Positions 1-45,595 of a DNA stretch of 45,595 bases are shown in pieces; position 1 is the stretch's first letter, and each line of letters opens with the position of its first letter. The notes beneath the pieces are model-generated. The model made no database searches. It saw only the letters and a program-made list of their open reading frames with translations, and had not been told where the DNA came from. The position numbers and the translations under genes were made by a program. This stretch comes from a virus. The stretch covers positions 1-45,595 of the IMG/VR virus record IMGVR_UViG_3300042292_000567; one strand, written 5' to 3'.

Positions 1-381
1 ACTGTCATACATGTTATAGCAGGTATCGACGATATTGATGAAGTTGTAAAGCTAGATGCTAAAAAGATTTTAGTATTAGGTGAAAAGGATTTTGGTTTCA
101 ATAAAGGTAAAGTTGATTTAAATAGTTATAGTCATAAAAAATGGTATTGGTATATTAGAAAGTTATTTGATATATTTGACGTTGTATCATTTGATAACTT
201 AGCATTGGAACAATTAAATATTAAACGATTCTTACCTGATGATCAATATGATATGTTTTATCAAGGTGAGCATTCGTTTTATATAAACGCTGTTACCCAA
301 ACATTTTCAAGATCAAGTAGAAGTGCTGAAACCGTATCATGGAATGTAGGTATACCTGAATATTTTAAAACAATTGGCTAA
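1..381 (+). CDS. C-terminal part of a radical-SAM-like phage protein (5' end outside window)
   Basis: An open frame enters from the left edge and ends at the TAA at 379-381; about 126 residues are visible. The segment contains a KILVLGEKDFG stretch, an SFDNLALEQLN stretch and a C-terminal FYINAVTQTFSRSSRS stretch. From memory these resemble the C-terminal half of a phage/Firmicutes radical SAM family in which a 'LILGYKDFGRG' strand and a 'MYIDAVEQTFARSSTS' tail are conserved. The radical SAM CxxxCxxC motif would lie upstream, outside the window, so the family call rests on the tail only and the substrate is unknown. The next gene starts 4 nt after the stop (or overlaps it if a TTG is used), so the two are probably co-transcribed. 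No promoter is visible here. Confidence 0.5.
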   Translation, partial: TVIHVIAGIDDIDEVVKLDAKKILVLGEKDFGFNKGKVDLNSYSHKKWYWYIRKLFDIFDVVSFDNLALEQLNIKRFLPDDQYDMFYQGEHSFYINAVTQTFSRSSRSAETVSWNVGIPEYFKTIG

Positions 382-385
382 TATA

Positions 386-778
386 ATGTACGAAACACCT
401 ATTGATATATGCGCTTGCGTTGGTCCACTAATGGGTGAACCGTATTGCCCATGTGAAATGAGACAAAATGGATTAGAATCAATAGCTAATAAATGGTCTC
501 AGGAAGATAAAGATGATTTGCAAAAAGCTCTTGAAGAAATATTTGATCCAAAAATTAACAACCCGCAAGTAACAAATAGAGATAGAGTACCAAAAATGAG
601 TGTACACGAAGAGCTTAAATTAGAAATGATCGTAGAGCAGCAATCAAAGACAATTGAAACGTTAACAGCTTTAATTGTAAATTTAGAAAAACGAATTGAT
701 CAAATTGAAAATAGTTTAGATGTTGTTAGTACGGCAGCGAAAGAATTAAAAAATTATATATTAACTTCTCGTAAATAG
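386..778 (+). CDS. Small protein with Cys-rich N-terminus and coiled-coil C-terminus, unknown function
   Basis: About 130 residues. I prefer the ATG at 386; a TTG at 374 would add four residues and overlap the previous stop. The N-terminus has a compact Cys pattern (CAC, then about eleven residues later CPC), which could bind a metal. The C-terminal half (from about residue 70) is rich in Glu, Lys, Leu and Ile with heptad-like spacing (EMIVEQQSKTIETLTALIVNLEKRI and onward), which predicts a coiled coil. I do not recognise the family. It sits in a close-packed + strand run with the radical-SAM-like gene upstream and a tiny membrane protein 12 nt downstream. It is probably a real gene because of its packing and codon use; no function is proposed. 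Confidence 0.6.
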   Translation: MYETPIDICACVGPLMGEPYCPCEMRQNGLESIANKWSQEDKDDLQKALEEIFDPKINNPQVTNRDRVPKMSVHEELKLEMIVEQQSKTIETLTALIVNLEKRIDQIENSLDVVSTAAKELKNYILTSRK

Positions 779-790
779 TAAGGTGATGAT

Positions 791-895
791 ATGTATGTTC
801 CAATAGCATTAGCAGTAGGTACATTATTTGGTGTTGCAATTTCTAAAACAATTGAAACATTTAAAAATATTAAAGTAAAAAATAAAAAGCCATGA
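791..895 (+). CDS. 34-residue putative membrane peptide
   Basis: ATG at 791 follows a plausible ribosome-binding sequence (AAGGTGAT at 780-787). The product begins with a hydrophobic stretch (VPIALAVGTLFGVAI, residues 3-17) and ends in a Lys-rich tail, so one membrane helix with a cytoplasmic basic end is likely. Its TGA overlaps the ATG of the next small ORF (ATGA at 892-895), a typical translational coupling signal. Function unknown. Very small ORFs of this kind are common in T4-like genomes; the support here is the ribosome-binding site, hydrophobicity and coupling, not similarity. Confidence 0.45.
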   Translation: MYVPIALAVGTLFGVAISKTIETFKNIKVKNKKP

Positions 896-1005
896 TTCAA
901 GGTTTTGTTCTTTATGTGTTGGTTTCTGTTGCAATACATTTAAATCGAATAATTTTGGACCCATCATGGTATATTGTAATTGCACTCGTGTATATACCTT
1001 GGTGA
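892..1005 (+). CDS. 37-residue putative membrane peptide
   Basis: Starts at the ATG that overlaps the previous stop (ATGA) and ends at the TGA at 1003-1005. The product has two short hydrophobic stretches (IQGFVLYVLVSVAIHL and WYIVIALVYIPW) separated by a polar turn, so it could be a hairpin membrane protein. It has no recognisable family. It lies 32 nt before the first FETNSSSSHS gene. Support comes from the overlap coupling and hydrophobic composition only. Confidence 0.4.
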   Translation: MIQGFVLYVLVSVAIHLNRIILDPSWYIVIALVYIPW

Positions 1006-1037
1006 ATCTGTAACAACTAAAAAAGAGAAGTAATATT

Positions 1038-1481
1038 ATGCAAAAATTAATTAGACACGGTGTTTTTGAAACAAATTCTAGTTCATCTCACTCAATTAGT
1101 ATTAGTCATGATGTAAGTAAATACCAAACACTATTTCCAGATGAAGCTGGTGTATACGAATTTAATGGAGGTGAATTTGGTTGGGGGTACGATTCATACA
1201 CAGACGCTGACACAAAAGCTAATTACGTTGCGACAATGAGTATGGAATTAGGTGAAGGTAGAGGTGATGAATGCGATGATGGTAGTACACCATTACGGGA
1301 TTTATTAGAATCTGTTATTACTGAGCATACAGGTATTACAAAGTTTGAATACAGTTTGAAATACGCGTACATTGACCACCAATCTGTTGATTTAGGTATG
1401 TTAAAATGGACGCCACAAGAAATGAAAGATTTTATTTTTAATCCAAGATCTGAATTAGATATTGATAACGATAACAATTAA
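1038..1481 (+). CDS. FETNSSSSHS-family phage protein, paralogue 1
   Basis: 147 residues from an ATG preceded by AGAGAAG (1024-1030). The N-terminus reads RHGVFETNSSSSHSISI, a motif I associate with a widespread phage/bacterial family of unknown function. Shared blocks with the gene at 1629-2117 are the N-terminal motif (residues 5-21), an EFNGGEFGWGYDSY block near residues 41-54, AYIDHQS near residue 110, and FIFNPRS near residue 132. The C-terminus is acidic. A tiny membrane ORF separates the two paralogues. The invariant Ser-rich N-terminus with an adjacent His suggests a functional site (processing, nucleotide or metal binding), but that is inference. No catalytic role is assigned. Confidence 0.7.
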   Translation: MQKLIRHGVFETNSSSSHSISISHDVSKYQTLFPDEAGVYEFNGGEFGWGYDSYTDADTKANYVATMSMELGEGRGDECDDGSTPLRDLLESVITEHTGITKFEYSLKYAYIDHQSVDLGMLKWTPQEMKDFIFNPRSELDIDNDNN

Positions 1482-1492
1482 CGGTTAGTTAT

Positions 1493-1642
1493 ATGAAAAA
1501 TCTTAAAATTATTGCAGCTATTACAGCATTAACATTATCTCCAATGTTGGGGCATTATATACACGATTCAGTCGGTATTGGTGCGTTTTTATTTGCGTGT
1601 TCAATGGCATTATGGGGAGCAATAGACTATGAAAAAGATTAG
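1493..1642 (+). CDS. 49-residue putative membrane peptide
   Basis: The ATG at 1493 lies 12 nt after the previous stop with a weak upstream GGTTAG. The sequence has two hydrophobic segments (LKIIAAITALTLSPMLG, then VGIGAFLFACSMALWGAI) and a charged end (DYEKD). It overlaps the start of the next gene by 14 nt in another frame, typical of packed phage operons. It lies between two related genes, which makes a role linked to them possible but unproven. The family is unknown. Confidence 0.45.
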   Translation: MKNLKIIAAITALTLSPMLGHYIHDSVGIGAFLFACSMALWGAIDYEKD

Positions 1643-2117
1643 ACATAATGTGTTTGAAACAAATTCAAGTTCAACACATTCTATCAGTGTGCGTAGTGAT
1701 AATGTTGGCACATATCAAACGTTATACCCTGACAAGGACGGTGTTTTAACATTTGAAGGTGGGGAATTTGGATGGGAATTTGCAAAATACTGCGATGCTA
1801 TTACAAAAGCTGAATACTTAGTAACGTTGTTTAAAGTTCACGATGTAGCAGATCAAGCATTATTTGAACGTGTGGTGTTAGATCATACAGGAGCTAAAAG
1901 TATCAAATACGACATTAAGCCTGAATTTGAGGCGTACATTGACCATCAATCACGTGAAGATTTTACTAGTCCAATCTTTAACTTAACATATGAATCAATG
2001 AAAAACTTTATCTTTAACCCGAAATCATTATTGATGACTGGCAATGATAACGACACTGTAGAATGGGTAAATGGTGAGTTGGTTGATATTGTAAACGATT
2101 GGGAAGATGATGAATAA
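1629..2117 (+). CDS. FETNSSSSHS-family phage protein, paralogue 2
   Basis: 162 residues, clearly a duplicate of the protein encoded at 1038-1481. The N-terminus is RHNVFETNSSSTHSISV; the later FEGGEFGWEF, YIDHQS and FIFNPKS blocks align with the first copy. It differs in the middle, where the first copy has a Gly/Asp-rich insert, and in a longer acidic C-terminus. The start overlaps the small membrane ORF, and its stop overlaps the start of the NADAR gene (the ATGATGAATAA region at 2107-2117), so these genes are probably translated from one transcript. The function of the family is unknown to me. Confidence 0.7.
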   Translation: MKKIRHNVFETNSSSTHSISVRSDNVGTYQTLYPDKDGVLTFEGGEFGWEFAKYCDAITKAEYLVTLFKVHDVADQALFERVVLDHTGAKSIKYDIKPEFEAYIDHQSREDFTSPIFNLTYESMKNFIFNPKSLLMTGNDNDTVEWVNGELVDIVNDWEDDE

Positions 2118-2595
2118 TTTACAAAAATATTATTTCTTTTGGAAAGGTCCATTATCACAATGGAAGACAAGTTACTTTATAGATGATGATGGTATTAAAT
2201 ATTGCTGCGCTGAACAGTATATGATGTATCAAAAAGCGCTACTGTTTAATGATGCGGAAATAGCTACCGCTATTATGAGTACATCTGAACCTAAAGAACA
2301 TCAAGAACTTGGTAGACAAGTTAAAAACTTTAACCAAGAAATTTGGGATAAAAATGCAAGAGCGATTGTATATGCTGGTAACATATTGAAATTTAAGCAA
2401 AATCCTAGTTTGCTTAAATTATTGTTAGCTACTGAAGACAAGATACTCGTAGAGGCTTCACCATTTGACGTAATATGGGGGATAGGGTTAGGTGTAAACG
2501 AAGCATTAGTGACAGATGAATCAGAATGGAAGGGTAGCAATTGGTTAGGTGAAACATTGACCAAGGTCAAACAATATTTTCAAAATGAGAAATAA
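2107..2595 (+). CDS. NADAR/YbiA-like domain protein (probable N-glycosidase)
   Basis: 162 residues that make up essentially one whole NADAR domain. Visible family features are FWKGPLSQW near residue 11, the CAEQYMMYQKA helix near residue 34, a LGRQVKNF block near 68, IWDKNARAIVYAGNILKFKQN near 78-98, and the VEASPFDVIWGIGL block near 116-129 with its acidic catalytic-type residues. The length matches YbiA-type stand-alone proteins. Family knowledge: YbiA hydrolyses N-glycosidic bonds in riboflavin-pathway intermediates, and some NADAR proteins remove ADP-ribose from guanine in DNA. In a phage, a role against an ADP-ribosylating defence is attractive but is inference. The start overlaps the preceding gene by 11 nt; a second ATG at 2110 is equally possible. 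Confidence 0.85.
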   Translation: MMNNLQKYYFFWKGPLSQWKTSYFIDDDGIKYCCAEQYMMYQKALLFNDAEIATAIMSTSEPKEHQELGRQVKNFNQEIWDKNARAIVYAGNILKFKQNPSLLKLLLATEDKILVEASPFDVIWGIGLGVNEALVTDESEWKGSNWLGETLTKVKQYFQNEK

Positions 2596-2596
2596 C

Positions 2597-3010
2597 ATGT
2601 ACGTAAAGTTTGAATGTGATGCAGCAATATTTCTTGAAGCGCGTAAAGAGGTTGCTAAGATTATTAAATGGTGTAACAACAACACTCTTAAATATTACGA
2701 TATAATTAATCAAGTAGACGGTTGTATATTAGTAACAAGAAATTCACGTCAAACATGGTGTACATTTCAATCAATAAACACTATTGGTGAAGTTGACCAG
2801 CTTGAATTTAGAATAACAAACTCAGAGTTAATGACAAAATTATCTAAATTAGCAAGCAAAATAAAAGGTTTCAATCATACAATTGAAACCTTTGATGGTA
2901 ACCCTATTGGGTGCGAACCATATTTTTTATTTACAAAAACACGATTTACCTATTGTGTAGCTATAAACCGCAATAAAACGGTCGATATTCACGTAGTTGA
3001 AGTAGACTAA
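2597..3010 (+). CDS. Hypothetical protein, 137 residues
   Basis: I chose the ATG at 2597, two nt after the NADAR stop, because GAGA sits six nt upstream; an ATG at 2585 would extend it by four residues and overlap NADAR by 11 nt. The protein is mixed alpha/beta by eye with scattered Cys residues and no recognised motif. It contains a 12-bp perfect DNA inverted repeat in frame at 2864-2893. It is the last gene of the left + strand run. Its TAA overlaps the stop of the convergent lipoprotein gene (shared bases 3007-3010), so there is no room for an ordinary terminator between the two units. Confidence 0.6.
   Translation: MYVKFECDAAIFLEARKEVAKIIKWCNNNTLKYYDIINQVDGCILVTRNSRQTWCTFQSINTIGEVDQLEFRITNSELMTKLSKLASKIKGFNHTIETFDGNPIGCEPYFLFTKTRFTYCVAINRNKTVDIHVVEVD
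2864..2893. other. 12-bp perfect inverted repeat inside a gene
   Basis: AAAGGTTTCAAT (2864-2875) and ATTGAAACCTTT (2882-2893) are exact reverse complements with a 6-nt CATACA loop. The stem lies inside the coding sequence of the last + strand gene, about 115 nt before its stop. There is no U-run, so it is not a classical terminator. It could slow or end transcription on either strand at the junction with the convergent late unit, or protect the mRNA 3' end. Confidence 0.5.
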
Positions 3011-3192
3011 TTAGCGCATTTAATTTGTATTGCATTTGGTTGTAAAGCTTCAGATACTCTAGTACGTAATAATGCACGACCTAATTCTGGAGTTTTGCAA
3101 TAATCAGCAACCGCAGTTGCTACCAACGATTCTGTAGCAGTTAAATAAGTACAACCTGTCAACAACATACTTAATAATAAAATATATCTCAT
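3007..3192 (-). CDS. Small lipoprotein with lipobox, 61 residues
   Basis: The N-terminus MRYILLLSMLLTGC is a short signal with a lipobox-like LLTGC, so Cys14 is the likely lipidated residue after signal peptidase II cleavage. The mature part is about 47 residues, Ala/Thr-rich, with two further Cys. It overlaps the lipase gene by 4 nt (ATGA), so the two are translationally coupled. Its size, lipobox and place after an enzyme gene resemble Rz1-type outer-membrane spanins, but no Rz-like partner or Pro-rich stretch is visible, so that role is only a possibility. It could also be an immunity or superinfection-exclusion lipoprotein. Signal and lipobox are seen; the role is inference. Confidence 0.65.
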   Translation of the reverse strand: MRYILLLSMLLTGCTYLTATESLVATAVADYCKTPELGRALLRTRVSEALQPNAIQIKCAN

Positions 3193-3911
3193 TCTTCGTT
3201 ACCTAATTGTGTAATGTATTGTTCAATAAAGTGTTTTTCAATGATGTTAGCAGGGTTTTGAAAGAAACTTGCAATACGATCACGCATAACAACACCCCAA
3301 TGAGCATTAACTTCTTTGCCATCGGTATTTAAATAATGTAAAGTACCATAATGTCTATACCCACGTAAAGTAGTAGGTATACGTGGTACGATATCAGCAC
3401 TATCGACGTATCTATGGTGTTCAACAGTACCTAACGATGTATTGCGTTTATCACCTACTCTTGGACTACCAAAAGTATAAAGCATGATATTAGCTTCAGG
3501 TTGTTGCTGTTGATACAGGACTGCCATAATATGAGACATTGCTGCACCCAAGCTGTGACCAGTAAACCAAATATTTTGATTAGTGGTAACTTGTTTTAAA
3601 AACATAGTTACATGTTCCCATACATCTTTAGTAGCTGTTTCAAACCCATGGTGACCATACCCGGTGCCAGTTAAAGATGGTACCAATCTAATCATTGCAT
3701 CAGCTTTAACATCTCTAAAATCGTCTAATTCTGTACCTCTACTAACGACGACTATATCGGTATCGTTATATAATACGAAAACTACATTGTTATCGATAGA
3801 TATTTTACGTGATTGAAAACCATAAAACGACGGGTTATCTTCATACGCTAATTTTGAAATTTTAGCAAACGTATAAGCCTTTTGTTTTCCAAATAGTTCT
3901 ACGATATTCAT
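3189..3911 (-). CDS. Class 3 lipase-type alpha/beta hydrolase
   Basis: 240 residues. The nucleophile elbow GHSLG puts the catalytic Ser at residue 120; VVVSRGT (residues 54-60) fits the oxyanion region; SADIVPRIP supplies Asp173; and the C-terminal EKHFIEQYI supplies His227, which matches the position of the catalytic His in class 3 (fungal-type) lipases. YTFGSPRVGD (145-154) is another family hallmark. No signal peptide is visible, so export, if any, would need lysis or virion packaging. It lies in a short late-type unit between an Ala/Val-rich protein and a lipoprotein. Likely activity: hydrolysis of glycerolipid or phospholipid esters, perhaps in lysis or membrane breaching. The family call is strong; the biological role is inferred. 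Confidence 0.85.
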   Translation of the reverse strand: MNIVELFGKQKAYTFAKISKLAYEDNPSFYGFQSRKISIDNNVVFVLYNDTDIVVVSRGTELDDFRDVKADAMIRLVPSLTGTGYGHHGFETATKDVWEHVTMFLKQVTTNQNIWFTGHSLGAAMSHIMAVLYQQQQPEANIMLYTFGSPRVGDKRNTSLGTVEHHRYVDSADIVPRIPTTLRGYRHYGTLHYLNTDGKEVNAHWGVVMRDRIASFFQNPANIIEKHFIEQYITQLGNEE

Positions 3912-3914
3912 ATT

Positions 3915-4235
3915 TTAAAGAAGTGCTATTGTAGCGACTTCTTCCTCGATAACTATACCTTCAGGACTAATTAGTGCTCCAACAACTGTTTCAACAACAG
4001 GTGAAGCTACCGCATCTAACACTGTATTGGTAACAGCAGTAGTTACAGAATTAACAACACTATTAGCTAATGTAGCGCTTACAGAATCAACGATTACATC
4101 AGGAACAACATTTGTTACAGCATGAATTGTTGTTGAAGCAGCGTCAGCTACAGCATGTGTAGCAGTATCGGTAGCATGACTTACTGCGTGTGCAGCATCA
4201 GTAGCTGCGTGTGCAATTGAATTAAAAAAACCCAT
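3915..4235 (-). CDS. Ala/Val/Thr-rich helical protein, unknown function
   Basis: 106 residues from the ATG at 4235, which has GGAGAGG five nt upstream; an ATG at 4247 is in frame but its own first codons contain that ribosome-binding site, so I prefer 4235. The N-terminal half has His and Ala at roughly 3-4 residue spacing (AHAVSHATDTATHAV), which predicts an amphipathic helix. The C-terminal half (VVPDVIVDSVSATLANSVV onward) is Val/Ser/Thr-rich and could be membrane-associated. It is the first gene of the late-type unit that also encodes the lipase. It might be a membrane-disrupting or scaffold peptide; I recognise no family. Confidence 0.6.
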   Translation of the reverse strand: MGFFNSIAHAATDAAHAVSHATDTATHAVADAASTTIHAVTNVVPDVIVDSVSATLANSVVNSVTTAVTNTVLDAVASPVVETVVGALISPEGIVIEEEVATIALL

Positions 4236-4263
4236 TTTCCTCTCCATATATTAAAATCGATTG

Positions 4264-4271
4264 TATTTATT
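4264..4271 (-). promoter_or_regulatory. T4-like late promoter box (AATAAATA)
   Basis: The - strand reads AATAAATA, one mismatch from the T4 late box TATAAATA, 29 nt before the chosen start of the Ala/Val-rich gene. It overlaps the -35 element of the + strand promoter. Several other first genes of - strand units have a similar box at a similar distance. Confidence 0.5.
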
Positions 4272-4298
4272 GATTAATTCTGTTATATACATTATAAT
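4270..4298 (+). promoter_or_regulatory. Sigma70-like promoter for the TGT-like gene
   Basis: TTGATT at 4270-4275 (4 of 6 consensus), a 17-bp spacer, and a perfect TATAAT at 4293-4298. The downstream gene starts at 4325 with AGGAG at 4314-4318. It overlaps the late box on the opposite strand. Confidence 0.6.
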
Positions 4299-4324
4299 TT
4301 TATTTTGTAAACTAGGAGTATTAT

Positions 4325-5092
4325 ATGCAAATTAGTCATGAAGTCCCAGTCGCGTTATTAGAAATGTCAAGATCATTTAATGATTACGATTACGCATTAG
4401 TTCATTTATATGAAACTGAACCTGAATATCTTAAATTTTATAAAGACTCAATCGAGTTAAAACGCGAAGTTATTTTAGATAACAGTGTTTTTGAACTTGA
4501 AGAAGCATTTGACGCAGAAAGATTTAAATATTGGATTAAAGAAACATTACCAACGTATTATATTATTCCAGATGTATTAGATAATTCAGAATTAACTATC
4601 AAAAACGTTAAAGAATGGGATAAAGAAGGTTTACCTGGTCAGACGGTAGGTGTTATTCAAGGTGAGACATTTAGCCAAGCAGTTGAATGTTATAATGAAA
4701 TTAAAGATCATGTCGACCGGATAGCTGTTAGTTTTAATTGTAAGTTTTACGAAGGTGAAGAAGGTGAGTCAATTTTTCATAAATGGGCTGTCGGTCGTAT
4801 ACGGTTTGTTAATTATCTTGCTGTAATTGGGAACACAAAACCATTGCATTTATTAGGTTGCAGCTTACCTCAAGAATTTAAATTTTATAATGAGCCTAAA
4901 TTTGATTTTATCAAATCAGTTGATACATCCAATCCAGTCGTACACGCTATTAACGATATTAAATACACTGACAATGGATTAGATACTAAAGTAAGTACTA
5001 AATTAATCGAATATATGCATGAAACAACATTCGATATGGATCTTTTATGGTATAATGTTAATAAATTTAGTACGTTTTGTAACGGTGAATAA
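4325..5092 (+). CDS. tRNA-guanine transglycosylase-like (DpdA-like) phage protein
   Basis: 255 residues. Motifs in order: ILDNSVFEL (50-58), IIPDVLDNS (80-88), GVIQGETF (109-116, like the G-V-Q-G substrate loop of TGT enzymes), IAVSF (133-137), LHLLGCSLPQEF (174-185) and SVDTSNPV (198-205). Asp200 in that last block lies where TGT-fold enzymes carry their nucleophilic Asp, and Asp52 and Asp83 could help bind base. Family knowledge: TGT enzymes exchange guanine for a deazaguanine in tRNA; DpdA relatives do this in DNA of bacteria and phages. Whether this one acts on DNA or RNA cannot be read here, and no queuosine-precursor gene is in the window. The start has AGGAG 6 nt upstream and its own strong promoter. 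Confidence 0.65.
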   Translation: MQISHEVPVALLEMSRSFNDYDYALVHLYETEPEYLKFYKDSIELKREVILDNSVFELEEAFDAERFKYWIKETLPTYYIIPDVLDNSELTIKNVKEWDKEGLPGQTVGVIQGETFSQAVECYNEIKDHVDRIAVSFNCKFYEGEEGESIFHKWAVGRIRFVNYLAVIGNTKPLHLLGCSLPQEFKFYNEPKFDFIKSVDTSNPVVHAINDIKYTDNGLDTKVSTKLIEYMHETTFDMDLLWYNVNKFSTFCNGE

Positions 5093-5094
5093 TA

Positions 5095-5250
5095 ATGTCT
5101 TTGCATGTAATGTCGTTTAAAGATATGGTTGTGACAATTTTATTTTTTGTCGTAATTATATCTGTAGTAGTACTCAGCGTAATGGGAGTCATCATTGCAG
5201 TAAATACCTTGTATAATGGCTTTACCGCTTGTCGACATATGCAACAGTAA
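5095..5250 (+). CDS. 51-residue single-pass membrane protein
   Basis: ATG at 5095 two nt after the preceding stop, with GGTGAAT overlapping the end of the upstream gene as a possible ribosome-binding site. Residues 11-37 are almost entirely hydrophobic (MVVTILFFVVIISVVVLSVM onward), giving one clear transmembrane helix followed by a short basic C-terminus with one Cys. No family is recognised. Small inner-membrane proteins in early phage operons often modify host functions, but nothing specific can be said. Confidence 0.55.
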   Translation: MSLHVMSFKDMVVTILFFVVIISVVVLSVMGVIIAVNTLYNGFTACRHMQQ

Positions 5251-5277
5251 AATCCTTTGGAGAATAGGGGAGAACGA

Positions 5278-5361
5278 ATGATAATACTATACTATAACTT
5301 GATATTAAAAAATTATTATCATTTGGGAGAACTAAAGCAACAATTAAAATTAACGAGGTAA
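5278..5361 (+). CDS. Possible 27-residue ORF
   Basis: The ATG at 5278 follows GGGGAGAACGA, an excellent ribosome-binding sequence. The frame encodes an aromatic and Leu-rich peptide with a basic C-terminus and ends at a TAA one nt before the next gene's ATG, a coupling arrangement. It could be a leader ORF for the 5363 gene or a real minute gene. There is no similarity to support it. Confidence 0.35.
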   Translation: MIILYYNLILKNYYHLGELKQQLKLTR

Positions 5362-5362
5362 A

Positions 5363-5548
5363 ATGATGTCTGTATATAAAGATAATGGTTATAAAGATAG
5401 AAAAGATTATTTGAAGTCAATAGCTGAATTATACGATGTTTCATACGAGAATGTATGTGCAATCGCTGATTTATACGGCCCTGAAGAAGATTTTGACGGA
5501 CTAATTAACACATTAGACGATAAATCTTTATACGATATCAATTTCTAA
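5363..5548 (+). CDS. Small acidic protein, 61 residues, unknown
   Basis: Two adjacent ATGs (5363, 5366) follow ACGAGG (5353-5358), so the exact start is uncertain by one residue. The product is acidic and helical by eye, with a basic start (YKDNGYKDRKDYLKS) and the rest dominated by Asp/Glu, for example YGPEEDFDGL. The central ELYDVSYENVCAIADLYG stretch looks helix-turn-helix-sized, but I see no convincing DNA-binding signature. It is the last gene of this + strand unit before the structured intergenic region and the bidirectional terminator. No function is assigned. Confidence 0.5.
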   Translation: MMSVYKDNGYKDRKDYLKSIAELYDVSYENVCAIADLYGPEEDFDGLINTLDDKSLYDINF

Positions 5549-5562
5549 AACATACCGCAACG

Positions 5563-5630
5563 ATTACCGACTATATAAAAGAAATAAAGGACATAAAATT
5601 CAGTGAAAGGAATTCACTTTAGTCGGTAAT
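5563..5630 (+). other. Nested inverted repeats, possible structured RNA
   Basis: ATTACCGACT (5563-5572) and AGTCGGTAAT (5621-5630) are exact reverse complements. Between them AGTGAA (5602-5607) and TTCACT (5613-5618) form an inner stem with a 5-nt loop. The element starts 14 nt after the stop of the last + strand gene. It could be a structured 3' UTR, a processed small RNA or a protein-binding site. The rest of the gap to 5771 shows an extended -10-like TGATATAAT at 5691-5699 but no supported gene. Confidence 0.45.
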
Positions 5631-5771
5631 AAAGGTATTACTGAGCAATAGTTTTTTATTAGTAGCTATTAATATTCATATATCAAGGAATGATATAATA
5701 AACATGGATTTGTTTAATAAAAGGAATTTTGAATTTGTAAAAGGAACTTACAGATAGCTGCGAATAAGGTG

Positions 5772-5795
5772 AAAAGGGCGCAACTGCGCCCTTTT
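5772..5795. terminator. Bidirectional intrinsic terminator
   Basis: AAAAGGGCGC (5772-5781) and GCGCCCTTTT (5786-5795) form a 10-bp stem with a 4-nt AACT loop, ending in T on one strand and in T on the other by symmetry. It lies between the convergent end of the + strand unit (last gene ends at 5548) and the - strand gene ending at 5809, so it can serve both. GC-rich arms in an AT-rich background make it stand out. Confidence 0.9.
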
Positions 5796-5808
5796 CAACG
5801 TTCAAAAT

Positions 5809-6138
5809 TTAAGATAACTCTGAACCATACAAATGAAACGATACATTAGCTGTCCCTGAATACACAGAGACAACATCCGTCGAAGCTAATGTCATACCTA
5901 ATGTAAATAACATTGTGTCGTTTGCAGCAATTTGCAGATCATAAAACAAATAATGAGTGTTTGATAGTGCAGCACCAGCTGGGCGTACAGCAACACGGAA
6001 AGTTGTATCTGCACCTTGATTGCATACCGATAAAGTAGAACTAACGGTACCTGTTCCAGATGGAACAGAATATAATGTCGTAAGTGTTGTAGCTGCTGGT
6101 AATGATTGTCCGAGCACTTTATACGAGATTGTAGACAT
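5809..6138 (-). CDS. Small beta-rich virion protein, probable fibre or decoration subunit
   Basis: 109 residues, rich in Ser, Thr, Val and Gly with alternating hydrophobics, which predicts a beta-sandwich. It has no signal peptide. Composition and layout resemble the 131-residue protein encoded at 10924-11319 in the fibre cluster, with a shared pattern of an N-terminal 'LTTLYSVPSGTGTVSSTLSV' strand pair and a late 'TSTDVVSVYSG'-like strand. It forms its own late unit: a perfect TATAAATA lies 26 nt before the ATG and a bidirectional terminator follows the stop. AAGG lies 10 nt before the ATG. Role as a virion protein is inferred from composition and context; no enzyme motif is present. Confidence 0.55.
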   Translation of the reverse strand: MSTISYKVLGQSLPAATTLTTLYSVPSGTGTVSSTLSVCNQGADTTFRVAVRPAGAALSNTHYLFYDLQIAANDTMLFTLGMTLASTDVVSVYSGTANVSFHLYGSELS

Positions 6139-6163
6139 ATTTAAAACCTTATTTTAAAATTAA

Positions 6164-6171
6164 TATTTATA
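6164..6171 (-). promoter_or_regulatory. T4-like late promoter box (perfect TATAAATA)
   Basis: The - strand reads TATAAATA exactly, in the 42-nt gap between two - strand genes and 26 nt before the downstream ATG at 6138. This matches the T4 late consensus (box centred near -10, no -35). Confidence 0.65.
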
Positions 6172-6180
6172 AACATACAT

Positions 6181-7035
6181 TTACAGTACTAATGTATCGC
6201 TAGCTGAACCCATGCTTACAAATCCAACAAATGCTTCAGTTTCACCAAACGCAAAAACTTCATCACCGAGTAAAAATCTTGATAACGCTGAAGTAGGTAT
6301 AGTAGTTTGGTACGTTTCGGTTGGCGCTGTAAAATTACTTGTATACCTTGCAACATCTTTTGTTATGCGAATATCGTCTAAAAATCCACTAAAGCTGCTA
6401 CCACCGTTTTCGTAACCATTCATGGTTATTCTCAACGGACCGGGAGCTAAACTACCTGCATAAAATAACGAGCCTACACTAACACCATCGATATATAATG
6501 TAAAAATGCTACCGTGTCGTACAAACGCGATATGATGCCAGTCATTGCTAGTTATTGTACCACTGCTTGTTGATACGATAGTTGTTTCATCACTTGCTTT
6601 TATTGATGCGAATATTTTACCATTATTATCAAACGCTATTTTCCAAGATTGTGACCCATTGAAATTATTTGTATTCCAACTTCCAATAATACCCGCTTTA
6701 TTATACGATGGTGTTAAATGACACCAAAACTCAAGTGTAAAATCATTATTTAATCCCATCAGGTTTGAGGTGTTAGAATTAACATAAAACGAATTTCCAG
6801 CACCAGGAAAGGATATACTACCGACGCCATATTTTTCTGTTGTCGTTACAATATTCGTAGAACCTGATACGTCGCATACATTACGAAGGGTGCTATGATC
6901 GATGAGGTCGTCTCCATTCACTAATAACGTGACTTGAGGCCAATATATCTCACCGGGGTACCGAGTAAATCTATTTTTTACACGAACACCCAACCCGACA
7001 CCAGCTGATGCCATAATTAATGAAAAAATACTCAT
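6181..7035 (-). CDS. LamG-domain (concanavalin A-like) adhesin, 284 residues
   Basis: One LamG/ConA-like jelly-roll domain spans about residues 30-240: an opening VTLLVNGDDLIDHS strand, a YGVGSISFPG strand, the DFTLEFWCHL strand, WHHIAFVRHGSIFTLYIDGV, and the closing GFLDDIRITKDVARYTSNF signature shared with all LamG copies in this window. The N-terminus (FSLIMASAGVGLG) matches that of the next protein upstream and may anchor the subunit. The C-terminal tail of about 45 residues is unique. These domains bind glycans or act as fibre-tip folds in phages. It is the second gene of a two-gene late unit (3 nt after the 7039-7968 gene). The receptor is unknown. Confidence 0.75.
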   Translation of the reverse strand: MSIFSLIMASAGVGLGVRVKNRFTRYPGEIYWPQVTLLVNGDDLIDHSTLRNVCDVSGSTNIVTTTEKYGVGSISFPGAGNSFYVNSNTSNLMGLNNDFTLEFWCHLTPSYNKAGIIGSWNTNNFNGSQSWKIAFDNNGKIFASIKASDETTIVSTSSGTITSNDWHHIAFVRHGSIFTLYIDGVSVGSLFYAGSLAPGPLRITMNGYENGGSSFSGFLDDIRITKDVARYTSNFTAPTETYQTTIPTSALSRFLLGDEVFAFGETEAFVGFVSMGSASDTLVL

Positions 7036-7038
7036 CAG

Positions 7039-7968
7039 TTAACCACCCATAAACATAAACGAGTTAGCAGATAAATCAAAACACATTAAAATATCTCCAA
7101 ATAGCATTGTACTTTCAAACGGTATTGATGTTTTGGGGTATGGAAGTGCCACATCAGATAATAAGAAATTAGAAGTACGTCTTGCGACCCCAGCAGTTAT
7201 TCTAAAATCATCAATATACCCGCTAAACCCATCTGCAATGCCCGCACCTATATTGACACTCGTAACAGTACAATTAGAAATATCAGTTATTGGGTTACCA
7301 ACTACCCAACCGTCAATAAAAAACATTAAGCCAGCTGCGCTTTTAGTAATAGTAAATTGATGCCATTGACCTGAGTCATAAGCAGCTTGTATTTCTTCAC
7401 CGCAATACCCGTATACAGCATAACCTGAGACATTAGAATTAGTAATAACGTTACCATTTAATGAACCGTATATTCCTGTCCTTGTACATGCTAAACCAAT
7501 ACCCGTTGCAGTATTAATTGAAAAAAGTGTAGCATACGGTTTAGCTGCTGTATTTGTTTTTTGCCAAAATTCAACAGGGTAATCATCTTGACCGAATAAA
7601 TCAGTGACACCGGTTAGAGTTTTTCCATTTACGTATTTTTTGGAAAAATTATTAGCTTTAAACCAAAACTCAATAGTATAGTCTCCAGTTCCTAACAAAT
7701 ACGGTGTATTAGATATTGACACACCTGTCGAATCAGATATTGCTAATGATCCATTACCGAACTTTTTAACGGTGGTGCTAATAGTGGTATCATTAACGGT
7801 AAGTGGTTTACCGTAATTTGATAAATCTGTTAACGTGTCGCCGTTTAACAGTAATGTAACGTTTGACCAGTAGGCATCCGTATACTTTGCGCCAGCTAGA
7901 TAGCTTTTAACCCGTCTACCGAACGCAAAGCCTGCTGAACCCATTAATAGCGAAAAACTACTACTCAT
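7039..7968 (-). CDS. LamG-domain adhesin, 309 residues
   Basis: A single LamG-like domain (about residues 30-275) with the same landmarks as its neighbour: VTLLLNGDTLTDLS, FGNGSLAISDS, DYTIEFWFKANNF, WHQFTITKSAAGLMFFIDG and GYIDDFRITAGVARRTSNF. Compared with the neighbour it carries extra residues after the EFWF strand (a KTLTGVTDLFGQDDYPVEFW segment) that enlarge the loops. The N-terminal FSLLMGSAGFAFGRRVK aligns with that of the 6181-7035 product, so the two are tandem duplicates that have diverged. It is the first gene of the unit; a GATAAATA late-type box lies 33 nt upstream and AGGGTTGAA gives the ribosome-binding site. The likely role is receptor binding. Confidence 0.75.
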   Translation of the reverse strand: MSSSFSLLMGSAGFAFGRRVKSYLAGAKYTDAYWSNVTLLLNGDTLTDLSNYGKPLTVNDTTISTTVKKFGNGSLAISDSTGVSISNTPYLLGTGDYTIEFWFKANNFSKKYVNGKTLTGVTDLFGQDDYPVEFWQKTNTAAKPYATLFSINTATGIGLACTRTGIYGSLNGNVITNSNVSGYAVYGYCGEEIQAAYDSGQWHQFTITKSAAGLMFFIDGWVVGNPITDISNCTVTSVNIGAGIADGFSGYIDDFRITAGVARRTSNFLLSDVALPYPKTSIPFESTMLFGDILMCFDLSANSFMFMGG

Positions 7969-7987
7969 TTCAACCCTAAAAAAATTC

Positions 7988-8016
7988 TTGTATTATTTGT
8001 TATTTATCTGTATAAT
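7988..8016 (+). promoter_or_regulatory. Sigma70-like promoter candidate for phoH
   Basis: TTGTAT (7988-7993, 3 of 6) and a perfect TATAAT (8011-8016) are separated by 17 bp. An AATAAATA late-like box on the + strand follows at 8020-8027, so early or late use, or both, is possible. A 3-codon ORF with GAGGTG as ribosome-binding site sits at 8062-8073 in the leader. Confidence 0.45.
8001..8008 (-). promoter_or_regulatory. T4-like late promoter box (GATAAATA)
   Basis: The - strand reads GATAAATA, one mismatch from TATAAATA, 33 nt before the first LamG gene of the unit. It lies between the -35 and -10 elements of the opposing phoH promoter candidate. Confidence 0.5.
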
Positions 8017-8139
8017 GATAATAAATACTTATATCTGGTTTATTCTAAAAGAGGTGAAAGTATGGTTTTGTAGCTATTAATTTATCATAAGTTCCGCTAA
8101 CTAATTTTCAACTATATCGAAAAACACCCGGTGGTTATA

Positions 8140-8889
8140 ATGGTAAAAAAAGTCACACGAGCGAAAAAAATCAAATCAACAGAATTTGATGAAAACGAAA
8201 TTAGATCACGTAATGTAGATTACCATTCGTCTACAAACGTACACAAAATGCCAACCCCTCACTATCAACGCGATGTTGTTTTTGACACTGTCACAGACAA
8301 TCAAAGCTTATATCTAAACTCAATAAAATCTAATACAGTAACATTTGGTACAGGCGCTGCCGGTACTGGAAAAAGTTATGTCGCGTTGATGTATGCTGCT
8401 CAACAACTCAAAAATAGAAAAGTAAACAAAGTAATTATCACACGACCTGCGGTTGAGTGTGGTGAAAAATTTGGTTTTTTACCCGGAGAACTTGAAGACA
8501 AATACGACGAATATTTAACTCCAATGAAAGCAATATTGCATAAAGCTTTAGGTCACAGTCATACGGAGTTGTTGTTTAAAAACAAAATAATCGAAGCACG
8601 TCCATTAGCTTTTATGAGGGGTTCAACATTTGAAGATTCGATCGTGATACTTGACGAAGCTCAAAACGTTACACCACAACAAATGAAGATGTTTTTGACC
8701 CGAATAGGGGAAAATAGTAAAGTTATTATCAATGGTGATGTCGCCCAATCCGACATAAGGGGGGATTCTGGCCTTAATGATGCTGTTAAACGGCTACGAG
8801 CAGTACGTAGCATTGGCGTTGTAGAATTTACAATTGAGGATATTGTACGAAGCGGAATAGTTAAAGATATTTTAATTGCTTATCAATAA
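8140..8889 (+). CDS. phoH: PhoH-like ATPase
   Basis: 249 residues from the ATG at 8140, which has GGTGG five nt upstream; a GTG at 8131 would add three residues. Walker A GAAGTGKS is at 72-79 and Walker B SIVILDEAQN at 167-176, followed by a polar NGDVAQSD motif (198-205), the standard PhoH-like order. The first 50 residues are basic and poorly conserved by eye. Family knowledge: PhoH-like proteins are P-loop ATPases found in many marine T4-like and other phages; their role is debated (RNA metabolism, phosphate starvation). It is one of only two + strand genes in the structural region, with its own promoter candidate and a strong hairpin 13 nt after the stop. Confidence 0.93.
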   Translation: MVKKVTRAKKIKSTEFDENEIRSRNVDYHSSTNVHKMPTPHYQRDVVFDTVTDNQSLYLNSIKSNTVTFGTGAAGTGKSYVALMYAAQQLKNRKVNKVIITRPAVECGEKFGFLPGELEDKYDEYLTPMKAILHKALGHSHTELLFKNKIIEARPLAFMRGSTFEDSIVILDEAQNVTPQQMKMFLTRIGENSKVIINGDVAQSDIRGDSGLNDAVKRLRAVRSIGVVEFTIEDIVRSGIVKDILIAYQ

Positions 8890-8902
8890 AAACATACTTT
8901 AA

Positions 8903-8934
8903 AGACCTACCATGTAGAGGTGCATGGTAGGTCT
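8903..8934. terminator. Strong 12-bp hairpin between convergent units
   Basis: AGACCTACCATG (8903-8914) and CATGGTAGGTCT (8923-8934) pair perfectly around an 8-nt loop, 13 nt after the phoH stop. There is no good U-run on the + strand; on the - strand TTTAAAG and then five Ts follow. It probably ends or stabilises transcripts from both sides. The remaining gap to 9045 shows no supported gene. Confidence 0.6.
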
Positions 8935-9044
8935 CCTACTGTTTGGGGGAGTTAAAAACATCTGTGAACTGGTACGACCAACTGGTATTAGAATTAACAC
9001 CATCTCATACAGTTTTCAAGGTGTGCTACTTTCAATGTTAACCG

Positions 9045-9437
9045 CTAGGACGTAGATTGAGCATTAAGTTTAACTAAAGCATCAGCGACTAATGTATCTA
9101 ATTGATCAGCAGGTATTTGAGCTTTCAAAGCTTCTAATATACGTTTAGACTTACTTTGTTCAATAGTTTCAGTTCTAATCAAAAATGTAATTCTTTTACG
9201 GTATTGATAGTCGGAAATAATCTGAACGGCATCTAGTGTAAGATAGTGGGGTATCTCTTCTATAGGAGACTCCGCGTATTGAATTAAATCAGCAGGTATA
9301 TCGTCTTGAGTAAGTACAGAAAGCATTTGATTATAATTATCAATATTAATCTGATAACTATGCACTTCTCGTTCTCTATGCACTAAATTGATAGCTAGAT
9401 TATCTAAAGTATCTTGATTTGTAATTGTTAAATACAT
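9045..9437 (-). CDS. Hypothetical protein at the end of the fibre operon, 130 residues
   Basis: Soluble, helix-rich by eye (second half: EQSKSKRILEALKAQ, then a hydrophobic helix near TLVADALVKL). The first half has several His, Tyr and Asn residues and a SPIEEIPHYLTLDAVQ segment. No signal peptide, membrane segment or catalytic motif is visible. It is the last gene of the 9045-15411 late unit, 11 nt after the large FnIII/propeller protein, which has a typical late-operon spacing. Position suggests a fibre chaperone or small tail protein, comparable with the chaperone-like genes that end other cassettes here. I do not recognise the family. Confidence 0.55.
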   Translation of the reverse strand: MYLTITNQDTLDNLAINLVHREREVHSYQINIDNYNQMLSVLTQDDIPADLIQYAESPIEEIPHYLTLDAVQIISDYQYRKRITFLIRTETIEQSKSKRILEALKAQIPADQLDTLVADALVKLNAQSTS

Positions 9438-9448
9438 TGTTATTTCCT

Positions 9449-10912
9449 TTATAAAAGTTTAGAAGATGTTAGTGCAGTTATTGTTTCATAGCTTATCTGA
9501 GCTACCCTATAACTTGAACCTTGAGATCCAAACCCGCTCGAGGTAAAGGGGTAATGTACCAAAAGAGGTTGACCAGAAGCTTGAGATATTGCATTTGCTC
9601 CCACTATTATACCATTATTGTTAGCGTTAAAAATAGAACAACTTGGGTTAAATGAGTAAGTTGGGGACGTAAGTTTAGTACCTATATCAGTACCCCCGTT
9701 AATCATATTGAAAATCTCTCCTTTAGTTGTTGCATAATTTCCATCAGTACTGAAATTAACCCATTGATAATACCCAGCCCATCCAAAGTTAGTGGTGGGT
9801 AATGATATTTCAGAGTAAATAGCACCGTTGTTCCAGTAATAACCCTTACCAAACCCATCCCAGTAGGAAATATATAAGGCTTTTAAACCATTGTTAGGAC
9901 TCACTTTTGTAAAAGCTGAACCGTAAGCACCTCTTCCGGAATTAGCAAAGGTAGGTCCATTAGTAATAGTACCAAAGCCGCTTCCAGCGGTAAAAGGAAT
10001 AATAGTAAAATACGAATAACTACTATTCGGCGGGTAGGTATTAAAGGTAGCAACAAATTTAGAAGAGTCTGAGTCATAGCTAAAAGAATTACAACCAAAA
10101 TCAGTACCTTTTGACAAGGTAAGATTGGCATATTTTGTACCAAAGCCATTAGTATCATCCCAAGCATATACTCTAATATAACCCTGTTCCCCAAGTGCGT
10201 CTACAAAAGCTACTGTAGTGTTATTTAAAAATACAGGTTTACAAGAAAAGCCATTATACCAACCACTGGCATTTAAACTATTATAAGTACTGCTAATAGT
10301 CCCAGCAGCTGACATTTTAAAAGCTTTTACCGCAAAATTCGTTGTATGCACAACAAGTACAGAGTTATCCGCTTTTAAAGTAGATGCACTGTATTTATCT
10401 ATCGCAGCGCCATCTCCAGCTGCTGTTAAATCACCAATACCATTAGGTACCAACGGCATTATATAATACTCACACCGGCTAGTACTTGCTATTATAAAAG
10501 ACCCAGCAGGTGTTACAGAAGTACTAGGATTTGATGTAGAACTACCACTAACATTAGTAGCTGTTACTGTAAAAGTATACGCTGTTCCATTGGTTAGTCC
10601 AGATACTGTTATTGGACTATTAACTCCAGATGCAGTTATATTACCTGGACTACTAGTTACTGTATAAGAGGATACTGTTTGTCCTCCATCGTCAGCAATA
10701 GAGAAATTAACAGTTACTGCAGAATCAGCTGCAACTAAAGACGTAAAAGTCGCACCAGATGGGATTGTTAAACCTTTAGCCCAAGAATTTACTTGTTTTG
10801 CCTGCATTTGGTCGTGTATAGACCATTTACCGTTAGCTTTACCGGTATAATTAGTACCTGAAGCACTAGCTGCAGCAGCCGCTATTAAACTACCCTTCCA
10901 ACGGTTAGCCAT
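9449..10912 (-). CDS. Fibre protein with FnIII domain and beta-propeller-like C-terminus
   Basis: 487 residues. The N-terminal 50 residues (RWKGSLIAAAAASASGTNYTGKANGKW) match an N-terminal type I recall from marine phage fibres. Residues ~55-135 form a fibronectin type III domain (VTVNFSIADDGGQTVSSYTV, then LTNGTAYTFTVTATNVSGSS). The remaining ~350 residues repeat a pattern of a Phe/Trp-rich strand followed by GFGT or SGFGT (for example WDDTNGFGTKYANLT, FTAGSGFGTITNG, FTSSGFGSQG), at about 50-residue spacing, suggesting a beta-propeller. It probably forms a host- or surface-contacting fibre. It sits in an operon with a beta-rich small protein upstream and an unknown gene downstream. No enzyme residues are evident. 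Confidence 0.7.
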   Translation of the reverse strand: MANRWKGSLIAAAAASASGTNYTGKANGKWSIHDQMQAKQVNSWAKGLTIPSGATFTSLVAADSAVTVNFSIADDGGQTVSSYTVTSSPGNITASGVNSPITVSGLTNGTAYTFTVTATNVSGSSTSNPSTSVTPAGSFIIASTSRCEYYIMPLVPNGIGDLTAAGDGAAIDKYSASTLKADNSVLVVHTTNFAVKAFKMSAAGTISSTYNSLNASGWYNGFSCKPVFLNNTTVAFVDALGEQGYIRVYAWDDTNGFGTKYANLTLSKGTDFGCNSFSYDSDSSKFVATFNTYPPNSSYSYFTIIPFTAGSGFGTITNGPTFANSGRGAYGSAFTKVSPNNGLKALYISYWDGFGKGYYWNNGAIYSEISLPTTNFGWAGYYQWVNFSTDGNYATTKGEIFNMINGGTDIGTKLTSPTYSFNPSCSIFNANNNGIIVGANAISQASGQPLLVHYPFTSSGFGSQGSSYRVAQISYETITALTSSKLL

Positions 10913-10923
10913 ATTAATTCTCC

Positions 10924-11319
10924 TTACGATATCTCTTCATATGATAAGAGGTACGATATTTTACTCGATGTACCAGACGTTACAGTAACAGATGTACCTT
11001 CTTCTAAGTATATAGCTGTTGATTTATCTAATACATTTAATGTAGCTCCAGCTGGTACTGATAACGAAAAAACAATAGGGAATGCTGAACCACCAGAAGG
11101 TGCTGAACCTTGCGCAACTGAACCGTTCGTGTAATATGATACTGTTGTACTGATAGCATTTGTACCGTCAATATTTGATGCAATTATAGTATTAATTTTA
11201 ATTACTTTGCCGCTTGCAACAGCGTTCTGTAACAGTACAACAGCTGTCGTTACCGATGGGATTAATGCAGTTGATTTTGCGTAAATGTTTGCAACATTCA
11301 CAATATTAGGTGCTGCCAT
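10924..11319 (-). CDS. Small beta-rich virion protein, 131 residues
   Basis: Ser, Thr and Val-rich with alternating hydrophobicity and no signal peptide; a beta-sandwich is likely. It opens with a short Ala/Asn-rich segment (AAPNIVNVANIYAKS) and ends in an SKISYLLSYEEIS strand. Pattern and size resemble the 109-residue protein at 5809-6138, so the two may be paralogous decoration or fibre subunits. It is separated by only 11 nt from the FnIII fibre gene and abuts the 84-residue fibre-repeat gene upstream without a gap. The ribosome-binding site is not strong (GGAGGATAAATG lies right at the junction). No function beyond a virion component is proposed. Confidence 0.55.
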   Translation of the reverse strand: MAAPNIVNVANIYAKSTALIPSVTTAVVLLQNAVASGKVIKINTIIASNIDGTNAISTTVSYYTNGSVAQGSAPSGGSAFPIVFSLSVPAGATLNVLDKSTAIYLEEGTSVTVTSGTSSKISYLLSYEEIS

Positions 11320-11574
11320 TTATCCTCCAAATACCATTGTCATGGCGATCGATTTACCGGTACCACCAGTTGCTGTTCCTGACACCCACGTAGATCCATT
11401 ACTAACTAATACACTACCTTGCGCACCAGGTGCTACCGATTGGATGGTACCAGATCCATTACCTAACAATACACTATTTAGTGCTAATGTTGTTGCGCCG
11501 GTTCCACCACTTGCAACAGGTATGGTACCTATTATTGGATTACCACCTAATAAATTTGAATAACTTACGGTCAT
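11320..11574 (-). CDS. Short tail-fibre N-terminal module, 84 residues
   Basis: The whole protein is a GGTG-type fibre repeat: IPVASGGTGATTLALNSVLLGNG, then PGAQGSVLVSNGSTWVS. The same module forms the N-terminus of five other fibre proteins in the window (15070, 18087, 23502, 35229 and 38900 genes). Here it ends after 84 residues at TMVFGG with no adhesin domain attached, so it may be an adaptor subunit or the remnant of a longer fibre. It lies between the tail-assembly chaperone gene and the small beta-rich protein, at 0-10 nt spacing, inside the 9045-15411 late unit. Confidence 0.6.
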   Translation of the reverse strand: MTVSYSNLLGGNPIIGTIPVASGGTGATTLALNSVLLGNGSGTIQSVAPGAQGSVLVSNGSTWVSGTATGGTGKSIAMTMVFGG

Positions 11575-11584
11575 CTTTTATACC

Positions 11585-12070
11585 TTAGATTACTGGCGAC
11601 ACAGGCCATGTTATAGAAAATGGGAAACCTTCTTGTTCGGTAATATCGCGTAAAGCTTGTCTGTAAGTAGCATAAGCTTCTTGATCAACTGGTACGTCTT
11701 TAATTTGTGTCCAATCTGTATCTTTTAATAATTGATCACGTGTAGCGCGTACACCTTTAGCTCGATCGTCATCAATTTGAGCTTTATAAGCTGTTAACTG
11801 CTCAGCAGCTGTTTGCGTTTCAGTATCAGTAAAAATTGGACCAAGTACGTATTTTGTAAACCACTTACCGTTTATTTCTTCTATACCTTGACGTTGGCTA
11901 TATTCATATGGAGAGGTTGGTACAGCTTGAGGACCTTCCATAATAGCAACAGCATTAAAATCAGCTAACACATCAGCTGTTATTAATGCTGGAAAGCTAG
12001 TGTTTGGATACATATTACGAAATTCAATATCCGTAACTACTTGTTGATTATCTGTAAATAAAATTTCCAT
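11585..12070 (-). CDS. Tail assembly chaperone-like protein
   Basis: 161 residues from the ATG at 12070, which has AGGA five nt upstream; a TTG at 12085 would overlap the upstream gene. The C-terminal third (RDQLLKDTDWTQIKDVP, then AYATYRQALRDITEQEGFPF and TWP) matches the phage tail assembly chaperone family as I know it, and aligns closely with the protein at 40141-40584. The middle is acidic and variable. In T4-type phages small chaperones encoded next to fibres promote fibre folding or attachment. It follows the 844-residue adhesin directly, exactly as its paralogue follows the 1564-residue adhesin, so each large adhesin probably has its own chaperone. Confidence 0.75.
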   Translation of the reverse strand: MEILFTDNQQVVTDIEFRNMYPNTSFPALITADVLADFNAVAIMEGPQAVPTSPYEYSQRQGIEEINGKWFTKYVLGPIFTDTETQTAAEQLTAYKAQIDDDRAKGVRATRDQLLKDTDWTQIKDVPVDQEAYATYRQALRDITEQEGFPFSITWPVSPVI

Positions 12071-12077
12071 GTTAGTC

Positions 12078-14612
12078 CTATGCAATTGCTAAGTAAATAT
12101 ATGTTGCTGATGTTACGTTAATGTTGGTCGCTGCTACTTGATTGACAATAAACCCTGAGTTATCTGGGTCGATTGAGTCGTCAGTGGTGACTTCAGTTAC
12201 TGCTGTATTAAGTGACAAATGGGGGTCGTTTGCACCAACAATACCTCTAGCTGAATCCCATACGTACCAATCACCCACATCATCAGTTCGCTTGATTAAG
12301 ATGAATCTAGCACCTGTAGTAAATCCACAAGCAATTGTTTGTGAGCTGCCATTACCAGTATACCTTCCAACTTTAGATATACCGACAAGCGTGGCAAATA
12401 GGTAGGCAACGTAGTTACCAGATTCACCCGAAGTAATACTGGAAAATATAGAAGCAGTAGTACCACTTACGAGCCCGCCATTGCCACCGAACGAATTTGT
12501 AGCGTTTAAATATCCTTGATTGTATGTTGATGATAACGTGTGCCACGTAAACCAATCTTGACTCGCTGAGCGTTTCTTTTCGATAACAAACTCAGGTTTT
12601 ACTCCAAGATTGTGAGGGATTAATAATGGTGCTGCTGTAGACGCACTGTAGCAAACCACGTCAAGGAACCCAGGTGCGCGTTTGAGAAAATATTTTAATA
12701 TTGGTACACCACTATCATTCCAATAATATGAATAATTTTTAAATCCGTCATTTAGAAATGTTCCTAGTTGTTGTGATCCCTCAGCTCCTGTTGAATGTGT
12801 TTGTAATTTGGAAGATGTACCCGTAAGTTTAGTCCAAATATTATTTGTATTTGCATCTAACGCATTCCTCCATGAATTCATAATAACATCTGGCGCAAAA
12901 CCGCAGGTGAATATTTTGTTTGTTCCATCACCGGTATGAGCCGTTACACTAAAAGCTTGTGCACCGCTTGTTGGTGGTTTGTTAGGTCTGCGGATTGCCA
13001 TGTAGATGTAGGTTGAATTTGCTGCCAATGTTGATGCACCATAAACATAAAAACCTGTTGCAGTTGGGTTACCCCAATTAAATGAACTATTTTCAGATGC
13101 TGAAGTGTTAGCTTCAAGCCACGCATCAGCTCCACCAACTGTATACCCACGCATAGTATCTAAAATTTCCCAACCACCAGCGTTTTGAGTGTCTTTATAC
13201 ATTACATACTGCGGTTCCCACCCCAAATTAACAGTTGCATTAGCACTACTATCCGTTGAAAACGATCCACACTGAATGAACCCTGTCGACGATGTGTCAT
13301 GTGCGAATAAGTACGCTATATACGACACTCCAGATGTATTAGCTAACCCATTGACCGTAAAATTAGTTGTACTAACCGCCGTGATATTTGCCCGCCCGGT
13401 ATTACCAGTTAATCTAAGATATACATTTGCGATATACGGGTCAGATGAATCACTTGGAAACTCTGCTGAAGGTGGGGTAAAATTAGCGGTATACCTTGCG
13501 ACACCTTTTGTTATTCTAAAATCGTCAATATATCCAGTAAATTTAGTGTTTGAGTTCCAGTTTGCGCTACCAATAATGATAGTTGGGGTAGCGTTAGGTA
13601 TATTATCATTAGTTGCAGATTGTGTAATATCTAATGTACCGTTGATATATACCTTTATTGTACTTGAACTATATACGACTGCTACATGCGACCAAGATCC
13701 ATAGTTAACGGTTGCAGTTCCAACAGTATCACCATTATTAGAATTTAAATAATATTTGTTTGGATATGAAGAATGGTTAGTAAATAATCTAAAATCACCG
13801 GCACTGGGTCCGCCAATATCAAAAATTCCAGGGAATTGCGCAACTTGCGTACTATTTGGGTTAATCCAACATTCAATTGTAAATGATGTATTTGATGTTA
13901 ATTTATTAGCACTAGATGCTGCTACCTCCAAATACGAATTACTCACTCCAGTAAATTTCCAACTTGCTGTACCGAATTTCTTAGTTGTGGTATCTTGGGT
14001 TGCTGTTGCTCCAACGGTAGTGATACCGATATCACTTACTGTGCTTTGAGCATCATATGTTTCTAACTTTAAACTACCTGAAGCGTTGGCATGGTAAACA
14101 TTCCAACTACCACCAGTAGAAGTAGCTTTAGATATAACCATCCCAGGAGATATACCTAATGCATGAGTAATATTGCGAGTATTTGTCCCATCTCCGATAT
14201 ATGATACGATGTCAAAAAACTTGGGTGCTTTGCGGAATGTCCAGCTAACAAAAGTCGAAGTGTTACTGTTTTGACCGGAAGCTGAACCTATGGTAAAACC
14301 ATTATTATTAAAACTGGTTATAAAACTATTTACGGTGTATTCAGTAGTAATATCATGTGTGCTTATATATTTCGTAGTTCCGCGCACGGTGTCTTGAAAG
14401 TTATTCCAATCAGTCGTAGTTCTAGATTTACTCCACACCAAACCGCCACTTCCAGCTAAGTCAATTCCATTATTGATAGTTTGTGACGCACCTGTACCAG
14501 CATACAAATAAGTACTAAAAACATCATCGACGTATAATGTTGATGATCCGCCTCCCCCACCACCAGCTGTAGAACTACCAGCTGCAGCCATAACAAGTTC
14601 ATCAGGCTTCAT
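12078..14612 (-). CDS. Large adhesin with DVFSTYLY modules and an inserted LamG domain
   Basis: 844 residues. Order: Gly-rich linker (13-24); DVFSTYLYAGTGASQTINNG module; FRKAPKFFDIVSYIGDGTNTR module; a LamG domain at roughly 200-385 (FGTASWKFTG, SFTIECWIN, WSHVAVVYSSSTIKVYINGT, GYIDDFRITKGVARYTANF); then YIAYLFAHDTS, IYMAIRRPNKPPTSG, RAPGFLDVVCYS and a final GFTTGARF, DWYVWDSARGIVG and IYLAIA block. Apart from the LamG insert, it aligns end to end with the two proteins encoded at 16118-18090. The start is the ATGA overlap with the small beta gene upstream, with AAGGA as ribosome-binding site. Likely a receptor-binding fibre. The domain architecture is clear; the receptor is unknown. Confidence 0.75.
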   Translation of the reverse strand: MKPDELVMAAAGSSTAGGGGGGSSTLYVDDVFSTYLYAGTGASQTINNGIDLAGSGGLVWSKSRTTTDWNNFQDTVRGTTKYISTHDITTEYTVNSFITSFNNNGFTIGSASGQNSNTSTFVSWTFRKAPKFFDIVSYIGDGTNTRNITHALGISPGMVISKATSTGGSWNVYHANASGSLKLETYDAQSTVSDIGITTVGATATQDTTTKKFGTASWKFTGVSNSYLEVAASSANKLTSNTSFTIECWINPNSTQVAQFPGIFDIGGPSAGDFRLFTNHSSYPNKYYLNSNNGDTVGTATVNYGSWSHVAVVYSSSTIKVYINGTLDITQSATNDNIPNATPTIIIGSANWNSNTKFTGYIDDFRITKGVARYTANFTPPSAEFPSDSSDPYIANVYLRLTGNTGRANITAVSTTNFTVNGLANTSGVSYIAYLFAHDTSSTGFIQCGSFSTDSSANATVNLGWEPQYVMYKDTQNAGGWEILDTMRGYTVGGADAWLEANTSASENSSFNWGNPTATGFYVYGASTLAANSTYIYMAIRRPNKPPTSGAQAFSVTAHTGDGTNKIFTCGFAPDVIMNSWRNALDANTNNIWTKLTGTSSKLQTHSTGAEGSQQLGTFLNDGFKNYSYYWNDSGVPILKYFLKRAPGFLDVVCYSASTAAPLLIPHNLGVKPEFVIEKKRSASQDWFTWHTLSSTYNQGYLNATNSFGGNGGLVSGTTASIFSSITSGESGNYVAYLFATLVGISKVGRYTGNGSSQTIACGFTTGARFILIKRTDDVGDWYVWDSARGIVGANDPHLSLNTAVTEVTTDDSIDPDNSGFIVNQVAATNINVTSATYIYLAIA

Positions 14613-15070
14613 TTTACGTCCTTACCGATAACAAAACCACTCCATGTGGTACCACCATCATGAGTAAAGAAACCTAATGTATCTCTACCAGCTGTTGTCA
14701 ACGTTGGAGCTGTTCCGCCTATCCATTTAACGCCCCACCATGTAATAGCAGCACTACCACCATTTGTAAGGTCAAGTAAAAATGAACATAATGTACCGGT
14801 AGCTGGAACGTTACTAACAGTTAACGATGTTGCTCCTGATATAGTTTTTGTAAAATAGTTGCTAGTTGATAAATTAATATCATTAGCAGACATTGCTACT
14901 TTAACACCATTCAACGAAACAGTTGTTATAGATTTATTGGTTAAAGTCTGGGTATCAGTAGTACCTACAATAGTACCAGTAGGTAAAGTTACGCCAATAT
15001 CTACTGTATCACCGGATTGTAATTCTTGAAACGCTGTACCGTTAAGTACAACAGGGTAACGAATAGTCAT
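14609..15070 (-). CDS. Beta-rich fibre connector ending in GKDVK
   Basis: 153 residues. The C-terminal 90 residues (TISGATSLTVSNVPATGTL, LDLTNGGSAAITWW, GRDTLGFFTHDGGTTWSG, then GKDVK) recur almost unchanged at the C-terminus of the 18087-18776 protein and at 45277-45595. The middle has TIVGTTDTQTLTNKSI, a common phage fibre phrase. It lacks an enzyme motif and looks like a small beta domain placed between base module and large adhesin. Its TGA overlaps the ATG of the 844-residue adhesin, and AAGGAC in the GKD codons is that gene's ribosome-binding site. Its own start shares one base with the upstream stop. Confidence 0.7.
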   Translation of the reverse strand: MTIRYPVVLNGTAFQELQSGDTVDIGVTLPTGTIVGTTDTQTLTNKSITTVSLNGVKVAMSANDINLSTSNYFTKTISGATSLTVSNVPATGTLCSFLLDLTNGGSAAITWWGVKWIGGTAPTLTTAGRDTLGFFTHDGGTTWSGFVIGKDVK

Positions 15071-15411
15071 TAGCTTACACTCACTTGAACTGTTGTTCCT
15101 GATCGGGTTAAAACAGGAATACTACCTGATACAATAGACACGTTAATAGTAGTACCTGATCTGTTTAATACTTGTACTTTACCGGATGATGCTGCCCAGC
15201 TTGCAGTTGTACCGTCGGTTGTTAAATACTTACCTGCATTACCTGTTTGTGATGGTAATGATACTGGAGCTGGTGACGACACCCATACGGATCCGTTACT
15301 TGTTAGAACGTTTCCGGTTGTACCTGGTGATGTTAACCCTGTACCACCACTTGTTACAGGTACATTACCGTAGTTAACGCCGCGTAAGTACGATGATATT
15401 GTTTTTGCCAT
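15070..15411 (-). CDS. Fibre base module, first gene of the LamG/FnIII operon
   Basis: 113 residues. It holds the shared N-terminal fibre module: VPVTSGGTGLTSPGTTGNVL, SNGSVWVSSPAPVSLPSQTG, then GKYLTTDGTTASWA. A second half has two near-identical repeats (LNRSGTTINVSI and LTRSGTTVQVSV). It lacks any adhesin domain, so it may act as an adaptor that other subunits extend. It starts the 9045-15411 unit; a GATAAATA late-type box lies 34 nt upstream, opposite the cysC promoter. The ribosome-binding site is weak (AGGT about 9 nt upstream). The role in fibre assembly is inferred from the shared module. Confidence 0.65.
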   Translation of the reverse strand: MAKTISSYLRGVNYGNVPVTSGGTGLTSPGTTGNVLTSNGSVWVSSPAPVSLPSQTGNAGKYLTTDGTTASWAASSGKVQVLNRSGTTINVSIVSGSIPVLTRSGTTVQVSVS

Positions 15412-15444
15412 TATGTATACCTGTTGGTATTCGTAGTAAACTTA

Positions 15445-15452
15445 TATTTATC
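15445..15452 (-). promoter_or_regulatory. T4-like late promoter box (GATAAATA)
   Basis: The - strand reads GATAAATA, one mismatch from the T4 late box, 34 nt before the ATG at 15411. It lies immediately upstream of the cysC promoter candidate on the other strand, so both units share an 89-nt control region. Confidence 0.45.
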
Positions 15453-15456
15453 GTAC

Positions 15457-15485
15457 ATGACCATGCGTTTATATTACTATATACT
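15457..15485 (+). promoter_or_regulatory. Sigma70-like promoter candidate for cysC
   Basis: ATGACC (15457-15462, 4 of 6) and TATACT (15480-15485, 5 of 6) with a 17-bp spacer, 16 nt before the cysC start. GGGGG lies four nt before the ATG. Confidence 0.4.
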
Positions 15486-15500
15486 AGTTTCGGGGGTACC

Positions 15501-16076
15501 ATGAACATACCAAAACAATTAGTATCGTATACAGATCGAATTGAAAAAAATAAACATAAAGGTTGCATCGTTTGGTTTACAGGTTTGCCAAGATCAGGTA
15601 AAACGACATTAGCTTATCAATTAGAAAAAGAACTATTTGATATCGGGTATAATGTTATGGTATTAGATGGTGATATTATACGTACTGGATTATCATCTGA
15701 TTTATCTTTCTCAGATGAAGATCGAGATGAGAATATCAGACGAGTTGGACATGTTGCTGATTTATTAAGACAGAATGGCACGATTGTATTATGTTCGTTT
15801 ATTAGTCCAAAACATGTACATAGAAACTTGGTACGTATGTTATGTCCTGATAATTTTATAGAAGTTTATTGTAACGCTAATCTTGATGTATGTCAAGAAA
15901 GAGATTATAAAAAATTATATGAAGCAGCTAAGATAGGCAATATTACAAATTTGACCGGAGTTGGATCTGATTATGAACAACCTATAGATCCTGAATTAGT
16001 TATTGAAACAGGTTTAATAACAGTTTCAGAATCTGTAGGTATTATTCTTAAAACGGTTTTCACTAAAATTCAGTAA
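15501..16076 (+). CDS. cysC: Adenylylsulfate (APS) kinase
   Basis: 191 residues from the ATG at 15501 (GGGGG four nt upstream; an earlier in-frame ATG lacks family residues before it). The enzyme phosphorylates APS with ATP to give PAPS, the sulfuryl donor. Visible motifs: P-loop GLPRSGKTT (28-36), LDGDIIR (55-61), FSDEDRDENIRRVG (70-83), FISPKHVHRN (100-109, usually FISPYRxxRD), and the C-terminal LYEAAKIGNITNLTG with SDYEQPIDPEL (155-165). Length matches stand-alone CysC. It is on the + strand between two - strand adhesin units, like a moron gene, with its own promoter candidate. No ATP sulfurylase or PAPS reductase is in the window, but a sulfotransferase is (26639-27415). Confidence 0.93.
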   Translation: MNIPKQLVSYTDRIEKNKHKGCIVWFTGLPRSGKTTLAYQLEKELFDIGYNVMVLDGDIIRTGLSSDLSFSDEDRDENIRRVGHVADLLRQNGTIVLCSFISPKHVHRNLVRMLCPDNFIEVYCNANLDVCQERDYKKLYEAAKIGNITNLTGVGSDYEQPIDPELVIETGLITVSESVGIILKTVFTKIQ

Positions 16077-16117
16077 TAATTTGTTGATTGATTTTTAGTA
16101 AACGTACCATAATGGCC

Positions 16118-16993
16118 TTATGCGATTGCTAAGAAAATATAAGTCGCTGATGATACGTTAATGTTGGTTGCTGCAACTTGATTAACAATGAAACCTGAAT
16201 TATCTGGGTCAATTGAATCGTCAGTTGTGACATGAGCTGCATTAGTATTGAGTGACAAATGTGGGTCGTTTGCACCAACAATACCTCGTGCGCTATCCCA
16301 TACGTACCAATCACCGGTCGCACTCGTGCATTTGATTAGTAAAAATCTAGCACCGGTAGTAAACCCGCAATTTATTGTTTGCGAACCACCATTACCAGTA
16401 TATGATCCAACTTTTGAAATACCTGCTAGTGTTGCAAATAGGTACACTACATACGCTAACCCTGTAGCTGAGTTAATACCTGAGTCGGTACCAACAGTAA
16501 ATGTAGTAGATGTATGTGCTGTTGTCCCCCAAACCGCAGATGATCCACTCCATGTTGATGCTGCAGCATTACCGTTTAAGGGGTTAAACGTAGATGAACC
16601 CGTCGTAACATGGTATGTATACCATTGGTCTGCCGCCTCCCTCCGACGAGCGATCATAAATTCCGGTACAGCACCTAAATTATGTGCAATTGCACGGTTT
16701 GTTGTTCCGTTTCCAGAATAACAAACCACATCCATAAAACCGGGAGCACGTTTGAATGCATACCCAACGTATGTACCAGATGCACTACCACTAGCTGTGG
16801 TAGCGTACGATACGTTGTTTGTAAACCTTGGATTATCTAAAGTTGTTTCAGTTGTTTCAGCAATAGAGCTACTAGAAGTTAGGTACTTATCTCCATTAGT
16901 AGTCAGTCTTGAATAAAACCGAGGTCTATTAGCTTGTGCAGTAGAGGTATTTGCAATAATTAAAAGGTCAGGTGGGAAATTAGTAACCGGCAT
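16118..16993 (-). CDS. Adhesin subunit matching the C-terminal half of the 844-residue protein
   Basis: 291 residues starting at the ATG at 16993, whose first base is the last base of the upstream stop (TAATG) and which has a perfect AGGAGG six nt upstream; an in-frame ATG at 17017 lies before that ribosome-binding site and is unlikely. From about residue 85 on it aligns with the C-terminal part of the 12078-14612 product: RAPGFMDVVCYSGNG, then YVVYLFATLAGISKVG, GFTTGARFLLIK, DWYVWDSARGIVG and a final AIA. The last ~95 residues are nearly identical, with mainly synonymous DNA changes. It ends the 16118-18776 unit and converges with cysC. It is probably a fibre or adhesin subunit; no chaperone gene follows it. 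Confidence 0.7.
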   Translation of the reverse strand: MPVTNFPPDLLIIANTSTAQANRPRFYSRLTTNGDKYLTSSSSIAETTETTLDNPRFTNNVSYATTASGSASGTYVGYAFKRAPGFMDVVCYSGNGTTNRAIAHNLGAVPEFMIARRREAADQWYTYHVTTGSSTFNPLNGNAAASTWSGSSAVWGTTAHTSTTFTVGTDSGINSATGLAYVVYLFATLAGISKVGSYTGNGGSQTINCGFTTGARFLLIKCTSATGDWYVWDSARGIVGANDPHLSLNTNAAHVTTDDSIDPDNSGFIVNQVAATNINVSSATYIFLAIA

Positions 16994-18090
16994 TATAGAC
17001 CTCCTGATTGTGTCCAAGTGCTCACATTAAACACCTGCGTCCCACTCGTTGGTGGTTTATTTGGTCTGCGGATTGCCATATAAATATAGTTTTGATTTGC
17101 ACCAAAATTAGCATTGGAATAAAATCCAGTCGGTGTCATAGTAAATGCTGTATTTCCACTACCTTCAGTAGAAGTGAGGTTTGGTTTTATCGCATTAGCA
17201 ATAGCATTAGTATTAGTCGCTATTGACCATCCTCTCATGACATCGTGTATTTCCCAATCCCACGCACTTGTTATATTTTTAATGAGTATGAACTGTGGTT
17301 CCCAACCTAACGTAGTTGCAGTTATTGCACCAGAAGCATTGGTGGCTACCGCTCCGCATTGTACCATACTTGTAGCTGATGTGTCGTGAGCAAATAAGTA
17401 AGCAATATAATTATTACCAGAAACATTAGGGTCCATTTTAAAATTAGTGGTACCCTGGTACACTCTAAATGTTGTCGCGGATACACTAAACGACGGTGTC
17501 AACGGGGTATCTGTTAAATTTAATGCTAACGCTCCATCTAACGCTCCTCCTCGTCCGTTCACATGCCATACACCCCAATTTGATGCTACGCTTGTATTTT
17601 TTATAAGAACCATTCCAGGAGTGACTGTAAGTGAATGGTTGAGTAATTTAGAACTAGTCCCATCTCCGGTATATGATACGATATCAAAAAATTTTGGAGC
17701 TTTACGGAATGACCATGTGGAAAAAGTAGCACCAGATGTTGACCAATTTAATCCATCGACTGCATCGGATACAATACCTGTAGTATTAAATGCTATTTTT
17801 TGGTTGTTACCGGTACCAGGGAACGCTTGCGCTGAGTTGTTAGTGGACAACCAACTATCACCTCCTCTAACCGTATCAATTACAACATGCGCTGCAGTGG
17901 AGTTGCGTGGTTTACACCAAATCATCCCACCGTATGTAGCAAAATTGATACCATTGTTTATTGTTTGTGAACCGCCCGCACCGGTGTATAGATATGTACT
18001 AAAAACATCATCAACGTACGTCCCTCCACTAGCTGCACCACCACTACTGGCACCAGTGGATGACCCCATAACAATATGATCGACACTCAT
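16993..18090 (-). CDS. Adhesin subunit matching the N-terminal half of the 844-residue protein
   Basis: 365 residues. It has the YVDDVFSTYLYTGAGGSQTINNG module, FRKAPKFFDIVSYTGDGT, NYIAYLFAHDTS, GWEPQFILIKN and IYMAIRRPNKPPTSG blocks in the same order as the 844-residue adhesin, but lacks the LamG domain that the latter carries between the KFFDIV and IAYLFAHDTS blocks. It stops at SGGL and the following gene resumes the rest of the alignment. The start is the ATGA overlap with the beta connector gene upstream. The final codons (TCAGGAGGT) supply the next gene's ribosome-binding site, so this is a designed gene boundary and not a random frameshift. Virion adhesin role inferred. Confidence 0.7.
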   Translation of the reverse strand: MSVDHIVMGSSTGASSGGAASGGTYVDDVFSTYLYTGAGGSQTINNGINFATYGGMIWCKPRNSTAAHVVIDTVRGGDSWLSTNNSAQAFPGTGNNQKIAFNTTGIVSDAVDGLNWSTSGATFSTWSFRKAPKFFDIVSYTGDGTSSKLLNHSLTVTPGMVLIKNTSVASNWGVWHVNGRGGALDGALALNLTDTPLTPSFSVSATTFRVYQGTTNFKMDPNVSGNNYIAYLFAHDTSATSMVQCGAVATNASGAITATTLGWEPQFILIKNITSAWDWEIHDVMRGWSIATNTNAIANAIKPNLTSTEGSGNTAFTMTPTGFYSNANFGANQNYIYMAIRRPNKPPTSGTQVFNVSTWTQSGGL

Positions 18091-18776
18091 TTAATATCCT
18101 TTCCAATAACAACCCCACTCCATGTTGCACCACCATCATGTGTAAAGAAACCTAATGTATCTCTACCAGCTGTTGTCAATGTAGGAGCTGTACCACCGAC
18201 CCATTTAACAGTCCACCATGTAATAGCAGCACTTCCACCGTTTGTAAGATCTAATATAAAAGTCGCTATTAATCCAGAGGTCGGTACATTGCTAACTGTT
18301 AGTGTTGTCGCACCTGATATTGTTTTGGAAAACGCGTTACCTAATGATAAATTAATATCATTAGCAGCCATTGCTACTCTAGATTGATAAAGTGCGGTAG
18401 TAGTTAATGTTTTATTAGTAACTGTTTGTGTATCTGTTGTTCCAACTATAGTACCAGACGGTGCAGCTATAGTTGTGACAGCACTCGTACCATTACCAAT
18501 TAGTATACCGGTTAATGTCGTAGCACCGGTACCACCGTTAGCTACACCCCATGTTGGTATAGTACCTGATAAATTAGCGTACGTATATCCAGTACAATTA
18601 GTTAAAACACCGCTCGTTGGAGTACCTAATATTGGTGCCACTAATGTAGGGCTAGTAGATAATACTAAGTTACCGCTACCGGTAGAAGTAGAAACACCTG
18701 TACCACCACTTGCAACTGTTAATGGACCAACACTTGCTACACCACCACCTACGATAGTAGAAAGTTTTTTTGACAT
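18087..18776 (-). CDS. Fibre base plus beta connector, ends in GKDIK
   Basis: 229 residues that fuse two modules encoded separately elsewhere: an N-terminal fibre-repeat part (LTVASGGTGVSTSTGSGN, then PILGTPTSGVLTNCTGY and VANGGTGATTLTGILIGNGTS) and a C-terminal beta connector (TIVGTTDTQTVTNKT, AANDINLSLGNAFSKTISGAT, LDLTNGGSAAITWW, GRDTLGFFTHDGGATW, GKDIK). The connector aligns with the 14609-15070 product. It is the first gene of its unit with a perfect TATAAATA box 46 nt upstream and GAGGA as ribosome-binding site. The stop overlaps the start of the next adhesin. The likely function is to join the adhesin to the fibre or baseplate. Confidence 0.7.
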   Translation of the reverse strand: MSKKLSTIVGGGVASVGPLTVASGGTGVSTSTGSGNLVLSTSPTLVAPILGTPTSGVLTNCTGYTYANLSGTIPTWGVANGGTGATTLTGILIGNGTSAVTTIAAPSGTIVGTTDTQTVTNKTLTTTALYQSRVAMAANDINLSLGNAFSKTISGATTLTVSNVPTSGLIATFILDLTNGGSAAITWWTVKWVGGTAPTLTTAGRDTLGFFTHDGGATWSGVVIGKDIK

Positions 18777-18821
18777 TATTAGGTTCCTCGAATACTACAT
18801 AGTAAATTATACTTTAATACG

Positions 18822-18829
18822 TATTTATA
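18822..18829 (-). promoter_or_regulatory. T4-like late promoter box (perfect TATAAATA)
   Basis: The - strand reads TATAAATA exactly, in the 62-nt gap between the RCC1 gene (ends at 18839) and the next unit's first ATG (18776). It separates the RCC1 cassette from the adhesin cassette. Confidence 0.65.
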
Positions 18830-18838
18830 AACAGATAG

Positions 18839-20017
18839 TTAGAATGTGAGATCAGTTAATGCCAACACGTGGTACGAACCACAAGTTACAGATTTCCAAA
18901 TATATCCACCAGCGATAGTTTGAATTGGACTCGATATACCTACATTGGTCGTTGCGGTATTGTTTCCTAATTGACCGTACGAGTTGTTTCCCCACGTCCA
19001 TAATGAACCGTCAGTTTTAATTGCCGCCGTTGATGTCGCACCGCATGCTACTTGTTTCCAATTTGTACCACCCGCTGCTGTTTGAATAGGACTAGACTTT
19101 TTTATTGTAGTGTTATCGCCTAGTTGGCCATTTGCCCAATAATTATCACCCCACGTCCATAACGTACCATTAGTTTTGATAGCTGCAGTGTGACTATTAC
19201 CACAACTCACTTGTTTCCAATTAGTACCACCAGCTATTGTTTGAACCGGTGATGATTTAGACGTGGTAGTGTTGTCTCCTAATTGACCATAACCGCAAGT
19301 ACCCCACATCCAAAGAGTTCCATCAGTTTTTACAGCAGCTGTGTGGTTCCCCCCACAGGCCACTTGCACCCAGTTGCTACCACCTGACACGGTTTGAATG
19401 GGTGATGAGGATGAATTGTTAGTGTTATCTCCAAGTTGTCCTAAGTTTCGCCCCCATAACCATAGGGTCCCATTTGATTTAATCGCCGCGGTATGGTTGT
19501 TAAAACTACTCACACTGACCCAATTGTTGCCACCCGCTACCGTTTGAATGGGACTTGATTTGTGGGTCCGGGTGCCATCGCCGAGTTCACCGTTTGTGTT
19601 GTACCCGCAACTCCATAATGTTCCATCGGTTTTGATAGCTACAGTGTACTTCCGCCCACAAGCTACTTTTTTCCAACTATTACCACCTACTACGGTTTGT
19701 ATAGGGCTTGAATATGTAGTGGTATTATTAGTCCCTAATTGTCCGTAGTCGTTGTATCCACAAACCCACATAGTACCGTCGGTTTTTATCAACGCTGAAT
19801 GCCACAACCCTCCTGCCACCTGTTTCCAATTAGTACCACCTGCAATTGTCTGTACAGGAGATGGTTTATTAGCTGTCGTATTATCACCTAGTGCACCATT
19901 GTTATTCCTACCCCAACCCCATAATGTACCATCACTAAAATACTCACGACGAATTAAAATATCATCTAGATCAGCTTTATAATTACCAACTTGAGCAACA
20001 GTAAAACCAGTAGCCAT
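18839..20017 (-). CDS. RCC1-repeat seven-bladed propeller fibre protein, 392 residues
   Basis: Seven tandem RCC1/ATS1-type repeats of ~50 residues with the consensus TDGTLWTWGxNxxGQLGDNTTxxKSSPVQT, then GGTNWKQVxCGxxHTAAIK. The N-terminal ~28 residues (TGFTVAQVGNYKADLDDILIRREYF) form a short leader shared in style with the other RCC1 fibre starts here. Seven repeats complete one propeller. RCC1 folds usually bind proteins; in phage fibres the variable residues at repeat junctions could bind a receptor. It is the last gene of the first RCC1 cassette and its ATG overlaps the upstream stop by one base. No catalytic residues are evident. Confidence 0.8.
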   Translation of the reverse strand: MATGFTVAQVGNYKADLDDILIRREYFSDGTLWGWGRNNNGALGDNTTANKPSPVQTIAGGTNWKQVAGGLWHSALIKTDGTMWVCGYNDYGQLGTNNTTTYSSPIQTVVGGNSWKKVACGRKYTVAIKTDGTLWSCGYNTNGELGDGTRTHKSSPIQTVAGGNNWVSVSSFNNHTAAIKSNGTLWLWGRNLGQLGDNTNNSSSSPIQTVSGGSNWVQVACGGNHTAAVKTDGTLWMWGTCGYGQLGDNTTTSKSSPVQTIAGGTNWKQVSCGNSHTAAIKTNGTLWTWGDNYWANGQLGDNTTIKKSSPIQTAAGGTNWKQVACGATSTAAIKTDGSLWTWGNNSYGQLGNNTATTNVGISSPIQTIAGGYIWKSVTCGSYHVLALTDLTF

Positions 20018-20508
20018 TATAATTCCTTCAATCTAAAAATTTGAATTAAACCCTGGTCAAACGAATGAAACAACCAAGGTCTAAAAAATATACCCTGACC
20101 TGGTTCTAACAAATAATTGACAGTTAAATCCCATTCAAATAAATTACGATACCCAAATTGATATCCATCTAATGCTGATTTTGCACCTGAGTGATGTTCA
20201 AATAAATTAAATGTAGAATTCTCTAATGCTACAACAAACAACCATTCATTTGGCTCATCAAACCCTTCAAAATGAATAAACAATTCTGGAGATCTAAAAA
20301 CACCGGATCGTTCTAAATCTACTTGTATATTCTTACCTAAGACATTAGAAAACATTACATCAGCATCTTCAGCAACAGCATTAAAGTTTTCAATTTCATG
20401 TCCAAAATCTGTTCTTGTGTATTGTAGGTTTTTAACAACACGAGAAAGATTAATTGCTTCTTCTTTTGTGTAAAAACCATCGATTGTCATTGTTTTTATA
20501 AACGCCAT
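20017..20508 (-). CDS. Putative 2OG-Fe(II) oxygenase or cupin-like protein
   Basis: 163 residues from the ATG at 20508, with GGGTGG five nt upstream. The C-terminal half looks like a double-stranded beta-helix: LFIHFEGF places His79 and Glu81 as a possible HxE metal pair, EPGQGIFFRPWLFHSF gives His148, and IFRL gives Arg159, positions typical for 2-oxoglutarate binding. The N-terminal MTIDGFYTKEEAINLSRVV fits the lead-in helix of such enzymes. Spacing agrees with the 2OG-Fe(II) superfamily, but the assignment is by pattern only; a cupin without enzyme activity is possible. It sits inside the RCC1 cassette between two propeller genes, so a protein hydroxylation or fibre-folding role could be considered. 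Confidence 0.5.
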   Translation of the reverse strand: MAFIKTMTIDGFYTKEEAINLSRVVKNLQYTRTDFGHEIENFNAVAEDADVMFSNVLGKNIQVDLERSGVFRSPELFIHFEGFDEPNEWLFVVALENSTFNLFEHHSGAKSALDGYQFGYRNLFEWDLTVNYLLEPGQGIFFRPWLFHSFDQGLIQIFRLKEL

Positions 20509-20509
20509 T

Positions 20510-21706
20510 TTACCACCCTGATGCTTCTGATATTGCATACGTAGTGTATGCAGTGCAAGATACTGATTTCCAAGTGTTAACGCCACCAATATTTACAAAA
20601 CTAGATTTATCAACCGATCCACTGTCAGCTAACTGACCATATCCATTATACCCACACGACCATAATGAACCATCAGTTTTAATTGCAACAGTATGTGTAG
20701 ATCCAACTGAAACTTGCTTCCAGGTAGTACCACCACCAGATACAGTTACCGGACTAGATCTATCAATAATAGAATTATCCCCTAATTGACCTTTATGGTT
20801 TCTACCCCAAGTCCACAACGTACCATCTAATTTAATGGCTGCCACATGATATTCACCAGCTGATACCTGTTTCCAGTTTGAGCCACCAGTTACCGTTTGT
20901 ACAGGACTCGATTGTCTTGTAGTGGAATTATTACCTAGTGTACCGTAGTTATTGTACCCGCAGGTCCACAATGTATTATCAGATCTAATTGCAACCGTAT
21001 AGTCGCGCGCCGCTGATACCTGCTTCCACGTAGTGTTTACCCCAAAAGCTTGAACCGGACTAGATCTATGTACCCCAGATCCGTCACCTAAAGCACCGTA
21101 ACCGTTACTACCAAACCCCCACATTGTACCATCGGTTTTAATAGCTATTGAATGATATTGACCTGCCGATATTGACTTCCAATTCGTACCTCCAGTTACA
21201 GTTTGAATAGGTGATGATCTATTAACCGTATCGTTAACTCCGAGCTGACCCCATAGGTTAAAGCCACCCCACGTCCACAATGTACCATCCGTTTTAATTG
21301 CCATGGTGTGGTAACCACCAATCGATACCTGCTGCCAATTTGTACCACCGGTGATGGTTTGTACTGGACTTGATTTATTAGTTACAGAGTTATCACCCAA
21401 TTGTCCATAATTATCGGATCCCCACGTCCATAACGTACCATCAGTTTTAATAGCTGCTGCATGGGCACCTGTTCCACTAGATATCAATTTCCAATTAGTA
21501 CCACCGGTAATTGTTTGCACCAGCGATGATCTAGATCCTGATACATTAATCCCAAGTTGCCCACTACTATTACCTCCACTACACCACAATTGAGGAGTAA
21601 CCATACCACTCGGTAAATTAGGGTACCAAGTCATAACATAATCTTTTGTTACATACTTGTTACCTAAATCAACACCATCACTATCCATAAACCCTAATGT
21701 TGCCAT
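20510..21706 (-). CDS. RCC1-repeat seven-bladed propeller fibre protein, 398 residues
   Basis: Seven RCC1-type repeats beginning with QLWCSGGNSSGQLGI near residue 41; repeat bodies carry TDGTLWTWGSDNYGQLGD and GGTNWKSISAG-type segments. The fourth repeat (SSPVQAFGVNTTWKQVSA) and the last (FVNIGGVNTWKSVSC) lack the usual GGTNW, so the propeller is less regular than its siblings. The N-terminal 40 residues (FMDSDGVDLGNKYVTKDYVM) resemble those of the 29510-33412 product. The gene starts 13 nt inside the 3' end of the DUF4376 gene with GGTGGTAGG upstream. The adjacent oxygenase-like gene follows 1 nt after its stop. Role in the virion fibre inferred from the cassette. Confidence 0.8.
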   Translation of the reverse strand: MATLGFMDSDGVDLGNKYVTKDYVMTWYPNLPSGMVTPQLWCSGGNSSGQLGINVSGSRSSLVQTITGGTNWKLISSGTGAHAAAIKTDGTLWTWGSDNYGQLGDNSVTNKSSPVQTITGGTNWQQVSIGGYHTMAIKTDGTLWTWGGFNLWGQLGVNDTVNRSSPIQTVTGGTNWKSISAGQYHSIAIKTDGTMWGFGSNGYGALGDGSGVHRSSPVQAFGVNTTWKQVSAARDYTVAIRSDNTLWTCGYNNYGTLGNNSTTRQSSPVQTVTGGSNWKQVSAGEYHVAAIKLDGTLWTWGRNHKGQLGDNSIIDRSSPVTVSGGGTTWKQVSVGSTHTVAIKTDGSLWSCGYNGYGQLADSGSVDKSSFVNIGGVNTWKSVSCTAYTTYAISEASGW

Positions 21707-22344
21707 AAACCTACCACCGGATTACCAAGATCAATTAAATCTAATTCTTCATGTGTTGCAGCATTACTGATCTCAGCTATTTTTTCAGCTTCCCAATCAA
21801 ATTGAGCTTGAATATAGCTGTTAATAGCATTAACAATAATACCTAAATCTTGTTTTGTTAATACTAACCATACTTGAGCAAATTTCCATTGAATAGTATC
21901 ATTATCAGCTAATAATAGATATTTTTGGATAAAGATATCTCTATTGCCTCTACTCGTATCAATACTAAGTTCTTGATCTTGTACTATTACAGCAACACCT
22001 TTATTTTCTTTAATCCATCTATTATCAGCTACTTTAGCTTTTAATGTATTCTGAATTGACTCAATTGAATGCTGAACTATTTCAAAAGTACCGATAGCTT
22101 TGCCGGTAGAAAAATCCCAAAATGGTCCGTGTAAGTACTCAAGTTTTGGATTATAATTTTGTTGAATTAATTCAGCTGGGTAGATATGAGTGGTATCATC
22201 TATTGTAATAACTTCATCATCATCTTTGCTCATAGGAAGTTTATAAGATATTTCTAAATCTTCAGCTAGAGTCGATTCAAAAGAACGGTAATTCCAGGCT
22301 CTTGGACCGTTTAATACTGTATTGTTGTTTTCTAAAACGTACAT
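21694..22344 (-). CDS. DUF4376-type protein, fibre assembly accessory
   Basis: 216 residues; the C-terminal ~110 residues (LKAKVADNRWIKENKGV, then SIDTSRGNRDIFIQKY, VWLVLTKQDLGIIVNAI and AQFDWEAEKI) match the DUF4376 domain as I know it in phage tail-associated proteins. The N-terminal half shares YNPKLEYLHGPFWDF with the paralogue at 33388-34035. Function of DUF4376 is not established; its place beside fibres in many phages suggests assembly or an adaptor role. It lies between two RCC1 genes in the same position as its paralogue. The start follows AGGAG seven nt upstream, at 1 bp after the upstream stop. Confidence 0.75.
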   Translation of the reverse strand: MYVLENNNTVLNGPRAWNYRSFESTLAEDLEISYKLPMSKDDDEVITIDDTTHIYPAELIQQNYNPKLEYLHGPFWDFSTGKAIGTFEIVQHSIESIQNTLKAKVADNRWIKENKGVAVIVQDQELSIDTSRGNRDIFIQKYLLLADNDTIQWKFAQVWLVLTKQDLGIIVNAINSYIQAQFDWEAEKIAEISNAATHEELDLIDLGNPVVGLWQH

Positions 22345-23502
22345 TTATTCTCCTATTGCAAACATCGTGAAATGTCCACCGCATACTACTTGTTTCCAAT
22401 TGCTTGATGGTTGCAGCACAGGAATATTATATGTGGTTGTATTGTTTGTTCCAAGTTGACCGTGTGCATTACTGCCCCACACCCATAATGAACCGTCAGT
22501 TTTTATTGCAGCTGTGTTACCAAATCCCACGGATACTTGTTTCCAATTAGTTCCACCTGCTGCAGTTTGTACAGGACTGGATTTAGCGCTAGTAGTAGAA
22601 TCACCTATCTCGCTATACCAATTCATTCCCCACAACCACAGTGTACCATCAGTTTTTATTGCCGCTGTATGGTAGTAATTACAAGCAACCTGCTTCCAAT
22701 TAGTTCCACCTGCTGCCGTCTGTACAGGAGATGATTTATTAACTCTTGTATTATCACCTAATTGACCATAACTGTCCGAACCCCACCCCCACAGCGTGCC
22801 ATCTGTTTTGATCCCCATTGTGAAGTTGAATCCACCAGAAACAACTTTCCAATTTGTACCTCCGGTCGTAATTTGTATTGGACTTGAACAACTCGTCGTA
22901 TTGTTTGTACCTAATTGACCTTTATTATTATATCCGCACGACCACAACGTACCATCTGTTTTGATTGCAGCGATGTGATAATAACCGCAGGTAACATAAG
23001 CCCAATTTGAACCGGATATTACGGTTTGAACCGGTGATGACCTATTAACACTAGTGTTATCCCCTAGTTGACCGTATGCATTCCACCCCCACGTCCATAA
23101 TGTACTGTCGGATTTAATTGCTGCTACATGTTGCACACCACATGATATTTGTGTCCAATTTGTACCACCAGCGGTGGTCTGTACAGGGGATGATTTATTA
23201 ACGGTAGTGTTGTCACCCAACTGACCGTAGTTGTTTGCAAATCCACCCCACACCCACAATGTACCATCGGTTTTTATTGCGCCAAGCGCTTTATCACCTG
23301 CAGATACACTCTGCCAGTTTGTACCACCTGCAACGGTTTGTACAGGTATTGATTTTTTAATAATTGTACCATCTCCAAGGTTACCGACCGTGTTATACCC
23401 ACAACCCCACAACTTTGTACCCACAAATCGGTCAACTAGTTCAGTACCCTTCATAAAGACACGATCAAAATCACCATCAGTTGCGTTACTAAACCCAGAC
23501 AT
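22345..23502 (-). CDS. RCC1-repeat seven-bladed propeller fibre protein, 385 residues
   Basis: Seven RCC1-type repeats from about residue 30 (KLWGCGYNTVGNLGDGT) to the end (VLQPSSNWKQVVCGGHFTMFAIGE). The N-terminal leader (GFSNATDGDFDRVFMKGTELVDRF) resembles that of the 34037-35227 product in position and length. The last repeat lacks the GGTNW motif, which is replaced by PSSNW, as expected for the closing blade. Its ATG overlaps the stop of the S74 fibre gene by one base (TAATG), with GGAGG eight nt before it. It is followed directly by the DUF4376 gene. Expected to be a fibre tip or receptor-binding subunit. Confidence 0.8.
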   Translation of the reverse strand: MSGFSNATDGDFDRVFMKGTELVDRFVGTKLWGCGYNTVGNLGDGTIIKKSIPVQTVAGGTNWQSVSAGDKALGAIKTDGTLWVWGGFANNYGQLGDNTTVNKSSPVQTTAGGTNWTQISCGVQHVAAIKSDSTLWTWGWNAYGQLGDNTSVNRSSPVQTVISGSNWAYVTCGYYHIAAIKTDGTLWSCGYNNKGQLGTNNTTSCSSPIQITTGGTNWKVVSGGFNFTMGIKTDGTLWGWGSDSYGQLGDNTRVNKSSPVQTAAGGTNWKQVACNYYHTAAIKTDGTLWLWGMNWYSEIGDSTTSAKSSPVQTAAGGTNWKQVSVGFGNTAAIKTDGSLWVWGSNAHGQLGTNNTTTYNIPVLQPSSNWKQVVCGGHFTMFAIGE

Positions 23503-24296
23503 TATTTAGCCTCCAACTGCTCAACTTTATCTGACAATTCTTTAACAGCACCAATCAAATAACCAATCAAACCAGAATAATCAACACTTTTTAATCCATT
23601 ATCTGCTGTATTGACTAAATCAGGTAAAATTTGCTCTAATTGTTGAGCTATAACACCAGCTGATTTTTTACCACCGTCTTTAAATTCAAATTTAACACTT
23701 TCAATTTGTTTAACGGTATATAACGCATTATCAATTGTAACGATATTAGTTTTTTGTGTTTCGTCAGATAATGAACTAAACCCCGTCGCATATAATGTAC
23801 CGAGACTAGGATTAAAATAATATTTTGATGATGATGTTTTAGCAACATTACCACCCGCTGCTGTTACAACAATTGGATAATATGAAGCATTTGTCGTAGT
23901 ATCATCAGTTGATGTTAACCCACCTCCACTAGCAACAGCAGCCCAACTCGCAGAAGTACCGTTAGTGGTTAAGTACAATCCACTATTACCGGTTTGTGTA
24001 GGTAGTGCTGTAACAGCTGCCCAACTTGCAGACGCGCCATCAGTAGTAAGATACTTACCTGAATTACTCGTTTGAGTTGGTAACGATATTGGTGCAGACC
24101 CTGAAACCCAAGTTGTACCATTGCTTGTTAATACGTTACCGGTTGTACCTGGCGCGACAGCTTGTACCGCTGATGCACCATTACCTAATATAACACTATT
24201 CAGGGTAAGTGTTGATGACCCGGTACCTCCGTACGCAACCGTTAATGCGCTTGGGCTCGACGGGTTTCGTAGAATTGTCGAAAGGTTTTTTGCCAT
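23502..24296 (-). CDS. Fibre protein with S74 self-cleaving chaperone domain
   Basis: 264 residues. The N-terminal part has three copies of the fibre phrase LPTQTxNSGxYLTTxGxxASWA after a GGTG module. The C-terminal ~88 residues are a Peptidase_S74 intramolecular chaperone: SLSDETQKTNIVTIDN with Ser177 and Lys182 as the likely catalytic pair, then SVKFEFKDGGKKSAGVIAQQLEQILPDLV and a terminal coiled coil (LIGAVKELSDKVEQLEAK). S74 domains trimerise fibres and then cut themselves off. First gene of the first RCC1 cassette. Its SD lies in the 3' arm of an inverted repeat that also spans a late box (24308-24375). Paralogue at 35229-36032. Confidence 0.85.
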   Translation of the reverse strand: MAKNLSTILRNPSSPSALTVAYGGTGSSTLTLNSVILGNGASAVQAVAPGTTGNVLTSNGTTWVSGSAPISLPTQTSNSGKYLTTDGASASWAAVTALPTQTGNSGLYLTTNGTSASWAAVASGGGLTSTDDTTTNASYYPIVVTAAGGNVAKTSSSKYYFNPSLGTLYATGFSSLSDETQKTNIVTIDNALYTVKQIESVKFEFKDGGKKSAGVIAQQLEQILPDLVNTADNGLKSVDYSGLIGYLIGAVKELSDKVEQLEAK

Positions 24297-24307
24297 TATT
24301 GGTTTGT

Positions 24308-24375
24308 CCTTACCTTATAGATTCGGTAAATAAATTACGATTTAACTAATATTTATTCTTTTCAATAAGGTAAGG
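24308..24375 (-). promoter_or_regulatory. Late promoter inside an SD-sequestering inverted repeat
   Basis: On the - strand, CCTTACCTTAT (24375-24365) and ATAAGGTAAGG (24318-24308) are exact 11-bp reverse complements; the second contains the ribosome-binding site of the 23502-24296 gene. A late-type AATAAATA box lies between them at 24357-24350. Read-through RNA from upstream carries both arms and could hide the SD; RNA started at the late box would lack the first arm. This layout is the one known from some T4 late genes. Confidence 0.65.
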
Positions 24376-24386
24376 TTCATTACTAA

Positions 24387-25751
24387 TCACACTGTAAAAT
24401 CTTGCAAATACTTCTGCATTTCTTCTAATGGTTCTTTCCAAGATCTTGGTTTTTGTTGATAAAATATCTTAGTAGTTTCACCATACCATGTATTTTTATT
24501 ATCAGGGTTGCACCAAACATAATAGCAAGAAATTGGAACAACTACACATACATGTTTACCCATAGCTGATGCGATATGAGCAATTGATGTACAACTCGTT
24601 ATAACTAAATCTAACTTACTTATACAAACAAATAAATCTACCAATGTTTTTAATTCAGTTGACAAATCAATTAAATCACTTGTCAATTGTTCTAACCCTG
24701 TATCACGTTGAATAGAATACATTTCATTGCCAGTTGGAATATGATTTAATATTTCTTTTAATGGAATACTTCTATGTAGATCTTGATCATATTCAGGGTT
24801 ACCTTGCCATCTAACACCAATTTTTAGTTTAGATGAGTTTAACAATTCATCCCACTTATCATCTAATCGTGTAGGTAAATTATTAACATATACACCGGTC
24901 CATAAATCTTTATACTTAACATTTAAATGAATCGGTAAATGCATCGATGGGGTATAATTACAATTTTCCAAAAATTCTTTTGGTACTTGTCTGATATCAG
25001 AAAATGCTTTAATACCATTAAGGTTATAAATCTCAGCTAAATCTTGTCTATTTTGTAATGTTAACCAGATAACATTCAAACCAAGTTTTTCTAATTTTTT
25101 AACAAAACGAATATTAATAAGTTCATCACCGATACCAGCTTCAGCGATAATCAATAAATTTTTACCAGGTGAAGCTACACCGTTCCATTTTGGTAACCCA
25201 TAATTATCATGTTTTTGATTTAAGAACGAACAAGTACCTCTTAAATCTGACAACAGAAAACGTTTCAAACCTTGCTGTAAGTTACCATCGATAAGATCAT
25301 ACGTACCAAGATTAAATTCAGTTTTTTCACGTTGCTCGTCTGTTAACGATGGATCGTTTAATTTTTCACGTAACAGTTTAGCAGCATCTTGTTTTTTATT
25401 CATTAAAAACCAAGCATAGGCTTTTTCAAAATCACGATCTGTATCATCTTTAATAACAGCTTCACTTGCCTTAATATACCGCATTGCTTTTTCTGGCATA
25501 TTATTATGGTTGTAAACGTTCGTTAAGTTTTGACGCATAACGTACATTTGCTGGGGTGTACTAGCTATCGATATACCTTTTTCGCCGTACTTAATAGATT
25601 TATCGTAATCTTTTATTTTGAAAAAACATTTTGAAACATCGTCAAAATGCTCAAATGATTGGGCATTTTTTCCAAAAACATCTAATACTTGTTTTGCGAG
25701 TTCTGATTCATTAGCGTTATGTAAATAAACAGAAATATCTTCTAAACTCAT
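24387..25751 (-). CDS. TPR-containing glycosyltransferase-like protein
   Basis: 454 residues. The first ~175 form tetratricopeptide-like helical pairs (for example DYDKSIKYGEKGISIASTP, EKAMRYIKASEAVI, EFNLGTYDLIDGNLQQGLKRF). Residues ~195-454 are GT-B-like: an AEAGIGDELINIRFV loop (203-217), KIGVRWQGNPEYDQDLHRSIPL (310-331), and TSCTSIAHIASAMGKHVCVVVP (385-406), followed by WYG and a PRSWKEPL tail; this order matches TPR-glycosyltransferases of bacteria and phages. Likely to transfer a sugar to a protein, lipid or nucleic acid; donor and acceptor are unknown. Last gene of the modification operon; its ATG overlaps the methyltransferase stop (ATGA). Family call solid, specificity unknown. Confidence 0.8.
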   Translation of the reverse strand: MSLEDISVYLHNANESELAKQVLDVFGKNAQSFEHFDDVSKCFFKIKDYDKSIKYGEKGISIASTPQQMYVMRQNLTNVYNHNNMPEKAMRYIKASEAVIKDDTDRDFEKAYAWFLMNKKQDAAKLLREKLNDPSLTDEQREKTEFNLGTYDLIDGNLQQGLKRFLLSDLRGTCSFLNQKHDNYGLPKWNGVASPGKNLLIIAEAGIGDELINIRFVKKLEKLGLNVIWLTLQNRQDLAEIYNLNGIKAFSDIRQVPKEFLENCNYTPSMHLPIHLNVKYKDLWTGVYVNNLPTRLDDKWDELLNSSKLKIGVRWQGNPEYDQDLHRSIPLKEILNHIPTGNEMYSIQRDTGLEQLTSDLIDLSTELKTLVDLFVCISKLDLVITSCTSIAHIASAMGKHVCVVVPISCYYVWCNPDNKNTWYGETTKIFYQQKPRSWKEPLEEMQKYLQDFTV

Positions 25752-26299
25752 TTAATTACCTGCCATTTAAGTTTAAGGTACTTGATAACGTTCCAATTTA
25801 ATCTTGCAAACGCTTCACGTTCCATCTCTTCCATCTTTTCTAATTGAGGAATAAAAAATGGATCAAATGTTTGTTCGTATTCGACAATTTCAAAATCAAC
25901 GTCTAATTTTAACCCAAACCCGGTTGATGAACCAAAATGTTCAATATGCCAATGGTTGTATTTTTTACTAAACAACCTAAACGTTTCTACCGTAAACGGT
26001 CTACAATGGGTTGGGTCACCATAAAACTCATCATGACGATGATGAGGTACTTCAATATCGATAATAGCGCCATCTTCACAAACACGATAAAGCTCTTTCA
26101 ACAAATGAAAGAATCCTTCTCCAATATGTTCAAAAATATGATGAGCTATTACGTATTCAACAGAGTTGTCTTCAAACGGTAAAACATCTTTACTGATATC
26201 GCATGTAACATCAGCATTACATAATGGATCCATATCAATAGTAGTAAAACCTTCTGGGCGTTTTAATCCACCGCCAATATTCAATTTATATTTCTTCAC
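25748..26299 (-). CDS. SAM-dependent methyltransferase (class I)
   Basis: 183 residues from a GTG at 26299 with GGAG six nt upstream; a TTG at 26311 is in frame but weaker. Motif I KLNIGGG (5-11), the acidic ID pair after strand 2 (21-22), FEDNSVEYVIAHHIFEHI (42-59) as motif II/III, and IDIEVPHHRHDEFYGDPTH (80-98) resemble type 11 methyltransferases in sugar-modification clusters. The C-terminal part has an alpha-helical lid. The methylated substrate is unknown; neighbours suggest a sugar or protein-linked glycan. It overlaps the YkgJ-like gene by 14 nt and the glycosyltransferase by 4 nt. Translational coupling on both sides indicates joint production. Confidence 0.8.
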   Translation of the reverse strand: MKKYKLNIGGGLKRPEGFTTIDMDPLCNADVTCDISKDVLPFEDNSVEYVIAHHIFEHIGEGFFHLLKELYRVCEDGAIIDIEVPHHRHDEFYGDPTHCRPFTVETFRLFSKKYNHWHIEHFGSSTGFGLKLDVDFEIVEYEQTFDPFFIPQLEKMEEMEREAFARLNWNVIKYLKLKWQVIK

Positions 26300-26642
26300 A
26301 ATATTCTCCAAATTTCTCTAACGCGTGTTCTTTTAACGGTGGATAATGACCTTTTCTGCAATCAAATTGTCTGCAAGCTTTTGGTCTATCATCATAAATT
26401 GAGCATTTCTCATCAATAAAATAAATGCATTTACCATTTAATCTCGGTACAGCAATAATAGGTTTATCGATGCCAGATGTTAGGAACGTATAAATGTACT
26501 TTCCAGATTCAAACTCTTCTTGTGTTAAATTAGGTGACAATGAAACACAACATTTATGGCAATCACCGCACTTAATATCGACTTCTGGGATATAATCCCT
26601 TTGCATCGTTATAGCTGTAATATTATAATGTTTTAATTTCAT
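26286..26642 (-). CDS. YkgJ-like cysteine-cluster protein
   Basis: 118 residues from the ATG at 26642, which overlaps the sulfotransferase stop (ATGA). Eight conserved Cys lie at 25, 28, 31, 32, 72, 80, 90 and 95, giving the CxxCxxCC signature and the later CSIYDDRPKACRQFDC block of the YkgJ (zinc/iron-chelating) family. Family function is not established; members are thought to bind Fe-S or Zn and often sit in modification gene clusters. Here it is sandwiched between a sulfotransferase and a methyltransferase, so a role in the same modification is the simplest reading. No membrane segment or signal peptide is visible. Confidence 0.85.
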   Translation of the reverse strand: MKLKHYNITAITMQRDYIPEVDIKCGDCHKCCVSLSPNLTQEEFESGKYIYTFLTSGIDKPIIAVPRLNGKCIYFIDEKCSIYDDRPKACRQFDCRKGHYPPLKEHALEKFGEYCEEI

Positions 26643-27415
26643 CGCCAAACTTCTAAATCTTTAAAATGACTACAAATATCTGGCGGTAAAATTGTCTCAC
26701 GTTCAATGAAACTCACACCTTTACGTATTTTATGCAAACCTTTCATATTAGCATCTTGATCAAACTCATCATATGAAGCTTCAATAGCAGTAAAATCGTG
26801 ATCATAATACGGTTGATCAATAAACGCATATAAAGATCTCATTACTTGTTCTGGGTTTTTAGCTAACTGATCGTATTCGATTAAGATCAGGTTATGTTTA
26901 TTAGGACCTGTAATAGCTTCCTTCAAGCAATCGTAAGCAAAACGTACCGTATGTCCAGGACTGAATAGTGCTTCGCTACGGGTATAAACAGTTGACGATT
27001 CATTTTGACCGTACATTTGTGAGATAGAAAGTGGGTTCTTTCTAAACAGGGTCTCAAATGAATCAAGAATCCATTTAATATCTCTCACACAGCAGATAAT
27101 TTTAGCATCTGGGTTTGTATGAGCTAAAACGTCAACGAGTGCTGTCCAACCGCGGTTGGTATTAAAACAAACCTTCTTATCTTGATCATAATTATAATTC
27201 TCGATAAGACCTTGTATAAGTTTAGTACGTTTTTCTTCGTGACATTGTAGTTGATACCCTGGACCAGCATGCGATTCAGTAATAACGGCTCTAACGAATC
27301 GTGCGAGAGGTGAAGATATATCTGCGTAGAAATCAGGGTTTTGGTTTAAGATAGTCGACAATAATGTCGACCCAGAACGAGGTAAACCTGAAATAAAATG
27401 ATATGATTTAGACAT
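26639..27415 (-). CDS. PAPS-dependent sulfotransferase
   Basis: 258 residues. The 5'-phosphosulfate loop GLPRSGSTLL (10-19) and the 3'-phosphate-binding RDIKWILDS (111-119; Arg111, Ser119) are typical of the sulfotransferase family. The substrate-side sequence (EYDQLAKNPEQVMRSLYAFID) also follows the family order. It transfers a sulfuryl group from PAPS to a hydroxyl or amine on a sugar, protein or small molecule; acceptor unknown. It opens the modification operon. A long hairpin (27419-27456) ends four nt before the ATG, and no Shine-Dalgarno is visible. The cysC gene at 15501 could supply its PAPS. Family call strong; cellular target inferred only from context. Confidence 0.85.
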   Translation of the reverse strand: MSKSYHFISGLPRSGSTLLSTILNQNPDFYADISSPLARFVRAVITESHAGPGYQLQCHEEKRTKLIQGLIENYNYDQDKKVCFNTNRGWTALVDVLAHTNPDAKIICCVRDIKWILDSFETLFRKNPLSISQMYGQNESSTVYTRSEALFSPGHTVRFAYDCLKEAITGPNKHNLILIEYDQLAKNPEQVMRSLYAFIDQPYYDHDFTAIEASYDEFDQDANMKGLHKIRKGVSFIERETILPPDICSHFKDLEVWR

Positions 27416-27418
27416 GTC

Positions 27419-27456
27419 GTAAATATGCTCTGTTGTTGAATACAGAACATATTTAC
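27419..27456 (-). promoter_or_regulatory. Long hairpin abutting the sulfotransferase start
   Basis: On the - strand GTAAATATG, an unpaired base, TCTGT, an 8-nt loop, ACAGA, an unpaired base and CATATTTAC form a 14-bp stem ending 3 nt before the ATG. No SD precedes the start, so the hairpin could control its translation. A CGTAAATA sequence at its 5' foot is a weak (6 of 8) late-box match, so late starts inside the stem are conceivable. Confidence 0.55.
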
Positions 27457-27483
27457 GCTTTTAAAAATTGAGGTTGTTTTATT

Positions 27484-29433
27484 TTACTGATCTGTGGTGT
27501 ATGTCGAGGGGAATTGACGTATATTACCCGGCCAAATTATACGTACAGCGCCATTACCACCTATACCGGAATTGTTAGTTGAAACAGGACTTTGATTGTA
27601 TTCACCGCCCCCAGCACCACCGCCATATAACCCCCCATTTCCTCCAATAGCAGTTGTACCTGTTTGCCCCACACCACCGTTAGTACCAGATGATCCACCT
27701 CCACCGGAAGCACCAGCAGAACCGTATGTTGTCCCACCCCAATTACCATTACTAACAGCACCGTTAGCACCTTGACCTAGTAAACCTACACCTCCCCCAC
27801 CCCCACCAGCTCCGTTGTTTACAAATCCGGAACCACCCCCAGCACCACCTCCCCCAGATCCTGCAGTTGGACTAGTTGAATAGCCATACCCTCCAGCACC
27901 TCCAGCACCTGAGTAGCCACCCGCGCCGCCACCACCTCCGTAACTGGTATTACCAGCTCCCCCAGCTCCTCCAGCTCCATAAATTACAGTACCACCAGTC
28001 GCACCATTTCCAGATCCAGCAGCAACCGAGGTAGTGTTAAACGACGATGACGTACCTCCTGGAGCACTAACTACGACCGTATAACTTTGCCCGGGTACCA
28101 CGGTTATGTTATTTGCGTAAGCTAATGCACCCCCGCCAAACCCTGTTGTGGATGCAGATCCGGTTCCACCACCAGCTCCAACAGCTACAACCGAAACAGA
28201 ATTTACTCCAGCTGGTGCGACCCAAGTGTGTGTACCAGGTGTCGTGAATTGTTGTTGTCCAGTTGTAAGTATACCGGTATTATAATCAAGTGTATCAGTA
28301 ATAGCAGCAATACCGTACCGACTACACGATACGCCGACCCAATTTGTACCGCCAGCTACTGTTTGCACTGGTGATGATTTATTTGATGTTGTATTGTCAC
28401 CTAGGCCACCGTAACTATTGTAACCGCAGGTCCACAACGTACCATCTGTTTTGATTGATGCGAATGAGAAGTCTCCACATTCGATATATTTCCAATTTGT
28501 CCCGCCTGCTACGGTTTGTGCGGGACTTGATTTATGGTTAGTAGTGTTATCACCTAACTGGCCGAATGAATTATAACCCCACGTCCACAACGTACCATCA
28601 GTTTTGGTAGCAGCTGTGTGGAACATCCCCGATGATATTTGATTCCACGTATTTCCCCCAGCGATCGTCTGCACCGGACTAGATAAATCCACTATAGCGT
28701 TATTACCTAACTGTCCATAGTTATTATTCCCCCACGTCCATAGTGTACCATCGGATTTTATAGCTGTAGTGAATGCATAGCCGCAACTAACCCGTTTCCA
28801 ATTAGTACCACCTGCAATGGTTTGAACCGGGGATGACCTATCAACTATAGTATTGTCTCCTAATTGTCCTTTTAAATTTCTCCCCCAGCACCATAGAGAA
28901 CCATCGGTCTTTATCGCTGACGTGTGTTTAAACCCACACACCACCTGCTTCCAATTTGTACCAATTGATATTGTTTGCACAGGTGACGACCTAAATATTA
29001 CAGTATTATCACCAATTTCACCGTATGTATCATAACCCCACAACCATAGCGTACTATCGGTTTTGATAGCAGCTGAATGGTTTGCACCACATGAAACTTG
29101 TTTCCAATTAGTACCACCAGCCACCGTTTGAACAGGACTTGACCTTGAGATAGTTGTATTATCTCCTAAATGTCCGTATGCATTTAATCCCCACATCCAC
29201 AACGTACCATCTGATTTAATAGCTCCAATAGTACTATTAGAAACACTCACTCGTTTCCAATTAGTACCACCAGCGACGGTTTGTATTGGACTAGATTTAT
29301 CGGTTCGTGTACCATCCCCTAATTGTCCACTACCGTTTGTTCCCCACCCCCACAAATTTCCTTCAAGAAATATATCTTTACGTACAAACAATAAATCTGT
29401 ATCAACGTTGTTTATTTGGTACCCAGTTGCCAT
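27484..29433 (-). CDS. RCC1 propeller fused to a Gly-rich fibre-tip domain
   Basis: 649 residues. Residues ~30-390 hold seven RCC1-type repeats. The remaining ~250 residues start with FTTPGTHTWVAPAGVNSVSV, then become extremely Gly-rich (GGGGAGGYSGAGGAGGYG and like) and end in GNGAVRIIWPGNIRQFPST, a tail I associate with phage fibre tips. Poly-Gly domains of this kind in other phage adhesins make receptor-binding tips with exposed loops. It starts with GGAGG seven nt upstream, 76 nt after the 1300-residue propeller gene, which is the only such gap in the second RCC1 cassette. The modification operon begins 68 nt after its stop. Likely the tip or side-fibre subunit. Confidence 0.8.
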   Translation of the reverse strand: MATGYQINNVDTDLLFVRKDIFLEGNLWGWGTNGSGQLGDGTRTDKSSPIQTVAGGTNWKRVSVSNSTIGAIKSDGTLWMWGLNAYGHLGDNTTISRSSPVQTVAGGTNWKQVSCGANHSAAIKTDSTLWLWGYDTYGEIGDNTVIFRSSPVQTISIGTNWKQVVCGFKHTSAIKTDGSLWCWGRNLKGQLGDNTIVDRSSPVQTIAGGTNWKRVSCGYAFTTAIKSDGTLWTWGNNNYGQLGNNAIVDLSSPVQTIAGGNTWNQISSGMFHTAATKTDGTLWTWGYNSFGQLGDNTTNHKSSPAQTVAGGTNWKYIECGDFSFASIKTDGTLWTCGYNSYGGLGDNTTSNKSSPVQTVAGGTNWVGVSCSRYGIAAITDTLDYNTGILTTGQQQFTTPGTHTWVAPAGVNSVSVVAVGAGGGTGSASTTGFGGGALAYANNITVVPGQSYTVVVSAPGGTSSSFNTTSVAAGSGNGATGGTVIYGAGGAGGAGNTSYGGGGGAGGYSGAGGAGGYGYSTSPTAGSGGGGAGGGSGFVNNGAGGGGGGVGLLGQGANGAVSNGNWGGTTYGSAGASGGGGSSGTNGGVGQTGTTAIGGNGGLYGGGAGGGEYNQSPVSTNNSGIGGNGAVRIIWPGNIRQFPSTYTTDQ

Positions 29434-29509
29434 TGTTCCTCCGTGTAAAAGTAATGACCCAAACGATAGTGTGAATGAGCGTAGAGATTACAATACAAAT
29501 TAATATTTT

Positions 29510-32500
29510 TCATGATAGTCCGTAAGTGTTTATATATCCGCATGCAACATACTTCCAATTGATACCACCTGCAGCTGTCTGTACTGGACTTGATTTATTA
29601 ACTGATGTATTGTCACCCAATTGACCGTAGTTATTATACCCCCACGTCCATAGAGTACCATCCGATTTAATGCCAGCTGTTTGAAAATTAAAACAGCTTA
29701 CCTGCTTCCAATTTGTACCACCGGATATTGTTTGTACTGGACTTGATTTACGAACTGATGTATTGTCCCCTAGAGATCCTAAACTTCCGTCTCCCCACGC
29801 CCATACAGTGCCATCTGTTTTAATAGCTGCCGTGTGTTGGTACCCCGTAGCAACTTGTCTCCAATTTGTACCACCAGATACGGTTTGAACAGGACTCGGT
29901 TTCCTAACTATTGTACCATCTCCTAACTGCCCTGTGGTGTTATTCCCAATCATCCACAGTGTCCCATCAGTTTTAATTGCAGCGGTGTGTGAATATCCAC
30001 AACTTACTTGTTTCCAATTTGTACCACCGGTAATTGTTTGAGCAGGACTTGATGTATCGTTGAATGTGTTATTCCCTAGCGCACCGTGTGGGTTATAACC
30101 CCACGTCCAAAGCGTCCCATCAGTTTTTATTGCTGCTGTATGATATTGTCCACCGGATACCTGTTTCCAATTAGTGCCACCAGCTACAGTTTGAACAGGA
30201 CTTGATTTTTTTGTGATTGTATTATCACCTAATTGACCTTTGTGATTGTACCCGCACGACCAAAGGGTACCATTTGTCTTAATAGCAGACATATGATACA
30301 GACCGCACGACACCTGCTTCCAATTAGTTCCACCTGCTACGGTTTGAACCGGGCTTGAAACTCTAGTGGTGTTGTTGGTACCTAACCCTCCTTGAGCATT
30401 ATAGCCCCACGTCCACAACGTACCGTCGGATTTAACAGCAGCTGTAAACTGGCTACCTCCAGATACCTGTTTCCAATTCGTACCACCAGCTATCGTTTGT
30501 ACTGGGCTCAATTGGCTGGTTCTTGTATTGTCCCCAAGCTGACCTTGTCCATTATACCCCCACCCCCATAACGTAGCTGAAAAACCACTTGTTGTTAAAC
30601 TCAACGTTTTGGTAACTCCGGTAGTTGTTGATGCTGTTAATGAATCAGTTCCATCTAAATCCATACTAACAGTAACGTTACTAGACGTAACTCCGGTAAT
30701 AGTTGATGATCCTGTACCACCACCAGCAGACCAATTTAACAATGTGCAATCTGTGCTTGTTGTACCATTATTATACGTCATCGTCGCGGTATATGTATAC
30801 GATGATAGCATCGTGGTAGATGTTGTTCCAGCTATCGCTACATTTGTAACGTATGGTGTTGAAGATTCTTGAATTGCTGTGGTATTATACATACCAGCTG
30901 CAACCATTTTCCAGTTGGTACCACCTATGATAGTTTGAACTGGCGATGATTTACGTGTAGTTGTATTATCACCCAATTGACCATTTGTATTGTACCCCCA
31001 CAACCACATCGTACCATCTGTTTTAATTGCTGCGGTGTGGTATAAACCAGCCGCAACCCACCTCCAACTGGTACCACCTGTGATAGTTTGCACTGGGCTC
31101 GATTTATTAGCTGTTGTATTATCTCCCAACTGTCCATACCCACAGTACCCCCAACCCCACAAGGTACCGTCAGTTTTAACTGCTACGGTGTGCTCGCCAC
31201 CACACGACACGTGCTTCCAGTTAGTACCACCTGCTATAGTTTGAACAGGACTAGATTTTGTTGTGATTGTATTATCACCTAATGGTCCTCCATTATTACG
31301 CCCCCAACCCCAGAGTGTACCATCAGATTTTATTGCTGCAGTGTGCCACCGTCCACACGCAACCTGTTTCCAATTGGTACCACCAGCGACGGTTTGGACC
31401 GGACTTGATTTTTTTGTGATTGTATTATCACCTAATTGCCCCAGATTATTATACCCACACATCCACAACGTACCATCCGATTTTATAGCTGCGGTGTAGG
31501 CTGAGCCGCAAGACACCTGTTTCCAATTGGTACCACCAGCAACGGTTTGAACTGGACTCGATTTATGGGTAGTAGTGTTATCACCAAGTTGCCCGTACTC
31601 ATTTTCGCCCCAAGTCCACAACGTTCCATCGGTTTTTATCGCTGCTGAAGATCTTTGACCGCACGCTACTAGTTTCCAATTTGTACCACCCACAATGGTT
31701 TGAACAGGACTTGATTTAGATACTGTAGTGTTGTCACCTAATTGTCCAAACTGATTATACCCCCAACACCATAAGGTACCATCTGTTTTAATTGCTGCAT
31801 TGAGCTCTAGTCCACACACCACCTGCTTCCAATTTGTTCCACCGGCAATTGTTTGTACAGGACTTGATTTAGATACTGTTGTACTATCACCTAACTGACC
31901 ATTCGCATTATTACCCCACGTCCACAGTGTACCATAAAATGAACCGCTACTCAAACTCAACGTTGTATTATAAGACGAACTATAATCACTCGCTGTAATA
32001 ATATCTGTACCATCACCGTCGATACTCACTGTAACACCGTTTGCTGCGACATTTGTAACAGTTGAAGATCCGGTTGAGCTGGATGACCCGGTTGACCATG
32101 ACAATTTTGTACAATCTGTACTAGACGGTCCGGCTAGATAATTAATTAATGCTGTATAAACGTATGAATTACCAGTAGTTACTGCAGATGAGCCTGATAT
32201 CGTAACAGATGTAATTGGATTTCTTGCGTCACCGAGAGCGTCGTTATCAGCGATAGCTATTGTGGTAAACCGGTTAGCATGTACCTGCTTCCAGTTTGTA
32301 CCACCAGCTATAGTTTGAACTGGGCTAGATTTATGAGCGGTTGTTAAATCACCTATTTGACCTGAACTATTATATCCACATAACCACATTGAACCATCAG
32401 ATTTAATAGCAGCTGTAATATTATATCCGCAGTTAACATATCTCCAATTAGTGCCGCCAGCTACTGTTTGTATTGGACTTGATCTAGAAATAGTTGTATT

Positions 32501-33412
32501 ATCTCCCAATTGGCCATAGTCATTTAATCCCCACATCCACAACGTACCGTCAGTTTTAATACCAGATGAGTGGTTAACACCGGCCTTCACTAATTTCCAA
32601 GTAGTATCAACATCTACCTGAGTTAATGTGTTAGTTGATGTTGATGAATTACGTCCTAATTGGCCATAACCACCATACCCACCTGACCATAGGGTACCAT
32701 CATTTTTAATAGCTAATAAATGCACATTACCCGCTGAGGTTTGTTTCCAAGTAGTTCCACCACCCAATACTTGGACGGGGCTTGAAACGGGTGTGCTGTT
32801 ACCGGTACATAACTGACCATTACCATTATGCCCCCACACCCACAGTGTACCATCGGTTTTAACCGCAGCTAAAAAATTCACACCGCACGATAGTTGCTTC
32901 CAATTAGTACCACCTGCAAACGTTTGGACAGGACTTGACTTTGAAGTGGTTGAATTATCACCCAATTGACCATACGTATTGCCCCCCCACGCCCAAAGGG
33001 TACCATCTGTTTTTATTGCTGCAGTGAGTTGATCCCCACAAGCAACCTGCTTCCAATTAGTACCACCTGCTATAGATTGTACTGGACTTGATTTGTCGGT
33101 TCTTGTATTATCACCTAATTGACCAGCACTATTGTATCCCCACATCCAAAGTGTACCGTCAGTTTTGATACCAGCGCAGGTCCACATCGAACTGACGGTA
33201 ACCTGGTTCCAGTTTGTACCACCTGCGATAGTTTGTACAGGCGATGATTTTTTAACTGTGGTATTATCACCTAATTGACCAGCACTATTACCACCCCAAC
33301 ACCACAACGACGGCGTAGTAACAACATTACTTAAAGATGGGTAAATATCTAGTAAGTATGATTTAGGTACTAAACCACTAGCAATATCTACACTATTTGA
33401 TTGATAGGCCAT
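29510..33412 (-). CDS. Giant RCC1 fibre: three propellers joined by two Ig-like domains
   Basis: 1300 residues: leader (~1-36), propeller 1 of seven RCC1 repeats, an Ig-like domain near 390-490 (VTISGSSAVTTGNSYVYTALI, then VTNVAANGVTVSI, DGTDIITASDY), propeller 2 (seven repeats), a second Ig-like domain near 847-943 with the same order (VAIAGTTSTTMLSSYTYTATM, ITGVTSSNVTVSMDLDGTD), and propeller 3 (seven repeats) to the end. That is 21 repeats. The Ig-like pair resembles BIG2-type modules. It starts 25 nt inside the DUF4376 gene. Intragenic duplication of a propeller-Ig unit explains the layout. Probably a long side fibre; no enzyme residues are visible. Confidence 0.8.
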   Translation of the reverse strand: MAYQSNSVDIASGLVPKSYLLDIYPSLSNVVTTPSLWCWGGNSAGQLGDNTTVKKSSPVQTIAGGTNWNQVTVSSMWTCAGIKTDGTLWMWGYNSAGQLGDNTRTDKSSPVQSIAGGTNWKQVACGDQLTAAIKTDGTLWAWGGNTYGQLGDNSTTSKSSPVQTFAGGTNWKQLSCGVNFLAAVKTDGTLWVWGHNGNGQLCTGNSTPVSSPVQVLGGGTTWKQTSAGNVHLLAIKNDGTLWSGGYGGYGQLGRNSSTSTNTLTQVDVDTTWKLVKAGVNHSSGIKTDGTLWMWGLNDYGQLGDNTTISRSSPIQTVAGGTNWRYVNCGYNITAAIKSDGSMWLCGYNSSGQIGDLTTAHKSSPVQTIAGGTNWKQVHANRFTTIAIADNDALGDARNPITSVTISGSSAVTTGNSYVYTALINYLAGPSSTDCTKLSWSTGSSSSTGSSTVTNVAANGVTVSIDGDGTDIITASDYSSSYNTTLSLSSGSFYGTLWTWGNNANGQLGDSTTVSKSSPVQTIAGGTNWKQVVCGLELNAAIKTDGTLWCWGYNQFGQLGDNTTVSKSSPVQTIVGGTNWKLVACGQRSSAAIKTDGTLWTWGENEYGQLGDNTTTHKSSPVQTVAGGTNWKQVSCGSAYTAAIKSDGTLWMCGYNNLGQLGDNTITKKSSPVQTVAGGTNWKQVACGRWHTAAIKSDGTLWGWGRNNGGPLGDNTITTKSSPVQTIAGGTNWKHVSCGGEHTVAVKTDGTLWGWGYCGYGQLGDNTTANKSSPVQTITGGTSWRWVAAGLYHTAAIKTDGTMWLWGYNTNGQLGDNTTTRKSSPVQTIIGGTNWKMVAAGMYNTTAIQESSTPYVTNVAIAGTTSTTMLSSYTYTATMTYNNGTTSTDCTLLNWSAGGGTGSSTITGVTSSNVTVSMDLDGTDSLTASTTTGVTKTLSLTTSGFSATLWGWGYNGQGQLGDNTRTSQLSPVQTIAGGTNWKQVSGGSQFTAAVKSDGTLWTWGYNAQGGLGTNNTTRVSSPVQTVAGGTNWKQVSCGLYHMSAIKTNGTLWSCGYNHKGQLGDNTITKKSSPVQTVAGGTNWKQVSGGQYHTAAIKTDGTLWTWGYNPHGALGNNTFNDTSSPAQTITGGTNWKQVSCGYSHTAAIKTDGTLWMIGNNTTGQLGDGTIVRKPSPVQTVSGGTNWRQVATGYQHTAAIKTDGTVWAWGDGSLGSLGDNTSVRKSSPVQTISGGTNWKQVSCFNFQTAGIKSDGTLWTWGYNNYGQLGDNTSVNKSSPVQTAAGGINWKYVACGYINTYGLS

Positions 33413-34035
33413 TCCAGCTCAACCTCATTTAATAGTTCTGGTGTTAGACAAGCATCAATTTCAATACTCTTATTCATTTCCCAATCAAAACAGCTTTGAA
33501 CATGATTACGAATACTATTAACGATACTAGTCAATTCTTCTATCGATAATGTTAGCCAAATAACGCCAATATCAGAATTTAATTTCCATGCTGTACTATC
33601 AGCATTGACATTTAACGCTTGCAAATATATATCTCGTGATCCACGATTTGTATCTAAAATAATATTATGATCTTGGATTGTTATATTAGTACCACTAATT
33701 TCTTTGTTATATCTATTATTAGCGACAATAACTTTTAATTCATTTTTTATAATATCAATATTCTTAAATAACGGTTCATGGTACTGCTCAGCATACTCAT
33801 CTGTAAAATTATAAAACGGTCCATGTAGGTACTCAATTTTAGGATTATAAGGTACTTGAGTTTGTACAACAGGGTACGCAAAAATACCATGACCAATATC
33901 TGTTTTTTGTGTTGGTGGGTCTAATGGTAATTTTATGATCATTTCATAATCATCTTCGATGTATGATTCAAATAACCGTGTATGCCAAATATTAGGTCCC
34001 GCAAAAACAAAATCACCTTTTGCTAAAACGTACAT
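33388..34035 (-). CDS. DUF4376-type protein, fibre assembly accessory, paralogue 2
   Basis: 215 residues, paralogous to the protein at 21694-22344. Shared blocks: YNPKIEYLHGPFYNF in the N-terminal half, then the DUF4376 segment LKVIVANNRYNKEISG, ILDTNRGSRDIYLQAL, IGVIWLTLSIEELTSIVNSI, and a CFDWEMNKSIEID end. The stretch of ~25 residues after YNF is changed relative to its paralogue. It is preceded 1 nt earlier by an RCC1 gene and overlaps the 1300-residue RCC1 gene by 25 nt, the same slot as its paralogue. A role in fibre assembly is inferred from context and from DUF4376 being tail-linked in other phages. Confidence 0.75.
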   Translation of the reverse strand: MYVLAKGDFVFAGPNIWHTRLFESYIEDDYEMIIKLPLDPPTQKTDIGHGIFAYPVVQTQVPYNPKIEYLHGPFYNFTDEYAEQYHEPLFKNIDIIKNELKVIVANNRYNKEISGTNITIQDHNIILDTNRGSRDIYLQALNVNADSTAWKLNSDIGVIWLTLSIEELTSIVNSIRNHVQSCFDWEMNKSIEIDACLTPELLNEVELEWPINQIV

Positions 34036-34036
34036 G

Positions 34037-35227
34037 TTATGTTCCTGTTGTATTAATGTTGTTTATTGATATTGCCATTGTGTGGTTAGTACCAGCTGAT
34101 GCTTGCTTCCAATTGGTACCACCTGTGTATGTTTGCCTAGGGTAAGATCCACCAGTAACTGTATTATCCCCGAGCTGACCATAGTTATTGCTACCCCAAC
34201 CCCATAGTGTACCATCTGTTTTAATAGCTATTGTATGTGTGCTACCACTTACTACTTGCGACCAATTTGTTCCACCAGTAACTGTTTGTACAGGTGATGA
34301 CTTTTGAGCAGTTGTATTGTCACCCAATTGACCGCTACCGTTACTACCCCACAACCACAACGTACCGTCTAATTTAACCGCAGCCGTAAATGAGTACCCG
34401 CAGGCCGCTTGCTTCCAAATAGTTCCACCTGCAACCGTTTGTACGGGAGATGATTTATTCGTGATTGTATTGTCACCGAGTTGACCGGATGTATTGAGAC
34501 CCCAACACCATAATGTACCGTCTGTTTTTACGGCAGCTGTATGTTGGTACCCACAAGCTACATGCTTCCAATAAGTACCACTAGATGTAGTTTGAACTGG
34601 GCTAATTTGATTTGACGTATTGTTGTTACCTAGTTGACCAACAAAACCTTGTCCCCACAACCATAACGTCCCATCTGATTTAATTGCAGCTGTGTGATTT
34701 GCACCGAGTGCAGCACGAACCCAATTAGTACCACTCGCTACTGTCTGTACAGGACTTGAACGTGAACTGTAACTGTTATCACCTAATTGTCCACTGCCAT
34801 TATACCCCCACGTCCATAATGTACCATCTGTTTTAATTGCTGCAACCGAGCTAGATATTGGACCCATAGCTACATACTTCCAATTTGTGCCGCCAGTTAT
34901 AGTTTGCACCGGTGATGATTTTGTTGTCGCTGAACCATCCCCTAATCGACCATGATCACCATTACCCCAACACCATAGTGTACCATCTGTCTTTACGGCA
35001 TACGAGGTTTGACCAGTGCACCCAACAATTCTCCAGTTGTTACCACCGGTTATTGTCTGTATTGGGGTTGAATAGTTGACGGTGTTGTTAGTTCCTAGCT
35101 TACCAAATTGATTATTATACCCCCAACCCCATAACCTATCACCAAACCATTTATTAACAATCCAATAATCAGTTGCATAAATTGATTCTAATGGAGAATC
35201 CGCACCGTTGTTTATAGTAAAAGCCAT
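34037..35227 (-). CDS. RCC1-repeat seven-bladed propeller fibre protein, 396 residues
   Basis: Seven RCC1-type repeats from about residue 35 (RLWGWGYNNQFGKLGTNN) with three divergent copies of the GGTNW motif (ASGTNW, SSGTYW, GGTIW). The leader (FTINNGADSPLESIYATDYWIVNKWFG) is of the same length as in the 22345 gene. It is the second gene of the second RCC1 cassette, 1 nt after the S74 fibre gene (GAGGG as ribosome-binding site) and 1 nt before the DUF4376 gene. It is the positional counterpart of the 22345-23502 gene. Fibre role inferred from this synteny. Confidence 0.8.
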   Translation of the reverse strand: MAFTINNGADSPLESIYATDYWIVNKWFGDRLWGWGYNNQFGKLGTNNTVNYSTPIQTITGGNNWRIVGCTGQTSYAVKTDGTLWCWGNGDHGRLGDGSATTKSSPVQTITGGTNWKYVAMGPISSSVAAIKTDGTLWTWGYNGSGQLGDNSYSSRSSPVQTVASGTNWVRAALGANHTAAIKSDGTLWLWGQGFVGQLGNNNTSNQISPVQTTSSGTYWKHVACGYQHTAAVKTDGTLWCWGLNTSGQLGDNTITNKSSPVQTVAGGTIWKQAACGYSFTAAVKLDGTLWLWGSNGSGQLGDNTTAQKSSPVQTVTGGTNWSQVVSGSTHTIAIKTDGTLWGWGSNNYGQLGDNTVTGGSYPRQTYTGGTNWKQASAGTNHTMAISINNINTTGT

Positions 35228-35228
35228 A

Positions 35229-36032
35229 TCAACCCTCGACTGCTTTCAATCGTTGCTCTAACTCGTTAATCGACGATATCAAATACGCAATTATACCAGA
35301 ATAGTTAACGGTTTTTGTACCTTCTGATTCTGATACTAAAAAAGGTAATACTTTTTCTAATTCTTGCGCTATAACACCAGATGAATGTTGACCTGAATCT
35401 TTAAAATCAAACTCAACACCTTGCAACTTTTTAACGACGCTCAAACCACTGTTAACTAATGTAATATTAGTTTTTTGATTTTCATCTGAAACAGTATTAA
35501 AGTTAGTAGCAGTTAAAGTACCGTTTGATGGGTTAAAATACAGTTTAGTACTAGACGTATAAACAGTAGATGCTGAACCAGATGTAGCCCTTGCCATCGT
35601 TAAGTAGCTAGTATTAGTAGTAGATGTATCATCAGATAATGTTACACCACCTGCAATAGCGCCCCAACTTGCAGTAGTGCCATTAGTGGTCAAATACAAT
35701 CCACTATTACTGGTTTGAGTAGGTAAAGCACTAACCGCTGCCCAACTTGCAGTAGTGCCATTAGTGGTTAAATACAATCCACTATTACCAGTTTGCAACG
35801 GTAAAGATATAGGTGCTGGACCTGAGGTCCAGCTATACCCATTACTAATTAGAATATTACCTGATGATCCAGCACTAGGTAACGGAGAAATATCAACCCA
35901 ACTAACCACACCATTTACTAACGTTTGCTTATATAATTTTCCAGTAGTAGAATTAAGCCATTCATCTCCTAGTACTGCACCTTTCGGTGCAGCATCAGAA
36001 ACATACTGTTGAGTAAATAAATTAGATGGCAT
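35229..36032 (-). CDS. Fibre protein with S74 self-cleaving chaperone domain, paralogue 2
   Basis: 267 residues, paralogous to the 23502-24296 product. The N-terminus differs (NLFTQQYVSDAAPKGAVLGDEWLNSTTGKLYK, a linker typical of fibre bases), then come the shared LPxQTxNSGLYLTTNGTTASWAA repeats. The S74 domain starts at VSDENQKTNITLVNSGL with Ser182 and Lys187 as the likely pair, continues with GVEFDFKDSGQHSSGVIAQELEKVLPFLV and ends in a short coiled coil. The order of the following genes (RCC1, DUF4376, RCC1) matches the first cassette. It comes 9 nt after the 950-residue structural gene, so no separate promoter is seen here, unlike at its paralogue. Confidence 0.85.
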   Translation of the reverse strand: MPSNLFTQQYVSDAAPKGAVLGDEWLNSTTGKLYKQTLVNGVVSWVDISPLPSAGSSGNILISNGYSWTSGPAPISLPLQTGNSGLYLTTNGTTASWAAVSALPTQTSNSGLYLTTNGTTASWGAIAGGVTLSDDTSTTNTSYLTMARATSGSASTVYTSSTKLYFNPSNGTLTATNFNTVSDENQKTNITLVNSGLSVVKKLQGVEFDFKDSGQHSSGVIAQELEKVLPFLVSESEGTKTVNYSGIIAYLISSINELEQRLKAVEG

Positions 36033-36041
36033 ACAAGCTCC

Positions 36042-38894
36042 TTACGCTTGAGCTTCAGTCCAAGAAATACGAGCATTAATAACACCACTATTTGTCAACG
36101 GTGTTGCAACGAGTGTAATAACATCGGGACCATCTGGATACACATTCGCAGGTGTCGATGGAGCTGTTAATGTAGTTCCGCCTCCTAATATACTGTTACC
36201 GATATCGCGTACTAAGCTCAAGTCTTGAGTTGTCGCACCATTTACCGTTGTGAAAAACCCAAATATACTTTCACCTCCAGCTATTGTAGTGGTGTTTACA
36301 TGCAGTGCAATTTGTGCTAAACTTGAACCACCTACAGGTCCAAATGTACCAGCTGATAATCTACCATTTAAAACTAACTCAATTCTAAATGAACTAGCAC
36401 TCGACGTATAGCAGCCCATACCACGCAACATTAATTGCATACGGTTAATAATTTCACGTACACCCAACAACCCTGCGTTACCATTATCAACAGATGGCCC
36501 TAAGCGAATTGACATCAACGGGTATCTTACACCAGCAGTGGTTGCTGTATATGAAGTTGTCATACCGTAGTTGAATACGAATGATTTATCATCATCAAAC
36601 CTACCATCCATGATAACAGATGAACCCCAATGACTAATAACACTTGCGCATTGTGGACTGTACAATTCAACTTGAATAGGAGCTGTTGCGCTATATGTAA
36701 ACGTAGTAGCTGTTCCAGTACCACCTGTAACATTTCTTGTTAGGCCAGTTAAAGTTGTTGCTGTTTTACCAGTATAGCTGACGTATTCAATTGCTGCACC
36801 TGTATTACCAGCTGCAGCTACAATTACTGTACCAGCGTTAGGGAATAAAGATGTATCAGCTACAGATAACGAAGTTGTAAAACCTGACGCTAACGTAGAA
36901 GTTAAAAACGTCCATGGTGGAATAGTATTAGTTTCGTATCGTGCTGGTAAGTTACCAGACCGCATATAAGCTTCAGTATTAACGTTATTGTTTGGTATTC
37001 TATGGCAATAAATTACATCACCACGGTTATTCTTAAAACCAAATCTAATAGCACCTGCACCGTACCATGTATAGTCCGCATAGAACATTTGCATTTTACT
37101 TAAATTTAAATTAAATAAGCTAGAACCTGTACCGTCACACTTATCGATATTCCATGAACTTTGTGGGTATCGAGTATTAATAGTTTTACTAATGATACAA
37201 GCTGTGGTTGTTACACCTCGATATTCAGGGTAGATAAACATCTGTGTATCACTCGTAATTGTTTGAACAATATAACTTTGTCCACGTATTACAATAAAAT
37301 CACCTGGCTTTAATTGTGAACTGAATTTTGTATTTGTTCCAACAACACTGTTTGAACCGTTAGTTACTGCACTACCACCTGATATTTGGGTAGTACTACT
37401 TCTTTTAACAACGTAAATATTTTGACCATCGTATTCAAAATAAAACCCGTTTTGCGAATCAAACATACCAATTCTATTAGTAGCGCCATACCAACTCGCA
37501 GGTGCTACACTTAATGGAAACCCACTAGCGGGTGTAGCTGATGGCGCAGATAACGCTGTATATGTTAATGTTGTTGGGTTTGTAGATGTAGCTACTAAAA
37601 ATGTACCATTATATGCTGTTTCAACTGCACCTGATACAGTAATATAAGCACCAGGTAACAAACCATGTGGGAATTTAGTAGTAATCGTAACTGTTGTACC
37701 ACTTGATGTGATATTATCAACATTTAACGATGGTTTTAAAATTGAACCGGTACTAAACTGAATACCTTTACCGGATTGATATCTAAAATATCTACGAGTT
37801 TGACGAATAACTTGATAGCCTTGATACGGTGAATTATTTGTAAATTGTACACCACCGTCGAACGCTCTATGTTCAACATATCCTAATGTTCTTGGATACA
37901 ATGTACCGTTAGCTAATGCTGTAATTGTACCTGTTGCAGTACACGCAAACGTGAACGTATTTGAGGTTGGTGTCGTTGCAACAACCCAGCTACTATTTAA
38001 TGTACCAGTCATACCTGTAGCGCCGATAACGTAAATAGCGTTACCTGGCTGTAACCCGTGTGTGTTTGTAGTTGTAACAGTCGCTACGGTACCTGATAAC
38101 GATATAGCTGCGCCAGCAGTAGCAGATACCGGTATTGCAGCACCAGTGTAGAAGTACCCAATATACAAATATGTTTTCGTTGCATCGAATAATGCTGCAG
38201 CAGGGGTATTGGTAACAGTGAATGTAATATTCGTATTAGCGCTTACCGATTCAACGACCCACCAACCATCAGCGTTACCTACATCTAATGTTCCTTGAAT
38301 AAAGATAGGTGTACCAACTGTAATACCTGTTGTATTAGTCATCGCAACTGTTACGACTTTTGCAGCTGCTGTAACGTTAGTGATTTGATACGTACTTGTA
38401 TTAGACCCACTAAAAACAACAGTAGCAGCTGTATTAGTGATTGGCTGAGCGTAATCGACGAATGCGCTAGGACGGTTATTCAATAATGAAATGCTTTCCC
38501 ATTTTGTTGGTTGAACACCATATTCAAAATCTGTATCAATTAACGACTGAGGTGTACTAACCCGTAACTTATCAACAGGGTCACGCATTACTTCTGCTGG
38601 GATAATTTCATGATAAGTTTCTTCTACTAAAATAGCTAACTTATCAGTGCTGGCCATAGCAGAAGAGTTATAAGCTAAGATAATAGTAGTAGTTTCTTGA
38701 CCAGTAACTGAATCAACAGCGTTTGTATATGATGTTGAATTTAACGATGGATCTGAGAAATTATAAATTACTGTACCAGTAGAGGTATTAGTAATTAACA
38801 GCAATTGTTCTTTTCTGATATTTTTACCAGTTACCACAATAGTTCTTGTTGTCGGGGTAAAGGCGTAACTTTCTAGTATGACATGTTTTGCCAT
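36042..38894 (-). CDS. Large structural protein conserved in T4-like phages, function unknown
   Basis: 950 residues. A region I recall from T4-like cyanophage and related structural proteins lies near 560-650: YPQSSWNIDKCDGTGSSLFNLN, KMQMFYADYTWYGAGAIRFGFK, GDVIYCHRIPNNN, TEAYMRSGNLPARYE. Inserts rich in Thr/Ser with HGLxPGxxIxVxGA phrases occur three times (near 300, 410 and, in weaker form, 200), a repeat used in phage fibre proteins to extend them. The N-terminus (AKHVILESYAFTPTTRTIVVTG) is beta-rich. No catalytic signature is visible. It follows the 398-residue fibre gene by 5 nt and precedes the S74 gene by 9 nt, within the longest late unit of the window. A fibre or baseplate role is likely. 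Confidence 0.7.
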   Translation of the reverse strand: MAKHVILESYAFTPTTRTIVVTGKNIRKEQLLLITNTSTGTVIYNFSDPSLNSTSYTNAVDSVTGQETTTIILAYNSSAMASTDKLAILVEETYHEIIPAEVMRDPVDKLRVSTPQSLIDTDFEYGVQPTKWESISLLNNRPSAFVDYAQPITNTAATVVFSGSNTSTYQITNVTAAAKVVTVAMTNTTGITVGTPIFIQGTLDVGNADGWWVVESVSANTNITFTVTNTPAAALFDATKTYLYIGYFYTGAAIPVSATAGAAISLSGTVATVTTTNTHGLQPGNAIYVIGATGMTGTLNSSWVVATTPTSNTFTFACTATGTITALANGTLYPRTLGYVEHRAFDGGVQFTNNSPYQGYQVIRQTRRYFRYQSGKGIQFSTGSILKPSLNVDNITSSGTTVTITTKFPHGLLPGAYITVSGAVETAYNGTFLVATSTNPTTLTYTALSAPSATPASGFPLSVAPASWYGATNRIGMFDSQNGFYFEYDGQNIYVVKRSSTTQISGGSAVTNGSNSVVGTNTKFSSQLKPGDFIVIRGQSYIVQTITSDTQMFIYPEYRGVTTTACIISKTINTRYPQSSWNIDKCDGTGSSLFNLNLSKMQMFYADYTWYGAGAIRFGFKNNRGDVIYCHRIPNNNVNTEAYMRSGNLPARYETNTIPPWTFLTSTLASGFTTSLSVADTSLFPNAGTVIVAAAGNTGAAIEYVSYTGKTATTLTGLTRNVTGGTGTATTFTYSATAPIQVELYSPQCASVISHWGSSVIMDGRFDDDKSFVFNYGMTTSYTATTAGVRYPLMSIRLGPSVDNGNAGLLGVREIINRMQLMLRGMGCYTSSASSFRIELVLNGRLSAGTFGPVGGSSLAQIALHVNTTTIAGGESIFGFFTTVNGATTQDLSLVRDIGNSILGGGTTLTAPSTPANVYPDGPDVITLVATPLTNSGVINARISWTEAQA

Positions 38895-38899
38895 TTGAA

Positions 38900-40096
38900 T
38901 TAATCTCCTAATGCAATCGTTATTGCGTTAAATGGGTATCTTTGAGTTTGTCTTGACGATGATATAGATTTTACTGTTAATGATGCTGTACTACCGATAT
39001 ATGGTGCTTTATATAGAATTAGCTTACCGTTTGATACTCTAAACCCTGTACCAGAATCGTATGGTGTCAACCATGGGTACCGCACCTGATCGATATATGG
39101 ATGTATTTTTAGACCATTAACAAAAACATCTAAATCTTTTGAATCAACTATTGTATTTAATGAAGTTCCATTTGTAGTTAAATTAAAAACTGTTGAGATA
39201 CCATTGAATTGGTTAGAAATATCATCAAGAATAGAATTAACGATACTGTTATTATTAGTTGGTGTACCTTTTAACAGCCAATTTGTCGTTGATGTAGAAT
39301 AAACAAACTCAGCATATGTATGACTAATATCTAATATAACAGAGGTATCACTTTCAATTGTATCACTACCACTTGAAGCGACTGTTAACGCGTTGTTTCC
39401 AAACGTATTTGTTACGTCAAGAATACCAATCGTAGCACCATCGGTTGGTGATTGTGGTAACGTAATAGTAAATGCACCAGCTGTTGTATTAGCGCGAATT
39501 AACTCACTCGGTGCTGCGGTGTAGTTTGTTACTTTTACTGGAGATACCTGTAACGATCCACCACCGGTTGGGATAGTCATCAATCGCCAATTAGTAGTTG
39601 ATGAGATATACGTAAACGCAGCGTATGTATTGCTAACGTCTAATATAACACTAGTATCACCTTCAATCGTTGCACCTGCACCAGGAGCTACTGTAATATT
39701 ATTAGTACTAAACGTATTAGCAATATCCATAATACCAACGATTGCACCATCAGCTGGTGATGCTGGCATTGTTATTATAAAACTGCTTGTAGCGTTAACG
39801 CGAACTAAATCATTTGATACAGCTGTATAATTAGCTGTTTTTGTAGGTGTTGATACTAACCCACCAACTACCGTGGCCCAACTTGCGTTAGTTCCATCGG
39901 TAGTTAAATACTTTCCACTATTACTTGTTTGTGTTGGTAGGGAAATAGGCGCTGGTTGTGATAACCAGGTGGATCCATTACTTGTTAAAACGTTACCGGT
40001 AGTACCAGGCGCTGTTAGACCTGTACCACCGTATGCTACCGGTAATGTGCCAGCTATAGGTGTAACACCTAACAAACTCGACAGGCTTGTTGTCAT
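38900..40096 (-). CDS. Fibre protein with two tandem beta modules, first gene of a long late unit
   Basis: 398 residues. N-terminal GGTG module (LPVAYGGTGLTAPGTTGNVL, SNGSTWLSQPAPISLPTQT, GKYLTTDGTNASWA). Then two tandem copies of an ~80-residue beta module (KTANYTAVSNDLVRVN, SPADGAIVGIMDIANTF, TIEGDTSVILDVSNTYAAFTY, STTNWRL), the second starting near VTNYTAAPSELIRAN. The C-terminus (LDDISNQFNGISTVFNLTTNG and later DVFVNGLKIHPY) matches fibre ends of marine phages by memory. It has a GATAAATA late-type box 31 nt upstream and is followed 5 nt later by the 950-residue structural gene. A structural adaptor role is inferred; no enzyme motif is seen. Confidence 0.7.
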   Translation of the reverse strand: MTTSLSSLLGVTPIAGTLPVAYGGTGLTAPGTTGNVLTSNGSTWLSQPAPISLPTQTSNSGKYLTTDGTNASWATVVGGLVSTPTKTANYTAVSNDLVRVNATSSFIITMPASPADGAIVGIMDIANTFSTNNITVAPGAGATIEGDTSVILDVSNTYAAFTYISSTTNWRLMTIPTGGGSLQVSPVKVTNYTAAPSELIRANTTAGAFTITLPQSPTDGATIGILDVTNTFGNNALTVASSGSDTIESDTSVILDISHTYAEFVYSTSTTNWLLKGTPTNNNSIVNSILDDISNQFNGISTVFNLTTNGTSLNTIVDSKDLDVFVNGLKIHPYIDQVRYPWLTPYDSGTGFRVSNGKLILYKAPYIGSTASLTVKSISSSRQTQRYPFNAITIALGD

Positions 40097-40126
40097 CTAT
40101 AATACCTTTATTTCACCTGAAATATA

Positions 40127-40134
40127 TATTTATC
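40127..40134 (-). promoter_or_regulatory. T4-like late promoter box (GATAAATA)
   Basis: The - strand reads GATAAATA, one mismatch from TATAAATA, 31 nt before the ATG at 40096. It lies in the only gap (44 nt) between the chaperone gene and the next long late unit. A partial pairing of TACCT upstream with AGGTA at the SD may exist here but is weak. Confidence 0.5.
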
Positions 40135-40140
40135 AGTTGG

Positions 40141-40584
40141 TTATTTAATAGGTAATTCTGGCCAGGTAATATCGAATGGAAATCCATCTTGGTTAGAAAT
40201 ATCACGTAAAGCTTGTCTGTAGATCGCATAAGCTGCTTTATCAGCTGATGTATCTTCAACTTGCGTCCAATCTGTTTCTGTTAATAGTTGGTTTCGTTTA
40301 GCACGTACGATTGAAGCTTCTGTTGATGTATCAGCAGCGATATCTTCTTCTGATTTATCAGCAACTTCAACAGTAAAGACTTGATTATCTTCAATGTATG
40401 GGTTGACTGTAATAAGTTTCTGTGTTGCTTTATCGTGTGGTTTCCAAATTGTAACACCAAGTGCTGAATTTGCTTCCATGAAACTATCGTCAGGTCCGGT
40501 AGTTGGAAACGACGTAAGTGGAAATAATTTTTTATAATGACCAATCTCAACAACTTGGTCGTCTTGTATAATAGCGATATCCAT
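40141..40584 (-). CDS. Tail assembly chaperone-like protein, paralogue 2
   Basis: 147 residues, a clear paralogue of the 11585-12070 protein: RAKRNQLLTETDWTQVEDT, AAYAIYRQALRDISNQDGFPFDITWPELP match its C-terminal third residue for residue in most positions. The N-terminal half (VVEIGHYKKLFPLTSFPTTGP) is related but diverged and has an acidic middle. It starts 1 nt after the stop of the 1564-residue LamG adhesin, as its paralogue follows the 844-residue adhesin, so each pair may be a fibre and its dedicated chaperone. It ends just before the 40096 unit's late box. Confidence 0.75.
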   Translation of the reverse strand: MDIAIIQDDQVVEIGHYKKLFPLTSFPTTGPDDSFMEANSALGVTIWKPHDKATQKLITVNPYIEDNQVFTVEVADKSEEDIAADTSTEASIVRAKRNQLLTETDWTQVEDTSADKAAYAIYRQALRDISNQDGFPFDITWPELPIK

Positions 40585-40585
40585 T

Positions 40586-43500
40586 TTAATATCCTCCAGA
40601 TGTTGGTAATGGTGCTGTTGGTGGTGTGAAGTTTTGGGTGTAGCGTGCTAAGCCTTTTGTTATACGGAAGTCGTCGATGTAACCAGATACCTGTGTGGGT
40701 TGTGTATTACTAACGTACCAATTGCCAATAACTTTAGGATATGTTAATCTATTAACAATGCTTCCAGAAATACTTGTTAAATTTAAATCTCTAACACCAT
40801 TTATATAAAGTTGCCAAGTTGTACCACTGCGAACATATACAATATGGTTCCACGCGTTCTGAGTAATACTGATTGTTCCAATACCATTACCGCCTGAATC
40901 GGAATTAATTAAATTCCAACTAGTACCATTGCTAGATGCCCATAACCCTATCTTTTGATTTGCTGCTGTAGAGCTGTAATCAATACCTATGCTGTAATCA
41001 GCTCCAAAACTGCCATGATATAAAGCCTGTCTAGCAGTTGAAGTTGGGTACCACCAAAACTCTATAGTGAAATCTACAGAACCAAATTCAAGATTATCAT
41101 TAGATGTGATTGATAAGTAATCCCCAGCACCGTCAAATGCTAAACTACCCGTTCCAAATTTCTTAGTACCAGTACTAATCTGAGCATTCCCATAAGCTGT
41201 AATAGTCTTAGGGCTACTACTCAAATCAGTGAATACCTGTGAGCCATTAGTACCATCACCATTCAACAACAAACTAACCTGAGCATAATTATAATCATAC
41301 TGAGTACCAGTTACGATCGGAGCTTCGTAGGTTGGTGGTGTAAAGTTAGCAGTGTATCGTGCGTAGCCTTTGGTTATACGGAAGTCATCAATATACCCTG
41401 GAAATTGCAAACTATAACCAGTATATAGCCCGTTACCAATTAATAGCGTTTCGGTATTATTTGCAGCTTCTGTAGCTGATGCAGTAAGTATAAGCACACC
41501 ATTCTTATATACTTTTACATTTGTTCTATCACAAACATATGCAATATGATTCCACGCGTTTAAATCTAAAGTAGTTGATGACTGATACTCGGTACCGTTA
41601 AAAAAACTTATTCCACTATTATTAACATTCAAGTAACCCTGATAGCTACAAGTTCCACTATTGGGAACACGCTTTGTGAATAATATTCTATTTGCTAATG
41701 ACGCTGTTGTTGGATAACACCATAATTCAACGGTCCAGCTTACACCTGATAAATTTAAAGCAGCATTTGACGCTAAACTTAAATAATTTGTACCATCAAA
41801 GTACATACTACCAGTACCATATTTCTTCACGCTTGTATTAACAGTAACAGAACCATTATTAGTAACAGTTAAGGTATTAGGCGATTCATCTGTAAACGAT
41901 GTACTACCATTAGTACCATTACCTCTTAGCAATAACGATGTATCAGCACGATTAACGTCAAATGCTGTGCCAGCTGTAGTAGCTAATGCGTAAGTAGGTG
42001 GTGTGAAGTTACTTGTGTAGCGAGCAACACCTTTGGTTATGCGGAAATCATCAAAATACCCGTTCATTGCTCCGGTACCTAGATTATATTCGTTACCTAT
42101 AGTAGGAATAGTTCCAGTTAATGATGTAGTAAATGCTGCAGAACCTTGAGATTGACCATTTAAATATATTGATACAACTCCAGATTTTCGTACAAGAGCT
42201 ACATGATTCCACGTGTTAGCTGTTATAGTACTCGATGCCGTTAATATAGCTGATGTAGTGTAAAATACAAGATAACCAGTATTGGTCACACCATAAAATA
42301 CCGCATTAGAGGCATTTGTTGTTCCGTCACGAGTACAGAATATACATTGGTAATAAGGCGTTGTACTAACACTAATAAAATACGACCAACATTCAATGGT
42401 AAAATCATCGGTATTAAAAATACCAACTGCAGAATTTGAACATTTTAAATAGCTTGTCGCATTAGGGAAATAAATACTACCCACTCCATATTTCTTTTGA
42501 CTAGTATTAACCTGTGCAGTTCCATATGCAGTGATAGCGTTAGCTCCACTACTCAAATCCGTAAATGTCGTGCTACCATTAGTCCCTTCACCTGTCAATA
42601 ACAACGACACGTCAGCGTAATTAGGGTCAAAACCTGTTGAGATATACTGCGTAGGAAATGACTGACTAGGTGGAGTAAAGTTACTTGCGTATCTAGCTAC
42701 ACCTTTGGTTATGCGGACATCATCCATATAGCCAAGTAGCGAATAACCTCCTATTCCACCTCCAATGTTACCTACAATAATTCCATAATCGACAGAACAA
42801 TTTGTAGTATCAGTTACTGCAGAACCTTGTTGCACACCATCAAAAAATAATCTTGAATATCCGTTACTTCTGCATGCTGCAATATGATGCCAAGTATTTG
42901 CGGATGGAGGTGTAATGCTAGGGATAATTGGTGAATTTGCACCGTATTGATAATAAAAAACACCAGATGCAATATATAATGTTACACCTGTATTGTTATA
43001 ATTTGAACCCCTACCCTCAATGAATACATAATTGGAATTTGCTGATGCATAATTGACCCAAAATTCAATTGTATAATCTCCTGTTCCAAAATTAGATGGT
43101 GATGATACGGTTATTGAATCTCCAGTACCATCAAAGAACATACTACCAGTACCATTCTTCTTAACATCAGTGCTAAGTTGAACATTGCCATAAGGTGTAA
43201 CAGTCAGGTTATTCTGAGTACGGTCTTGGATTTTGTAGGACGGTAATGCTGCAGTTGGTGGTGTAAAGTTAGCTGTGTAGCGAGCTACACCTTTAGTATA
43301 TCTGTAGTCATCTATATAGCAGCTAATAAGTCCAGCTGAACCGTTACCGTATCCATTTATATCTAACGGGCCATCAGCATAATTAGAAGTTAACGAAGCT
43401 GATGCTGTTTGTACCCCATTTACAAAAATTCTTGTTGTTCCGTTATATCGTGTAAAGGCTAAGTGGTACCAAGCACCTGTAGTTATAGCTGTGGATGATG

Positions 43501-45280
43501 TCAAGTCGATAGCTGTAGAGCGACGCCCAATGAATGGGTAACCACCATTTACACCTATACCTAAGCTACCTGCAGTATCAAATATAAACAATTCTTGTTC
43601 ACCGGACATTGAATTTGGGTAAACCCAAACTTCTAACGTATAGTCGTTTGTAGCTGGCGCCAGTCCAGAAGCTGGTACCCTTAGCCACTGGTTTGTACCA
43701 TTAAAAGATATAATACCCGTACCATACTTCTTAGTAGCGGTATTTACTGTAGCAGTCCCATTATTAGTGATAGTATTATGCTGGTTAGACCAATCGATTA
43801 AATCATCACCGGTTAACATCAAACTGACATTCTGCCAATGTGGATCGTATGCGTCAGTCGTGTTACCATCTAACAGCAACGATACATTGCCCCACCAAGG
43901 GTCAGCTGCGATAGTTGGAGGTGTTGTTGGGAGTGCTGTGGTAGGTGGTGTAAAGTTAGCTGTGTATCGTGCAATACCTTTTGTTATTCTTAGGTCATCA
44001 ATGTAACCGTTAAAATAACCTGTATCAGCTAATCCAATAATCAAGGGTTGGTTTATTGTATCAATTGTTCCGATAGATGTTCCACCAGCGTTTAGTACGT
44101 TTCCGTCTTTATAAACATAAAGCATATTATTTGACCTAACTATAGCCAAATGAAACCATGAACCTGTAGAATTTGCACTACCAAAATTTAAATCATAAGT
44201 TATACTATTAGTTTTATATGAAAAACCAATTTTTCTAGTATTACTAAAAGCATTTATAGACACATACCACGAAAAACCAGAACTATTCCAAATACCCATT
44301 AATGGATCATAATTACCAATAAATGCTGCAATATTAACCCAACATTCAATGGTAAAATCACTAGATCCAAAATTAAAATTAGAGCTAGCAGGTATACTCA
44401 AATAATCCCCAGTACCATCGAAATACATGCTACCGGTACCATATTTCTTAGTAGCCGTATCGATTCTAGCGTTACCGTAGGTTGTTACAGGTAATCTATA
44501 AACTGAACTATCTAATATCTCATGTGATGGTAATGCTTGCGTAGGTGGGGTGAAATTGGCTGTGTATCGAGCTACGCCTTTGGTTACTCTTAGGTCGTCT
44601 ATGTAACCTTGAAAATCTAAACTTGTAACTGAAAAGTGTGCGCCAATTACAACAGTAGAACCTGTATAATTAGTTGAATCAGAATAATTTGAACCTGCTT
44701 GTACACCATTAATAAAACATCTTGTCACATTAGAACTTCTCGATAATGCAACATGAAACCATGTATTATTTTGAATTATTGATGAGTTAAAATCAGTTAA
44801 ATCTGCAACCATATTTTGAGCTATGTGAATATTACTTGGGAAAATACCAATTTGAAACCCACTGCTACCTAAATCAAAAATGCTCTTTTGTGATGCGCTA
44901 GATGTACCACTAAGATTTTGGGGATAGCACCAAAATTCCACAGTAAAATCACCAGTTCCAAACGAAAAAAGAGTACCCCAGGTTGATGTTAAATAATCTC
45001 TATTACCATCAAAATAATAACTCCCAGTTCCAAATTTCTTATTAATACTCGTAACTGCTACGTTACCATTTGCTGTTACAGTAACTTTATTATTTGACTT
45101 ATCCAGCAAATCATTACCTGTCAACAACAACGATACATTAGCGAAATTATCATCTACAACACTAGGGTCACCGGTTAACAGCAACGAGGTACTACCAAAA
45201 CTCGTATCAGACGGTGCAGACACAGTCGCGGTACTAGCTGTATAACCAGATGACGCATTTAAAATTTTACGAACACTCAT
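40586..45280 (-). CDS. Giant adhesin with seven tandem LamG domains
   Basis: 1564 residues. Seven LamG/ConA-like domains of ~200-220 residues, each with a KKFGTGS-type strand, a DFTIEFWxY strand, a WHHIAxVR strand, a short VYxNGV strand and a closing GYIDDxRITKGxARYTANFTPP. Linkers between copies begin with a YAxVSLLLxGDxTN phrase in four cases. The domains differ mostly in the central strands and loops. LamG folds in fibres bind glycans. The start overlaps the stop of the GKDLK connector gene (ATGA) with AAGGA as ribosome-binding site. It is the largest gene in the window and probably the main receptor-binding fibre of its cassette; the target glycan is unknown. Confidence 0.8.
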   Translation of the reverse strand: MSVRKILNASSGYTASTATVSAPSDTSFGSTSLLLTGDPSVVDDNFANVSLLLTGNDLLDKSNNKVTVTANGNVAVTSINKKFGTGSYYFDGNRDYLTSTWGTLFSFGTGDFTVEFWCYPQNLSGTSSASQKSIFDLGSSGFQIGIFPSNIHIAQNMVADLTDFNSSIIQNNTWFHVALSRSSNVTRCFINGVQAGSNYSDSTNYTGSTVVIGAHFSVTSLDFQGYIDDLRVTKGVARYTANFTPPTQALPSHEILDSSVYRLPVTTYGNARIDTATKKYGTGSMYFDGTGDYLSIPASSNFNFGSSDFTIECWVNIAAFIGNYDPLMGIWNSSGFSWYVSINAFSNTRKIGFSYKTNSITYDLNFGSANSTGSWFHLAIVRSNNMLYVYKDGNVLNAGGTSIGTIDTINQPLIIGLADTGYFNGYIDDLRITKGIARYTANFTPPTTALPTTPPTIAADPWWGNVSLLLDGNTTDAYDPHWQNVSLMLTGDDLIDWSNQHNTITNNGTATVNTATKKYGTGIISFNGTNQWLRVPASGLAPATNDYTLEVWVYPNSMSGEQELFIFDTAGSLGIGVNGGYPFIGRRSTAIDLTSSTAITTGAWYHLAFTRYNGTTRIFVNGVQTASASLTSNYADGPLDINGYGNGSAGLISCYIDDYRYTKGVARYTANFTPPTAALPSYKIQDRTQNNLTVTPYGNVQLSTDVKKNGTGSMFFDGTGDSITVSSPSNFGTGDYTIEFWVNYASANSNYVFIEGRGSNYNNTGVTLYIASGVFYYQYGANSPIIPSITPPSANTWHHIAACRSNGYSRLFFDGVQQGSAVTDTTNCSVDYGIIVGNIGGGIGGYSLLGYMDDVRITKGVARYASNFTPPSQSFPTQYISTGFDPNYADVSLLLTGEGTNGSTTFTDLSSGANAITAYGTAQVNTSQKKYGVGSIYFPNATSYLKCSNSAVGIFNTDDFTIECWSYFISVSTTPYYQCIFCTRDGTTNASNAVFYGVTNTGYLVFYTTSAILTASSTITANTWNHVALVRKSGVVSIYLNGQSQGSAAFTTSLTGTIPTIGNEYNLGTGAMNGYFDDFRITKGVARYTSNFTPPTYALATTAGTAFDVNRADTSLLLRGNGTNGSTSFTDESPNTLTVTNNGSVTVNTSVKKYGTGSMYFDGTNYLSLASNAALNLSGVSWTVELWCYPTTASLANRILFTKRVPNSGTCSYQGYLNVNNSGISFFNGTEYQSSTTLDLNAWNHIAYVCDRTNVKVYKNGVLILTASATEAANNTETLLIGNGLYTGYSLQFPGYIDDFRITKGYARYTANFTPPTYEAPIVTGTQYDYNYAQVSLLLNGDGTNGSQVFTDLSSSPKTITAYGNAQISTGTKKFGTGSLAFDGAGDYLSITSNDNLEFGSVDFTIEFWWYPTSTARQALYHGSFGADYSIGIDYSSTAANQKIGLWASSNGTSWNLINSDSGGNGIGTISITQNAWNHIVYVRSGTTWQLYINGVRDLNLTSISGSIVNRLTYPKVIGNWYVSNTQPTQVSGYIDDFRITKGLARYTQNFTPPTAPLPTSGGY

Positions 45281-45595
45281 TTTAGATCCTTACCAATTAC
45301 CACACCCGTCCAAGTTGTTCCTGCATCATACGTATAAAATCCTAAACTATCTCTACCAGATGCTGTCAATGTAGGTGCAGTACCACTAGCCCATTTAATA
45401 CCAGACCACCATGTTACAGTAGCACTACCACCGTTTGTAAGATCTAATATAAACTCACCAACAGTACCACTCGCTGGTACGTTACTAACTGTAAAAGTAG
45501 TAGCACCGCTTATAGTTTTTGTAAAATAGTTACCTAAATTTAAATCAATAGCACTCGCTGCAACAGCTACTCTTGTTTCAAATATTGCAACCGGT
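45277..45595 (-). CDS. Beta-rich fibre connector ending in GKDLK (5' end outside window)
   Basis: The frame runs from the right edge to a TGA at 45279-45277; about 105 residues are visible. The sequence (AASAIDLNLGNYFTKTISGATTF, then LDLTNGGSATVTWW, GRDSLGFYTYDAGTTWTG and GKDLK) is a close relative of the C-termini of the 14609-15070 and 18087-18776 proteins. The stop overlaps the start of the giant LamG gene, and AAGGATCT in its last codons is that gene's ribosome-binding site. It is therefore the connector of the rightmost cassette; its N-terminal fibre module presumably lies beyond the window. Confidence 0.7.
   Translation of the reverse strand, partial: PVAIFETRVAVAASAIDLNLGNYFTKTISGATTFTVSNVPASGTVGEFILDLTNGGSATVTWWSGIKWASGTAPTLTASGRDSLGFYTYDAGTTWTGVVIGKDLK

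Follow-up and report, generated by a model that had tools for sequence, protein, structure and literature searches.

The locus considered here raises the question of what six genes built of RCC1 repeats do for a phage, given that RCC1 propellers are well-known intracellular protein-binding modules and that a bacterial host has neither Ran nor nucleosomes. The genes lie in the window, i.e., the whole stretch of 45,595 nucleotides that was analysed (IMG/VR record IMGVR_UViG_3300042292_000567). In our view, they probably encode exchangeable receptor-binding heads on the virion surface of a T4-like, cyanophage-related myovirus, each carried on a conserved anchor, and this reading fits better than the "DNA condensation" role found in databases and papers.

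The locus is a duplicated cassette with the order S74, RCC1 "A", DUF4376, RCC1 "B", and RCC1 "C", plus several enzymes. The three RCC1 classes are told apart by their short N-terminal anchors. The features are as follows, with two context genes at the ends:

36042..38894, minus strand: upstream cyanomyovirus-type virion structural/fibre protein (phrog_5838, E 5e-277; 44% over 97% against Synechococcus phages)
35229..36032, minus strand: cassette 1, S74 intramolecular-chaperone fibre protein, 267 aa (Peptidase_S74, E 1e-11; best PHROGs are tail fibre/baseplate families)
34037..35227, minus strand: cassette 1, RCC1 class A, one predicted propeller, 396 aa (RCC1, E 2e-67; AF2 model with 7x4 strands; class A anchor at residues 1-31)
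33388..34035, minus strand: cassette 1, tail fibre protein of DUF4376 / phrog_10508 that separates A from B (DUF4376, E 1.1e-5)
29510..33412, minus strand: cassette 1, RCC1 class B, three predicted propellers, 1300 aa (21 repeats as 7+7+7, class B anchor; propellers at about 32237-33307, 30857-31927, and 29513-30571, with two linkers of ~100 aa each)
27484..29433, minus strand: cassette 1, RCC1 class C, one predicted propeller (7 repeats, class C anchor; propeller at about 28294-29355, Gly-rich C-terminal head at about 27487-28281; residues 385-649 match phrog_4474)
26639..27415, minus strand: sulfotransferase, protein-tyrosine-sulfotransferase-like (Sulfotransfer_3, E 2.6e-18)
26286..26648, minus strand: CxxCxxCC putative metal-binding protein (PF03692, E 1.1e-10)
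25748..26311, minus strand: methyltransferase (Methyltransf_11, E 2.4e-5; phrog_6636)
24387..25751, minus strand: TPR and GT-B-like protein, SPINDLY/OGT-like (AF2 pLDDT 90.4; Foldseek)
23502..24296, minus strand: cassette 2, S74 fibre protein (Peptidase_S74, E 9e-13)
22345..23502, minus strand: cassette 2, RCC1 class A, one predicted propeller (7 repeats, class A anchor)
21694..22344, minus strand: cassette 2, DUF4376 / phrog_10508 tail fibre protein (DUF4376, E 2.1e-8)
20510..21706, minus strand: cassette 2, RCC1 class B, one predicted propeller (7 repeats, class B anchor)
20017..20556, minus strand: small protein of a conserved family, encoded between B and C; its 2OG-oxygenase likeness was judged by eye only
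18839..20017, minus strand: cassette 2, RCC1 class C, one predicted propeller (7 repeats, class C anchor)
15393..16076, plus strand: adenylyl-sulfate (APS) kinase, context (TIGR00455 apsK, E 1.1e-62, above the cut-off)

An HMM made from the repeats of the window finds 7, 7, 7, 7, 21, and 7 repeats per gene; the total of 56 falls into eight sets, each of exactly seven, as the initial annotation had counted for the six genes. Single-repeat matches to Pfam RCC1 number 55 in the record, nearly all above the cut-off, and the whole-protein E-values of all six proteins range from 1e-58 to 1e-185, above the curated Pfam score, while the same search of 14 control genomes returned no match. In the gene at 20510-21706, repeat 1 (LWCSGG...) has a degenerate sequence. 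The whole family follows the rule of seven: of 150 relative ORFs that are distinct and complete, 126 have exactly seven repeats, most of the others having 14, 21, or 28, and a multiple of seven is found in 90 of the 101 relative ORFs outside the search-seed set. Regarding the repeat itself, GGTNWKQV and TDGTLW.WG are its conserved parts and the variable positions lie between them, which agrees with the conserved edges (GGTNWKQV and TDGTLWTWG) and variable intervening positions described initially. The initial view that multiple RCC1 propellers are unusual as a dominant phage adhesin fold has to be corrected in one respect, because there are 381 relatives among 384 candidate stretches of IMG/VR, three PHROGs (phrog_4219, phrog_7220, and phrog_16766), and 39 records of cultured phages with such proteins; they are not rare.

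One propeller of the eight, of class A, was modelled with AlphaFold (AF2; pLDDT 83.8, pTM 0.83). The model closes, with 28 strands forming seven four-stranded blades, and Foldseek places it closest to UVR8 (E 1.6e-36, TM 0.81), followed by HERC1/HERC2, RPGR, and RCC1; its anchor is of low confidence (pLDDT 50-64). This closure, which had been anticipated from the repeat number, supports a closed seven-bladed RCC1-type propeller for each set, as modelled for class A. UVR8 and the RCC1-like domains of RCC1 and HERC are thus the closest solved folds. The conserved Trp/Arg of the repeated UVR8 GWRHT motifs are not retained: nowhere does the repeat vary more than at the two x positions of GxxHT, position 40 having Y18 G14 S13 F7 N7 R7 (3.7 bits of entropy).

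The layout of the cassette, namely three ordered anchor classes, a cassette present as a whole in duplicate, and exchange of propellers, goes beyond what had been noted before; the S74 and DUF4376 neighbours already recognised are confirmed by profile matches. Among non-redundant IMG/VR contig groups, the A-B-C order is kept in 30 of the 31 that have all three classes (binomial p 1e-22), DUF4376 separates A from B in 33 of 35, and in 30 of 33 an S74 gene is found upstream of A at a distance of 300 bp or less. The genes thus occupy a fibre/baseplate-region position together with fibre chaperones, as is characteristic of receptor-binding fibre proteins. The class anchors were also sought in the non-RCC1 proteins of the relatives' loci, and none was found. 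Alignment of the anchor classes with hhalign gives E-values of 1e-9 to 1e-12, and a common origin of A, B, and C is only suggested, because the aligned stretch takes in the beginning of repeat 1, LW.WG, which the classes share.

Further evidence comes from pairs of contigs, mainly metagenomic and therefore open to misassembly of repeats, in which most cassette genes flanking the RCC1 genes share 92-100% identity. When nine gene pairs are pooled, DNA identity is 94.9% in the anchors versus 75.2% in the propellers (Fisher 1e-57). In the pair L014/L029, for example, the DUF4376, 2OG-like, and methyltransferase genes are each 99% identical, with A at 73, B at 71, and C at 71; along the DNA, identity falls to ~64-76% across the propellers and is back to 92-99% beyond them. 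When the isolated phage S-SRM01 is compared with contig L035, the anchor/propeller contrast is seen in A (93 v 79%) but is absent in B and C. Judged from these alignments, the comparison shows that whole propellers appear to have been exchanged in relatives, with the anchors and adjoining genes nearly constant. Amino-acid differences in such pairs amount to 48.4% of positions in the AB and CD loops, 10.5% in the BC and DA loops, and 19.3% in the strands, so that the variability is concentrated on one face. Loops usually vary from blade to blade in RCC1 repeats, and loop variation is therefore supporting evidence only; replacement on constant anchors is far stronger evidence for receptor binding. 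A constant attachment region followed by an exchangeable, diversified distal region is, in addition, the organisation of a receptor-binding fibre protein.

These findings can be brought together in a simple scheme. Each head would be a seven-bladed propeller, or three in a row in one gene, behind a short N-terminal anchor that may dock its own propeller to a fixed place on the fibre or baseplate, and the A, B, and C anchors possibly join as a hetero-oligomer. The face made of the AB and CD loops would touch a variable host surface structure, and recombination would replace whole propellers while anchors and neighbours stay put. The fibre reading of the initial annotation is thus strengthened by the fibre gene setting, the predicted propeller fold, and the one-face variation.

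Codon usage at the variable sites was considered with regard to diversity-generating retroelements (DGRs). As in Mtd-like DGR targets, variable-site codons in some relatives (L013, L024, L068) are mostly NNT, with the first two bases varying. The window differs from such targets in lacking this signature, the third base of its variable codons being without bias (0.44 v 0.55 expected). A classical DGR is rejected because no reverse transcriptase (PF00078) was found in the window or in any of 15 records, including the complete S-SRM01, and because A-containing codons, e.g., the AAT of the conserved Asn-7, do not vary.

The enzymes of the cassette point to possible modification of the heads. Foldseek matches the model of the protein at 24387-25751 (pLDDT 90.4) to SPINDLY, OGT, and GT9 enzymes at E 3e-6 to 7e-4, with a whole-chain TM of only about 0.3 and with GT9 matching besides GT41 (OGT/SPINDLY). 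The family profile of the protein at 26639-27415 matches TPST1 at E 2.6e-11 over residues 5-203, and the family has an invariant P-R-x-G-x-T and R111/S119. The family at 20017-20556 is conserved, including an H and F.PW.FHS residues, and no match to it was found in Pfam, PHROGs, NCBIfam, or PDB. More speculatively, the RCC1 heads are perhaps modified by the predicted OGT/SPINDLY-like and tyrosine-sulfotransferase-like enzymes, and the APS kinase at 15393..16076 is a possible supplier of the sulfate donor.

The known homologues have been understood differently. Virions of phAPEC6, whose genome encodes eleven RCC1-like proteins, contain six proteins named "DNA condensation protein" (PMC7247149), W70_237-239 of phrog_4219 were found in W70 virions (PMC11370258), and the RCC1 homologue gp001 is a virion protein of GAP32 (PMC5259590). 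In all three phages these were read as DNA-condensation proteins; for phAPEC6 and W70 the proposal (PMC7247149, PMC11370258) would make them internal, chromosome-condensation-like organisers of DNA inside the head, and PHROGs places the phage RCC1 families under DNA metabolism. The window proteins are moreover basic (pI 7.6-8.9; family median 8.8), so that charge, tried as evidence against DNA binding, failed as an argument. However, the genes lie in a fibre and baseplate setting that includes S74 and DUF4376, the replacement and one-face variation of the propellers contrast with the constancy of their neighbours, and in PollyC gp38 and SeaP3_12, which lie at the gp17 position, an RCC1 propeller follows a T7-fibre-like N-terminus in the same protein (the PollyC Phage_T7_tail match, at 23.1 v 25.2 bits, is just under the Pfam cut-off). 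Furthermore, copy number ranges from the CBB lineage, in which the GAP32 protein has no homologue, up to a tract of 15 genes in 121Q, and the papers provide annotation, not a DNA-binding test. A DNA-organising role is, in our judgement, very unlikely.

A role as protein-interaction modules in the host cell, similar to RCC1/HERC-like regulators and not as virion parts, would suit both the established function of such propellers and the enzymes in the cassette, but it is likewise very unlikely given the homologues detected in virions of three phages, the fibre fusion, and propellers that have no class memory and are rapidly exchanged, which is unexpected with a conserved intracellular partner. 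The heads might instead be surface proteins serving mainly as exchangeable decoration or as glycan/sulfate carriers, e.g., against non-specific adsorption or antiviral binding, and not as the receptor-binding part. The close linkage to the TPR/GT-B protein and the sulfotransferase, the very high Ser/Thr content (21-25%), and the confinement of the cultured-phage TPR protein to records also top for RCC1 favour this idea, yet head replacement on fixed anchors with one-face variation is the usual signature of binding specificity, and we find decoration as the main role very improbable. A more elaborate form of the receptor-binding reading, which we consider rather doubtful, is a three-part adhesin with an A/B/C hetero-oligomeric tip and three (here eight) exchangeable propellers, cross-gene homogenised in some relatives, diversified on one face at only a few codons without a reverse transcriptase, and decorated by the phage-encoded protein O-glycosyltransferase-like and tyrosine-sulfotransferase-like enzymes.

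If receptor binding by exchangeable heads is correct, many "chromosome condensation" labels in PHROGs, GenBank, and papers, along with one published hypothesis, would be misplaced, pointing to capsid DNA and not to host recognition. The A/B/C cassette would then mark host-recognition loci in freshwater cyanophage-like viruses, and the propellers would offer a natural library, with a constant scaffold and a diversified face, for studying how specificity changes without a reverse transcriptase.

In the literature covered, which includes few subscription journals, no paper proposing RCC1 as a phage fibre or receptor-binding head was found. The proteins of phrog_4219, phrog_7220, and phrog_16766 also have RCC1 repeats, with phrog_4219 present in W70 virions, but the papers found on them propose DNA condensation and describe neither anchor classes nor a cassette nor any exchange of heads. 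The array of 121Q and phAPEC6 is likewise a set of many paralogous RCC1-like genes with a constant N-terminus, which in 121Q is MLPFxRMVKYGN and is followed by RCC1-like heads or, in the case of gene 243, by a Gly-rich one; the products of the array are virion proteins in phAPEC6. It differs in that this N-terminus is another one, the repeats are only distantly related, and the array was not seen beside fibre genes. The isolated freshwater Synechococcus phage S-SRM01 (NC_070963) has the same cassette of S74, A, DUF4376, B, a TPR protein, C, and a sulfotransferase, downstream of baseplate genes; it has one trio where the window has two, with single propellers, and its paper is silent on RCC1. 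The T7-like fibres of PollyC and SeaP3 combine fibre anchor and head in one protein, without an A/B/C trio, and in them the RCC1 propeller is the head of a tail fibre, as proposed here.

The RCC1 repeats had been counted in the initial annotation as 56 in sets of seven, and this count was reproduced: six genes, all on the minus strand within 18839-35227, encode 7, 7, 7, 7, 21, and 7 repeats, their products lie far above the cut-offs of the Pfam RCC1 and WD40_RLD (RCC1-like-domain) models, and the 45.6-kb record has no RCC1 repeats outside these genes. The 21-repeat protein is organized as 7+7+7, with two linkers of ∼100 residues each. Seven repeats per set is the rule of the family: the window, the freshwater Synechococcus phage S-SRM01, and related contigs in IMG/VR supplied 150 complete, distinct ORFs, of which 126 have seven repeats and the remainder mostly 14, 21, or 28, and multiples of seven occur in 90 of the 101 ORFs that had not seeded the search. 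The seven-bladed fold, proposed for all sets, was recovered in the one of the eight propellers that was modeled: the AlphaFold prediction for 34037-35227 (35 homologues, pLDDT 83.8) has 28 strands forming seven four-stranded blades, and Foldseek matched it to UVR8 (E 1.6e-36, TM 0.81) and also to HERC1/2, RPGR, and RCC1.

Comparison of the residues ahead of the first repeat reveals three classes of short N-terminal anchors, namely A (..GDLExYF.T...LIDQ..G..LW.WG), B (..DLG..LVTK.YL..VYP.L....TP.LW.WG), and C (..FDD.FVP.D.F..G.LW.WG). These anchors look phage-specific, because bacterial RCC1 relatives align almost solely to the propeller, mostly from residue 40 onward. All three classes are present in 31 of 48 non-redundant contig groups, in the order A-B-C in 30 of the 31 (p 1e-22 versus random order). 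A is preceded by an S74 fibre protein whose end lies <300 bp away (30/33 groups), DUF4376 lies between A and B (33/35), and a TPR or 2OG-like gene lies between B and C (35/38). Large related genomes have approximately as many RCC1 repeats as one such trio, with 19–21 repeats in four of six contigs of 155–259 kb and 20 in the complete S-SRM01. New features are the cassette of A, B, and C anchors, the presence of two copies of it in the window, and the replacement of the heads that the anchors carry.

Cassettes and other genes of the window
35229-36032, S74 protein of cassette copy 1, followed by A, DUF4376, B (three propellers), and C (with a Gly-rich head)
between the two copies, enzyme genes
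23502-24296, S74 protein of cassette copy 2, followed by A, DUF4376, B, 2OG-like, and C
12078-14612, 16118-17017, and 16993-18090, minus, fibre-like proteins related to phrog_19943/24898
2107-2595, plus, NADAR domain protein
3189-3911, minus, class 3 lipase
8131-8889, plus, PhoH-like protein

The 2OG-like gene between B and C (20017-20556, minus) encodes a small conserved protein whose conserved His and F-PW-FHS motif recall 2OG-oxygenases, and databases gave no match to it. A DUF7483 domain is present in 12078-14612, and the S-SRM01 fibre region also ends with one. Three contigs of 223–329 kb (L072, L074, L076) have six tandem RCC1 genes with different N-termini, still neighbored by S74, DUF4376, TPR, and sulfotransferase genes. 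The product of 40586-45280 (minus, 1564 aa), with seven LamG/concanavalin-like domains, is a candidate for another multivalent adhesin.

Some contigs of different samples share near-identical cassettes, and here the heads stand apart. Between the related contigs L014 and L029, protein identity is 99% for DUF4376, the 2OG-like protein, and the methyltransferase versus 73, 71, and 71% for A, B, and C; along the DNA, identity is 96–100% in DUF4376, 72–76% in B, 99% in the 2OG-like gene, and 64–71% in the body of C, rising to 92–98% past it. The same holds for the pairs L014/L032, L018/L030, and L024/L026. The RCC1 genes pass from high to low identity at the first repeat, with anchors at 92–99% and propellers at 70–85% (94.9% versus 75.2% over nine pooled gene pairs, Fisher 1e-57). 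The heads appear to have been swapped for divergent alleles rather than merely mutated, because synonymous difference rises with their divergence: pS for L014/L029 is 0.45–0.49 in the heads versus 0.05–0.13 in the DUF4376, 2OG-like, CxxC, and methyltransferase genes, the TPR gene being an exception (0.48). Across genomes, repeats that share both class and blade number show no greater similarity than those of other classes (0.610 versus 0.613), for which saturation at variable sites could be the cause, although it cannot account for the same result in L014/L029 (0.635 versus 0.640).

The expectation that loop variability would not be random held. With repeat strands at positions 1–5 (A), 20–25 (B), 33–38 (C), and 42–47 (D) mapped on the predicted structure, the AB and CD loops share one face and the BC and DA loops the opposite one; averaged over 622 repeats of the family, entropy is 2.14 bits in AB+CD, 0.95 in BC+DA, and 1.14 in strands (permutation p 0.004), and the corresponding proportions of differing residues in closely related cassettes are 48.4, 10.5, and 19.3%. 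Variability peaks at the xx of GxxHT, two positions that align with W-R of GWRHT, a UVR8 motif located on the dimer face of that protein. Such one-face variation fits a binding face; taken alone it is no proof of one, since variation at such sites is frequent in RCC1 blades.

In several relatives, the DNA of repeats located in separate genes differs at hardly more than a few codons, with third-base identity of 0.946 in contig L013 and 0.868 in L068 versus 0.515 and 0.479 expected from codon usage. Most of the codons that vary there have the form NNT (L068, 97% versus 69% expected; L024, 94% versus 63%), and in L013, L024, and L068 the repeats of three genes differ at NNT codons 6, 8, 9, 17, 19, 40, and 41. 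This pattern resembles diversity-generating retroelements, but the lack of a reverse transcriptase in the 15 records searched, including the complete S-SRM01, speaks against such a source, and a simpler account is gene conversion among repeats combined with selection at few sites. The heads of the window are old and divergent, since homogenization is slight there (0.402 versus 0.341 expected).

The upstream gene 36042-38894 (phrog_5838) has 44% identity, at 97% coverage, to virion structural/fibre proteins from marine myoviruses of Synechococcus, and the closest cultured relative of an RCC1 gene is in S-SRM01 (55.5%); the window therefore most likely belongs to a cyanophage-related, T4-like genome. 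Among the cassette enzymes, the TPR protein 24387-25751 has predicted TPR and GT-B-like domains (pLDDT 90.4); its matches, at E 3e-6 to 7e-4 and with low whole-chain TM, are to SPINDLY, OGT, and GT9 enzymes. Only four records of the cultured-phage collection contain it, and these are the four top RCC1 records. The sulfotransferase family best matches protein-tyrosine sulfotransferases (E 2.6e-11). That these enzymes modify the propellers is an attractive idea, though less likely than not, and they could just as well act on glycans or lipids of the host. The phage also has an APS kinase (15393-16076, plus) near the tyrosine-sulfotransferase-like enzyme (26639-27415, minus); the kinase could supply the sulfotransferase donor, in a possible sulfation pathway.

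The RCC1 proteins of the window are probably receptor-binding heads on the virion surface. This reading, already proposed in the initial annotation, draws good support from the order of the genes, from the exchange of heads while the anchors stay constant, and from published proteomics that detected homologues in virions; for this lineage, virion location and receptor binding are predictions. The initial annotation regarded RCC1 propellers as unusual for a dominant, multi-copy phage adhesin fold. RCC1 proteins are common in phages but misfiled: the category DNA metabolism holds three PHROGs under the name "regulator of chromosome condensation." Mass spectrometry of virions found six proteins annotated "DNA condensation protein" in phAPEC6 (Table 1, PMC7247149), where some "hypothetical" neighbors may be RCC1-type as well, three RCC1-type proteins of phrog_4219 in W70 (PMC11370258), and one in GAP32 (PMC5259590). 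The phAPEC6 and W70 papers suggested a role in ordering DNA inside the head (PMC7247149, PMC11370258), and none of the papers that we found proposes a fibre role for phage RCC1 proteins.

Two comparisons favor a fibre role in other phages too. In PollyC and SeaP3, a gene at the fibre gene position encodes a T7-fibre-like N-terminus (Phage_T7_tail score slightly below cut-off) followed by an RCC1 propeller. In Escherichia phage 121Q, a 15-gene tract (L085 2090-16256), mostly annotated as DNA condensation, has nearly all full-length genes beginning MLPFxRMVKYGN, together with several fragments, and is possibly a recombining adhesin array; its single N-terminus carries RCC1-like heads and, in one gene, a Gly-rich head, the same two head types that 27484-29433 of the window joins in one protein.
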